A DNA stretch of 64,000 nt from positions 16,878,974-16,942,973 of the forward strand of contig NC_049982.1 in the NCBI RefSeq assembly GCF_000003815.2. The letters are read 5' to 3'. The notes beneath the pieces are model-generated. The model was not told the DNA's origin. It was given only the letters and a program-made list of their open reading frames with translations, and did not search any database. The stretch is from Branchiostoma floridae (lineage: Eukaryota; Chordata; Leptocardii; Amphioxiformes; Branchiostomatidae). Within the stretch, counting starts at the first letter, position 1, and each line of letters begins with the position of its first letter. The position numbers and the translations under genes were made by a program. Below, piece after piece: positions 1 to 64,000 of the stretch.

Positions 1-136
1 GAGCCTAAACCTCTGCTTGGAGAGTAGGTTATACCAGCTATATAAGATACAGATACACGTTGGTTTACCATGTATCAAAATCAATGTACATAAAAAAATT
101 TGCGGCCTATCAGACCAAAGAATCCTTGATCATACC

Positions 137-184
137 AAGGAGGCTATGTAACGTTAGAGAATGCATATTCTATATAACCTCCTT
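137..184. mobile_element. AAGG...CCTT micro-foldback, 48 bp
   Basis: Starts AAGGAGGCTATGT and ends ATATAACCTCCTT. Flanks GATCATACC and GATCAGAAA are partly alike. Just before it AAAGAATCCTT stands between TATCAGACC and GATCATACC, which looks like an earlier insertion at the same target. Confidence 0.6.
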
Positions 185-244
185 GATCAGAAAAATTGAA
201 CTTCCTTGGTTAGTCTAAAAAGGCACTCATTTGCGACCATGTGT

Positions 245-306
245 CGGTCTTGCCAATGCACTGGCGCCCAAACCAAAACAAACGCTATTGTCATGTAGAC
301 TCCCTG
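245..306 (+). repeat. GGCGCC-SOX module, copy 1
   Basis: GGCGCC at 263-268, then CAAACCAAAACAAACGC (17 nt) and TATTGTCAT, then GTAGACTCCC. The proximal arm has diverged (TTGCCAATGCACT). It shares a further 100 bp of flank with copies 6 and 8. Confidence 0.7.
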
Positions 307-439
307 GTCAGAACCGATCGGAAACGTTGTTTGTCGAACAATGGCATCATTACGACGTATTGTTTTATTTACGACGTATTGTTTTACCGTGAAGAAAGTA
401 TTTTTAGAAATAAGATGTTCCCGTCATCACAGAAGACGT

Positions 440-470
440 CGCTTACCTCGCTGGCGCGCGCCTGGAGCAA
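440..470 (+). repeat. Degenerate GGCGCC-SOX module, copy 1b
   Basis: GACGTCGCTTACCTCGCTGG followed by CGCGCGCC keeps the proximal arm (compare GACGTCGCTAGCCCCGCTGG), but the palindrome is mutated and the SOX-like half is lost. Confidence 0.5.
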
Positions 471-568
471 AAATTTCTTAGCAAACTGTATATTATTAAG
501 GTTCTCTAATTCTGGGAAAGGGAGTTTGACGTGGAAAGGACTTTCGGCCGCTCAAATTGCTTCAAGCA

Positions 569-865
569 ATACCAACACTCTCCCGCCCGCTACACAAACA
601 GATCGCTGCCCGCTACACAACAGAGGAGTCCAAAACTTTTTGTTTACTGACTTCTCACCACCTCCAATGGGACAACAATGGTTAACAAGGTGTGAAGAAC
701 GGGAGGATTCCCCAATTAGACATGATTATTGGGGCTTTTTACCTGGAGGTGATATTTGTCCACTGGCGACAGCAGTCTTGCACTTGCGCTTCATTGACTA
801 TTGAGATGTTAACAGAACTAATTAGCGTAACGTTACATATAGCATATGTCAGGGTTGAAGCAATG
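569..865 (-). repeat. 270-bp dispersed repeat, copy A
   Basis: Inverse of the copies at 2258 and 3885. Shared landmarks are the CACTCTCCCGCCCGC region, TTACTGACTTCTCACCACCT and CTGGAGGTGATATTTGTCCA. No coding capacity; the short frames are chance. The match to 3885-4238 extends into ACTAATTAG and TCAGGGTTGAAGCAA. Confidence 0.8.
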
Positions 866-1603
866 AAGTATCATTTTAACTTCCTTGGTTGAAGGAGGTT
901 GATTAAAGGAAACTTCAAAAAGAAATACACTATCCCCAAGAATGTCAACACGAAACTAAAGCTACTACTAGTATATCTTACAATTTTGACACAAGGACGG
1001 AAGATGTAGTCAGTACCTTGGACAGGTCTTATTTGTAAATGACTGCAACGCTCTCATTTCTCGGTAGGTGTCCTACAGGCACTACAGGTACGCGAGTGGC
1101 AATGTTGAGGGATTTCTTTGAGTTCTCTTTTTTCTTAGCATACATTTGTAAATGTCTGTTCGTCTTCCTTCTTGCTACTTGCCATGTATTTATTATGTTG
1201 CTTATACATTTTCATTCCTTTAAGAATTTGAGTGACAGCTCCCCTCAGTGGATGGACGTTTGCGCACCGAAAGCCATGATGCCAGAACAAGGTTACTCTT
1301 TCAGAATTTGAGACTTAAACCAAGGACGTCCTTTCTTAAACCATGAGCTTTTCCATCTTTGTAAAATCTCCTTGCTTAATTTTAAACCAGGAAAAGTGTA
1401 CTTGTAAGTGTAAAGAAGTTATTCTTCATACCCATACTATACAAAACTAGACCAAATACATGAAGCTATATTATGCCCTTGGTTAACGAAGATTTAGAGG
1501 TAGCTTTTAGACTAGAGTAGACACATGTTGTATTGTTCTACACTATTTGTCCGTCCACTTACATATTGCATGTACCAGCAATAGTTTGCAATAAGCTAAA
1601 TTA

Positions 1604-1777
1604 TAATCTCCAAGCAGATCCTACAATGGCATAAGATAGTACCAAACTGGCCAAAGACTGTAGTCAGCCAAAAGGTGTCCATTTGCCCCGGTAGCGAAAC
1701 ACACTCCTAAGCCGGCTTCAGTCCTCTGCCAGCTTTTGATACTATCTTATGCTACCATAGGATCTGCTTGGAGATTA
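1604..1777. mobile_element. MITE with TAATCTCCAAGCAGATC ends, copy 1
   Basis: Inverted ends TAATCTCCAAGCAGATCCTA and TAGGATCTGCTTGGAGATTA. Flanking 9-mers GCTAAATTA and GCTAAATCA differ at one base. Confidence 0.8.
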
Positions 1778-1796
1778 GCTAAATCATTCTATATGT

Positions 1797-1867
1797 CATC
1801 AAAGCTCAGACGTCGCTAGCCCCGCTGGCGCCGGAATCAAAACAAGTTCATTGTCATTTATGACTCC
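1797..1867 (+). repeat. GGCGCC-SOX module, copy 2
   Basis: CATCAAAG, CAGACGTC, GCTAGCCCCGCT, GGCGCC (1826-1831), 16-nt linker with AATCAAAACAA, CATTGTCAT (1848-1856), TTATGACTCCC. It is the outer end of the left arm of the 1786-3114 foldback. Confidence 0.8.
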
Positions 1868-2140
1868 CACAGAGATTGGTAAACTGGTAACAATTCAGCC
1901 TGTTTCACGGAGGATCGAGTGAAAATACAATTATCACAGATCGTTATATCGTCAGCAGGTCCGATGACACCGTCCAACAGTAGAAACAAGATAGGAAGTT
2001 TTAATACCACCCTGGAACTAGTCTTGGGCTAAAACTTGTAAAGGCGACAGGAAAGTGCGAGGCGACAGGAAGTATCAGAAAAAAGTAGCTTGTTATCTGT
2101 TTTGATTTTAGTAACAGAAACTCTAGTCACACATCAGACC

Positions 2141-2149
2141 AAGGAGGTT
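2141..2149. mobile_element. Solo arm AAGGAGGTT with 9-bp flank duplication
   Basis: CATCAGACC / AAGGAGGTT / GATCAGACT: only one arm of the micro-foldback, flanked by near-identical 9-mers. It could be an excision footprint. Confidence 0.55.
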
Positions 2150-2257
2150 GATCAGACTGATATACTTCCAACTTAACAAACTCACACATGTGATTCATTT
2201 GCGCTATTTTAGGTCCAGATCGGTATGCGACGAACAAACGGTCTAATAATTAGTCGA

Positions 2258-2523
2258 TTGACAAGTGCAAGACTGCTGTCGCCAGTGGACAAATATCACC
2301 TCCAGGTAAAAAGACCCAACAATTGTGTATAATTAGGCAATCTTCACACCTTGTTCACTATTGTTGTCCCGTTGGAGGTGGTGAGAAGTCAGTAAACAGA
2401 GTTGTTGGACTTCTCTATTGTGTAGCAGGCAGCGATCTGTTTGTGTGGCGGGCGGGAGAGTGTTGGTTTTAGACGGAAATACTCGTCTTGGAGTGTTTGT
2501 AGAGTTGGCAGTAAACCAGTGTG
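2258..2523 (+). repeat. 270-bp dispersed repeat, copy B
   Basis: Same family (GTGCAAGACTGCTGTCGCCA start), placed in the spacer of the 1786-3114 foldback. A second GTTTGAACATGTTTGTAAAG segment follows at about 2605. Confidence 0.8.
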
Positions 2524-2680
2524 GTGTGTGATTAGATGTTGTAAACTTGTAGAAAAAGACGAGTTAACTTGCTTGGGAGTGTTTACTCTGCACGGAATTA
2601 CATGTTTGAACATGTTTGTAAAGTTGGAAGTATATCAGTCTGTACAAGGAGGTTAAAGAATCACTGGTCTGTATCTGATC

Positions 2681-2702
2681 AAGGAGCTTTCGTCAACTCC
2701 TT
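2681..2702. mobile_element. AAGG...CCTT micro-foldback, 22 bp
   Basis: AAGGAGCTTTCGTCAACTCC + TT between TATCTGATC and GATCTGATG (seven of nine bases repeated). Confidence 0.65.
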
Positions 2703-3030
2703 GATCTGATGTGTTATTATGTATCACCAAATTTGAGATAAGTATAGAGTTGCCTTTTTCGTGAAAGATACTCGTTTCTGTTACTAACATCAAAACAGAT
2801 AACAAGCTACTTTTTTCTGATACTTCCTGTCGCCTCGCACTTTCCTGTCTGTCGCCTTTACAAGTTGTAGCCCAAGACTAGTTCCAGGGTGGTATCAAGA
2901 CTTCCTATCTTGTTTCTACTGTTGGACGGTGTCATCGGACCTGCTGACGATATAACGATCTGTGATAATTGTATTTTCACTCGATCCTCCGTGAAACAGG
3001 CTGAATTGTTACCAGTTTACCAATCTCTGT

Positions 3031-3102
3031 GGGAGTCATAAATGACAATGAACTTGTTTTGATTCCGGCGCCAGCGGGGCTAGCGACGTCTGAGCTTTGA
3101 TG
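3031..3102 (-). repeat. GGCGCC-SOX module, copy 3
   Basis: Mirror image of copy 2 in the right arm of the foldback, with GGCGCC at 3067-3072. All sub-motifs and the 16-nt linker are kept. Confidence 0.8.
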
Positions 3103-3884
3103 ACATATAGAATAATACTACATGTAGTACTAGTACATGTCTTAACCCAGTAACCGCCATGCTTTGTCTCAGCTGAGCCTGAAGACTAACTTCGTTGCAA
3201 TAAGTAAGGTAAAATTTGGATTTTGACAAAAAAACGTACGATCCTCCAAGCAAGAAAAAGCTCCTTGCTCCAAGCAATGACAATGTTCTTGTTTAGAGAC
3301 AAGTCTCACTGACATCATGGCTTTCGACTCACGAATGGACTTGGCGGGGAAGCTGCACTGACCGTGAGAATCGCCCGATTATCCCGTCAAATACTACACT
3401 GCAGAATGAAACTGTGATTGTTAAGCTTAAATCGTTAACGAACAAACTAATGATGAATAAACAAATGAATGAGTGCATATCTTTGCCATACAACGGGTGA
3501 AGAACAAGTGATCTTGAGCTAGAGCTGATAAATGTAACAAGAGTGTTACTAGTAGCTTTTTTATGAAAGCTCCTTGGGCGAAGCAATGGCTCGAAGTAAT
3601 GAAAACGGCTCAATGATATAGATCAATGAAATCAATGCGACGAAGAAACACGAAAAAACGCTTACAAGTGAGACACAAATTCGTTGTAGTGACGCCCGTG
3701 TCCATTTCGAGCCAGTCGAGAAAAGAAAGTACTGCAGGCATTTGCGACTAATGCCTGTCCAAGGTGCTGACTAGACCTTTAAATAGTACATGTAGTAAAT
3801 TTTCCACGTGTAGAAGTTGGAAGACATGTTACTCTCCTTAGTGTCAACACTCCTAAAAATGTTATTTTCATTCTACAGTCTCTT

Positions 3885-4238
3885 TATCAACGTCCTTGCT
3901 TCAACCCTGACATATGCTGTATGTACACTAATTAGTTCTGTTTACATCTCAATAGTCAATGAAGCGCAAGTGCAAGACTGCTGTCGCCAGTGGACAAATA
4001 TCACCTCCAGGTAAAAGGACCCAATAATCATGTCTAATTGGGGAATCCTCCCGTTCTTCACACCTTGTTCACTATTGTTGTCCCATTGGAGGTGGTGAGA
4101 AGTCAGTAAACAGAGTTGTTGGACTTCTCTATTGTGCAGCAAGCAGCGATCTGTTTGTGTGGCGGGCGGGAGAGTGTTGGTTTTGGACGGAAATACTCGT
4201 GTTTGAGTGTTTGTAGAGTTGGAAATAAACCAATGCGC
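3885..4238 (+). repeat. 270-bp dispersed repeat, copy C
   Basis: Longest copy of the family; it shares its 5' extension (CTTCAACCCTGACATATGCT) with copy A. Confidence 0.8.
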
Positions 4239-4548
4239 CATGAGGGTAGAAGCTACGTTTGGCAGAAAAGAAAACTCAATGGCATCACTAAACTTGATTA
4301 CACCATGGAGGATAAGCTCCTTGTTTTAATACACTGTTGACGGAACTTCAAGTCTTTTACAAATGGGAACTAAACGAGCGTTGCTCTCAATAAAAGAATT
4401 AAAACAGGAAAGACTTTGTACATCTGATAAGACAAAGCTTGTCTATTTGTTCAAAGATTTGAAGGGCAGTATTACTACGTTTTACTACTTCAGATGTGTG
4501 CACTGGGATCCACTTTGTAAAGACGTGATGGAGAGTACGGCTTTGACC

Positions 4549-4584
4549 AAGGACGTTATACAATAGTTATATAACGTCCTTGTT
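4549..4584. mobile_element. AAGG...CCTT micro-foldback with GCTTTGACC duplication
   Basis: AAGGACGTTATA ... TATAACGTCCTT(GTT) flanked by GCTTTGACC on both sides (4540-4548, 4585-4593). A third GCTTTGACC follows after only AAG, as if an earlier insert had been excised. Confidence 0.75.
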
Positions 4585-4702
4585 GCTTTGACCAAGGCTT
4601 TGACCAAACAGGTATCACTCGCACTTTGTTTTGACAATGACGTGCTAAGCCATCATGATTGTATTGTTTCTGCTGATGTCGTGTGAAATGTGCTGAGCTC
4701 GG

Positions 4703-4762
4703 TGGGAGCCATGAATGACAATGACGTTGTTTTTGTTCGGGCGCCAACGGACCTAGCACCAT
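4703..4762 (-). repeat. GGCGCC-SOX module, copy 4
   Basis: GGGAGCCATGA, ATGACAATG, 16-nt linker, GGCGCC (4739-4744), then AACGGACCTAGCACC, a drifted proximal arm. Confidence 0.7.
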
Positions 4763-4802
4763 GTTCCCTGTAGACGGCCCAATAATACCTACCTCACATT
4801 TT

Positions 4803-4969
4803 CAAACCGGGGCCAGACCGGACAGATTTCGGGAACGAAAAATATGATACAAAAGAAATCAAAATAGATAAAGCGTAAAAAGTATTGGACATGAGTTGTG
4901 TATATTTCTAGGCATGCATATTTATTTTTCGTTTCCTAAAACTTGGAAGCCCGGCTTGGCCCCGGTTTG
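4803..4969. mobile_element. MITE with CAAACCGGGGCCA ends
   Basis: CAAACCGGGGCCA at 4803-4815 is the exact inverse of TGGCCCCGGTTTG at 4957-4969. The interior is AT-rich, and no clear target duplication is seen. Confidence 0.7.
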
Positions 4970-5114
4970 TAAATTGCACCCCAGCAGTAGCATAAGCAAA
5001 GACATACAGTGCCGACGTACACGCGCTTGATTTACAGTATTTGGGATATTGATCAATTGATTTATCTTATCAACGTCTCTGGCCATAATAGATTATTTTT
5101 TTATGGTATTCTAC

Positions 5115-5142
5115 AAGGAGGTTGAATAGGGCCAACCTCCTT
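5115..5142. mobile_element. AAGG...CCTT micro-foldback, 28 bp
   Basis: AAGGAGGTT ... AACCTCCTT with flanks GTATTCTAC and GAATTCTAT (seven of nine match). Confidence 0.7.
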
Positions 5143-5391
5143 GAATTCTATATACTAGTAATAGTAGTATGGCATACTGGTTTCCATCGTTTTCCTGGGT
5201 TACTTACCAGAACTAACATTAAATGCGTTACAATATTACCACATAATTTACTGCCGGATACTAATTTTTTAGTATTCCATAACTAGGCCTCCTCCTCATT
5301 TTCTGTATCAGGCGTATATCTGTAATGGCTATATTGTTTCTTTATGTAGGTGCGAAAGGAGCTGACTTGATACCAGTATTTAGATCTCCGC

Positions 5392-5463
5392 GGGAGTCAT
5401 GAATGACAATGAACTTGTTTTTCTTCAGGCGCCAGCGGGGCTAGCGACGTCTGCCCTCTGATG
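5392..5463 (-). repeat. GGCGCC-SOX module, copy 5
   Basis: GGGAGTCATGA, ATGACAATG, 16-nt linker, GGCGCC (5428-5433), AGCGGGGCTAGCGACGTCTG, CTCTGATG. A full-length copy. Confidence 0.8.
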
Positions 5464-5597
5464 ACGCTGGGTGTCTTTTCCAGCTCTTCCGCCCCATGAC
5501 AACACCTCCCCCGAGAAGCTGCGAGTTTTTCACAGTAAAACAATACGTCGTAATGACGACATTGTCCGACAACACTGTTCCCGATCGGTTCTGCCCA

Positions 5598-5668
5598 GGG
5601 AGCCCACATGACAATGGCGTTTGTTTTGGTTTGGGCGCCAGCGGGACTGGCATGTCTACTGTCTGATC
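5598..5668 (-). repeat. GGCGCC-SOX module, copy 6
   Basis: ATGACAATG, 17-nt linker with TTTGTTTTGGTTTG, GGCGCC (5634-5639), AGCGGGACTGGC, ATGTCTACTGTCTGATC. It lies 200 bp from copy 5 in the same orientation. Confidence 0.8.
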
Positions 5669-6831
5669 ATCGAGCAGTTTATAATACTACATTTGTACTT
5701 ATACTACTACATATTTTTTTGAGAATCTCTCTTAACCTGTAATCATATAACTGGTCGTTTCTTTCTAAGACCTAGAATTGAAATAACCATTCATTAAGAA
5801 AACGCAATATGATTTGTAAATTTTTAACGTTAGTTCCTTTTTGCGGAGCCATAAAACTCGCCTGACTCTCGCCCTTTCCTCCTCTTTCCCACGCGTTGAC
5901 ATGTTAATGTCAATACTTCACACCGGAGTGCATGTACCACGCGGCTTTCTCCAGAGATTTGCTGGATTTTTGCCCCGTACCATCGCCCGGGAGACCTTTG
6001 ATCGCTCTCCAGGCTGCTTCATATTTACAAAGACGAGCTAATCTCCCACGCTGTTGTCAATTGACATAATACATAATCCCAATTAGCCCCCGGCTGAAGG
6101 ACCTCCAAGTGTGGTCAAAGGCCATCTCGAGTGGCAGTACAGCGAGATAAAATCGGTAAAATCCTCATTTCTCACATCATTCAAGAGGTTTATGGCATCT
6201 TTGATGCGGTTGGTTATATCTATAGATAAATCTATTTGAAGCAATCATGAAATCCCATTAGATTCCCGGCATCGAATTCTATGGAAAATGTTTCAGCTAG
6301 ATTTGGCTGGCGGACAAAATGAAAACCCGACAAAATGGAAATACCGAGAAAAACGCCTACAAGACGTCAAAACTATCGGAAGCCTAACCTCTAAAAGCTC
6401 CTTGCCTCTGGTTAAAGTTTAGTCAGATGATAATTTTCTGAAAAATGAAGACGTCTATCATATTATATAAATTGGGTTTGTGTTGATCAATGATGTTTTA
6501 TCATAAAAGGGTGTTTTGTGTAGATAAAGGACATTCTATAAACTTTGATAAAGGGAATTACACTTTCCTATAACCTCCTTGTGTAGACGTAGAAAAGTCC
6601 ATCGTGGCTCCTCTATGGCGTGTCTTGACTTGTCCTGGGTCTGCGAACTGGTTAGTAATTGTTTTCCACATTGAAAACAAAAGGTTCCAAACTGCTCACA
6701 AAAAGACTCATCAATTTCCTGTGAATCAGATCTCCTGGCATCCTAATTGTGAGATTCACATAGTCGAACAATATGTCATAATTACACCTATTGTTTATGA
6801 ACGCTTGTCAATAAATTGTTCTGCGGTTCAC

Positions 6832-6897
6832 ACCACCAGGTGACAATGGTTGTTTTTCTTGTGGCGCCGGCGGGGCTAGCGAGAGCGGACTTTGTCG
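6832..6897 (-). repeat. GGCGCC-SOX module, copy 7
   Basis: GTGACAATG, a shorter 14-nt linker, GGCGCC (6863-6868), GGCGGGGCTAGCGAGAGCGG. The distal TCF-like part is lost or replaced by ACTTTGTCG. Confidence 0.7.
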
Positions 6898-7400
6898 CTT
6901 CTGTACAAGTACAAAGCCATGTTTATGAAGTTATAAGTAATGAGCTTGATTTATATGTAACTTCTACCTCTTAGCATTTCTTACGAGTAATAGTAATACG
7001 CGAGAGTGAGATACATTGATAACTTAACGACCCTCACCCAGTGAAAAAGTTTTTCATTCAAAATTTTATTGAACAGTATTCTGTGGTCTCGTCAATAAGT
7101 ACATGCACGCAGAGATTTGGCTCCGGCTGTTTTTATACGTGTTACATGCGGTTTTGTCGGACTTCCTATTTTGCACTGTTGTGTTTTGTCGATCATCATA
7201 ATTTCTATTTTGCAATTTCTTCAAGACGGCCGGGGAACAGTACAAAAAAAACTTAGAAGACCCGAGAAAATAGAGTGATGTGTACGTATATATTGGTCAT
7301 CGGTATCAGATCGTATAAACCTGCCGACACAAGTTTATACCTCAAAATCAAGGCACCGTAAAAACAACTTGAACTTTGAACAAAAACGCGCAAGTGACAT

Positions 7401-7468
7401 AAAACAGTAGACATGCCAGCCCCGTTGGCGCCCAAACCAAAACAAACGCCATTGTCATGTGGGCTCCC
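7401..7468 (+). repeat. GGCGCC-SOX module, copy 8
   Basis: CAGTAGACATGCCAGCCCCG, TT, GGCGCC (7427-7432), CAAACCAAAACAAACGC, CATTGTCAT, GTGGGCTCCC. The inverted relative of copy 6, including the flank up to about 7535. Confidence 0.8.
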
Positions 7469-7786
7469 TGGGCAGAACCGATCGGGAACAGTGTTGTCGG
7501 ACAATATCATCATTACGACGAATTGTTTTACTGTAAAAAAAAACTTTCGATCTTTGACTGAACACTGAAATGTGTTCGCTTACAGTGTACGTATCTTTTC
7601 GTACAAATTTCCGTACACTGATAGGACCAAACAACATCTAGCGAATACGGCAGTGAATAGGAACGAATATATACATCTATGATATAACGAGACATAAATA
7701 GGCGAAGTTTACAAATTTGTCTTGTTGTTTGACCCCCTGTGGATGAGGAAATCGATGTATTCAAAGACAAGTGATGGATGTACCGA

Positions 7787-7804
7787 CCACTGGCGCCAGC
7801 AGAC
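7787..7804 (-). promoter_or_regulatory. BMP-type SMAD motif GTCTGCTGGCGCCAG upstream of Vent copy A
   Basis: On the minus strand the sequence reads CAGTCTGCTGGCGCCAGTGG. A GTCTG SMAD half-site lies 2 bp from GGCGCC, the palindrome known in BMP-responsive elements of Id and vent-type genes (family knowledge). The same GTCTGCTGGCGCCAG lies at 15691-15702 upstream of copy B, and a tighter version lies upstream of the third homeobox gene. Confidence 0.6.
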
Positions 7805-7849
7805 TGGCACCTCACCCCCGTACCCCTGGCCGTGACCCGCCCACAGCTA

Positions 7850-8035
7850 CCGGCTCATTGGGCGCGTCAATAGGTGATAAACGCGCGGCTGTTCACACCG
7901 TTTGGCAAGTAATCGCCGCCGATGAGGCCTTTGTTTTAGGGCGGGTGAGCTATCGGCTGCACGGCGGGACACTGTCGCCTGAAGCACAACAAACCCGGCG
8001 GTGGGACATCGGGATGCGTCTGAGGGGGAGGGGCT
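7850..8035 (+). promoter_or_regulatory. Upstream block shared by both Vent copies (copy A side)
   Basis: This 186-bp non-coding block matches the reverse complement of 15443-15628 with about two mismatches that I can see. The sequence between it and the gene (8036-8424) has no evident match in copy B. It contains AACAAAGG (TCF/LEF-like, on the minus strand), GATTA (Otx/Gsc-like, on the minus strand), GTCTG (SMAD-like) and GC-rich stretches such as GGCGGGACA. It starts about 50 bp after a GTCTG-CT-GGCGCC motif (minus-strand reading, 7792-7802). The best reading is an enhancer duplicated with the gene and kept by selection or conversion. Confidence 0.75.
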
Positions 8036-8424
8036 TACCGGGTGGGGTAGCCCAGGAGGTGGACATAAATGACAAATGAGACATGAAGAAATTGTCGTTG
8101 GGAAAGAAAACAAACCATACATGGCACTTGGGAACTTTCTTTAATATATGGTTTCCCAATAAACAATATTCCTTCAATACATAACAAACATGAGGCCATG
8201 GTAGCGTCAAGACATTTTAATATCTTAAAACACATTTTTCTCTGCAAGCTGTATAAAAGTAGATTTTCTTGAAGCGGTACGTTGCTCTGAAGTTTCTCAT
8301 CACCACATGCTGAAATAATTAGCCATGTCTAGCTGGTACAACAATGTAAACAAAAGTGAGCCCAAAGCTGACCAATAGGAGCACGAGACAACTCATGAAT
8401 ACGCGAGTCACCGACACTGCGGGC

Positions 8425-8430
8425 TATAAA
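8425..8430 (+). promoter_or_regulatory. TATA box of Vent copy A
   Basis: TATAAA in the context GGGCTATAAAGCC, 66 nt upstream of the ATG. It predicts a transcription start near 8455-8460 and a 5' UTR of about 35-40 nt. Copy B has a TATA box at the matching distance. Confidence 0.75.
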
Positions 8431-8495
8431 GCCACCGTTTGTCTCTAGCAGATTCATTCTTACACTGACTCACGCACTGCTGTTAATCGTCGACC

Positions 8496-9335
8496 ATGGC
8501 CTCCTACAAACTGCCTTTCGCTCTATCAGTGGAAAACCTGATCGGATCAGCACCCGACGCCGTGCCGGACATGAGATCGTCCAGTCCCGAGAGTCTCCCG
8601 CTGAAGAAGCGCCATCTCCTGGTCGCCGCCGCGCCCCTGCCGAACTTGAGCGCCGTGACGCTGCGGAGTGACGGCGAGACGTCCGAGGACGAGGAGATCG
8701 ACGTTGTGTCGGAGTCGTCCTGCGACGACCTGCAGACCACAGACGCACCAGCCTCACCAGCTTCCAGCACGAGTTCAGACCGCTCCAGCCCAGCACCTTC
8801 CTGCGACGACAGCCCGTCCCCCTCCCCGGCAGGCCGCAAGGCACGCACGGCCTTCACCACGGAGCAGGTCATGGCCCTGGAGGAGCGTTTCCGCCTGCAG
8901 AAGTACCTGTCCGCCGCCGACCGGGAAACTCTGGCCAAGGCCACGGGACTGACCGACGAGCAGGTCAAGACGTGGTTCCAGAACCGCCGCATGAAGCTGA
9001 AGCGCCAGCAGCAAGACTTCGCCACCTTCCCGCTGCACGCCTCCGTCACCGTGCCCGGGATGCCCGGCTACTCCCCACAGCCCAACCCCTGGTACGACTC
9101 CGCGCACTTCGTCCCGTCCCTCGGCACCGCCGTCTGTGGTCTGCGGCCTCACATGCTGCCCCAGCCCGCCAACACCGTGACCACCAGCCGTGGGAGCAGA
9201 TACTCACCGTACCCGTCTGCCCGCGTGTCTCCGTCCGGCCGCAGCCACCACCAGATGACCAACATGTACATGTCTCCGTACCAGAACAACGTGGCAGGGG
9301 CGCACTACCACAACGTACCCGGTGTTTACATGTAA
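8496..9335 (+). CDS. Vent: Vent-family homeobox protein (copy A, single exon)
   Basis: A 279-residue open frame that looks complete in one exon. The homeodomain spans about residues 113-172 (starting GRKARTAF) and ends [15 protein letters not shown], with Thr47, Gln50 and Asn51; Thr47 with MKLKRQ is typical of Vent and Bar-type NKL homeodomains. Vent proteins are nuclear transcription factors, mostly repressors, acting in ventral mesoderm downstream of BMP signalling (family knowledge). An eh1-like Groucho-binding motif (FALSVENLI, residues 8-16) sits at the N-terminus, followed by an acidic Ser-rich stretch ([16 protein letters not shown]). The C-terminal half is rich in Pro, Ser and Tyr. 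The ATG has a good context (cgaccATGG) and lies 66 nt after a TATAAA box. It faces copy B at 13.9-14.9 kb, which is nearly identical from residue 89 to residue 275 but has an intron that is missing here. Codon use is strongly GC-rich at third positions. Confidence 0.93.
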
Positions 9336-9629
9336 ACATCAGAGACACTTGCAAAAGACTTATTTTTAGTTATTAGGCTCTTACAGGCTGCTGGATAGCC
9401 ATTACTATGGCAGCTGGATAGCCACTACTATGTGCAATATGTTCATCATTCTGTAAGAAATAATGTAAGCTACTAGTATATGTGCCGAAATATTCTATGC
9501 AGAGCTTGTTATGTTTGTAAGAAAAGTTTTGAGATTATAATATATTTTGTGGCTAAAAGAGAAACAACTTGACCAGATAACATATTTTTGTAAGGTCTTC
9601 AGTGATATCTTTGATATAACGAGAATAAA
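9336..9629 (+). terminator. 3' UTR of Vent copy A with poly(A) signal
   Basis: The stretch after the stop codon is AT-rich and non-coding, and holds a tandem GCTGGATAGCCA duplication near 9390-9425. The first AATAAA is at 9624-9629 (GAGAATAAATG), giving a 3' UTR of about 300 nt. Confidence 0.6.
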
Positions 9630-9975
9630 TGAAGTTAACTTGATATTTGCTTCTCTGGTACATTCTTTCCAGCATGTAGTATACTCAATAGCTATTGATA
9701 GGAAAGGTATGATATAACTTATAAGCAGGTAGTGTTGATTGTGAGTTCTACTCCAGAAAATTTCAGAATTAGGACATTCAGCACCTAGAACTTCGACGTA
9801 CACTTATATCCTATAAGTCAGTCTAACTGTACCTACCAGGGTGAGACAAAAAGTAATGTCATTGGATTTATAACAAGCTATTTTTTTCATCAAATTAGTT
9901 TAAATTCGACACATGCGTCAAGATACTTATCTTATTGAGACTCAATCTAAAAAATCTCAATAGGTTGTTCAGATC

Positions 9976-10004
9976 AAGGAGGTTAAGTGATTTTTAACCT
10001 CCTT
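9976..10004. mobile_element. AAGG...CCTT micro-foldback, 29 bp, perfect 9-bp TSD
   Basis: AAGGAGGTTAA ... TTAACCTCCTT, flanked on both sides by GTTCAGATC (9967-9975, 10005-10013). The clearest single copy. Confidence 0.85.
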
Positions 10005-10013
10005 GTTCAGATC

Positions 10014-10182
10014 TACTCTCAAACGCAGTCTAAGCAGACGTTGATGGGGAAAATCGCGACCTTTTTCTTGTATGTCATATTTTCCTATCACTAGTATCAG
10101 CTATCCCCACCAGCTGACAGAAACAGATGGCATGTAAGAAATGGGTAACGATTTTCCCCATCAACCTCTGCTTGGAAAGTAG
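10014..10182. mobile_element. MITE related to the TACTCTCC family
   Basis: Inverted ends around AAGCAGACGTTGATGGGGAA and TTCCCCATCAACCTCTGCTT, with TTCAGATC repeated outside. It abuts the 9976-10004 micro-foldback. Confidence 0.7.
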
Positions 10183-10550
10183 TTTCAGATCGAGTGAAGA
10201 TGACAACACCCTTGAACAGGGGCCAAAGTAGCTCTCACCAATGCCCCTTGCTCCCATGCAGTAATCCTTTTTGCAGATTTTATGGGGATGGATCGTGGCG
10301 GTGTCTTATTTCCAGGCAGAGGAAAGTTTCCGACTCCGTCTGTACTTCTTATCTAGTATGTCTTTCCAGCACTGCATTGTTCAAACCATCTACCCCCTTC
10401 TCTGCACTCTTTAAGCAGAGGTTAGGCTCCGGCTGTTTGTTTTCGCGTATTTGCGGAAAGGACAGAAGAGACTCGCAAGCTATAATAAGTATAATACGAC
10501 AAACTGGATACCAGGCTAGCAAAAGCTACCTGCCACCTTACCAGATCAGA

Positions 10551-10741
10551 TACTCTCCAAGCAGAGGTTAGGCTCCGGCTGTTTTTTTTAAACGTTTTTT
10601 TAGTCGTTTTTATCGGGCTTTCTATTTTGTCATTTTTCTTGAAGTACGCCTTTTGATACAGCAAGATAAAATAAAAAAAATAGAAAGCCCGATAAAAACG
10701 ACTAAAAAAACAGCCGGAGCCTAACCTCTGCTACGAGAGTA
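10551..10741. mobile_element. MITE with TACTCTCC ends, perfect 9-bp TSD
   Basis: Starts TACTCTCCAAGCAGAGGTTA and GGCTCCGGCTG, ends with its inverse CAGCCGGAGCCTAACCTCTG. CAGATCAGA flanks both sides (10542-10550, 10742-10750). The inner part is also inverted (AAACGACTAAAAAA and partner), so most of the element can fold. Confidence 0.85.
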
Positions 10742-11107
10742 CAGATCAGATAGTTGTAAATTTGCTGCCCGTAACTTTAGCTGCAGTACCAATGAAGTCC
10801 GCTAACAGTAAGACAACTAAGATTAAAGTTGACCTTCAAGGCGTCATCCTCCCAAGACCAACTCATGTAACAAATTTCGTTGAACCCATCAATAGCTTCT
10901 TGAGCTATGGACATGAAGGCTAAAGTATGCGGTAACACAAACCGACATGGTCACTCCAAAAACTCCTTCACGGAGTATTATAACTATTGCAGAGTTATTG
11001 TGAAAACAGGGTATCGCTGATCACCCAAATTGAATAAAAACCACTTGCAGGGTGGTGTGAAACGTTAATTATCCGGCGCTAATCAGGCCGATGATGGTTT
11101 GTTCTGG

Positions 11108-11122
11108 GGCGCCGTCCAGTCT
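11108..11122 (+). promoter_or_regulatory. GGCGCC-N5-GTCT SMAD-like site between the Vent genes
   Basis: GGCGCC followed after 5 nt (GTCCA) by GTCT. This is the spacing described for SMAD complexes on BMP elements in flies and vertebrates (established knowledge). It is not part of the repeated module. Confidence 0.45.
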
Positions 11123-11762
11123 ACCAGTTGTTCTCCCGAAGCCCTGCCCCTCCCACTGCAAAAACATGGAGTAATCCCCGGAAAATCGGCAAAATATGGT
11201 GTATAGATCGACCGCTGTTATCGTCGTCACCAAGCGTCGTCACCGGCTGATAGGCTGATAGCCTATGCGCCATCTAGCTGAGCTGAGGAGTTCTGAAACC
11301 TCGATAAAAGTACATTGCGCCTAACAAGGAGGTTACAGAAGCCGTTGCTTCCCTAAATTTCGATTTTTTGTGGAGCCATTTGATGTTGGTGAACCATAAG
11401 GAGACATCTTTCGTCACAACCGCCCTGACTTTTTTTAATCATAAAAATTTAAAATGACGTCACAACCCCTCTCTTGCCATAAAATATGTCATGGAAAAGG
11501 CTTTTCTTACGAGAACCCCCCTCTTCTCATACTAGCGGAGTTTGCTATGGAGGTTTTACCTACATGTATCTGTCAATAGCCGATGCGAAGTCTCACAATT
11601 ATCTTATCTCCAGACAAGGGATTACTTCCACCGTATCAGACTAACCAATTGAGTCGGTTCCTTCTCATGTGCCATCTTTCTAATCGTTTATAATTTTCTC
11701 CAAGTTTCCAAATTGTGGGTGAGCCCCTTGCTCCGGGCAGTCTGGCCAGACGTAAAGGAAAG

Positions 11763-11818
11763 GCGCTAGGCCCGCTGGCGCCCTTCCGAAAACACAGCAA
11801 TGGATCCCATTGTTTTAC
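11763..11818 (+). repeat. GGCGCC-SOX module, copy 9 (diverged)
   Basis: GCGCTAGGCCCGCTGGCGCC (GGCGCC 11777-11782), then a longer 24-nt linker with GAAAACACAGCAATGG and CCATTGTTT. It lies between the two convergent Vent genes. Confidence 0.55.
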
Positions 11819-13025
11819 CAATTAGTGTCGTTATCACCTCTGTCACTGGTGTGAATATTCATTGATACTCTGGTCTGGACATTGTCTTTTCGCTGTGAAC
11901 ACATGTCCGCTGTGTGTCTGTACTGTCCGCTGTAAATCAGGCGTTCTAAACCAATTTCTGCAAGGGCATTGCACAGTTTGTTTATAAGTTTATTTTTTGA
12001 ATTTTTTTATAAGTTTATTAGATTTTTGGCAAACAACAACCAAGAACATTATGTATCCTATGTAACGTCTTTAGTTATTAGACACAAAGCCTCCGTCATG
12101 GTACATTGGAACTTTCTGTAACGGGCTAAGTTTTGTGTGGGACTTAAATGATATACTGTACTAGTACATGTACTCGTATATGTATCTTGTTTCAACATAC
12201 TGTATACAAGACTTCCGCCAGCAGTCAAGCCCCAGTAACTGCTACCATATCATCACACGATCGGCAGGCAACTGTAACAAAATTTTGCAATGTGACGAGA
12301 AGTAGTTTACCTTTGCCGGTTTTAAACGAATGGTGAGCAATAATCAGGTAATTGTGAGGAGCTCTCGAGTGTTTTACACGAGTTGAGAACGCGTGACAAT
12401 CGACAGGAGACTGACACCTGCTCCCACATCTGTCTGCCCACATCACCCAGCTAGCAGATGTCAATCACAAACTGTCTGGCTCCGGTTTTTAAAAAAATCT
12501 CAAAAGTTATCTTTATCGGAAGATATTATGAATGCTTCCTCCTGACTGGTAGATGTTCTGTGTATTGTCACATTTCGTGATATTATAGTTTCTTTGCCAA
12601 GATGTAACGTTATATATCAATTATGATTGATGTTTTAAAATTCTAAACTGAACCAGCGGATGTAAAAAAAAATTGTTATACTAAATGTAGAGATGGAATC
12701 CTCATTGACCTTTATGGTTTACTGGAAACGAGAAATAGAAGTGGCTATCACGGAATATACAGAAATTATTCTCATGACTACAAATGTAATTTCATTACGT
12801 TCTGCGGCCGGGTCCCGGTTTTGAAGTGTAAGCATAAGGTGAATCTCTCCCATGCCTACATGCGCCAAAGTTCAAGTTCTCAGATCGCGAATCGCTCCTT
12901 AATTGATGGGCACGGAAGGTGAACGTATCATAACGTTGGTATTGCATCATGTTCCTACATTTATCAGACAACATGTCGTTGGAAGAGTGCTGACTTTGCT
13001 AGCTACAGACGGGTCACTACCACGC

Positions 13026-13158
13026 GACTTATTTCCAAGCAGATGTTGGGGTGTACAGTGGTAAAGTGTTCTAATCGGCTGGCTTTTGAGCTGTCAAGAA
13101 AGCAGATAGTCAGAAAACATGGCAACCTTCCACCCAACAGCTGCTTGGAAACTAAGTC
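13026..13158. mobile_element. MITE with GACTTA-TTTCCAAGCAG ends
   Basis: GACTTATTTCCAAGCAGATG pairs with CAGCTGCTTGGAAACTAAGT over 133 bp. Related by its CCAAGCAG core to the families above. Confidence 0.65.
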
Positions 13159-13193
13159 ATAGTATTGTAGTCAGGCTGACTGTCTCTAGTAAC

Positions 13194-13380
13194 TCTCCGA
13201 GCAGAGGTTGATGAGGAAAGTCAGGACCATTTTCTTATATTAGTAGTTTTTTTTTTTCTGTTACCTAACAGGTTAGCTCACTAGTCCTTCAGCTTAAGTG
13301 GTGTGGTTACCTGACAGGAAAAAAACGACATTTAAGAAGAAGGTCGCGATTTTCCCAATCACTCTCTGCTTGGAGGGTAC
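13194..13380. mobile_element. MITE related to the TACTCTCC family
   Basis: Ends ACTCTCCGAGCAGAGGTTGA and the inverse-like TCACTCTCTGCTTGGAGGGT, flanked by TCTCTAGT on both sides. It lies 3' of Vent copy B. Confidence 0.75.
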
Positions 13381-13535
13381 TCTCTAGTCAAGAGGGAATT
13401 TACCTCAAGGTGAACCTCGAATTTGCCTAATTTTATTAGTAATTATACTGTCTGAGACCACCCGATTTTACGTACTTGGTCATGGGCAAGTATGAAAAAG
13501 CGATACAACACTCAACAGATACAAGATTAGATTCA

Positions 13536-13541
13536 TTTATT
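13536..13541 (-). terminator. Poly(A) signal of Vent copy B
   Basis: AATAAA on the minus strand (TTTATT on plus), about 350 nt past the stop codon at 13888-13890. The 3' UTR shows no similarity to that of copy A. Confidence 0.55.
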
Positions 13542-13887
13542 CAAAGAATATTGAACAGATAAATAGTAATCTTTCAAACTCAAAGTGCAAAAGATACACG
13601 GTATAAAAATAGAATAATCATTTCCTCTAAATATAAAATCTTTTGGGCTATTTACAACGGTTTAAATACGGCTATATGGAACAAAATAATCTATTTGGAA
13701 TAAAACTTTTACGTCGATAAAATTCTCTTACATATATACACAAGTTAGTCCCTGAGTGAATGGTTTCGACCAAAAGAACTGCAGCGAACTTTTGATCTAG
13801 ATCTAGCGTTTCAAGTCCATGTATTGAACAGCAATACAGTGAAAATATTGTCAGTGTCCAAGAATACATTTGTTCAGGTCTCATCTT

Positions 13888-14881
13888 TTAGAAGTTCATG
13901 CTGGGTACGTTGTTGTAGTGCGCCCCTGCCACGTTGTTCTGGTACGGAGACATGTACATGTTGGTCATCTGGGGGTGGCTGCGGCCGGACGGAGACACGC
14001 GGGCAGACGGGTACGGTGAGTATCTGTTCCCACGGCTGGTGGTCACGGTGTTGGCGGGCTGAGGCAGCATGTGAGGCCGCAGACCACAGACGGCGGTGCC
14101 GAGGGACGGGACGAAGTGCGCCGAGTCGTACCAGGGGTTGGGCTGTGGGGAGTAGCCGGGCATCCCGGGCACGGTGACGGAGGCGTGCAGCGGGAAGGTG
14201 GCGAAGTCTTGCTGCTGGCGCTTCAGCTTCATACGGCGGTTCTGGAACCACGTCTTGACCTGCTCGTCGGTCAGTCCCGTGGCCTTGGCCAGAGTTTCCC
14301 GGTCGGCGGCGGACAGGTACTTCTGCAGGCGGAAACGCTCCTCCAGGGCCATGACCTGCTCGGTGGTGAAGGCCGTGCGTGCCTTGCGGCCTGCCGGGGA
14401 GGGAGACGGGCTGTCGTCGCAGGAAGGTGCTGGGCTGGAGCGGTCTGAACTCGTGCTGGAAGCTGGACGGGTAAAAAGAAAACGCTATAAGAAACACTGT
14501 TCGGTTTTTCATACGGTATTTTGGTTGATCTATCTATATATGATATAGTCAAAGTTTGCGGAAGAGTTGCCGATATAAAGTCATCAAGAAACGGAACATG
14601 TCCTTACCAGGTGAGGCTGCGTCCCCAATGGAAACGACGTCGATCTCCTCCTCCTCGTCAGACGTTTCTCCGTCACTCCGCAGAGCGTTAGCGGCGGGCG
14701 GCACGACTTGAGCGGCGGTCCGAGTGTTTGCGTCCGGGCCCGGCGAGGCGGTGAACAGGAGGTGACGCTTCTTCGGTGGAAGACATTCGGGGCTGGAAGC
14801 TCTGATGTCAGGGACAAGGTCAGTTCGAGCGCCGATCAAGTTTTCCACGGAGAGAGCGAAGGGGAGCTTGCAGGCAGTCAT
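13888..14881 (-). CDS. Vent: Vent-family homeobox protein (copy B, two exons)
   Basis: Exon 1 is 14881-14608 and exon 2 is 14462-13888. The 145-bp intron has donor CCTG|GTAAGG and acceptor CCGTCCAG|CTTCC, phase 1. The product is 282 aa with the homeodomain at residues 116-175, identical to copy A there, including Thr47, Gln50 and Asn51. From residue 92 to near the end the proteins differ at only three positions before the tail, where copy A ends VPGVYM and this copy ends VPSMNF. Exon 1 has diverged (it has [17 protein letters not shown], absent from copy A) but keeps the FALSVENLI eh1-like motif and the acidic [15 protein letters not shown] stretch. The start at 14881 aligns with the MASYK start of copy A; the upstream in-frame ATG at 14986 lies before the TATA box and was not used. 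Two intact, distinct N-termini argue for two real genes. Confidence 0.93.
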
Positions 14882-14943
14882 GGTTGTCGCGTGTTCGTCA
14901 CTGGAGTGTGGGAGAAATGATTGAGGTGGGAGGTTTCTCCCAG

Positions 14944-14951
14944 TATTTATA
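14944..14951 (-). promoter_or_regulatory. TATA box of Vent copy B
   Basis: TATAAATA on the minus strand (context CGGTATAAATACTGG), 63 nt upstream of the ATG. Spacing matches copy A. Confidence 0.75.
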
Positions 14952-15442
14952 CCGTGTTTTGTTAGCGAGTGTCGCGACGTATTCATGAGGAAGGCCCGCT
15001 CCTGTTGGGTGACTCCTGCTCATTATCTCATCAGCTTAATTGTTTGCTGTGATGTTCCGCGGCCCTCCCACCCAGAAACTCGGATCGCCACCACTCAGGC
15101 GCCACTTGGAGACGGACTAATTATTTCAACATGAGCTGATGAGAAATCGCAGAGCTTCGCGAGCTCAGAATTTCCGACTGGATGTGCCGCCATCGCCTGT
15201 CGCGACACCAGATCACTACTACCCGTCAGACCATGACTATTTTATCACATATCGATAAGCAGCAGTGTGCATTTCTAACAAATTTCTATCACACCACGTT
15301 TGCCCACAACAATATATCCTCAAGTTCCAAAACATTCTCTGTTTAGATGCATGTTGTTGCGTTTTTTATAGAAATACTTTTCGCACTATTTTCGACACCC
15401 TGTCGAAGTCATAATCGGCCCATAACAGATGACGCAGTAACG

Positions 15443-15628
15443 AAGCCCCTCCCCCTCAGACGCATCCCGATGTGCCACCGCCGGGTTTGTTGTGGTTCAG
15501 GCGACAGTGTCCCGCCGTGCAGCCGATAGCTCACCCGCCCTAAAACAAAGGCCTCATCGGCGGCGATTACTTGCCAAACGGTGTGAACAGCCGCGCGTTT
15601 ATCACCTATTGACGCGCCCAATGAGCCG
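15443..15628 (-). promoter_or_regulatory. Upstream block shared by both Vent copies (copy B side)
   Basis: Reverse-complement partner of 7850-8035, about 560-750 bp upstream of this gene's ATG. It has the same ACAAAGG, GATTA and CAGAC sites in the same order. Only two substitutions were spotted (GATGTGCCACC against GATGTCCCACC, and TGTGGTTCAGG against TGTGCTTCAGG). The flanks on both sides have diverged. Confidence 0.75.
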
Positions 15629-15686
15629 GGAGATTGGGGGCGGGTCCAGGCAGGGCAGCAGGCATGGTGGCCGGAGGCAGCGGGTT

Positions 15687-15704
15687 GGTCTGCTGGCGCC
15701 AGCG
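15687..15704 (+). promoter_or_regulatory. BMP-type SMAD motif GTCTGCTGGCGCCAG upstream of Vent copy B
   Basis: TTGGTCTGCTGGCGCCAGCGG on the plus strand, the distal edge of the shared upstream region. It gives the same GTCTG-CT-GGCGCC arrangement as at 7787-7804, about 815 bp from the ATG. Between it and the 186-bp block only GGGCGGGTC is clearly kept. Confidence 0.6.
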
Positions 15705-16009
15705 GCGAAGAAGAAAGCTCGTTATCAAGATAATGAAGATATGTTCATCAAAATACAGGAAGATAATTTGTCTCAATTTGCCGTACGCTCAGGATGCGAA
15801 GCGACTTGCCCATTGATAAAACAAGCGTTTTTCTACCACTCGGTGTACAGAAAAGTTCTTGGAATAGAGTACTCTAAGATTGGTGATATTATTTCCCAAT
15901 GACTATGCGAGAAAAACTACCAGTACTAGTAAATGAAAATCTATTACCCTCTATGTCCTACCAAGGCTCAACTGTTTTTCGCTGCTCTGACGGAACTGGA
16001 AGGATGAAA

Positions 16010-16082
16010 CATCAGAGAGCAGACGTCGCTAGCCCCGCTGGCGCCCAAACCAAAACAACGTCATTGTTATTCATGACATCCC
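16010..16082 (+). repeat. GGCGCC-SOX module, copy 10
   Basis: CATCAGAG, CAGACGTC, GCTAGCCCCGCT, GGCGCC (16040-16045), 16-nt linker, CATTGTTAT, TCATGACATCCC. Full length, 300 bp beyond the shared region of Vent copy B. Confidence 0.8.
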
Positions 16083-16448
16083 GCGATGAGCAGGGTAATA
16101 TCCGGTAACTACATGCTCGGTACTTCAAAATGTAACAAAATACTGTAATTACAGATCATTAAACCATTGTAGAACGAAAGTGTCTTGTATGATACTTGAA
16201 TTACCGTGTGGTTTCCGGTCATTTTTATCACATGTTTAATGTTGTTCCAATGGCGTAAAAGCATGACAGCCTTGGTTCTTTCGGCTCTCCTGTAGTTTAC
16301 AATCCAACTGAACGCATACATTTGTATGCATTCAGTTAGATTGTCTTTAGACTTTATACTGGCCTGGATCCCGGCTCTCATCGCTCAAAACTTGATACGT
16401 TCGAGTTGACGATATTTGTTTCGGAGCTCATTGAGTCTATTACATGTC

Positions 16449-16721
16449 TACTTACAACTCTACAAACACTCCAAGACGAGTATTTCCGTCTAAAACCAAC
16501 ACTCTCCCGCCCGCCACACAAACAGATCGCTGCCTGCTACACAATAGAGAAGTCCAACAACTCTGTTTACTGACTTCTCACCACCTCCAACGGGACAACA
16601 ATAGTGAACAAGGTGTGAAGATTGCCTAATTATACACAATTGTTGGGTCTTTTTACCTGGAGGTGATATTTGTCCACTGGCGACAGCAGTCTTGCACTTG
16701 TCGAACGACCAATTAGACCCT
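16449..16721 (-). repeat. 270-bp dispersed repeat, copy D
   Basis: Inverse copy on the far side of the Vent pair. It is closer to copy B than to A or C (AATTGTGTATAATTAGGCAA shared with B). Confidence 0.8.
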
Positions 16722-16907
16722 TTGTCCGCAATGTACTGTATCTGTGGATAAAAGCTCCTTGGTCGAATGGACACTTTCTGCAAATTATATTCCTTTACGT
16801 CATACTACTAACCATTGCGACTTGAAGAGGGAGAAGTCAGCTCGGAGTCTCAGACTGTTACAAGTTGACCAATCGGTTCTGTCCCGCCTTTCCCGCCCCT
16901 CTCTGTA

Positions 16908-16960
16908 TGATAGTTGAATCACAATAAACTTTGTTTTTATTGTGGCGCCATCAGAAAAGG
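16908..16960 (-). repeat. GGCGCC-SOX module, copy 11 (half)
   Basis: TCACAATA, 17-nt linker AACTTTGTTTTTATTGT, GGCGCC (16944-16949). The proximal arm is lost (ATCAGAAAAGG). Confidence 0.55.
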
Positions 16961-17614
16961 CAAGGCAGTCTTCAGGGCAAGGAGTCATAGAGTTTTTAGT
17001 GCAGTGATACTGTTATATGTACGGATCAAAGTTGTTGCAATTTTTTTTTTCATTCTTACATGGAAAAGATTTGTTTCAGGCAGATAATGGCCTTTATCGA
17101 CGACTCTTGGTCTCTTAGCGTATACAGGTATGAACTTTGGTAATAAAAAAAGAAGGACTTTACGGTTGGACATGAGATAGAAAAAAGGAGCTTACTGCTT
17201 AGCATTGGACGTGAAATGAATACAGCACAAACTCATTTTAGTAAGTTACATTGGCATATAAGGCCGATCGAGTCTGTGGGGCATCGCGACCTGTAGAAGT
17301 AGAAGTGAACTCATGCCGTGTAAAAAAAATATGAGAAGAAGAAATGTTCAATTGCGCCTATTGCATTATGTGAGATGGGGTACGCCAATCAGCAGAATAA
17401 ATAGATACTTTTCTTGTCGATCGACAAAAACAACACTCGAGCTTTGTTTTGCCGCCATGGTCTATAGAAAGTTCACGCCTTGCAGAGAGCGGGGTGGGAA
17501 ACATACCGAGCGCAAACTTCCCTGTTTTTACACATGGAAGTGTTATTTGTGTTCACGCGTGTTTCTTTTAATGAGTAAATTTAAGGAGTCTGACTATTGA
17601 AATTGTAATCACCA

Positions 17615-17765
17615 AGCTGAGGTTCTGCTCCGGCTGATTTTTGACGTGTTTTAGGCGTTTTGTCGGGCTTCCTATTTGTAACGTTTTCTTCCTGGCCGGC
17701 GGAATACACATAACCCCGACAGAAACGTTCAAAACACGACCAAAAAAGCCGTAATAGGAAACCCG
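17615..17765. mobile_element. Degraded foldback with CTCCGGCTG end
   Basis: GAGGTTCTGCTCCGGCTG, then GTCGGGCTTCCTATTTG, with the weak inverse AGCCGTAATAGGAAACCCGA. A solo relative (GGCTCCGGCTGTTTTTATAC) is at 7121 and another at 10430. Confidence 0.55.
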
Positions 17766-17834
17766 ACCAAGGAGGTTAAAATCCTTGTACTTAAGTCTTA
17801 AAGAATAACTTTATTTGCAAGTTACCGACATCGT

Positions 17835-17925
17835 CCTGTACAGCATGACGTCATGATCAAACGACAGACTCGCCAGTCCCGCTGGCGCCGAGAACCCAAA
17901 TACGGTCATTGTCATGTATGACACA
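17835..17925 (+). repeat. GGCGCC-SOX module, copy 12, with CRE
   Basis: CATGACGTCATGATCAAAC (CRE palindrome next to a TCF-like site), GACAGACTC, GCCAGTCCCGCT, GGCGCC (17884-17889), 17-nt linker, CATTGTCAT, GTATGAC. The CRE+GATCAAAC part is shared with copy 15. Confidence 0.8.
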
Positions 17926-18502
17926 TTTGAAAACAGACAACTTAGCTACTAACAATACAGCCTATTATCGCTATTATTAGTGATGAGGAATCACAACCCC
18001 TTTGCCAAGTAGTAGATGAGTAATGGGCGGGTTGCGCTTGAAATTCTATTGTATGGTGCGTCGGCAGCTGTGAGATATCATGGTGTAATTGTAAACGCCT
18101 CCATAGTTGAAAGTTTTATACAGGCCAATGTTCCAGCAAGATCCTTAGTTCCCTCAAGAAGGTGATCCTCATTGGTTGTAGAATTTAAAAAAGATCAAAG
18201 CCCGGTTCTTCAGTGAACCAACAAATATTTCATCTAAAACCAGGTCCGACCAAAGCCAACATTATATAACGCTAACCAAGGAGCTTTTGCGCTAACGTCC
18301 TTTGGGATGGTTGTTAGCTGTCTTCAGCAAATGTCGTCGACCATTTTTGCAATGGCAGGACTCTGCACCGGTCTAGTATAACAATATTAAAGTGCTCATT
18401 TCAGATAAATAGAAACTGCCTGAAAGCGCACACGAGAAAATGAGGGACAGGTGTGTGCATATCCACGTAACTCTGCTCATTTTGTTCGGCTCCTTTTATG
18501 AC

Positions 18503-18574
18503 GATCAAATGCTAGACTGACCAGCCCCGCTGGCGCCTGGAACCAAAACAAAGCGATTGTCATTTATGGTGACC
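18503..18574 (+). repeat. GGCGCC-SOX module, copy 13
   Basis: GATCAAATG, CTAGACTGACCAGCCCCGCT, GGCGCC (18532-18537), 17-nt linker TGGAACCAAAACAAAGC, GATTGTCAT, TTATGG. Confidence 0.8.
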
Positions 18575-18779
18575 AAAGGACATTTCCTTTGTAGTTCAAT
18601 TAGCGATATATCGACAAACAATACAATCAATTAGACTGTTTTGTATTCGGTCGGGAACACGGAAAATTAGTGGGAATCCGAAGACCTATGACAACAGTAT
18701 GAGATATAGATGGAGACTGAAGGAAAGCAAGACTTTTAAAGTTTGAAATTCAAACTGTTAGACGCGTACTTGTAGACAA

Positions 18780-18855
18780 CAGACACCAACTATTACCTTC
18801 GCCAAGAAGGTTATGTTATGGTCAGTGTTCGCGTGTCTGTGTGAGTGTCTGTGAC
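18780..18855. repeat. Dispersed repeat with CCTTCGCCAAGAAGGTTATG core
   Basis: TACCTTCGCCAAGAAGGTTA followed by GTGTCTGTGTGAGTGTCTG. Inverse relatives are at 61130-61255 (AACCTTCTTGGCGAAGGTAA) and, more weakly, at 40245-40380. It has a palindromic core and a low-complexity tail. Confidence 0.65.
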
Positions 18856-18868
18856 ATGTCTGGATGGT

Positions 18869-18972
18869 TACTCTCCAAGTAGAGGTTGAGTCGCGGAGAT
18901 ATAGTAGTAGTTGAGCGTCCGTGTAATTTTTCCGACTACTAATATGTCTCCTCGACTCAACCTCCGAGAGTA
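18869..18972. mobile_element. MITE related to the TACTCTCC family
   Basis: TACTCTCCAAGTAGAGGTTG ... CAACCTCCGAGAGTA, about 104 bp, with TGGATGGT duplicated at both ends. Confidence 0.8.
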
Positions 18973-18975
18973 TGG

Positions 18976-20430
18976 ATGGTTTCTTTGTTAAACATGTGAC
19001 CAAGGACGTTATATGTCTTTGATGTGACCAACGATTTCAAGGTCGTTCTAAGGGTTGTTGCCTAGATTTTGACTTTCATCAAAGCAAGTTCAACAGTAAC
19101 CTCCAGGTAACAGCCTTGTTATGGCTCAGTATTAACTTGGCATTACAGGCAATGAAGGATTTCACTAAGTCAAGTTCGTCTTCATACCAAAATATGTAAC
19201 TAAAACTGCGCAGCATGTAAACATCGTAATATAGCTAAGGATAGCTCGTATTTCTTCTATTCCCTATACATGTATAAAGTCTGCACTATCCATGCAGTGG
19301 GGCTCTTCAGAGAGAGATCTCCGAAAAATCCGATCTTGGGACACTTGGAGGTCCTTCACACAGCTAGTACTTGGGAGATTAAATTATTTCCAATTAAAGA
19401 ACGAACGGCCCTTGGGAGATTAGCCGTCCCTTTGTCAATATGAACGAGGCTGCAAATCACACGAACAACGAAACAAAACAGATACTAGACTAGAATCCTC
19501 TGGAGATGGGCTGAGGAATGACCAAGCGAGGACGTGGTCAGCTGGGAGAGAGCGCTTCGTTTGTATGTGCAGCGATTCTCGTTATCCACTCGAATAAACC
19601 TGAATGCAAAACAATGTGATTCATGGAGAGGGAAATGAAAATCTTTAAGGGGTTTCGGGAAAACAATTGATTACCCATTTATTGTATCAAACACCCTATT
19701 CATGACTACTAGTATTCGTTACTGCGAACTATGTTGGCAGTTTGCTATCTCATGGCAAGGTCATATTCGTCCAAGGTCGACGCGCGGTTTTGATCAGTGT
19801 CGTCTGTCCAGTTCTCTCATTATCCAAAATTCACAATTTCTGGACAATTTCTGAGGTATCTGCTCAAGCTGGACCGTTGTTTTTTCGCAAATGATAGAAT
19901 CTTCGACAGTCTATTCGAAAACTATCAAGCCTATAATTTAGAGCATGCATCAGAGAAACCGACACATTATCGTTCGGATGCGACCTTAACTCTAACAACC
20001 GCACATAAACGTGAACATGCCTGACTATCAAAGACGTGACAGACACGCTGATAGCGAAAGCAGCCACGTGTCCGCCATGTTATCGACAACTTGTTACTTC
20101 TCACTGCCGGCAAAAATGCAATATTTTAGACCGAGTATGCCATATTTTGTAGACTTCAAAGAAATGAAAATTAAAACGTTTCTTATCTTTTATCAAGTTT
20201 GCAAAGGACGTTTTTTCCTCCGCAAGTTAGCACATGTCGGACTATACTGCTCTAGCTTCCACCAAGCTTTTCTACGGGGTTATGGAGAGTTGAATTCGGC
20301 AAAAATGGGATGAATGATCCCCGTGAATCACTGACCAGGAGAGTCAGATGTGAAGGGTAACGTCTGCCCTTACTGCGTAAGGCAAATTTGACCCAGGCTG
20401 CCACACTGCCAAATTATTCTCTTATATGGT
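18976..20430. other. Intergenic stretch between Vent copy B and homeobox copy C
   Basis: Largely unique sequence, apart from the micro-element at 19001. Short frames at 19797-20313 have no recognisable domain. It could hold regulatory sequence for the homeobox genes, but nothing specific is seen. Confidence 0.5.
19001..19024. mobile_element. AAGG...TTT micro-element with 9-bp flank repeat
   Basis: CATGTGACC, then AAGGACGTTATATGTCTTT, then GATGTGACC: flanks match in eight of nine bases. The 3' arm is degraded. Confidence 0.55.
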
Positions 20431-20431
20431 T

Positions 20432-20572
20432 TAGCCTGGGTACCATCCGGAAAGTACATGTAGTTCGCTCCGGCGTTCATTATACAAATGTATACTATAT
20501 ACAGTCGCTTCTCTGCTGTTCCAGCAGAAGCGAACATAGGAGCTAACTACTATCCGCGTGGTACCCAGGCTA
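20432..20572. mobile_element. MITE with TAGCCTGGGTACCA ends
   Basis: TAGCCTGGGTACC and GGTACCCAGGCTA are exact inverses. The interior also folds (AGTTCGCTCC against GGAGCTAACT). Confidence 0.75.
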
Positions 20573-21517
20573 TTAGCTTGTGCAATTCTGCCCAGATCAT
20601 GTAAATACGCATTTGAAAGCCGTGCTCTCCGAGAAGAGGTTCGGCTCCAGGCTAAAGGCTTGGCCGGTAAGAAAAACAGGAGCTGAGTCTTTGCTTGAAG
20701 AGAATAAACGTCTGGTGAATCCTTACCAAAAGTAGCAAAATGTCAGGAGATGTAGATTATATCATTCTCATTTCTGGGAACTTATTTATCAGTTCTGTCT
20801 TCTGATCTGTCGTGGACGTGGCGTCAGAGCAGGCACTCCATTCGTGGCGCGGGCAATAAATGCCAGCCGTGTGCTGACGGTGGCGACTACCATTCCCGTG
20901 TTGTTGTGTACATAGACAGGAAGTGGAGTTCTCTTCGGAGCTTGCGAAGAAGAGAACCGGTGGTCAGTTATAGCAAGGACGTTATAATGAATGAAGACCT
21001 TATAGTTATAGTTAGTGATAGGAATCACCTTTTTTCCTCCGCAGTGAGATTTCTGGCAAATATCTGTGCGGCCAGGCGTTTTCCGCTTGATAATCTTTAT
21101 CAAGCTTGTCTGGACAGCAGGACGGTTTAGTACATGCGTGCTACATTGATTAGATCGGCTTTGACCACGTTATTTCAGCGTCTCTGTGAGAACACGTGCC
21201 CTGCACCAGAGCCAGATCGGATCACCGGAGACTCTACGTTATCATCAAGGGGACCGTGAAATCACCAGCCTTTTTGTTTCAGATGCAAGTCGATAATAGA
21301 AAACACCTAAGTATGAAGAAGTACATGTAAAAATTAAACTAAAATGATATCGTCAGACTCAGAGATCTAGAAGACTCGTGGTACCCACATCACCTTTACA
21401 ATGTGTGCGTGTTGAGTAATGCCGGCAACCGTTTGATGTTGATCTAATCATTTCATGACCAAAAATATAAATGTGACGGCTTTAGAGCAAAGTGTTGTCT
21501 GTAGGAGGAGAAAGATC

Positions 21518-21531
21518 GTCTGGCGCCAGAC
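21518..21531. promoter_or_regulatory. Palindromic SMAD element GTCTGGCGCCAGAC
   Basis: A perfect 14-bp palindrome joining two CAGAC/GTCT SMAD half-sites to a central GGCGCC, followed by CTGTCAGTCAAGAC. It lies about 515 bp upstream of the ATG of the third homeobox gene. It is the tightest of the three GTCTG/GGCGCC arrangements found upstream of the homeobox genes here. Confidence 0.6.
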
Positions 21532-21836
21532 CTGTCAGTCAAGACAACGCTGGAAGCCAAAGCCAAGGTGGGTGCAACTCCGTTTGTTTCTCCGCCCTGG
21601 CGCCCTTACAACAACAAAGGGCGGAGCGCTCGCGGGGGGTGGGGTGATCCTTGCATGTTCATAATGACCTTGATAAGTCGGCCTCTTTAAAGATGACGCC
21701 CCGTTGCCCGGGTGACAAAAGTTTTCGTTTGAAGTCCCATAATCGTTTGGAATGGATGAGGGTGACCGCAGGGAGGAGGGGCATTGTCTTAATCAGGTAA
21801 ACTGTTATGAAGCCCGACATTTAGCGCCCTGGTTCT

Positions 21837-21847
21837 AGATAAAAAAG
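21837..21847 (+). promoter_or_regulatory. Possible TATA-like element of homeobox copy C
   Basis: AGATAAAAAAGG about 200 bp upstream of the start codon. It is only a weak TATA match and no other core promoter motif was found, so the call is tentative. Confidence 0.25.
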
Positions 21848-22045
21848 GCAGCCGACTTCTTTGAACAACAATCATTTCGAATTTACGTGATAAAACAATT
21901 AGTCCAATTCTAAAACCACACGTATAGCTGCCAGGTTCCATTCAGACATTTGCCATCGTACAGAACGCATCTCCTATCTGATCTCAGTCAACGCCAGAAT
22001 ACTTTCTACTAAAATTCTGGGAGGTACTGTACACTAAGAGTCCAG

Positions 22046-24073
22046 ATGGCACGGAATCACCTCTTCTCTATCGAGAGGCTGGGCACAGAGTAGCCGGGTC
22101 CCGGAGAAGGAGGACACGGCTTGTGACCGCGAGGTGGCCCGTATAACCTCCTCCAGCTCGCCGGTTCAAGTTCGGCGCCACGTCCCCGTCTTGCCGCAGC
22201 CGACACAACCGTCCTACTACCAAAGGGTAAGCCCGCGTCGAACATATCTTCGAAACTGTGCTTAAATAACAGGTTGGAAAAGCAAGTCCACTTTTTGACA
22301 ATGAAAATTTACTTGTAGCCGATTTGCTTTCGTACTCGGTATGTTTACTTCCTTCCTAACTTTACATGATCTTATACATTGTATAATGGTTTCTTTTTAT
22401 CCATTACTTTTTATACAGACACGCGCGATGAAGAAGCCAAGTTCCCGCACACCGGTGACGACCAAAGAAAACTTCACTTCCCCGGTCATCTCGCCTGACT
22501 CCCGCCGGACAGGACAGACCATGTGCCGGGCAGTTCCCGCCGACTCCACGTCAGAACAAACGTCAGACGGAGACAACACCAGCGATATTGAAAATGGTAT
22601 GAAAATTATAGCTTTGATCATCCAAACTCTCCTTGGAACCATCGTGTATAGGTAGTAAGATACGCATCTTGTACATTATAACTGCCGTACATCAAGGACG
22701 TTATGTAAACTTGCGTACACGTATCATTGATTTTTATTCCCGTGAAAGTCGGGTTTGTCGTCAGTTAGTGTGTTTGTTTGTGTGTAGTCGTGTGTGTCAC
22801 AGGAAGAGGGCAAAGTAGTGGTATACTCAAAAGTAGGATGATGGTTTGGCTAGTCTATGTCCCTGTTGGCAAACCTCATTTGGTTTCGTTGATTTTCAGA
22901 ACGATACTCCCCGGACACCCCGGGTAGCGACTCCCCGGGCCCAGACCGTGTTCCCTCCCGGGAGAACAAGAAGCTGCGCACGGCGTTCTCCAGCCACCAG
23001 GTCCATGAGCTGGAGACTCGGTTCAGCACGCAGAAGTACCTGTCTGCCTCTGACAGGGAGGAGCTGGCCCATGCACTGGATCTCACAGACGCACAGGTAC
23101 GGTCCAACTCTGGTGACTCGTAAGTTTTTATCTATAGACAGTCTCTTCTTCGCAAGCTCCGAAGACAACTCTAATCTCCAAGCAGATCCTACAATGGCAT
23201 AAGATAGTACCAAACTGGCCAAGGAGTGTAGTCAGCCAAGAGGTGTACATTTGCCATGTAGCGAAACACACTCCTAAGTCGGCTTCACTCCTCTGCCAGC
23301 TTTTGATGCTATCTTGTGCTACCATAGGATCTGCTTGGTAGATTAGAGAACTCCACTTGCTGTCTATGTACACAATGACAACGGGAATAGAGTATTTGCC
23401 ACCGTCAGCACACGGATGACATTTATTAGAGCAATTTAAATTTGTACACGTTTTGTGCATAAAAACGTCCATCTTTCTAATCATAACATCATAAGTGTTA
23501 AATGGCGGTTTGCTACCGAGATAAACATGGAATGCAATAAAACTGCGATGACAAAGCAATGCTGAGACATCGGTAAAGCAAAGTCACTAATAGATGTGCT
23601 TCTGTCCTCCGCAGGTAAAGACGTGGTTCCAGAACCGCCGGATGAAGTGGAAGCGGCAGGTCCAGGACGCCGAGAGCGAGGCTCGACGGTTCGGCATGTT
23701 CGGTCCCCACCACCCTCACTTGGCGTTCTTCCCCTCCCTGGGCGTCACCCTAGCGGGACTGACCCCCAACATGCTCGGTCACAGCGGCCACAGTCTCCCA
23801 CCCGCGTCCGCCGTCCATCCCACCGGACCCGTGCATCACTATGGACAGGGATATCACCCTTACACGGTCCCCGTGCCTTCTCACCACCCCCCATCTGCAC
23901 CTGTACCCCAGACACATCATGTACCCGGACAGATGCTAACGTCAGGGTACCGTGGTCCACCCTACCACCCCTGGGGAGACCCCACACACCAGCCACCCGG
24001 GTGTGGGGCACCCGGCTCGCCCCAGGAACCACTGAGACACAACCCAGGACTTCTCAATGTAGGGGTGCACTGA
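22046..24073 (+). CDS. Vent-like homeobox gene (copy C), four exons, frame break in exon 1
   Basis: Exons 22046-22226, 22419-22596, 22900-23096 and 23615-24073, with donors AGG|GTAAGC, AATG|GTATGA and CAG|GTACGG, acceptors TTATACAG, GATTTTCAG and CCTCCGCAG, and consistent phases 0, 1 and 0. The homeodomain (about residues 142-201, NKKLRTAF to MKWKRQVQD) has Thr47, Gln50 and Asn51 and is split between residues 44 and 45, an intron position seen in many NKL genes and absent from copies A and B. The N-terminus [13 protein letters not shown] has an eh1-like repression motif. In the ATG frame a TAG comes at 22091, but the +1 frame from 22092 stays open to the donor and joins exon 2 in frame, so the assembly carries one extra base here. 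Without it the product would be about 337 aa. The C-terminus is rich in Pro and His. Vent is the best family guess; another NKL class such as Bar is possible. Confidence 0.83.
23172..23345. mobile_element. MITE with TAATCTCCAAGCAGATC ends, copy 2, in homeobox intron 3
   Basis: Close copy of 1604-1777 lying between homeodomain exons 3 and 4 of copy C. It has split an older repeat whose uninterrupted relative is at 20860-20965; the flanks AGACAACTC and AGAGAACTC are the duplicated target. Confidence 0.85.
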
Positions 24074-24411
24074 CATTACGATATTTGAACGCTTAGAACT
24101 GTAAAAGATCATAATGATTTTATCAAGAACTGTCGAGAAGGTTACTAGTATTGATTTTATGAAGATGTATATTTAGCCCTTTTCTCATGAGTTATTATGA
24201 CGAAAGCCAATAACTTTCTCTGTACATGTATATATGACGATAGCTTTCTCCATACATGTACTATATTAACTTGTTCTTACATGTACATCATCATACTAGT
24301 ACATGTACTAAGTTTAATGTTGATGACCTATGACGAAAGAAGCATTGTTTAATACTTGTACTAGTTTTCGACTGTCCGAGTTTTCGACAATCATATGCTA
24401 TGTTGGAATGT

Positions 24412-24478
24412 AATAAAAGAAAGAGATGTATTTTTATATAACGTTACATGTATATATGATGCATATCTGTAGAATAAA
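24412..24478 (+). terminator. Two poly(A) signals of homeobox copy C
   Basis: AATAAA at 24412-24417 and again at 24473-24478, about 340-400 nt after the stop codon at 24071-24073. The 3' UTR between is AT-rich with repeated TACATGTA. Confidence 0.6.
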
Positions 24479-24559
24479 TAGTGGTATCGACATATGCCTG
24501 GCTCTTGTGTGTTTTTAATCACAAGTTCTATCGTGCACGGGACGGGCACATATCTAGCA

Positions 24560-26000
24560 CATGGGTCTAATAAAGTTCAGGTAATAGGGCAGAAATGCTC
24601 ATCAAAATCGTAGAAAGATCATACAAAAACTGAAAAAGTACTCGTCCAGGCCGTTTCGATAAAAGATAGTAGTAAGTTTTATTGCAAATTCATGCTCGTG
24701 GGCTAATTGCAGGTAGCATACAAGATTCAAACAGTGTAAAATACAATATCACAGGTGTCTAGTCTAAAACTAGTGAGAGCTAACTCTAGATCCTGGGTTA
24801 TTGGGTTCGACTCCTTGTTTGAAGACAGTGGAAGACGAAAGATCCCACCTTTTCTATAGATGCCGATTGGCTCGTCTCAGGTAGGAGTATCAACTATCAT
24901 ATGGCAAGGTGTCGGGCCAGGTGTCGGGCTATCGGTACATCAAAATCGTCAAAAGAATATAGAAATAATAATCTACCAAAGCGTCAAAAGTAAATGGATT
25001 ACTGTCTGACTTCACACATCACTTAGGTGACGACTCACGCGTCCCGTGCTGACTCGCGACGGGGTGGGAAGTTATCAGATCCAAGTTTTCAGTAGCCTGG
25101 ATGCCACTGTTTCCTGGAACTACACAGGCAAGCTGAGTTAGATCCTGTACGATAGATATTTTATTGATGAGATCGGGTTGGGGGTTTGGAATTCAAGTGC
25201 ACCAGTTTACACTATATGGAAGCAGAATATTTCAAGTTCCTTTCTTCAAAAGTTCTTACTTTTGCAGCTCGGATCTGACTTTTAAATGCAGCACATTAGA
25301 CCACTCACGGAATTCAATAAACAAACTGTCTGGCATAGAATCTACTATTAATCCAAGATTAGCCAACTTTCCAGGGGCCAACACAAACCAACTCCTCGGC
25401 TCTGGGGACAACATACCCCCAAAGAGATTCTACAGCAGACAGGAGTTTAATAGACCCTGGTGGAGGATACACGATCTGGCATCCAGGTTACCACAAGACT
25501 GGGGCTTAAAAACTTCTCACAGGACTGCCAAGTCACGCTAATCCTATTCAAGGTCTTTTCACCCAAAGTACGATTCATTCGCAACACAGTAAGGGGAAGT
25601 TCAAGCGCTTTGCATTTATCTTGGATCGTTTCCGAGGTTATCCCTTTGGTCAGCCCTGTCACTCTAGGTCCAAAGCCCTTGATCCACTTCGTTTATGTTG
25701 ACAAAGACGAGCTAATCTCCGTCCACCATTCGCCGCTCTTAATTGGGATTAACCTAATCTCTTATCTGTAATTCGTGTGAAGGACCTCCAATTGACAGAA
25801 ATATGATTTCGGTAAATAGAATCAAATAGTGTAGATGAAGACCTTAGAAATGTTTATAAAGGACGGATATTAACTTTGTAACTACAGTACAGTTACTAGT
25901 AATACAAACAATCAACCAATGAGTGTGACTGGTTTATTTGCAACAGGTGCACACACATACCCTTGCAGCTTACCTGTCTTAATTAGGTTATGATGTAGAA
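24560..26000. other. Intergenic stretch, no feature seen
   Basis: After the copy C poly(A) signals both strands lack splice-consistent or conserved-looking frames. The 125-aa frame at 25164 has no recognisable domain. Confidence 0.6.
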
Positions 26001-26100
26001 AACATTCATACAATTCTAAAAAATAAGAACAGTGAGAAAAAGTAATAAAATGAAGTCATGTAGTAATTCTCTTTTCGGAGACGATTTCAGCCAGTGCATA

Positions 26101-26230
26101 TAGCCTCCATAGCAGGCTCTCTGGGCTGCTGGCAGTACAAGCGACCCAGTACAACAAGAAATGGCCAACAGAAGTGTTCGATGAGCCAAAAAAGACGAAC
26201 AAAGGCCCAGAGTGTCTGCTATGGAGGCTA
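26101..26230. mobile_element. MITE with TAGCCTCCATAGCAG ends
   Basis: TAGCCTCCATAGCAGGCTCT pairs with AGAGTGTCTGCTATGGAGGC + TA; CAGTGCA is repeated just outside both ends. The open frames here (for example 26094-26342) are by-products. Confidence 0.8.
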
Positions 26231-26932
26231 CAGTGCATCCCAAAAGTGTATTGACTACGGCATGATCCCACGGCCCATGATGTGCGCCACGGGACCGTCT
26301 GAAGCTCTCTCCAGGACCTCCCCTTATCTCATGTCTGGTTGATGATCCTTTACCCTGGACGCTTTCTACATCTGTGCTATTAATGAAATGAGATGTAAAC
26401 AAACAGCATTTCCAAATCCCATTTTACTCGGTGTCTGGTCCTGCCGACCACCCCTGTAGAATCCCATGTTATGTTTATTTAGATTTCTTTAATTAGTTAT
26501 TTTTACCGTTGACGGTAAACTGTAAACGGACAAACGAGCTGTTATTTCTGTGGTGTGCATGGGCCCTGTGTGGTAGACTTCTTTGCTTTATGCTGGTGCT
26601 GGCAAGAAGGGTAGTGCTCAGAAGACGATCTATAACTATTGACCTACTTCTGACACTGGCACCTACATCGTCTTCAATGCTTCGCTTATCCTCTTCATCT
26701 ATATCCAAGTTACGAATACTAAATCCGACACAGACTTTCGAAAATACTAGATACAAGCTTCATATCCCACCTGAGCATACATGGTATGTCAAGTTGATAG
26801 TCAAGTTACAATACCGTACAATGCCTATCACTTTAACTATGTTTCGCGCGTTCCGACAAAAATAAACAGCTTTAATTGATTCTTTTGTTTCCCGTCACAT
26901 TATCTATTACAGTCATAACTGAAGACCTTATG

Positions 26933-26996
26933 TGGTATACATAACAAAGCGGTTGTTTTGCTTGTGGGCGCCAGCGGGGCTGGTCAGTTTTGATAG
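26933..26996 (-). repeat. GGCGCC-SOX module, copy 14
   Basis: ATAACAAAG (SOX-like CTTTGTTAT on minus), 17-nt linker with TTGTTTTGCTTG, GGCGCC (26967-26972), AGCGGGGCTGGTCAG, TTTTGATAG. Confidence 0.75.
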
Positions 26997-27071
26997 CCAA
27001 ATGCTACATGTACCTATTTCCACGCCCAATAGCCAAATTCTGAAAAGTTTAAGTAATATCTACTTGTAATC

Positions 27072-27097
27072 AAGGAGGTTCTTCCTATAACCTCCTT
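27072..27097. mobile_element. AAGG...CCTT micro-foldback, 26 bp
   Basis: AAGGAGGTTCTTCC + TATAACCTCCTT; the flanks are only weakly alike. A solo AACCTCCTT arm lies at 27174. Confidence 0.6.
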
Positions 27098-27369
27098 GAT
27101 CTAATTCATGAACAAGAGGTACCGGTCTATGAAAACTGCGACACGTTGTAACGTTTTAAAATAAAGTTTTTAACCTCCTTGGTTAAACTACAAATTACTT
27201 ATCATCCTTGTGTTAGGGACTATTTCTTTTTAATCTATTTCATTAGCAAACCCACTTCTGTACGTTGCACCTTCATGTGAAAAGCCCCATCTTATGCTCG
27301 CGACATCCGCAAAGTGTTGTTTAGCGATGAGTTGTCGATATTTCCACCTATGCTCCAAGCAGATGCTTC

Positions 27370-27451
27370 ATTCATGACAATGACCGTGTCTGGGTCCATG
27401 GCGCCAGCGGGGCTAGCGTGTTTGTGTTTGATCATGACGTCATGTATTGTA
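27370..27451 (-). repeat. GGCGCC-SOX module, copy 15, with CRE
   Basis: TTCATGACAATG, 17-nt linker, GGCGCC (27400-27405), AGCGGGGCTAGCG, TGTTTGTGTTTGATC, ATGACGTCATG. The last full copy; no others follow in the remaining 36 kb. Confidence 0.8.
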
Positions 27452-27963
27452 TCCCGTGTGAGAAGAGGACAACCTATTTTTCCTACATACGCATCTACTG
27501 GAACTTTTGAGTACTACTACACTGAGATGTAAGTTTTGAGGAAATGCTTCGAAAACCGGCTTAGGCCGAAGGGATACTTGTACGTAAATCAAGACTAAAT
27601 AAAGATTGAAAAAAATCATCAAGTATCATCATGTGGGATACTAAATGTTTAGTATCATATAGGCTACCGCCAAACATCAAATCACTAGTATCTGGTCCAT
27701 CCAACTTTTTTTTAAAGGAGATTAAACTGTTTCTAAGAATACACCATTTGTTCTCAGATTATAATATTAGTTTCTTTGAACCATGCAATCTACGTCATTA
27801 TGTATTTCTTACTCTGAACCTGGAAGAGTAGCAATAGACACAATGAAAACTACATTTTCGCCGGATTTTGTTATGCCCTCGCTTTCCCCTCTTTTAGACT
27901 TGACAAGAACAGGGCCGGGTAACAACCATGGTCAACACCTATGGCCAATGACTTGCCCTAACC

Positions 27964-28062
27964 AAAGATGTTAAAAAATCCTTGCCCTGACCAAGGAGGT
28001 TAAAACTTTTTTAACCTCCTTGCCCTGACCAAGGCGCTTTTATCGTTGATAAAAAAATCCTT
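27964..28062. mobile_element. Three micro-foldbacks stacked at one 9-bp target
   Basis: Order: GCCCTAACC, 20-bp element (27964-27983), GCCCTGACC, 29-bp element AAGGAGGTT...AACCTCCTT (27993-28021), GCCCTGACC, 32-bp element (28031-28062), GCACTGACA. Four near-identical 9-mers separate three inserts, as expected from repeated insertion at the same target. Confidence 0.8.
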
Positions 28063-28071
28063 GCACTGACA

Positions 28072-30375
28072 GAAGCCGATAAGATGAGCTAGCTTTTTTT
28101 GGCAACGTCATGGAATGGGTGCGGGAGAGCCGGCAAGGAAACACACTCGTGAGCAGAGCAGGTGGAGATCACCCAAACGTGAAATCAGCATGGCAAAATC
28201 GATTATTAGAAAACATGTGATGATTTCACAGGGCAGATGGACTTTAAAGGGCACAAGGAGCGTGACAACGTAATATAGATCGCCGTATTGAAGTCTTAAG
28301 ATCTCTTAACACATTCTTCTCCACTTCCGCATAGGGTTCTCTCTGCTGAGAGCACTTATGTAATATTTTTATAGGCGTCTAGCAGCAAAATAGATACGTG
28401 AAATGATGCCCATTACACCAGACCAGTTGAAGCTCATTGATTCAGTCGTATGTACTGACAATTCTTCTTGTTGAAATGTCCCTCGTTCTATGGACAGGTA
28501 AAGACGAGTCCATCCAATTTCAGGCGGATTTCACGGCCGATAAGCAGCTGGACATTTAAACGAGTACATTTTGTGTAAACATATAGCTGGGGGGCATGTA
28601 CTTGTGTGGAGACACAGTGTAACAGTTAAACAGTGGGGCTCAAGCGCCACCAACTGAAGTCCTTTTGGCTTAGCGTTTAGCGGCGTTGGTTTTGGCGTTG
28701 GCCTCGAGTCCCAGGAGCCTTTTCTGCTGCTGATTTTCAATACAAGTCAGTCTTTTCAATACGAGCAGGTGGTGCAATAGGTGCAAATGTCCTTGTACTG
28801 ATCATCAAGGGTGTTCTAGTCTGTGAACACAAACTCTACTGTCCGGCGGATGTTGGGCAGGCTGCTATAAGCGAGATCTAATCAGGCTATGGACGTTCTT
28901 ATCTAAATACATGTGCATATATAACGCCCTTGTACCGATATACGTATCATAGGTCCTGAAAGTCCTTGATTGCACCACGGACTACGTCCTTGGTACTAGT
29001 AACGCCTTCACATGGCTAGATATGTACTTCTAACGTTACTGATTTACAAAGCTGTTACTTCTGAGGACGTAAAGGAAAGTTCAAACATGTCAAGACTGTC
29101 CTGACACTTTCATTGTTAGGAAGCTATCTACATACTCACCCGCAGTCGGTAGCGCCCAAAAGAGACACTTAACGACTGACTGAAGTACTGCAGTCGGATC
29201 TCGTTTAGTAGTATTCACTCAGTTGAGACGTTTTATCTCCATGATTCATGAAAAATGGAGATATTGGTTCGGGGGTGTCTGTGTGTCTAGGTGTGTGTTT
29301 GTAATTCCGGATATTTGTTGTGAACACAACAGAATATTTCATGGAGATACAAGGTCTCCGAACTTGTTTTTGGAGTTTCACATTACAAGTAATACTGGTA
29401 TCAGTTGCCCAGAAGGATAAATATGCTAGTCACTATACTATAAAAGCAAAACTCGTTTCTTTCAAACTTGATAACATCTTTGCTTTATTTGGTCATAGAA
29501 TATGGATAAACTCTGCTCAAATATTGTTTTCAAATTCAGTAAAATATCGCTAACTACAGAAACATCTGTACAAGTTACAACATTCCTGATCCATTTCTTC
29601 ACAAATATAAAACTTTCAATAACTCTCTGGAAAGGAAATATCATGCTTATAAACCCTGTTCTCATGGCAAACTCTTGAAGACACATCTGAGGTAAAAAGA
29701 GTTTTGGGGGTTATTTCAAATGTTATTTTAGAAAGTGGGTTCTGGACCAGGAATTGTTAGGTAGTCAATGTAATCCCCAAATGTCATGTTGGTAGGGTGA
29801 CAAACCATCTTCACCTCTCTCCAGAATATTCTTGAAAACCCATAAATATATGATATCCGTTGGAACTATGCCAAGTTCTTTAGAAGCTAACTTAAAAGGA
29901 TTGCCTCACGTCTTTATGAAGCCAGGAATTTGATAACCAGTGTATACATGTTGCAAAATGAAAATTCAAAATTAGCCAGAATATATTCATGCAAAAAAGA
30001 GTTTAGAAAAGTAGCTCTCGACTTATTAAGTCTAATAACAAATCAATTATTGAAAGCAAAGTAAAGCAATGAAATATACAAATTGCACACAAAGCAAAAT
30101 TTTAAAGTAACTACAAAATGTAGATTTAAGTTGACTGTTTAAAATGTTCACTCTCTTGTTCTCTAAAACCATTGCATCTTTGATAAAAAATATATAAAAA
30201 CTGTTTATAATGCATTGCAGCTGCTATCATACCTTGTAATCAAAGAAAAATGTATTTTGAAAAAGCACAAGCACTTATGCAAAGTTGCCACAATTATCCA
30301 TTGCTTCTCATCCAGTAACCATACATGAATATAACTGTAACTCAGGTATTTTGAACAATTCGACTCAAGTGACAC
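28072..30375. other. Intergenic stretch, low-complexity repeats only
   Basis: Contains a decayed repeat around 29230-29400 (ATGGAGATATTGGTTCGGGG, then TGTCTGTGTGTC), AT-rich sequence and solo hairpin arms near 28925-28990. No gene is supported. Confidence 0.6.
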
Positions 30376-30384
30376 AGTTTGACT

Positions 30385-30496
30385 TAACCTCCAGGCAGAT
30401 CTACCAGTGGCATAAAGAGTTTAGCTGGCCAAAGAGTGTTCTGAGCCACCCCTTGGCCAAGTAAACTTGGCCACTGGTAGATCTGCCTGGAGATTA
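30385..30496. mobile_element. MITE with CTCCAGGCAGATC ends, perfect 9-bp TSD
   Basis: Ends TAACCTCCAGGCAGATCTAC and GTAGATCTGCCTGGAGATTA, flanked by AGTTTGACT on both sides (30376-30384, 30497-30505). Distant relative of the copies at 1604 and 23172, and confirms a 9-bp duplication for the family. Confidence 0.85.
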
Positions 30497-31191
30497 AGTT
30501 TGACTGTTTACTCATTTCATTTTTTGTAGAGTGCATGCTCTAAATTCAGTTTTGCAAGTCATTGTCTTATAAATGTATATGAAAAGTATCTTCATCAGCT
30601 CACTTGAAGAGTAAAGTTGGTTTGGCCATAAATATATGGGACAATTACCATAGCAGCATTACCGGCACCAATCTCTTTAGACACTAGCACCAAACTTTCT
30701 TAGGTCACCTCTACAGTGACCCATGTGCATGCCTAAAACATCTGACCTGTCCTTTGTTAAGTCCTATGACACTGTACACACCTGTATGTTCAGAACAGGT
30801 TCCACTGTATACCACTCATCGATCTGACTTCAAGCTGAAACAAAAAGTAAAACTAAACCTCAAAACTTTCAAAATAAAGTTTGACAAGAACAAGCAGGTT
30901 GTGCATATTACACATTGTAGCAAAAGAACAAAACAAAAAATACACAGATTGATGTAAATATTTTGTGTAGTATCCAGTTAGCATGCCAAGTAATCCCCTA
31001 CTACCAAGCTGGACGCAGTCATTTGAAACGTTTCCAAGTGTTGAATCCATAAAATAGTGCATCATAATGATAAGGCATCCTTGTGGACCGCCAGAGCTAC
31101 ACACAATTCAACATGCAGGTGAACCCTTAACTGGTCCTCTGGGAAGAACGGCCAATGGCCAACAGGGCATCACCAGTATAAATAAAGGTTT

Positions 31192-31229
31192 CATTCATTC
31201 ATTCATTCATTCATTCATTCATTCATTCA
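31192..31229. repeat. (ATTC)n microsatellite
   Basis: About nine to ten ATTC units after ATAAATAAAGGTTTC, which resembles the tail of an old retroelement. Confidence 0.9.
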
Positions 31230-31540
31230 ACCATTAGTAGTTGAAAGACTTTTGATGGTGAAAGTTTCTCATAAATTTCTTATCTAACAACACTCATCAT
31301 CATCAACATTGCAACTATATGTATATCCTACTGTGTTTCTAAGGGGACATCCATGCATCCAATGAGTACCGGGACATTGATGCCTTTGATAGCACAAAAA
31401 AGATCATTAGTGATGCATGAAAATCATTGAGTTACTGTAGCAGCAGTGGCATCAGCAGGCTTGATAATGAAAATTGATAATCATCCATCACACATCATGC
31501 AGGTGTTACTGGTACTCCCTGCGCCTCCTAGCAGAATGAC

Positions 31541-34500
31541 TTACAACTGCATGTGTCTCCAGATGTACTCGTTGTCCATGATCTCCTCCATCTGTCTCTC
31601 CAGCTTCTCTGCCAGGGTGGACTTGGGCACGTTCCTCTGGATGAACTGCAGTGTCAGCTCATACAGGATAGAGTCTTTGTTCTCTGGTTTGCACACATTT
31701 AGATGGTTCACATCCACCTGGTGGAACTCTCCAAAACCTGGATCTGAGGGAACAACACCAAACATAACATTTGTAAAATAACAATAACTTCATAAAGGTC
31801 TTGTTTCAAGCAGCCTAGTACTTGTATTTTACACAAAGAGCAAATACATATTTCTCAATCTTAAAATGATTTTGTCAGTCAACTTCATACTTCAAACTTG
31901 TACCACTTCACCCTTATATTTTGTCATAGAGTTAGCATTTCCAGACATCTAAACCCTATCACTTTTGAAATAAATCATGTGCATATCAATGTACTAGTAT
32001 ACAGTATGAGAAAAGCCTTGCCGCATGGTTCACTAAGATGTTTCCAACATGCAGTTTTGTAGGACCAAAGTAGCAGTGAACTGACTTGCAGACTTGAGAG
32101 GCACAATGAGTGTCTTAATGGTTGTTCCCTGGGCGATGTTTGTAGGCACAGTCTCTGCCAGGGTCAGGATGTCCACCTGCTTCGTGTCCACAAAGACTGT
32201 GAAGTCCTCATGTAGTTTCTTCAGGGTAGCATTGTCTGGTCATATGGGGGCAGAAGGAACTAAGTATTACATACATCATAAAATGAGTGGAGTATGTTGG
32301 ATGAAAAAATTGGATTGCCATCATTAGAGAACTTTTTAGCCATAACTTAGGCCCCATTCATGATGCAAAAAATGAAACGGTTCTATCGGTTAGGCCTGGA
32401 AATCCGACAGCAAACGACAGGAAACGGTTTGCATTTTGCGTTCACGATACAAACTTGCAAACCGTTTCAGTTCCTTGAAAGGGCATGGTAATGCACGGTA
32501 ATGCGACCTCTGACCCCTGAGGTTGTTGTGATCTTGCCCAAACTTGTACTTCTGTGTCAGATTATTGGTCTTTGATCGAAATTGAACCAATGTCTTACTG
32601 TATTCGAAGCTGGGTTCTGTTATGACCTTGAAAATGCCTCTGAAAACATTGTGGTCCCGATATATGCCATGCTATGATATTTCCACTGGATCTCCTGACA
32701 CATTCCTCTTGCGATATCAGGACTGCTGGCTCCTCACTTGACTAGGAGGCGGCCCGATAATAAAAACGAATTTTACGATTGAAAACACGGCCGAAACACC
32801 CGAATGACAGATTAAAAATTGTACTTTTTCCCTGTGGCGCCACCAAATATGAACGCACATGCCTGGATGTAAAACGGATCGCGCCGCTTTTGCGTTCACG
32901 ATACAAATTCGCAATTCCGGATAAGGAAGAAACCGTTTCAATACTACCTCGCGAGGAGGTTCCGAACAAACCGTTTCCTATCGCTTCAGATCCGTTTCGG
33001 ACCGTCCATGATGACAAAACTTATCCGTTGCAGCTGGCCTAACCGATAGTAACCGATAGAACCGTTTCATTTTTTGTATCATGAACGGGGCCTTAACTTG
33101 CAGGGAGCAAAGCAAGAAAAGAAAACCTGTGCAAAGTAAAACACCAATGAACAATACGCATGGACCTGAATATTTAGAAACACCTGTTTGGGTTTAAACC
33201 TACCATGGCTGAGTTCTCGCACCTCCACAGATGGGAAGAGCAGGTAGCGCACTTGTGTGGAGTAGGCAGCCAGGCTGGAGCCAAAGTGGGGGGTGCTGTA
33301 GAACAGGATGCCCTTGGTGTTATCAGCAAGGTCACCAAAACTGCTGTCCTGCAGGGAATCCGTCAGCATCTTCTTCACCAACAGTCCTACAAATAAAGGG
33401 AACATGTATCTTGGGACAATCACAAGGATCAAAGAGCAAGGGGGAGCTGCAAGGACTGCATTAACTGCCAGTGCCAGCCAATTTGTCTTGAATACAGAAC
33501 ACCAAAAATAAAGCCATCGATACCTGTAAAGGGTGGGCGTGTTGCTATACCAAAATATGAGATATCGAAGAATCACTTCTATGAAAACCTATGGTCAAGG
33601 ACACAGGGTTTTCTGCTGGTAATACTGGTAACAACATTGTGTGTGACTCTTAATCATCAAAATAGGATATCCCTGAGTTCATAAAACTGACCACATAAAT
33701 CAGCTCAATTCATACTGAGATTATCTCTGTTAAACCTACGCTTATTGTCCACTGAACTGGTTCTCAGTAATCCAACTCCAGCTTCACAGATTTAAGCTGT
33801 TATATGAAGTTTTTATACTTGTACGTTAACTGAGGCTTTTCTATATTTGTACGTAAAATGAGGCTTTCCTATATTTGTACATGAAATGAGGCTTTCCTTT
33901 ATTTGTACGTAAAAGGAGGCTTTTCTATAGTTACATGTACACCTGAAATGAGGCTAATCAAGAAGGTTAAATACGGGCTAATCAAGGAGTCATATATGTA
34001 GGCAGCATCCTTGAGCTGAATGGTTGACCTTCTCCTGTCCTACTTACCCCCCATGGAGTGTGTAACCCAGATGATGGGCCTGGTTCCTACACCAGCGGCC
34101 TTCAACTTTTCCAGAATCTCCCTGCTGCGGTTGGCTAGGGAACGCCTGCAAGGATGGATGAAAATTTGTGAATGTTGAATAGCCCCCAACAGGGACAATC
34201 TCCTTAGTATCCCATGGGCAAAAATAGAAGTAATACCTTCCTGTCATTCCCTGGGCAGTTTTCTTTTATAAGTGTCAGGCTGTTGCCAACAATATCTAAA
34301 TGCAATCATGCATCCAGTGAACAGGTTTCTACACACCTGTCATGTAGCCAGCCTGAAATCATTTTCCGTCCCCTCGATTTTGAATCCTATTGAGAACCCA
34401 TGGCGTGAGATGTCGCACTGAAGGGGCAACATTCTGAGGTGGATTCAGGGACATGCTCGCTGGAAAATTTTTGAATCTAGACCTTCTGGAACACTATTTT

Positions 34501-37500
34501 CTGCATTTTGAGGTGTAAATTTTACTGGTAGACTTAGATGTTCAACGACATCTGTTTTGTTAAAAAATTAAACAAGGGAGACAGTTTTAATATATCTAAA
34601 CATATTGATTTTTGTCCGTCACAGAGGACGGAATGGGCAAGTTTTTTTCCTGTCCTCAGCTGCAAAATTCCGTCAAAGGACGGAAGGACGGGTGCTGGCT
34701 ACAAACCCTACTAACCCTGAAGGATACTGCTACAACCTGTAACGGCTTACCACCCCCAAATACCCCATCACCAATGCCACATAGCAAAACTATGCATGAT
34801 GTGACCTAATTGTTAACTTTTGTCCATAATAGACTGCTTTCTGAATGGCCATAACATTTGTCCATCAAGATTCTGTCAAATAAAAACAATACTACATGTG
34901 CTTCACTGTTCTATTATGGAGGTCCTGTGTTTGAGGAGGTGCCTCAAGCACGTAAACAGCCTCATTACTCAGATTGGGTACCTAGTGGCTGCAATAATAC
35001 ACCAAGGTGAATACACCAAGGTGAATTTTGATCTAACATTGCATGATTTCCATATTCATGTTTCACAACTTTCACATCATATTTGACCAATGCATAGCCA
35101 CTTGAATGTTTGACTACTGCATTAGCTGTTATATAACGTCAAACCTGTACAAGTGGCGTCCTAAACACCATGACCACGTGGCGAATTGGCTGCATTTTGC
35201 TGGACCTTTAGCCAAAGTTTAGGTACTCTAATTTTTCCCATTGAGACAAGCATTAAAAATCCTGTCTACCGTGACCACATAGGCCAGACTTTATTGGTTC
35301 CTGAGTGGTGCTCTTGGACAGTTTGACTGCACACGAAACACTGCACACAAAACAGAGCTAGGCATGAAAATGTCCCACTTTTCCTGTTCCACAGGGCAGA
35401 TGGGCTGCCAGTCACTCAGGTGGGTGTCATACTCCACCGACAGGATCCGCAGGTTGGGGCAGTCCTTCGCTAACCAGCTCTGGGGAGACATAAGGCAACA
35501 TTGAGGCAATTTCTACAAGCATGGCAAATAGTACATCTTACATTTTGTACATCTGATGACGAGGTGCTTTTGTCAGTATTCATTACTTTGGTTGTTATTT
35601 GTTTCTGATCAGGATAACTTATCATGGATTCCTCAATAATTTAAAAGAAAATTATTCAAAGAGGGGATAAACAATGAGGCCCAAACTCTTCTCATACAGG
35701 AAATGAACCCATTTGACACCAACACAGCTTTGTGTGGCTCTAGCAGACTAAAGGCTTGAACATTCATTCAAAAAAGAAGATGGACCTTAGGCCAGCACTC
35801 TGTGTACTCCTCCCCTTCCTCTGGGTGGGTGTGGTTCTCCATCTCTGAGTGGGTGTGGTTCTCCATCTCTGGGTGGTCGTCTGCATTGTCCTGTTGCCGC
35901 CATGTTTTAATGGCTCCACCCAACAGACCATGCACAAAGACAATGTCTGCTCGGATAGCTTCTCTGGAAAATACACACAAGAAAGACGACAGATGCTTAG
36001 AAATGTGGCCTGACAAAATAATATTGCCAAAGTCTAGCCTCCACAAAGCCTCCCTACAGGATCATGGATAGTAGAATTTAGGTGAGTCCAGGAGAGTGAG
36101 TCTTTGGGAAGGGTACCATTTAACATTTAACTGAATGGGACCTTATGATGGCCACACTCCCTTGGTAAATTATTCTCAACAAGCCAAAACCTACCAGGCA
36201 GTTACACATACCTTGGCCCAATTGTTGACAGTTCAATGCTGTTTATTGCTCCATCTTTAGATCTCTGTGCAAGTTTACTAACCCAAACCAAAATGGGATG
36301 GTATCATGATTCATTCTAGCAACAATTCAATATCATGCTGGTCCTTTCTTGAAATTGAGGAAGGCCTTTGTGTAATAGAAAACATCAATATTTTCTGCTA
36401 CTGCACCATATCTAAAGGAGTGAAATCCAATATGCTTAGAAAACAATGAAGGTGAGCTAGTCTGTAAAACAAGTTTTCCTGGCTTTATGACCAATTCATC
36501 TTTCAAAAATGAATTTAATTTTTGACTACTTACTAAATGACTACTAACCCCGTGAGTGCTGAGGCTGATGAGAGCTAACCTTCACTGGTGGACATAGATG
36601 ATGGAAAGGTTAGACAAGCCTTATATTTCACCAAAATAGGAGCAAGCAGATATACATGTATTTTCCAAACACTCGTGTGCAACAGGCTCATTATGCTCAA
36701 GGCTAGTCAAGTGGGCATTTTGGTTGGCCATGACAAGTTTTTGTAGGGTCACACAGATACTATATACAGTCAATACCCATTCAGCACCAAGGACATCACC
36801 AATATAATGTACACCCCAGACCTTCAGGGACCCTTCTTTTGACCAGAGGTTCTTCTTCTCTGCCACTTTCCTTACATCTTTATAGATTTCCTGTCAAATC
36901 AGTATACTGTCTAAATGTGGGCTCAAAATAAATTGTCATATCTTATTTTAGGCTTATGCACTCTCTTTACATGGAAAGGCCTGTGAGCCTTGTTTTGTAG
37001 TCATCTATAGTTAGATTAAAAATTTAAAATCTAAAAAGAGCCAACTGTTAACCTGCTAGTTTCCTGCATCTAACTTCAGATCTATATCTGTATCCATCAA
37101 TATGTAAAACTGCTCTTTACATTATCACAGCATTTTCACTTAGGCCATGTTGATTTGATTTGATTATATGGATGCCATGAATGGAGACCACCCTAACACA
37201 TTCCCAGCATTAGCATCCTAGGCTCTGTTTGATAGGAATCTCTATCGGTTGAACTGGGAATTCTGACAGAACGCAATCTCTACCCTGACAGATAAATAGT
37301 GTTGGTCCCTACCGGTATCTATAGATGATGAATCCTAGCTCTGGTATGGCATTCAGCATCAGACTGAACTATCTCCCAGCTCTTATCTCTTTATGACATA
37401 AACTTCATATCAATGGTGACTGGGATCTATTTTACCAGCATTCATAACTGGATACTTTTGTACCTCTGCCTTTTTTTAAATGCATGAGTTATTTTGAGCA

Positions 37501-40500
37501 AAAGCCAGAATATATCTGACATGTTGTGTCAATTTTTCAGCAGAGTCAAACCTATACCCTTTCATCAAAATCATGGGGAATGATGAATACCAATCAGTTG
37601 TGAACACAATAGATGACAGGATGTTGGCAACCGTAAGCTATTTTTTTTTTTACCATGTAAATGTTCTTAGATATTGTCCATTAGTTTGTCAGCTAAACAA
37701 ATTTCCTTACACCACAGACAGATGCGCACTTCCAGATCATCATGGCACAACTTCCTTCTCATCTTGTACTTGACTTTGAAGTGGTAGGTATTGCAACTGG
37801 GAAGTTAGCAAGTTGAGAATATGACATGGTAGATCACCCAAGGTCTTTACCCTCCCACACACAAGATTGCCCTTCAGATTGCAGGCAATCCTGCAGCAGT
37901 CAGACAGAGACTAAGGGTGATGCAGAATACACTACTAATATGTTGAAATCTGTTCATGTCATGAAATGTGCCATAAGTTGGGAAAATTTGGTGTCCTGAA
38001 ATAAAAATATTGTGAAAACTGCAATTCAAATATTTGATAGTGGCACATATGTGAAAAACATTCCAATTCTTCTACAGAAGCCTGGGGGCACAAGTAGAGG
38101 CCTGTGGGATACTGTAAAATGCAAACTGGTCCAGAAAACCCATATTAAATGCTATCACGTCCCAGGTGTAAAAAAAAAAACATTCAAGAAAGATGTACAA
38201 AAGGAGCAAAAAGGGATACAGAAACTGAATAACGCTGTTAAAAAGCTGCCTAAATGGGCTCCTGTCACAACCTTGAGACAACCTTGTGTGGCTCATCATG
38301 ACTACAGTAACTGTCAACAGAGATGTTCCCAGTCAATCCAGCACAAATTTATTTGAGCTTACAAAGACCTATTTCACTGTGGGCTGAGTGGCAACACTGC
38401 CTTTTAATCCTATTAATGGATACACGTGGCACTCACTGTACTGATTGGGTGTCTGACTGCAGAACAAAAAAATCTGAAAAATTGCTGAGTGTAATGACAA
38501 TCACTCTATCAGTTAAGGTATGAAAGACAATGATTACAAATATGCCACAAGAATTAAGCATCTGATACTGGGACAAACATTAGTGCAGGAGGATTACATG
38601 ACCTAGTGTTCTGTGTGCTGAGTAATCAATTCATCTTCTGTGGCAACTGGATTAAGAACACTACTTACAATCCGTATTAAAACAGACTATATAACTGTTC
38701 ACATATATCACAGCTTGCTTAAAAGCATTGTCCTATCAAAATGGGTCGTTACAGAACCTTGCAACAAGAATCGTGACCTGCATTGTTTGCATGAGTGACC
38801 TTGGCTTTGCTTCACTGCAAAATGGCCAACTTGTAATTCATAATACAGTATCAGGGGCTGAATATTTTGTAGGGGGCAAAATTATTGCAAGTTGCTTGTG
38901 CTTTTTTTACCCACAATCCTGATTTATTCCAGAAAAATCACAGGTTGCAGGTTTGAATTTCTAGTACTAAATCATATACATGTACAGTCATCTTTCTGAG
39001 CAATAGTTGCCAGGGTAGCATGCGTGATGGAAAACATGATTGAAAGCAAACACCAAATGGATAGCTCAGCTTCTGTTGTGGGTTAATCCTAGCTTTATGT
39101 GGCACCAGTCCGACCATTTTGGTGTGGAGCAAATTGTCTCTTTATCTGGAGAAAGGCAGGCCCAGACATTTGTATATGCCACATTATATGCCCACAGCAC
39201 TTTGTTGAAAGGTGCTGAAACATTCGTGTGTGTCAGTATATGTCTATCAGTATTTTACAAAACATTCGGCAGTTTATTTGGTAAAATAACCAGCACAGAG
39301 ATACTCACCTGTTGGTCCAACTCTTTCCTATGTCACAAATTAAAGACTAACTCTAAAACAGTGACTTGTGCAGTCTACTGGTTATTGTGTTTCTCAGACA
39401 ATAAAAATATATGCCCTCAGCCTGGGAGTTTAAGTTACTGTAACTGGCTTTTTCTGGCACATTAGCATAGCCAACCTTCCAGGCAATGATGATAAAAGGA
39501 AAGAGCAGAGTGCTAATCTTGAAGAAAAATGGTGCCTGGTAATCTGATAGACATGCTATTGCTGGATAGCAGCTGCTCAGTACCAATCTTAGCATCAATC
39601 AACATCAGCACAAAAGAAGAAACCCCTACAGACTTCTTTACATCAAATGATAAGCTACATGAATGAGATTTTTGTGCCATTCACAAATCCAAAGTGATAT
39701 TGATATGCCATAGGTGCACTCAAATTTCTTCAATGCACACTTCATTTTCACACTTTGTTATGAGCAAGTAAGGCCAAAAGATTAAAAAAGAAACTGGTGG
39801 TTTTGTAAAAGGAAATGCCTTTGATATCATAGAAGGCTTCCCACTCATGTCCAGTCTGTGGGAATCCCATGTCAATCTACCCGGTAAGAGGACTTTATGG
39901 CATTCGGGATCATAGCAGAGTTTTAAATTTCCCAAAGATGCCATTCAAGTGTTTTTGCAGTGGTGTATCATTAAAAAACAGTGCATTGCATTCCCGATTA
40001 CAAGTGTAAGAAAAGCGCTATTGAAAAAGAACCAATTGGTATGCAGAGAGGTGTGCAACGGTTAGCAACCCCTCTTCTGGGTCACAAGGCCAGGCTACAA
40101 AACCTAGTATCCACTGGAGTCATGTATCCCATACGTGGGTTACAGTCCTTTAAAAGCAAGCATCCATCTTGATCCAAACTACAGCAGGAAAAAATAAATT
40201 AAAAGGGGAAATACCTATTCAACAAGGTCACACACCAGGTAACCTTGACTTTCATCTTCCCAACAACTACTCACATACCCAATATCATTACAGATGATAT
40301 GATCCAGAGGTTCAAAAGTTATGCAGGCAACATCCAGAAACACAGACACACAGACACAAAACCAGACATACACCCTAAAAACGATTACTCCACTATTGCA
40401 TCACCATTGGGTATTGAACCTTTGAATAAGGAGTCCACTGTGCTATCCACTTGAAGTTACACTAACCTTGACCTGTCCTGAGGGTGAAACAGATAAACCC

Positions 40501-43500
40501 CATCTTGGTACTTCTCAGGACTGCAGGTGTCTCTGTCCAAATTGGCTAATGCTCGAGCAGCATGGGTGACCAGGGAGATGTGATCACTCTTCATCAGAGA
40601 TGATAGAATAGTCACCCACCCTATAAAAAAAATACATAATTGAGTTTTCTCTACAGGGAAAGTTTGCAGCACAAACAGTGTCTACTGCGTGACTTTAATG
40701 CTGAGGAAGGGATTTTCATTGTGGTTAGACTGACTCCTCTTACACTGAATTTTGACACACAAATGGTTATACATCGATCCATCACAGAACGCCAAATCAA
40801 TAGTTGAAGAAAGTCTTTTTCTCCACTTATTACAGTTATTCCATTTATCAATATGTTGAATTAAGACTTTGTTGCTGTTTGAAATGTTGACCAGCCTTGT
40901 CTGCTGACTTTGTGGTTCCTTGGTACTAGCCATCACCAGATGACTCAATTGCTCCCTCTTTCACCTGCCCGCTTCATTAATTTTTCTGCAGAAATTAGAG
41001 AACCAAGAATCTAAATTGACAGTATCCTGCATGTGTAAATTTCTATGCTAGCTTTTGAAAGCTACAAGGTAGTGGGACCATTTTGAAGTCTAACCATTGG
41101 TTTCAAATGGAACACTGACATGACCATTTAAGTATCATCTAAGTCGCATCCTGAACAGCATTTAAAAGAGACATATAAATGTTACTGCCATTAGGGATCA
41201 CTTCATGGACAATCACATGTTACCAAAAGCTTCCTCGTTACTACAGGGACCAACATTTTATGGCTAAAACTACCACGTGACCAATACTGACACTCATTTT
41301 TAGCCTTTCTCAATATTACAGAAGTGAGTTTGAGTTACAATATCAGTACCAAAATTTGAGTCTGCAGCAATATCCTTATCAAAAGTCAAAATAAGCTTCA
41401 GAGCAGTGAGATTTCCGCTGTCCGTACCAGCTTGTATGATTTGTCGGTGCAGTTGTTCGTGCACAGCCAGGTTGCCTATGACTCGTACAATGTTGCGGAG
41501 GATCTTCTGAGCAGAATGGCTGCTGGACCTGTAAGCTCTCTGCAGCAGCTGCAAGCCTCCCAGCCTCACAATGTCTGAGCAGTGGGATGGTACCTGGTAC
41601 GGCAGGGAGGGACAGTTGTGTATAGGGTTATGGATTCAACATGAGAGTGACGAGGAAAAAATCACTCAGTACCAAGAAGAAGGAAAAATGCCATCTGCAA
41701 GTCAGTGCAGTTAATAGGGATGGAAGTATTCAATGACAAGAGACAGAAATACCGGTAACCAAATCCATTGCATGAGTGCTATTCAGACCCATATATTGGG
41801 AGTACCCATATATTGGTATAAATGTCATTCAGTAAGAGGGGTGAGAGTGACGAGGTCAACATGGATGCTATTCATAAATGGTGGTCAAATCCATATTGCA
41901 CTACTGTGAATGTTTGTCAGCACCAAGGACAGGACCTATCAGGTTACATGATTGTTAATGTTATTGAGTGCCTGGTAATGGTATCAGGCAGCAAGGAAAT
42001 GATTTTAAATGCTGGTGTGAGTGCTTTTCAGCACCAGGGACAGGAACCATGGTGTGGAGGAAATGCTTGTGTGAATGTCATTCCATGTCATATCTGCCTA
42101 CAGATATCACTTTGTGAGTGCAAACATGTTCAGCCAAGAGGAACAAGAAGTGTGAAATGTAGTGGCAGTGAGTTATCCACTGAGTCTAGGGTACAGTATT
42201 GCAAGACCGAGCCCAACCCTCTCCTTCAATCACCTTTTACCTCCCCAACAAAAGCCAGGTATGCCTTGGCCAAGGGAACAGCCTCTATGGCATGTCAGGT
42301 GAGTCAAAACTAGGACTTGTGGATTTGTGCCAAATACACTAACTATTATGCAAACACAAAGCCATATGATGTAAAATGAATTCAGTACAAAAAAAAACAG
42401 TAGAAATGTGTGTGATAGGTATCAATCAGAGTTATCAAATTTTACTCAGTACCAAGAACTGTGACCACAGTTGCTACATTTCATCAATAAAACCATCTAG
42501 CATTATGACCAGAGCAAGGTTGTTTTGTCTGATAGAAGACTATCTTATTTCCAGAATCAGTCAGGAACAAGCATATGAGTTGGAACATGATTAGGATAAT
42601 AAATATGGTAGGTAATATGAATATCATTTAGTATAATTTTATCAATACTTGCAAGAGTACGTTTCTCATTCAAATGACAGTATAGGACACACAACAACAA
42701 CCTAACTGTCAAGAGACAGGTTTGAAGGAGACATAAAGACAGGCAGAACTATTACAGGAAGTAGGACCTACCTTTGAGTGTTTGACCAATGCCTGAAGAC
42801 AGAAGGACAAGACTTTCTCTTCAGGCACATTGCTGAGACTTTGTGCAAAGGACAGGCCATTTCCTCCAAAACACCACAATCCTCCCTGAAATCACAGATG
42901 GCACAAAAGTTTTCTATTGGTTAGACATACATAACACTATACTTCGAGAAAATAGAGCACATTTAGAACAATTATTAATGACAGTGCATAGTTATGGTAG
43001 TCTATCTGCAGCCCTGGGAATCCCAAAGGAAAAGAAAGCTCTGCTACATTTCTTTTCCTCTCTTTCTACACCATCAATAAACCAAAGCTGAAAACTGTTG
43101 CCTATGTCATGTATGTGAGTCTTTGTAAAGATGTTCATAATGGAATTTGCCACAGTATATGTGAGCCAGCAGCAGGTTTACGGTGAACCAAAAATTGAAC
43201 CAGCAAATCAGCATTGCAACTAATTATACTGGCAATCCACAACATCATTCATGTTCATTTCTAAAACAGTCTAAAATCATAAACAATTCTAAGCTATACT
43301 ACATAGTTAACTATAATGATATCAAATACCAGCAACCACATAATGGTTTGATCAGGTAAAATAGAGTTGAATAGCTCAATTCAGGAAAGTTAAAGATTTG
43401 TGCAACCATTGGCTTCCTTTGGCCTGTGGTTGACAAGGAAAAAGGCATTAACTTATTCAGTCTGGGTAAGTAGATTGACACAAAAGTATGGCATGGCTCA

Positions 43501-46500
43501 AATTGGTTTGCAACATGACTCCAACCATATACAATTCCAAGCCATACTAATACACTATCATGATTTGACCTCAAATGGTTGGATCAGGTACAATTAGAGT
43601 TGTACAGTCCAATTCAGACATTTAAAGTAAAACGTTTGACAGTGCTGAAACCTATGGTTGACCAGCATTAACTTTATTGGTCAGGGTTGGTAGATTATAA
43701 AAAAGTATGGCTGGAATTGAACCTACATGTACAGTCAACTACATTATAACTTACCACCTACATATCACATGGAAGTCAACAGTAACCGTAACAACAGAGG
43801 GGGTGGAGTGGCATTATTTATCAATTCAAACATCCCGCATAAAAGACGAGCAGACCTTGAGATCAATGGCATTGAATTATTATGGACAGAAATTCATCTC
43901 CCCTATGTACAACCTATACTTATTGGTTGCCTTTACAGGCCTCCCAGTGCTAAGGCAGAATACCTTAACACTATTGTGCAATCATTAGAAACAGTATCTA
44001 ACGGCGACAAGGAAGTCATGATTTTAGGGGACTTTAATATCGATTGGTCAAGTGATACATGTACAATGAAACAAAGACTTAACTTAGAACTGTCTTCACT
44101 CAACTTAACACAAATGGTGAAAGATCCAACTAGAATTTGCACAAACGTTAATGGCACTGAAACATCATCTTGTATAGATCTGCTATTCACAAACAGACCA
44201 GACTTATTCACATGTGCTAAATCTAGTCCATTAGGGTGCACTGATCACAACCTGGTGTATATAACTAGGAAGACAAAACCTCCTAAAGGACAGCCGACCA
44301 TCACTCACAAACGATCATACAAAAAGTTCAATCAACTAAAATTCCTACAAGACATTTCAGAAGTCCCATGGCACCTTGTAAGTAATGAGCAGGACGTAAA
44401 CGATGCACTACATTGCTTCATGACTTTGTTCACACAAGTTGTGGATGAGCACGCCCCTGTTCGGAAGTCCACCGTGAGGTCATCACCAGCCCAGTGGGTC
44501 GACGGTGACCTCCGAGAACTGATGACACTAAGGGACGATGCAAAAAAGGAAGCACAGGCATCAGGTCTTTCATCCGATTACATGGTGTACAAGAGACTGA
44601 GAAATGTTGTTGTGAGGGAAAACAGAAAGAAAAAGAAAGCACATTACAGAGAATTACTTGACACACACAGTTGTAATGGTGACACCAAGAAACTATGGAG
44701 GGTGATAAATGGAATACTAGGCAGAAACACATGTGATACACCTAAATTTATTGAGACAAATGGTAAAATTTTGACTAAGCCTAAGGACATTGCCGATCAC
44801 TTTAATGAGTATTTTGTAAACAAAGTGTTGCGGCTTACTCAGGGAGATGAGCCAGATATTACAAGAATAACTGCACCAATTGACAAGTACATTATGAAAT
44901 CCAACGAATGCTCCTTCTCTTTTCAAAGAGTAACTGTGCACTATGTCCATGAGCTTTTAACATATCTTCCCCAGTGTTATTCAACAGGTTTTGACAATAT
45001 CGATAATACATTACTACACATATCTGCCGACCACATAGCTACCCCTTTGTGCCACATATTCAACAGTTCTATTGAACAGGAGATTTTCCCCACACAGTGG
45101 AAAAGTGCTAAGGTACTTCCGCTAATAAAAAACAAAGCCCTTCCCTTAAATGGTCCAAATAGCCGTCCCATCAGTCTCCTACCAGCAATAAGTAAATTAA
45201 TGGAGAAAATATGTAAAGATCAAATCCAGTCATACTTAGTCTCTAATAACATTCTGTCCGATCGCCAGCATGCATACAAGATGCATCACTCCACTGCTAG
45301 TGCTCTTGTGCAAATGACAGACAGATGGCGAGAGGAAGTAGACAAAGGCAATCTTGTAGGTGCAGTGCTCTTGGATTTCAGCGCCGCCTTTGACGTGGTA
45401 AACCACAAGGTGTTGTTAGCCAAACTAAAGAGCTACGGGTTTGTCCAGTCGGCCGTCAATTGGGTCAACAGCTATCTGACAGATAGAACACAGGCTGTCA
45501 GTGTTAACGGTGGAGTCTCATCACACAGGAAATGCTTGAGTGGTGTTCCACAGGGGAGTTGCTTGGGGCCATTACTTTTTTGTATATATAGCAATGATTT
45601 ACCCACTGCTATAACTCACTGTAACATAGAGTTATATGCTGATGACTCCACTCCTTCCGCTTCTGGCCCAAATGTCTCTATGATACAAAACACACTTCAG
45701 GCCGAACTTAACCATATATGGGACTGGGTACAAGCAAACAAATTAGTATTAAATGTGGAGAAAACAAAATCGATTTTGATGGGAAGTCGCCACAGATTAA
45801 GGAGCAACCCAGAGTTACAGCTTTCTTTGAATGGCAAAAGGATTGAACAAGTATTTCAAGCAAAACTACTTGGTTTCATTATAGATCAGTACTTAACATG
45901 GACACAGCAAGCAGACAAAGTCCTGAACAGGATGACTGGTTCACTAGCAATGCTTAAGAGATCTAGACATCTGATTGTGGATGGACCGCTAAAGATGGTG
46001 ACGCAGGCACTAGTGCTATCCCATCTGGATTATTGTGCTTGCTTGTTATCTGCCTGCCCTCAGACCTCCTTGAACAAGCTACAGATTCTGCAAAATAGGG
46101 CAGCTAGACTAATTCTTAATGCGCGCTATAATGAGAACATTGATTATATGCATAGTAAACTACAATGGCCAACAGTTAAAGAAAGATTGTACACAGGCAC
46201 TCTTTCTATGTTCAACAAGCTATTAGTATCTAAGGAACCTAGAGCTATGTATAGCAGATTAGAAAACATTAGTAGCAGACATGAGCACAGCACTCGTCTT
46301 GCGACAAGTGGTGGTTTTAGATTACCTAAGCCAAGAACTGCGGCCTTGACAAGGACCTTCTTGTATAGATGCACCAAGTCATATAACACTTTCCCACCAC
46401 AAATGAAAGCAACCTCACCTTCCATTTTCAAAACACACATTGTGAATTGGATCCGGACAAAAATCAACACAAACAAACCCTTGCAGGATTGGTGGTAGAC

Positions 46501-49500
46501 GAATTTGTATGTTGATATGATGTAGATAATTGACTTGTGTTGTGGATATTTTCTTTGTTAATTACACCCATTTGGTTATTTTATTTATGGTTTCAACGAT
46601 TGATGTTTTGTTACTTATGACCTCTGACCCCTCCTCATTACTTCTGTTTACTGAGTTTATGTTACATTTTTGTAATCAGTTCACTTCAGTTTTTCTTATG
46701 TCATACAGTATACATGTACTTTTGTTGACTTTATGTTATTTGATGGTTTTAATTTGTAATGTTGATGGACGACTCCAGGAAGAATAGAGTTATGATAATA
46801 ATTGTAACTCTAATTGGAGATCGAAATAAACAAACAAACAAACAAGTCAGATTGCAGCATGAGAAGAAATATAGAGATTTCTCAGGATTAGGATCAGTCT
46901 AAGTCATTTCTTATCTACAAATAGCAAATTAAAGAATTAAAATTCATAAAACAATGCAGAGCTAAAATTCAGCTTACCAGATTTGATAACATAGCTTGAG
47001 ATTTATTTTAAGACAAGTAGGCAGCAGCAAATTTAATTAGGGGGGTGCAATTTTTAGCAAATCCTCTAAAATCCTATTTTCTGCATTTTGAGGGGAAAAT
47101 TTTGCTGGTAGACTAAGTAAAGTTTCATGTAATTTCTATTAGACTAAGTGAGAAAAATGAACCCCTCCCAATATATTTTTTGGGGGGACCCCCACTGTGC
47201 TGCTACAAAAAAAATTAGCTGCACAAGACAGAATTAAGTTGCACGGCAATAAAATCTACTGCAATACAATAAAAGTTTATCTTTTCTTACCCTTAAACAT
47301 TGATAACATATGCTGTACAAGTGTATGTAGGTGCACTGGTGCTCCAAAAGTAATAAAAATAGGGTAAATGGCTCCAATTTGGGGTCCACAAAAGTGAATA
47401 TGCACCCTGCAAAGAGTGGCATCAGAAATAAAGAGCAAGGCTATGACATGGCTTACCCTGTCTTCAGCAAATGCTGCTCTGCCATGTTGCATGGCCTTCG
47501 ATGTGAAGTGCAGTGTGCATTTGTCAATCCCATCTCGAGGTAAGGAGCTTAACAATGACCTCAGTTCATCTTCAAGCAGGCCCTAGAAAGGTGCAATGTA
47601 ACGTTACGAAAAAAACGATGTACCATTATAAATTAACCAATGTAACAATGTAACACCTATTTGATACAGTGTCTTGCATGTGACATACAGCTCAAACAGT
47701 TCTACCAAGCTGTTCTTCATAGAACTAATGGTGGGATTTTGTTGTCAATAACAATTGCCATCAATATGTTGCAATACAGAAAAATCACAGATGGTAGACA
47801 TCTGGACGAATATCAATCTATCACGCTTAAGTTAAAAGAAAAGTACTTTGCATTTCAAGTTAACATTTTCAAGGAGGATATATACATTCTACATTGAGTT
47901 AAACCTTTTACTTCTAACTTCATTTTTATAAGGCAGTGACACAACAGAAAAGTCGCTCTATTCCTGAAGATCTACACAGCAATATGTACAACCAACTTAC
48001 ACCTGTTTTGGGTGGAGAGGGTGGTGGTAAGAAAAATCTGGAGTCTGGATCATGTGACCTCGCCAGACCAATCAGGGTTCGGTTATCGAGAGCCTGTGCA
48101 ACTGCCCGGTAATCGGAATCTGTAAGGAATGTAAAGGGAAGAACTGTCAACAAAGTCATGATTTTCTTGGCTGTGGCAATCTGACATGCTGACATGGATA
48201 AAAACATTGCTGGAATTGCATCTGACAACAAAGGTAGCTCCCCAGTCTTTATGGGAAAGATGCTTCCTTAACGAAATTCATTTCCCATTTTTTTGCCAAA
48301 AGAAAGCTTTTAAAACAACCCCTGGTACAGATGACCTATATAGATGATTCCTGGGTTCTATCTGGCATCATTGAAAGCAAGATGAATGGATCTGCCACAT
48401 CCTGTAGTACAATAGTGCTGAACAGCAGGTGCCTGGATTGTGTGAGTAATGCATGGATCTACCAGATTACACATTCACTGTCCACTCACTAACACAGACT
48501 AGCAGTATCAGCAGGTATTATGTCAGGGTACCAGAAGAGGAGCCACAAAGGAGATAGGCTTTCCATGTTTTCTTATCACAAAAGAAAAGGTAACTAGATT
48601 GGCTGATGAAACGTTACCTCTCCCACTGAGAATGCTAACTATACAGGCTTATACTGTAAATGCAGAAACTTTCGCGGTGGTTTAATGTTTGCGGTTTTCG
48701 CAGTGGCCGCTTCACCGCGAACTTTTAAAACCACCGCAAACATTTTTCCATGGCAGTAAAGGGACTTCAGTGCATGGCGCTACAGTGAACTTAAAACCAC
48801 CGCAAAAAGTCCCTTTTCCCGCTACCACGAAATAAAATCCCCGCGAACTTAAATGCATTCACAGTATATTCAATGGCTGATGTATGCTTTTTGATAATGT
48901 CAATTGGGCTTGTGATTCAGTTTTAGTCTGTTTGACTACCCAAAAGTGTACACTCAGGTCAACGACCTGTTTCTTGAGTAACCTTGGACTTACATTTACT
49001 CTTGTCTTTGTATAAGATGTCCCTAGGACTTAGCTGGCTGAGAGGTCATAGGTTCATATGCAAGATTTGTACAACTACTCTGGCCTTGGCACTGTTTCCA
49101 TTTTTGCTTCACCTTTGCCCTAGGTCTTCACTGAGCATCTACAGGGAAAGCAATGTGTGAAACTGAAGACCAACCTAGGAGTAGGAGCCATGCCAGAAAA
49201 AACACTATCATTTATAGCAAGAAAGAAAGCCACTGAGGGACAGACATGGATTACTAAGCAGATGCTGATTGTTTCCTTTCCAATCTCTAGCAAAGGTGTT
49301 CTAATGACTATATCTGTCAAGTTCACATGAATGTATGTTTCTGCAGTGCAAGCTTTGCCATAAGGATCATACTCTGTGGATCCAAAGGGCAGAGGCTTGA
49401 GCACCACCACTTTGGTGGGCGTTGGATTTGTCCTTCTAGATGGGATGTAAAGCCGGCATATAAGTTATAACAGTGTATAACAGAGCTTTAGGTGTTAAAC

Positions 49501-52500
49501 CTCTTCCTGAAACAGAACCCAACACATTTATCGAGAAGCGTAGAGGTGACCTGTTGCGCTTGGCTGAAAATGCTAGTTGTAAGGAACCTGCATTGTACTG
49601 CTAGCTATATATCAGCATTACACTTAAAATCAAGTATTACACTACAAGATTGACCCGCTTTGCTGCTGAAATAAACACTGTGTTACCACTCCAATGCTTG
49701 ATAGATGCTAGTTTCTCCACTCCCTCCAGCCTGGTGGCTCGGTGTTCAGATTGGGCAGCCTTCAGGAATCTCCAGGGATCATCTGGTCTCTGATGCATCT
49801 TGGGGCGTGCCAGGGGGGAGGGGACCCAGGGCAGCCAGCTGGTAACTGCAGAAGGGAAACAATTCATTAAAGCAAGATCAGACAGGTTTTCTAATTCAGC
49901 TAAAATTGCCACAGAAGAACTCTCAGGGAACCGATAAATCTGGTCAGGTGTCTGGACAGGTGGTCACTACAGGCAAAGGGAATTGGTATTCTTTATCTAG
50001 TTGTACAGGTTGACAGTGTTACCATTTATATGTACTATGGAATATGGACTTGACAGCAATCAACAGGGTGTAATCAGAAATCAATCAAAATAGCAATATG
50101 AAAAGACTGCTGTGACAACAGCTACATGTAGCACTTGAGGTAGCACATTAAGACCTGTGTGAGTTGTTCTCCAGTGTTGGAAATGCAGTTAATGTGCTGT
50201 ATGTATTAGACTTTTTAGAATAAGATCTATCTTCCTTCTTCCTTTCATCTAATATCTTATGAAAAATGTAATCTAAAACTAAAAGAGTGACATCAGAGAA
50301 ACATGTCATTAACACTAATAACAGAAATCAAATCTCAAACAGGCCACAAAGTAATTGCATCTGCTAGTTAATGACATTTGTGGTATGAAATATCATAGGA
50401 TCTAATATCACAATGCCCTGAAGCAATATAGTAAATTTCAGAAAGCTCTTGCATACTTACAAATGTTGTTGCTGACTTGAAGATTTGGGAATGGAATGCT
50501 TGGCACCTTTGCAGATGGTTCAAATTTGCCACCTTCCACCGTTGCAATATCTGCAACAAAAGTTGGGGCTAGAATTACTACCGGTATCATATTTATAAGT
50601 GGTATAAAATGTGAGCCATGGCAAGGTTGCACTGTGCTATCAGATATAAAAAAAGTGATGTCCTCAGGCTGCCGCTTTACCTTTACAGTGCCCAAAATAC
50701 ATTTTTTAGCCAGGTTGTCCAAATGGCAACCTGAGTCAGGTTGCGCTATCAACATTTCAGGTTGCCCCACTTTCAAGTTGTTACTTTTTGCAAATCAGCT
50801 ACTTATCCATTATCCTTTCTTCCAGTGATATGTCAGAGGCGGCGGCAGCAAATTTCGTTTGGGGGGGGCGAACTTTCACTGACAGAACTTTGCGGAACAT
50901 GTAGCGCCGAAGGCGCAACCAGTCGCGCCTCCTCGGGGGGTCCGGGGGCATGCTCCCGGGGGAAAATTTGAAATCTTGACCCTCTAAACTCCATTTCCTG
51001 CGTTTTGACTGGCAAATTTTGCTGCCAGACTAAGCTAAATTTGATGACAATTCTGTTAGAAAGACACATGGTTTTAGCGAGGCCGATGCCCCAAAAATAT
51101 ATTCACGATTTCGAGTGCCGAAGGTGCAAGCGATCAGAAGGTTGGTCTGGGGAAGTTTTAAAATCTGCACCCTCTGAAACGCCATTTTCTGTATTTTGAA
51201 GGACAAATTTTGCTAACGGACTATGCTAAATCTAATGATATTTTTGTCAAAGAAAGAGATGTTTGAGGCGATGACCCATGCCTCAACAAATTCACCATGC
51301 CGTTGTGAGTGCCGGAGGCACAAGTCATCGCTAGGGAGGTCCGGAGAAAATTTTGAAATCTTGACCGCCTGAAACATCATTTCCTGCATCTGAGGGCCAC
51401 ATTCTGCTTGTTAACTAAGCTAAGTACGATAGCAAAATTTCTATTAGTTTATAAGGGTTCTGAGAGCGACACTCCCGCAACATATTGTCTTGCGCTGACA
51501 TGGCCGAAGACGCGAGCCGTCACAAGGAAATTTTGAAATCGGGACTCTCTGAAATGTCATTTCTTGCGTTTTCAGGCGTAAACCTTGCCGTTAAACTAGC
51601 GTGATTCAATGAAATTTCCATCATCAAAAAACACACAAGGTTTTAGCTTGATTTTTTTGGGGGGCAATGCCCCCAATTTTCAGGGGGGCAGCCGCTGAGG
51701 TACAAACTGTGGTCATTACAGGAAGGGCCTACTGTACTGCTATCCTACTAAAGACCTGGATGATAAAGCAAAGTTCTTGTACCAGATGACCTAGTTCTGG
51801 TAAACTGACACATCTAGCAATTATCTCATAATGAGACCTGGTCCTTGGTCTCTATCGAGCTGTAAGTGTAAAGAACTATGAATTCAAAGGAATGCATGGG
51901 CACATGGATCCTTCACAAATGTAATGACTTAAACTGATAAAAATGAGAAATTAGATCCAAAACTTTTTTTTCCGTTATCCTGTTTAAAAAGAGGATAAAT
52001 CTTGTAACATAAAAAAAGGTTGGGTCAGTTGTGGAATCACCTCTACAGTCCATGTTGATGAATGCAGGCATACAGATTGTGACATTATGGTATGATTGAT
52101 CCAAGCTATCTTTTTGACTAGTTTCTAATACAATTGCTCCATTTTGCACTTACACATTACAAGACCAATATTTCAGCTGTTCACATACCAAGAAAATAAT
52201 TGATGAAAAATATGAAGTAGTGTTGTGCACGTTTCTTGGATATATCAGGCATATATTTCCTATCAACTTGACAAGAGAACACTCAGTCAAAACCATCTCA
52301 GAAGATCAACTTACTACTCATGGTTGAAATTTGGAAATGGCCCCTTAAGGAAAAGTGTTGATAGTTGCACATTTCATTCTTCTAAATTTAATCACTATAA
52401 AGTGGTGCATGAGGACACAAAATCAACCATTTGCATAATGTTTTGTGGCTGTTGGAAATAAATAATCATTCCTCACAGACACAATTATGCAAATGATTAT

Positions 52501-55500
52501 GAATGAAAATACAGGATGTCATTGCCTCTGGAAGGAGGGTCACCTCCCTAAGGATGCATTGTGGTTTGTCATGTCCTTACCTCCACATATATAACTCACA
52601 ATCCCTTTGCTGCATTTTTATAGGTAATGTAATATTTCAGAAAACACCATTAATTGTTACTTCACGGAGGATTGTGTATTACTGACTCATGTTTGTATTT
52701 CAGTACGTGAAGATGTAACCTTTAGTGAAGTCAAAGTACATTGATCTTTCTAGTGTATGAAAACCTATGATGTTTATTACTTGAGCATAATCAGGATAAT
52801 GCTTTTATGTTGAAATGGTTGTTGCATAACATACCACGAACATACGGACATGACCCAAAGTGGATAGAAGTGGGCACCGCTACATAATAATATGTGCCCC
52901 AAATCAGTTCAGCTGATTCAGATCATGAGTAAAAATGTTTTGAGCAATGGCCTTAGCATGCCCTTTGTCACTTTTCTGTCTCATGCCCGGAGTTAACAAC
53001 AGAAACACCATTTAATTCAGTTCAGTATTCTTTATCTTGCTAAATTTTGGCTTTACATGTAAAACCCAAATTCTGCCACGGTCCCTCACTTGCTCATCAC
53101 ATGATTTTCAAAACATGTTGCCTAGAAAATGCACATAATGACTTTGCCATCTAAGATGCAAGTTCCTATGCTATACACACTGACAGGGGAAGGGAAAAGA
53201 TAACACTAATAGAAAGCAATACTGACTAATGAGATGAGACTGTTTATCAGCAAGAAAAATGTAAATTAGCCCAAAATATCAATTAAGCAATCCATCATCA
53301 CTTCCATTCCTATTTGCTCTAGCCATTACCGCCAATCCAGTGTGCATCATGCTATTCTAGGCACACTAATGTAACTCTTCAGTTCCTCAATGACAAGTTT
53401 CTCAGAAAGACTCAGACAAAATGACAAAGTACTTGAATCACTGCCAGCATTTAAGGACTTTGCCAGGAAAGACACGTTTTATCACAACCACAGCCAGTTT
53501 CCTCACTGCCATTAGAAAACTCTATCTGTCTAAATTGTCTGTCATTTGCTGTCGGATTTCCAGGCCAAACCGCTAAAACTGTTTCATTTTTTGCATCATG
53601 AACGGGGCCTAAGAGCTGTCATCACACAGTACCCTCCCATCTGTTCAAATCTGCAGTTGGTTCATGTGTATAGATGTCAAGCAAACAAGAATGACACTTG
53701 GGGCAGGTTAGAAAAGACTGGAGACAAGACATGATATAAATGGAGCCCAGAAATGGCACTAATGGATATTTTGAATAACAACATGTAAACATATGTCCTA
53801 CACCATCAATGGAAGCTTATTAGCACATGACATGGGTCCTGGAATATCCTGTATGGGTATAACTGGACAGTGAAAGTGCATGTTTCCTTTACTTAATCTT
53901 TAACTTAAATCTTGTATGAAACCAAAGTAAGCATATTTTTTACATTTCAAGAAATGAATTCTTCATTATTCAATCATAGGCAACCTAAGCAATATTAGAG
54001 TGTTAAAAGTGGAAATAATCTGGATAAGGCAATTTGTATGAAATTGATATCTACTGCACTATATTCCACATTTACATCATTATTTCATACTTTGAGCAGT
54101 TAAAAAAGGCACAAAAACAAGCTGCGCTAGAATTCCCTAAATAATGTAACCCACAAAGATTAGATTTCACTTCGTCCTCGTGCCACTGCGACATTGAATA
54201 CTTGCTCCTTGGGTGTTGGTATGGAATGGAATAGAGTTGCTTATCTTTTTTTTAAAGTAATTATGTAGAAAAGTAGTAGATGTAGTTTGATAATGGAAGT
54301 TCTACAACACTAAACTACAATGACTTGTACACATTTGAGCTAAATGTACATCACCCTTCTCTTGTTACACCATGATATTCCACATACTCAATGTTTTACC
54401 AGACGATCCAATTATGACTGCCAATGACATTACACCAAGTATGACTGCCAATGACGTCACACCAAGTATGACTGCCAATGACGTCACACCAAGTATGACT
54501 GCCAATGACATCACACCAAGTATGACTGCCAATGACGTCACAGCAAATACGCCAAGTATGAATCACCAAACCAATCGTCAAACCAATCGAACCAGCCATT
54601 CTTACATATTCTTACATTCAGACATATCTTGTTGACAGACAGACAGGCACACAAAGGCGAAAAAAGCCGTTATTTATGTGAGATAACTTTATTCAGAGCT
54701 TTCAATTGAAAGGAATGACTATTGATTGTCTGCACACAGCGCTACTGCATGGCGCTACCACACGGCACTACCACATGGCAGTGAACGTAAGACAAACCAA
54801 GCCTGGGTAAGAATGGACTGGATATTAAGCCCATTTTTGCCCTTACGTATTAATTTTGGGGTCTCCGTAAGGTTCCGGGTCGGAGTTCAAATCTGACCGG
54901 AGTTGGCGGAAGGGTGATGTAATAGGCCGGAAGTGCGCTGTTGTCTCTGTAACTTTTGCTCCCTATTGCTTGGTGATCGTTATAGCTGAGCATAGATTTG
55001 TCGTATTTCCTGAAAAGCCCGTGGGTTGTATTATTTTTGTGCGAGGAGTAGTTGGTCGGCCAGCGAAACCATTTTTGTATTAGTCCGCTGCAACGGTGAA
55101 GTGTTTTTTTTCGCCTGATGACCCAAATAGCAGCGTTTTTCATGCGATTTTGATGGTATTACTTCAACGGAGATTGCAAAAAAGTTATCACATGGAATTT
55201 TTTTTATTTTCATTTTACAAAAACACGAAGAATGTAGCTTCTCTGCCAAGTAGGCCGTTATCCTGGGAAAATTTGTTTTCTTCCAAGCAGCTTTGATCAA
55301 AAAAGTGTTAAAAAATGATAGTTTTCGGGTCCAAAATCAAAATTTTACTACATATTCTACCCAAAATAAAGAGGCAACAGACGATGCCAATAGGTTTGTC
55401 GGAAAGAGGCAGTAAACGGCTTTCCACCATATTGATTAAGTTTCGCGTCCTACGTTTACTAGCGGAACTGTAGCCCTTCGGCCTGAGGCTGTCCGCCAAC

Positions 55501-55744
55501 CTCCGAAATCATAAAAGAAACTCCGGTCCAATACCATAAGATGTCAATTTTCTATACCTTGTGTTTCTTGTGTTTGAGCTGGCAGTGAGGTAGGTGGGTA
55601 GATGTAGGAGGAAGGTCTGTTCTCATTGTTTACAGCATTGGTCCGGTGTCTAAAGGCATCCCTCAAACTGTAGACTTGGCTTGTAATAAATGCCCCACTG
55701 GTGGCAACGAAAAGAGAATTTGTAAAAAGTGCAAACTGCAACAT
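31541..55744 (-). CDS. Serac1: SERAC1 (serine active site-containing protein 1)
   Basis: Coding exons in order: 55744-55558, 50550-50461, 49845-49687, 48119-48001, 47582-47457, 42885-42772, 41593-41428, 40620-40467, 35963-35786, 35479-35379, 34145-34048, 33386-33204, 32235-32086, 31743-31541. All have AG/GT borders and matching phases, giving 675 aa (human about 654). SERAC1 acts at ER-mitochondria contacts in phosphatidylglycerol remodelling and cholesterol trafficking (family knowledge). Seen here: an N-terminal hydrophobic segment (residues 9-26), armadillo-like helices ([24 protein letters not shown]), the alpha/beta-hydrolase start VFVHGLLGG (380-388), the lipase motif HSMGG with Ser495 split over exons 11 and 12, FYSTPHFGS, and a late DVNHLN with His622. 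Exon 9 carries a duplicated EMENHTHS octapeptide. Exon 1 has an in-frame TGA 36 nt before its ATG; a further upstream exon cannot be excluded. Confidence 0.96.
32350..33092. mobile_element. PIF/Harbinger-like non-autonomous element, 743 bp
   Basis: Ends GGCCCCATTCATGATGCAAA and the inverse of TTTTGTATCATGAACGGGGC + C, flanked by TTA on both sides (32347-32349, 33093-33095). A 3-bp TTA/TAA duplication and G-rich ends fit PIF/Harbinger. Inside, subterminal AAACGGTT repeats are mirrored. It lies in SERAC1 intron 12. No transposase frame. Confidence 0.8.
33811..33954. repeat. 30-bp-class tandem repeat in SERAC1 intron 11
   Basis: About five imperfect units of TTGTACGTAAAATGAGGCTT + TTCTATAT. Confidence 0.8.
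33960..33974. mobile_element. Degenerate micro-element with GGCTAATC flanks
   Basis: AGGCTAATC / AAGAAGGTTAAATAC / GGGCTAATC / AAGGAGTC in SERAC1 intron 11; a second insert may follow directly. Confidence 0.45.
43727..46498 (+). CDS. Non-LTR retrotransposon ORF2 (endonuclease-reverse transcriptase), 5'-truncated
   Basis: A 923-residue uninterrupted frame. The 3' part of an APE-type endonuclease is visible: [11 protein letters not shown] (22-32), ILGDFN (99-104) and TDHN (172-175). The reverse transcriptase follows: [16 protein letters not shown] (480-495), [14 protein letters not shown] (547-560), [14 protein letters not shown] (605-618) and the catalytic YADD (637-640), then a C-terminal LLGFIID...LTWT region as in CR1/Jockey-like LINEs. 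The first 50-80 residues of the endonuclease are missing, so the annotated ATG lies in flanking or degraded sequence; the recognisable element starts near 43760. The frame has no stops, pointing to a recent insertion. It sits in SERAC1 intron 5, antisense to that gene. Confidence 0.93.
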   Translation: MYSQLHYNLPPTYHMEVNSNRNNRGGGVALFINSNIPHKRRADLEINGIELLWTEIHLPYVQPILIGCLYRPPSAKAEYLNTIVQSLETVSNGDKEVMILGDFNIDWSSDTCTMKQRLNLELSSLNLTQMVKDPTRICTNVNGTETSSCIDLLFTNRPDLFTCAKSSPLGCTDHNLVYITRKTKPPKGQPTITHKRSYKKFNQLKFLQDISEVPWHLVSNEQDVNDALHCFMTLFTQVVDEHAPVRKSTVRSSPAQWVDGDLRELMTLRDDAKKEAQASGLSSDYMVYKRLRNVVVRENRKKKKAHYRELLDTHSCNGDTKKLWRVINGILGRNTCDTPKFIETNGKILTKPKDIADHFNEYFVNKVLRLTQGDEPDITRITAPIDKYIMKSNECSFSFQRVTVHYVHELLTYLPQCYSTGFDNIDNTLLHISADHIATPLCHIFNSSIEQEIFPTQWKSAKVLPLIKNKALPLNGPNSRPISLLPAISKLMEKICKDQIQSYLVSNNILSDRQHAYKMHHSTASALVQMTDRWREEVDKGNLVGAVLLDFSAAFDVVNHKVLLAKLKSYGFVQSAVNWVNSYLTDRTQAVSVNGGVSSHRKCLSGVPQGSCLGPLLFCIYSNDLPTAITHCNIELYADDSTPSASGPNVSMIQNTLQAELNHIWDWVQANKLVLNVEKTKSILMGSRHRLRSNPELQLSLNGKRIEQVFQAKLLGFIIDQYLTWTQQADKVLNRMTGSLAMLKRSRHLIVDGPLKMVTQALVLSHLDYCACLLSACPQTSLNKLQILQNRAARLILNARYNENIDYMHSKLQWPTVKERLYTGTLSMFNKLLVSKEPRAMYSRLENISSRHEHSTRLATSGGFRLPKPRTAALTRTFLYRCTKSYNTFPPQMKATSPSIFKTHIVNWIRTKINTNKPLQDWW
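43760..46844 (+). mobile_element. CR1-like LINE, 5'-truncated, in SERAC1 intron 5
   Basis: Covers the ORF2 above plus a 345-nt 3' UTR ending in a small stem-loop (AGAGTT...AACTCT, 46786-46811) and a short AAAC-type tail (46823-46844). A 3' hairpin with a microsatellite tail and 5' truncation fits a CR1/L2-like LINE. No target-site duplication was recognised, and the 5' boundary is approximate. Confidence 0.85.
48652..48866. mobile_element. MITE with TACTGTAAATGCA ends
   Basis: TACTGTAAATGCA and TGCATTCACAGTA are near-inverse ends, flanked by TA. The interior repeats ACCGCGAAC/ACCACCGCAAA. Related decayed pieces are at 59500-59620 and 61525-62010. SERAC1 intron 3. Confidence 0.7.
50830..51690. 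repeat. Four decayed tandem units of about 200 bp
   Basis: Units begin near GCCGAAGGCGCAA (50908), 51117, 51309 and 51504, spaced 209, 192 and 195 bp. Each has a GGTCCGGGG segment, AAATTTTGAAATC, CTCTGAAAC-CATTTCCTGC and a TTTTGCT-GACTAAGCTAA segment, and the array is bounded by G-runs. Solo units are at 34380-34520 and 47038-47210. SERAC1 intron 1. Confidence 0.8.
53543..53611. mobile_element. Solo end of the PIF/Harbinger-like element
   Basis: ATTTCCAGGCCAAACCGCTA through TTTTGCATCATGAACGGGGC + CTAA matches the end of the 32350-33092 element. The other end was not found nearby. SERAC1 intron 1. Confidence 0.65.
54414..54548. repeat. 27-bp minisatellite carrying CRE palindromes
   Basis: Five units of ATGACTGCCAATGACGTCAC + ACCAAGT; TGACGTCA is perfect at 54452, 54479 and 54533 and mutated in the others. 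A 27-bp period keeps frames open, so the 87-aa plus frame (MTANDVTPS repeats) is not good evidence for a gene. Confidence 0.9.
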
Positions 55745-55902
55745 TTTCTTGAGTATAGTATTTGATGGTAGGGTTCACAACAATAAACAGCCACTAGATT
55801 TGTTATCAAGGAGATATGCAAAATATACACATAAATAAGCTAATTACTAGAAGGTGTATTGCCTTCAGGAGGATTCGGAGGCAAGAGTCTTCGAATAATT
55901 AA

Positions 55903-55948
55903 TTAACCAACCAACCAACCAATCAATCAATCAATTGATCAACCAATC
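55903..55948. repeat. (CCAA)n/(CAAT)n microsatellite
   Basis: AACCAACCAACCAACCAATC followed by AATCAATCAATTGATC, upstream of SERAC1 exon 1. Confidence 0.85.
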
Positions 55949-56643
55949 ATTGTCTTTAAACATCCAAGAAACCAATATGAAATATGTATACATACCCAAC
56001 AACTAGTGATGTCCAAGCAGCAATCTTTGCTAAAAAAAGAAATCAACATAAATGATTATTATTATATCAATCAGTAACTAGCAGGTCATTACAGCTTTAT
56101 GGCCTTTTCCTCGCCCTCTATAATTACGGCGTGGCTATTGACAGGAACATTCTGCCAATAGTGAAAGCAAGTCTTATTGACAGGAACATCCTACTATTTC
56201 TAGGCTTTATTGTCATCACACATAAATTTTGTGCAGCAGACGACGTTTTACTGATATCGCAGCTGACACTGTAAACTTCAATCGTACTTACTGATTTTCC
56301 AAGCGGTGTTTATCCTGCTGTCTTCTCCAGAACTCTTGGAGCAGAGTTCACGAAGAAATGAAAATCGTTGGCTGTACATTCTCGTTTATTCTGAGTATAT
56401 TGAAGGTGATTCGATTGTAAAACGATTCCAAAACAAACTCCTCTTTGACTTCAAGTTGCAAGTTGGTCGAAAGGCGTTCAGAAGTCTCATCCAACGAACT
56501 ACAGCTAAATCAGTTGCTTCACTTGAGCCTAGGGTTACTACTAAACAAACTTTATGACTTAAAAGACAAATCGTTGATCCACACGATTGCTGTCGAGTAG
56601 GAATTGGGAAAAAATCGCGTTCAGACTGTTCCAACATTTGAAC

Positions 56644-56655
56644 GCCGCCATCTTG
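56644..56655 (-). promoter_or_regulatory. YY1-type element CAAGATGGCGGC, likely SERAC1 start region
   Basis: CAAGATGGCGGC on the minus strand, the form YY1 sites take just downstream of TATA-less housekeeping start sites. It is about 900 bp upstream of the SERAC1 ATG, so a short 5' exon followed by an intron would be needed. Its ATG opens a short frame (MAAFKCWNSLNAIFSQ) that could be a coding leader, but no convincing splice into exon 1 was found. Confidence 0.4.
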
Positions 56656-56767
56656 ACTCTGGAATGACCTCTACAGCAGCCAATGAAACGTCGTGTTTCA
56701 TTGATGTGGAGGTACAGGATTTAGTTAGATAATCTGTAATTGGTTGATTTTAAGGGCATGCTGGGTG

Positions 56768-56780
56768 ACAAAATGGCGGC
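56768..56780 (+). promoter_or_regulatory. Second YY1-type element, plus strand
   Basis: ACAAAATGGCGGC, 113 bp from the minus-strand copy and pointing the other way. The pair marks a likely divergent promoter between SERAC1 and the G-alpha gene. Confidence 0.35.
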
Positions 56781-57231
56781 ATTTTGGTGTGGATTTAACT
56801 TTTCTTCTTAGGAAAAAAGGTATTTCTCCCGTTTATCCGTTCCTGTAACCGATGTTCTCCGTTCTACTACATTATCAACACTCGAATACAACTACACTAA
56901 ATCGAAGTATTTAGTGCGAATAATTGTAAGGAAATAGCGTGCAATTTTGTAAAACACATTTTTCAGTGGGAAACAAAATGGTTGATCTTTTCCTAAGTTT
57001 ACAAAGGTTTTGATTGATGAGCAGAGCATCGCGCTCGGTTCTGGGTTACAGTGGAACGTCTTTGGCACTTCAGGTCTGGCTGTGTGCCCGCTCAATATTT
57101 GTCTTGTCCTGTGGCGAAATTCGAACCACTATTTGTTTCCATTGTTGCCAATGGGAGGTACGCTGGTGGGGTGCAGGTAGCGAACCTCAAGCCCGAGACT
57201 CAGAAGTAAGGCCGACTGAACGCACGCAGCC

Positions 57232-57249
57232 TCACGTTACGTCACGTCA
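57232..57249 (+). promoter_or_regulatory. CRE-like cluster upstream of G-alpha exon
   Basis: TCACGTTACGTCACGTCAG contains overlapping TTACGTCA and ACGTCA CREB/ATF-like sites about 380 bp before the G-alpha start codon, in a locally GC-rich stretch (57.0-57.6 kb). Confidence 0.35.
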
Positions 57250-57615
57250 GATCGCTATAACGCTCTCCCCCGCTCTCTACGCCATTAATATTCAGTGGAA
57301 CAGCGTCACGCAGCCCCGACCACCGTTCCCCATGAACCGGCGTGCTTGTTCTCAAGCAATGGCCTCATCGCTGTGATTTCTGCCCAATTTGAGCCCGATT
57401 TCTGGCATTTGGATTGTTCCCAGCCCATAGTTGGACGCATATTTCACAGTCACCATCTTTCTCCACCCATAGGAATATTGCACGAAGGGAGCGCGACCCG
57501 GAGGAGGACCAGGAACGGGTGTGACCGCCGGCTGCTTCAGCATCCTACCTGCCGGGGTATTCTGAGTCAGTCTGAACAGTCGGGGTATTTTTGCAGCGCT
57601 GACTGTCTTGCCTGA

Positions 57616-57745
57616 TTGGAATGGAACATGGAGCCTAAGAAAACCAAGGATCTAAAGGAAGCCTTTCTACGCAGCAGGACTATAGATGCAGAGCTTAATG
57701 AGGAAAGGAAGAAAAAACAACGTGAGGTGCAACTGCTTACACTAG
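57616..57745 (+). CDS. Heterotrimeric G-protein alpha subunit, first coding exon
   Basis: The exon encodes MEWNMEPKKTKDLKEAFLRS and then RTIDAELNEERKKKQREV and QLLTLG, then donor CTAG|GTAAGG in phase 1. It matches the N-terminal helix and first beta strand of G-alpha subunits (compare [26 protein letters not shown] in G-alpha-i); exon 1 of many G-alpha genes ends at this Gly, just before the GESGKS P-loop. G-alpha proteins bind GTP and relay signals from 7-transmembrane receptors at the plasma membrane. Odd points: no MGxxxS myristoylation start and no N-terminal Cys for palmitoylation, and LLTLG where LLLLG is usual. Which class it belongs to cannot be told. No P-loop exon was found between here and 64 kb, so it lies in the gap at 59393-59492 or beyond the window. 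The start may be Met1 or Met5 (57628). Confidence 0.78.
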
Positions 57746-60700
57746 GTAAGGATCACAGCTGCTGTGGAAGCTGCTGTTTGGCTTTAATTATCTGTTGATG
57801 GCCACAGGAAGATGATGCAAAGAATATTCATCCATTGTTAGAGCAAGCTTTGTACCAGGATTTGATGGGAGTTCGGTAAAATACATGGAAAATAGCCCAG
57901 GTTTTGTTCATGTGGTATGCATTAGATGTACAGGTAATCTTTTCCTGGGTGTTTATAAATGGTTAGGGATGCCATGCTGCTACATGAACATAAGATATTC
58001 TCCCACATAAGAATGAATCTTGGTGATCAGTGAAGCATACATGGAAGGAAACATAAGCTGTTGTCCATTCATGTAATTTGTTATAGTTAACACAGGGCCT
58101 GTCACAGACCTGTTAGTATAATCAATTACTCCAGTTGGACTGTCCAAAGCCATCTTGGCACTGGTTTGGTGTTGTGAAAGCTGACAGAAATCACCACCCA
58201 TTGAAGTGTATTTTCTGGTCTATTGTTTACATTGCAGCCCCCATAACAATCAGGCCACCAGATGTAAGGAAATCGCCAGGTGACAATAACCATGTTTCCT
58301 GGCTACGCCCATTCATGTGGAACTGGTTGTTGACAATCATTCTCAATATGTTTGCATGTTAGATATGATTGTTGCCATTTCAAGCAGGCACAATATACTT
58401 CTTGTTTTGAAGATGTCCAAGAGGAGACCCAGATTTTAATAAATGGTTGATCCTAGAAGTATAATAGGCAATATTCAGCATGAACATGTGTGAAAAAAAT
58501 CCATAAAGGGCACATCATACTTAATGTACAGATTAAAAAGAAAAAGAAGGTAATTTCCAGCATACATTTAGCAGCATGAAGTGCTCCATCAAGTGACCCC
58601 TGGAATGAACAGATTACTTTGGACACTCTAGTGACATTGTAATAAGACACTGAGCAAGTATTTAGTACCCATGTTGACATCATGTTTGACCCTGCCCCCT
58701 TTAGCCAATAAAGCATGAGACCACCCAGTTATGCTGGTAAAGTGCCTGTTCCATGATTCCACATGAAGATTCCTAGTTTCTGTAATATTACATTGCCACT
58801 AAAAATTGCTACAGTAAGAAAAACAGTGTGAATCATCTCAGACATAGTCAGTTGACATTGCAAATGACATACGCAGGCATGTAGTTTAGTCTTGCGTACG
58901 CATCAAAACAATGTCGATGTCACTTCCGTGGGGGATCATCGGAAATGCAGACGACAGTGGTGTTTACGTTGTTTTTCTCAGGTCGCTCTTCTACTAAACA
59001 AACACACAGAGACTCAACTTTTTGCTGATTTTTAATTTTTTATTTCTTGTCTATGTGAAAAATGTGTCATTGCTTGATACAGATCGTACATTTAGTAGCA
59101 CAAGCCGCCGTTACGAAGACACCCTCTTTTCAGATTTACTATTGGTAAAAACATAAATAAATATATAACACTTGTTACAAGTATACTTTGCATGCAAATA
59201 ACAGCTGTATGCATTGGCTAGGTTTATTTAACTTTTTGATTGGCAAAGTCAGTGGCAAAACACGCTGTACTTATGCACAATAAGATCAGCAAAAAATCCG
59301 TGCCATCTTAGGGCAGGGACTATCTTAGGGCGTCCCCAGTTACATGTAGTATACTTACACAAATTAATGTTTTACTAACTTACAGCATTATCNNNNNNNN
59401 NNNNNNNNNNNNNNNNNNNNNNNNNNNNNNNNNNNNNNNNNNNNNNNNNNNNNNNNNNNNNNNNNNNNNNNNNNNNNNNNNNNNNNNNNNNNCCCTGATT
59501 TGATTATTGTGGTTTTTGTGGTAACTCTCTTCACAGCAACCTATAAACCACTGCAAACACTTCTTCATCTCCCTACCATGAAATATAATGGCCACAAATG
59601 TTAAGGCCTTTCAGTATTGTAGATTTTCTTCTGGGAAAGACTGTTGAAATATTGCTGGGCAGCTAGCTGATCTTCAAGTCAACAAATAAATAAATAGAAA
59701 ATCAATCACATGCATGTATCCATTCATTCTATGTCACCACACCGCTTTTCTCAAAATCATTTTCATATTACTCTGAAATTATTCAATGCAACATATTGCA
59801 ATATAAATTTCCTGCTTCATTGGAGCCCTATGGTTTGTTCAAAATGATAACTGAAAAAGAAATTATCAAAGTAATGGCAAAGTGGTCGCAGCTGTCTGTT
59901 CTGTAGTGTTTACATGAATTTTATCTCGTCAGATAAGATATCTAAAGCCCTAATTTAGATGAGATGGATGTTTACTCGACCAGGACTCATAGGAACATGT
60001 TCCTAGGACAAAGATGGTCTCTGAGGAGATTGAACTTGGTTTCAGATAGTGGTGCGTACCTAAATTCATATTCAGGTCTGAACCCAAACCCAGATTCTCT
60101 GCTTTTTGGCAAGTAACCAATGTCACACACTGAACTTCAGGATATGACATGTGCCCCATAGATCCTGATATGAATATGTGCACACATTCACACTGGTATT
60201 AGTTTCTCCTATAACTCCCCCTTTGAGCCAGGCAGTTATGTCATGAAACTAATTGGGGTCAAAGACATTGATAATGATTAAAAGGAAGATTGCAAAAAAA
60301 CATTTTTTTTTACAATAAACAGACCAATATGTAGTAGTATATTGTTTGGTTCACATGTACCATATTAATTGAGCTGAATCCCTTTTTTAAAAAGCAAAAC
60401 CTCTGCTTGGAGAATAGCCAAGTAAGTCAAGTAGCCACAGCTTGTATACCATCCAATTGCTCCAGTAGAAATCGGATATTAGTCGTATCATGGTACCTGT
60501 GTATCGCGGCCACTGCTGTTTACTTTGATAAGGAAATATTATTCAAAACAAAGAGATTAACAAACAAAAGCATTTTAAGGCTTCTGGCGAACCACTAAGT
60601 CTTGTTATCCCCCAACAAATGCTATTCATAATTGCCTTATCAAGGATGTGCTGTTGTTATGGTAGACAGACCATTTCCTCAGAGAGCCAACATTTATCCA

Positions 60701-62205
60701 GCTCAAATAAAGCCACCATGAGATTAGTAAGGTATTAAAGGAAGGAACTTGACCCCTATGCATGCATGTTGGGCTAGTGGAGTACATTTATGAGGTAACT
60801 TTTTTCAGTAAGTGGTATCTTTGTAAAAAAAAAAAGTTAACAAGAGATCAGAGACCTCATACCTCCATGAAATATTCCGACCTTTTGTAAATTTTTTGTT
60901 TCATCTTGTCTCATTGATTTTGGTAAGAAGGCTATAATTAGCATAAGATATTATAACAAGCCGCTAGGGTGCCCAAACCTATACCACTTACTCTCGGTCT
61001 CACGAGTTATCTACCACTCAAAAATCATGACCACAGCATGCCCAGAACTTGAGATATCAAACCCCAAAGTTCCGCTGCAGTACCGTAACAAGCCTCTAGG
61101 GGGCCCAAAATCTAATCATTTTCAGGTGTTATCAAGATCTACTCACATACCAAATATCAATACAATCCATCCAGGTATTCTACAGTTATGCCGGTGTTCT
61201 ACACACATACAAACACACGCTACCCAAAATATAACCTTCTTGGCGAAGGTAATAATTATGATGATACTATGTATCAAAATCATACATATATGTATTGCAT
61301 GTATGAAAAAGCTTCCCACTGGCAGAATTCCATGTTTATACTTCACCATAAGTTATGCAGATGACTCCCACATTAATATGATTTATAATAATCATCTGGT
61401 GTATTATGCATTGTTGTAATTTGTATATGCCTTTTACTTAACAAACAGTTAAGTTGAATATATCTTGTAAGTATGAAATTTTCATCATTTACCGCTGCAG
61501 AATTATTTGCCTTATTTACATACTGTAGATGTAGAACTTTCAGTTTTGCTTTTACAGTGGTTTTATGTTCATGATTTTTGTGGTGGTCGCTTTACCACAA
61601 ACTCAAAACTTCCGCGAACATCCCTTTCTCTGTACATGTACATAGTATACATTGTTACAGTATTGTAAGATACAAGATTGTTTACGGTACAGTATTTCTT
61701 TGAGAATTGCATTCAGTGACATTTCTTCATACGACCTACTGCATAACACCATGGTAGAAAATTTAGAGGATGGATGCGGTGACAGTTGATCACGTCAGCA
61801 TAGTCAAAGTCAAAAGTGGACTGTCCATTTGTAGCACCCTTGCCTAGTAACCAGTATATGTTTTCCGACCGGCGGTTTGTAGAGGCGGTTTCCATTATTA
61901 GTATGTGACTGTAGAACAGTACTGTTAATGCTTTTAAGTCCGCGGAATGGTGCTAACGCAAAGTCAAAAGCACAGCGAACACTCCATTTTCCCACTACTG
62001 TGAAAGTAATTGTCCTAACATGGAAAACATTGGAATTATAGAGTTTCCTCATTGATAATGCAAATTAAGTCCTGATTAGCATAATTGTGTACAGCTCCAT
62101 CTAGGTCCAAATTTAATCTTTCTTACATTAACTATGTGTTTCCAAAAAATCAAGGCCAGTGGCATGTTCTGGTCAAATAGATACAAAAAAGGTCCTGCTG
62201 CAGTA
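57746..62205. other. Presumed G-alpha intron 1 and beyond
   Basis: No GESGKS-encoding exon or other conserved exon was found on the plus strand. The sequence is AT-rich with MITE debris at 59500-59620, 60397 (CCTCTGCTTGGAGAATAG, a solo TACTCTCC-family end) and 61020-61260. Confidence 0.5.
59393..59492. other. Assembly gap of exactly 100 N
   Basis: A run of 100 N, the usual placeholder for a gap of unknown size. It may hide an exon of the G-alpha gene. Confidence 0.99.
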
Positions 62206-64000
62206 AAGCCGGCTTTACAATTCATGCGGACGCCGGCCGAATTTGTAGATCGGCCAGAGCTCGACGAATTTCAACATCGCCCGAGTATCAGCTGTATTTT
62301 TCGCTGAAAATCTGCCCCCTTTACAAATGGACGGAGCCCGTCCGATGTCCGTCCAACACAACTGATTATGATTTGTTAATGAGATTGTACTATGTCTTGA
62401 ACATGGACGAAGTCAGAACTCACTAACCTTGTAAAAAGCCACTATTTGTGTAAAATTTAATTTCTGAGTTGCGGGATATATGTAGGACATGAGTGGAGTG
62501 GACGGGCACACTGAAAACAATAATATCAACAGGAATGTTGTGATACACCAATCCAAAAACTACCACAAGAGCCACAAAGTGAACAGACCAGTCTTATTCA
62601 CCATAATACAATACTTTTGACAGAGTTGAAATCGGGCGAACCTCGGGCGAACCTTGGGCAAACCTCGAGCGAAGGCCGGCAAAGGCCGTCCGAGTTTCAG
62701 ACTGGAAGCCTTTAGACATGAAGCATATATGATCTCACACATCCAAACTTATAGCAAAATAAATGATAGGAAGTACTGTCTTGGTGTCCAATTGCCTTAC
62801 CGTATATTCTCGAATAAAGTGCGCACTTTTTAAACTTTTCAAAATTGAAAAATTGCTACAAGTTGTTGCCAAAGTTGGGGTGCGTACTTTATTTGAGGTT
62901 ATTGCAGGGATAAATGGTAAAAGAGCCTAAAATAGAGCAAGTTGTAGTTACACTTCTAGGAAGGATCCAAAACATACACATTGCAGTTGTCTTGGCGTTG
63001 TCTTACAAAAGGAATTGTCTAAATATGATTTACATAAGAGGCACATTTGCATATGTATATGACTTAGTGACTTTGACAATTTGTTCAACTGGTTTTTCAA
63101 GTGAGATGTGCTGGCTTATTTGTTTCAACAGTTCATTCTCAGTGAAGTTGCAGGAGGAATTCACAAGTTTGAGACAATGACATTTAAAGGATGTATGCAA
63201 AATAACCTAGGAAAAACATAAAAAATCTCAGTTTATCCAGTTCAAGGCCTGTTCAGACTTGGTGTGGAAGGGGTGCGTACTTTATTTGAGTTTTTCCATT
63301 CTACATTTCAGTCCCACAGATCTGTCTGATACTTGCCCCAAATCAAGGGTGCGTACTTTAATTGGGGTGCGTACTTTATTCGAGAATATACGGTACATTA
63401 TAAAAGGCAAGCAGCTTTCTTAGAAATGTTCGTACAGTAGTCTTTATTTATCTTATATGTCGAAACAAACAGTTTACTAAAAATGAAAGCCTAAAACAAA
63501 GTCACGTGTTCAAATTGATTAGGTGACAGTTAAAATTCTGCCGGAGCCCTCCCAAGCTCCCAGCGACACCAGCACAACGTTCGCCCAAAGCACGCCAAAC
63601 TAGTTTAACGTCGGGCGGAATATCGTCCGGTTATTGCAGGAAGCCCGAACGAGTCTGGCGCGAGGCCGAAGAGTTCGCGCAAACTCCGACCGAGAAAAAG
63701 AGAGTAAAAAACCGTCGGGTTGCCGCCCGAGTATTGGCCAAGTCTTGGCCATTGCTCGGACAAGCTCCGGTCGAGCTACAGGCAATCCATTGACGAGCTC
63801 TCCGAGCTCAACACTCCCCGCCGAGGCCTCGCTGAAATTAAGCGCAGCTGCAAGTGCCCCGCAAACGCCGGCCGAGCTGCTAACAATCGACCGAGGCCCG
63901 CATAATCGCCAAAACGCCGGTCATACTCCGGCCGAAAATGTCCATTTGGTGCTCGCTAACAACTCGGCCGAGCTAAATTCTTGATTTGTAAAGGGGGCTT
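62206..64000. mobile_element. GC-rich element with AAGCC..CTTTACAA ends, runs to the window end
   Basis: AAGCCGGCTTTACAA at the left and TTTGTAAAGGGGGCTT at the very end look like terminal inverted repeats. The interior is unusually GC-rich for this half, with many CGGCCGA and CGGGCGAAC repeats. The element at 62798-63395 is nested inside. The true right end may lie past 64000. Confidence 0.5.
62798..63395. mobile_element. DNA element with 23-bp TACCGTATATTCTCG ends
   Basis: TACCGTATATTCTCGAATAA + AGT at 62798-62820 is the exact inverse of 63373-63395. GGGTGCGTACTTTATTTGAG-like subrepeats occur four times inside. No transposase. Confidence 0.8.

Follow-up and report, generated by a model that had tools for sequence, protein, structure and literature searches.

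Among the closest described counterparts of the element reported here is the ID-type composite GGCGCC-N5-GTCTG (ID1/2/3 and BRE reporters), in which a palindromic GC-SBE is paired with another SMAD-type half-site, the spacing being exactly 5 bp (PMC11907993; for this and the other papers cited, statements refer to the accessible part of the text). In human cells, the BMP response of synthetic composites required the 5-bp spacing; the active mixed composite carries GTCTG, and GGCGCC-N5-GGCT is absent from the results shown in that part of the study. In Drosophila, BMP-SE has the consensus GRCGNC(N5)GNCT and represses via Schnurri, and BMP-AE has the consensus GGCGCCA(N4)GNCV (PMC7669266). The nodal-regulated Goosecoid promoter contains a cluster of 5GC/GGCTG sites, whose GGCT half-site is bound by the MH1 domains of SMAD3/4; the crystal structures contain GGCTAGCC DNA, and no fixed SOX-spaced unit is described in the accessible text (PMC5727232). 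In amphioxus, the Vent genes are published direct BMP targets; the preliminary description of the present locus had also called Vent genes BMP targets. Reporters of Vent1 and Vent2 are BMP-responsive, Vent1 via SMADs. The AmphiVent1 promoter (-1230/+20) has six CAGAC elements, which were treated as single sites; the accessible text describes no repeated module (PMC3033397). No repeated module of such kind is named in the titles and abstract openings of the literature we surveyed.

We analysed a 64-kb stretch of Branchiostoma floridae DNA (the window) that contains the Vent genes. Three homeobox genes had been proposed here; two were confirmed by Pfam, and the third was recognized through its last exon only. 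The second-exon regions of the Vent genes were 97% identical and the first-exon parts 68%, which suggests gene conversion. A ~70-bp module was present in 12 full copies (49-71 bits) and 3 partial copies, all between 0.26 and 27.4 kb (Table 1). The scan was performed across the window without filters using R1, a sequence model of the module. Because R1 was built from the 12 full copies, their high scores are partly by construction; module copies were also recovered by pattern and DNA searches independent of R1. The other 34 R1 matches listed in the window all scored 10.8 bits or less. R1 detected no copy in the remaining 36 kb (27.5-64 kb of the window) or in the 20 kb upstream of the window. 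GGCGCC occurred 23 times in the window versus 3.7 expected from shuffles, and 22 of the 23 were within the first 27.5 kb. Five full copies were in plus and seven in minus orientation. These findings confirm that the repeated module noticed in the preliminary description is real, with about 15 copies in both orientations confined to 0.2-27.5 kb, as that description had it.

Table 1. Genes, module copies and a related SMAD composite in the window.
Feature	Position	Strand	Evidence and remarks
Half module (copy 263)	261..299	+	R1 28.3 bits; right half: GGCGCC, A-rich linker and SOX-type core only
Full module copy, GGCGCC at 1827	1797..1867	+	R1 70.9 bits; ~6.7 kb upstream of Vent2 ATG
Full module copy, GGCGCC at 3067	3032..3102	-	R1 70.9 bits; inverted near-identical duplicate of 1797-1867; 343-nt arms 97%
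Full-length match, GGCGCC at 4740	4705..4771	-	R1 55.3 bits; GNCT and CAGAC lost, SOX-type core retained
Full module copy, GGCGCC at 5428	5393..5463	-	R1 70.7 bits
Full module copy, GGCGCC at 5634	5601..5668	-	R1 62.2 bits
Full module copy, GGCGCC at 6863	6836..6895	-	R1 49 bits; 14-nt linker, CAGAC lost
Full module copy, GGCGCC at 7427	7399..7465	+	R1 60.5 bits; ~1.07 kb upstream of Vent2 ATG
Vent2 coding region, homeodomain, converges with Vent1	8496..9335	+	Pfam Homeodomain 5.4e-22; ATG context; AmphiVent2 primers at 7566 and 8475 (1 mismatch each)
Lone near-ID-type SMAD composite GGCGCC-GTCCA-GTCT	11108..11122	+	Between Vent genes; sole fit to GGCGCC(N5)GNCT among 8 non-module GGCGCC sites
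Partial module, core GCTAGGCCCGCTGGCGCC	11762..11798	+	R1 22.9 bits; SOX spacing lost
Vent1 coding region, apparently two exons, homeodomain	13888..14881	-	Pfam Homeodomain 2.9e-22; primer 616B exact at 14883
Full module copy, GGCGCC at 16040	16010..16078	+	R1 69.8 bits; ~1.16 kb upstream of Vent1 ATG; primer 616A site inside
Doubtful right-half copy	16916..16951	-	R1 15.8 bits
Full module copy, GGCGCC at 17884	17855..17924	+	R1 67.7 bits
Full module copy, GGCGCC at 18532	18503..18570	+	R1 64.7 bits
Third homeobox gene, Vent-like	22893..24073	+	ORFs; exons within 22893-23123 and 23594-24073; Pfam last exon 5.1e-6; 68% nucleotide match to Vent2 homeobox
Full module copy, GGCGCC at 26967	26933..26992	-	R1 50.5 bits; left side short by ~6 nt, CAGAC lost
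Full module copy, GGCGCC at 27400	27366..27433	-	R1 56.1 bits; CAGAC lost

The composite GGCGCC-N5-GNCT was found in 11 of the 12 full copies, the exception being 4740. Counting all module copies, GGCGCC(N5)GNCT was present in 12/15 (the 11 full copies and partial copy 11777) versus 1/8 of the other GGCGCC sites. Its 5-bp spacing and orientation are those of ID-type sites. However, the second half-site is GGCT in nine full copies, GACT in two and ACCT in one, and GTCT, which defines the ID-type site, was found in none of them and only at the lone site 11108; the module was therefore not filed as an ID-type element. It further differs from ID-type sites in being embedded in a longer near-fixed unit that has a SOX-type core and at least 12 copies at one locus. 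The Drosophila BMP-SE string GRCGNC(N5)GNCT fits 11/12 full copies, a likeness of sequence string. The module carries a strong putative BMP-SMAD signature. The BMP-AE consensus was rejected for the module: the final base is T in all 12 full copies. The preliminary description had likewise placed the module one base off this consensus.

A putative SOX-type core, WTTGTY, which we take to be a SOX motif, was retained in 12/12 full copies at +15 to +18. Among 13 copies (the 12 full ones plus the half copy 263), 12 had a linker of 16 or 17 nt between GGCGCC and CATTGTCAT (or a variant) and one had a linker of 14 nt, so the constancy reported earlier holds, with the count of 11 corrected. AGAC and WTTGT were 43 bp apart in 8/8 copies having both, a constancy possibly due to one pair of compensating 1-nt indels, and ATCARA and WTTGT were 52 bp apart in 7/9 copies. 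These motif counts are not independent because the copies are kin. WTTGTY lay at a near-fixed distance in every full copy, as in a candidate SMAD-SOX unit. The remaining parts of the proposed grammar were less regular: CAGAC or TAGAC was at the expected place in 8/12 full copies (AGAC was lost in 4740, 6863, 26967 and 27400), ATGAC or ATGGC was present in 6/12, and ATCAAAG was seen only in copies 1827 and 3067. These two near-identical duplicates, a single lineage, are also the only full copies with WWCAAAG (2/12), and beta-catenin is reported, in the accessible text, not to activate either Vent promoter. A TCF/Wnt response element was therefore rejected as a shared feature. SOX-POU composite, NFI, AP-2 and E2F sites were considered and set aside, as their spacing or bases appear not to fit across copies.

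The published Vent reporters were placed on the window by their primers. The 3′ 17 bases of primer 616A matched exactly at 16056, which puts the distal end of the AmphiVent1 promoter, with its SMAD-dependent BMP response, inside copy 16040. In P19 cells, the proximal Vent1 fragment acted autonomously as a BMP element but the distal one (-1214/-669) did not (PMC3033397, accessible text). The distal fragment is expected to carry the SMAD portion of copy 16040; by primer arithmetic it probably starts within the SOX-type core and would thus test a cut copy only. The proximal fragment and the BMP-responsive Vent2 reporter hold no module, and the primer positions exclude the other 11 full copies from the two reporters. 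The inactivity of the distal fragment and the BMP response of reporters devoid of the module count against a BMP-responsive role of the module.

Overall, the sequence data support a multi-site cassette that is clustered at this locus, is nearly fixed in its spacing and bears a strong BMP-SMAD signature beside published BMP target genes. The multi-input enhancer cassette suggested earlier stands as a cluster of putative SMAD and SOX-type sites, and its TCF input does not. Our main reading, to which we assign a probability of roughly 0.6, is that the module is a BMP-SMAD/SOX-type enhancer unit whose copies multiplied locally around the convergent pair of Vent genes.

Comparison of the module with its flanks gave graded results. 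The left flank was at the level of unrelated sequence in 78/78 copy pairs, which is also expected from a fixed element end. The right flank was at that level in 71/78 pairs and above the largest unrelated value (0.58) in 7/78. Among nine pairs compared, the module was better conserved than the alignable flank in three (P values uncorrected): 1827/5428 (0.89 vs 0.63, P 1e-4), 5428/16040 (0.89 vs 0.73, P 0.009) and 18532/26967 (0.85 vs 0.72, P 0.04). The excess was marginal (P 0.06-0.07) in 1827/16040, 263/5634 and 263/7427, and 5634/7427, 1827/3067 and 1827/17884 showed none. In many pairs, the left half of 4740 and the right half of 6863, both decayed copies, were themselves about as similar as unrelated sequence. 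The pairs with nil or marginal excess would suit functionless copies left behind as an unstable region underwent gene conversion and repeated local and inverted duplication, as would the identity pattern of the Vent exons and two neighbouring non-module repeats that are likewise locus-only (1870-2140, 2 copies; 2247-2536, 4 copies). However, most pairs retain a recognisable module despite flanks at the unrelated level, rates within the module were uneven (P 0.001, GGCGCC columns excluded), 15 module columns never changed versus 6.8 expected (P 0.006), and several changes fell at degenerate SMAD or SOX positions. We consider such neutral origin unlikely.

The SMAD resemblance may also be incidental, with the module serving another factor that binds the near-dyad GCYAG-NCCCG-YTGGC, be it a chromatin-boundary protein, a zinc finger or a different dimeric binder. 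The core is near-invariant over 18 bp, even across the 5-bp spacer, which is unconstrained in SMAD consensuses, and is more invariant than the SMAD consensus demands; the inverted half sites match at 3-5 of 5 positions across the 12 copies, and the failure of the distal Vent1 fragment to act autonomously in P19 cells would fit as well. Against this, the N of GNCT was more variable than adjacent positions, the GNCT spacing is exactly 5, and GGCGCC is invariant beside published BMP targets, although this invariance must be read with the use of GGCGCC as the handle in the first listing of copies. A factor of this kind appears improbable, by a shade more than neutral origin.

A DNA search of the 513-Mb genome with copy 16003-16085 gave seven matches, all at this locus. 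All nine exact matches to the core GCYAGNCCCGYTGGCGCC were here; when up to one mismatch was allowed, 13 of the 18 matches were. The five off-locus one-mismatch cores scored 9-20 bits with R1, and none reached the SOX part; the best (C18:10320735) covered positions 8-49 of the 73 in the model and scored 20.4 bits. ACAATG-N16/17-GGCGCC-N5-G was found 14 times elsewhere in the genome versus 16 for the reversed control, which is chance, and 8 times here. The strict module pattern gave 11 unexplained single matches elsewhere versus 2 in the control. As far as searchable, the module looks private to the Vent locus within this genome. This confinement argues against a dispersed transposon or MITE, which we rejected, and against the transposon end considered earlier as the source of the SMAD sites; the thousands of genome-wide copies that the preliminary description named as its refuting outcome were not seen. 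A locus-confined foldback or MITE-like element, whose ends or remnants supply SMAD sites, would account for copies in both orientations, for the inverted arms at 1783-2121/2774-3116 and, as a fixed left end predicts, for flank similarity that extends on the right side alone. However, no off-locus copy was found in 513 Mb; by eye, inverted ends were limited to GTCAT/ATGAC in some copies, and no target-site duplication was seen. This origin is very unlikely and largely refuted for this assembly. A structured RNA element has a negligible chance: a small hairpin was predicted over the core in folded copies, with a z-score of -3.0 in one of six, but the other five ranged from -1.6 to 0.04, positions 1-30000 had no Rfam match, and copies lie in both orientations relative to genes.

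For the BMP-SMAD/SOX-type enhancer unit, we propose that GGCGCC would receive a SMAD1/5 pair, and the GNCT half-site, at a distance of five base pairs, SMAD4. The outlying CAGAC, some two turns away, may be an additional SMAD4 contact, and a SOX/HMG factor could occupy CATTGTYAT. Since the 43 bp between AGAC and the SOX-type core make about four helical turns, both sites would lie on one face of the DNA. The unit would have been multiplied in place through local, often inverted, duplication; as flanks decayed and the unit was retained, redundant copies would remain on the outer (upstream) sides of convergent Vent1 and Vent2. We infer that the unit would bind SMAD and SOX-type factors and activate both genes, and that selection may lie behind its retention. 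More tentatively, and as a possibility we hold below even odds, the locus may carry a private enhancer code: a rigid SMAD-SOX unit (about four helical turns from outer SMAD to SOX site), expanded locally to at least a dozen copies and maintained by selection around two convergent BMP targets, in which many weak interchangeable units would jointly give both genes a steep, buffered BMP threshold.

It has long been debated whether enhancers depend on a strict arrangement of their sites, in order and spacing, or just on which sites are present. The Vent locus offers a single composite unit in a dozen natural forms, beside BMP target genes and apparently nowhere else in the genome. The published Vent1 reporter, by primer position, starts inside one copy and omits the rest. 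Natural copies that each lack different sites provide a ready-made mutational series of the grammar. If the copies are active, local duplication would be able to copy an entire regulatory sentence at once instead of one site at a time, and the locus would offer a direct test of spacing rules.

The Vent locus contains a repeated composite element of about 70 bp, which is real and apparently private to this locus. A scan of the whole window with a sequence model built from the full copies (R1) placed 12 full and 3 partial copies at 261-27433, in agreement with the preliminary description of a module repeated about 15 times in the first ~27 kb. Upstream of the Vent2 ATG lay seven full copies, at distances of about 1.07-6.7 kb. 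On the upstream side of Vent1 there were three at about 1.16-3.65 kb from its ATG and two more at about 12 kb, past the third homeobox gene. The R1 scan revealed no full copy between the Vent1 and Vent2 start codons, where only the partial copy at 11762-11798 was present, and none in the 20 kb preceding the window. The 27.5-64 kb interval was also empty, as had been described. A lone GGCGCC-GTCCA-GTCT, close to an ID-type SMAD composite, was observed at 11108-11122 between the two Vent genes.

Published AmphiVent primers (PMC3033397) identify the window as containing the Vent locus: 616B matched exactly, 822A and 822C each showed a single mismatch, and 616A was exact over its 3′ 17 bases. Vent1 and Vent2 form a convergent pair. 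Their second-exon regions (Vent2 8757-9336, Vent1 13887-14466) were 97.4% identical, whereas the first-exon parts were 68% identical; this contrast suggests gene conversion. Vent2 reads as a single unbroken frame in this region, and Vent1 appears to be split there by an intron. The proximal upstream regions of Vent2 (7787-8036) and Vent1 (15443-15705) share a 264-nt inverted match (88.6%) that includes GGCGCC next to CAGAC/GTCTG. Elsewhere in the window, a 925-aa open frame at 43721-46498 resembled, by eye, a non-LTR retrotransposon reverse transcriptase, and two tandem repeats were present, one of 27 bp at 54381-54576 and one of 28 bp at 33814-33953.

Genes and second-repeat copies at the Vent locus (window positions)
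Feature	Position	Strand
Vent2	from about 8496	plus
Vent1	from about 14881	minus
Third, Vent-like homeobox gene	22.9-24.1 kb	
Second repeat	568-786	minus
Second repeat	2207-2536	plus
Second repeat	3967-4250	plus
Second repeat	16446-16753	minus

The B. floridae genome (513,431,437 bases, 431 contigs; window at C4:16878974-16942973) was searched for further copies. A DNA search with the copy at 16003-16085 gave seven places, all at the Vent locus; as 12 full copies are known there, this search is not exhaustive. The core pattern had nine exact matches, all at the locus, and nine with one mismatch, four of them at the locus; allowing two mismatches raised the total to 101, vs. 68 when the pattern was reversed as a control. 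With the strict pattern GGCGCC-N10..25-CATTGTCAT there were 24 matches (8 at the Vent locus, 5 in one other repeat, 11 singles) vs. 2 for its reversed control, and the off-locus singles exceed the control without explanation. The right-half pattern with up to three mismatches had 76 matches (control, 18), of which 46 belonged to one unrelated repeat and 7 to the Vent locus; all four matches with 0-1 mismatch were at the locus. Spacing grammar alone gave 22 matches, 8 at the locus and 14 elsewhere (control, 16). When off-locus matches were re-scored with R1 (30 loci plus six 10-kb stretches), the top score was 20.4 bits vs. 49-71 bits for full copies. The module looks private to the Vent locus in these searches, which used patterns and a DNA query rather than R1 itself, so that strongly diverged off-locus copies could escape.

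Several copies, named here by the window position of their GGCGCC, share homology extending beyond the module: 1827/3067 (343-nt arms in inverted orientation, 97%), 5634/7427 (142 nt, 94%, joined by 263 at 87-89%), 1827/5428/16040 (about 150 nt, 70-77%), 17884/27400 (86 nt, 84%) and 18532/26967 (159 nt, 68%). These pairs indicate that the copies arose through local, often inverted, duplication. The 1783-3116 region is a large inverted repeat with a 652-nt loop between the 343-nt, 97% arms, and the loop holds one copy of a second locus-only repeat. This second repeat (220-330 bp) had four copies in the genome, 87-98% identical, located a few hundred bases from modules 263, 1827/3067, 4740 and 16040; blocks larger than the module were thus duplicated as well. 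Every copy carries one AGGTGTGA and one TGTTTAC string, in either orientation, which we take to be T-box-like and Fox-like, respectively. The second repeat may be a further regulatory element that was duplicated close to the modules.

Unrelated 70-mers aligned at 0.48 on average (maximum 0.58). Flanks adjoining the module exceeded 0.58 in 7 of 78 copy pairs on the right and in none of 78 on the left. Module halves were mostly well above the unrelated level; the exceptions were two decayed halves, the left one in 4740 and the right one in 6863. Among nine pairs with alignable flank, the module was better kept in three (P < 0.05, uncorrected for multiple tests), marginally in three (0.06-0.07) and not in three. 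With GGCGCC columns left out, changes within the module were unevenly spread (variance/mean 1.20 vs. 0.72 simulated, P 0.001) and 15 columns never changed vs. 6.8 expected (P 0.006); finding copies by similarity, with first listing by GGCGCC, favours whole-module conservation and, to a lesser extent, this unevenness. In ten copies (near duplicates 3067 and 7427 left out), GCYAGNCCCGYTGGCGCC and CATTGTYAT were near-invariant and the A-rich linker was intermediate. The module is probably retained by selection: it is kept where most flanks are at the unrelated level, and its internal rates are uneven.

The WTTGTY SOX-type core was kept in all 12 full copies; its changes (A/T and C/T) presumably fall within SOX degeneracy. 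The distance from [CT]AGAC to WTTGT was 43 bp in all eight copies having both, and that from ATCARA to WTTGT was 52 bp in 7 of 9. GGCGCC was shifted by one base left or right between two copy groups, the gain on one side equalling the loss on the other. The constant 43 bp despite this shift is consistent with constraint on total module length; the compensating shifts may reflect a single pair of events.

Read from the opposite strand, the core is GGCGCC-AGCGG-GGCT. GGCGCC(N5)GNCT was found in 11 of 12 full copies and partial copy 11777, but not in 4740 or in partials 263 and 16944; of the eight GGCGCC sites that lie outside the module, one fits. The second half-site was GGCTAG, GGCTGG or GACTGG (ACCTAG in 4740), and CAGAC or TAGAC occurred farther out in 8 of 12 copies. 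The Drosophila silencing-type (BMP-SE) and activating (BMP-AE) consensuses are GRCGNC(N5)GNCT and GGCGCCA(N4)GNCV, respectively (PMC7669266). In human cells, the BMP response of synthetic composites requires 5-bp spacing, and SOX and GATA motifs are mentioned close to sub-optimal composites (PMC11907993). The active mixed composite there carries GTCTG, whereas the module's GGCT partner is not among the results in the parts of that report used here. SMAD3/4 MH1 structures on TGCAGGCTAGCCTGCA and MH1 binding to GGCTG have been described (PMC5727232), the latter site to be compared with the GGCTAG, GGCTGG or GACTGG of the module.

Vent1 (-1230/+20) and Vent2 (-912/+22) reporters are BMP-responsive in P19 cells, the Vent1 response running through SMADs; it was lost when all six CAGAC elements were mutated, no single one being essential, and beta-catenin activated neither promoter (PMC3033397). 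Copy 16040 forms the distal end of the Vent1 reporter, because primer 616A lies inside it. The Vent2 reporter starts about 100 bp past copy 7427 and contains no module copy. The distal Vent1 fragment -1214/-669 on its own was inactive (PMC3033397). Calculated from the primer sequence and the coordinates as published, -1214 would fall within AACAATG, 16 nt into 616A, and the fragment would therefore lack an intact SOX-type core. Its inactivity speaks against a SMAD core that suffices by itself in P19 cells, and concerns what would be a cut copy rather than the full module. By eye, 616A has four bases absent from the assembly at the right end of 16040 (16056-16082), which suggests that this edge is polymorphic.

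Taken together, the module is most likely a BMP-SMAD/SOX-type enhancer unit that local duplication has multiplied at the Vent locus.
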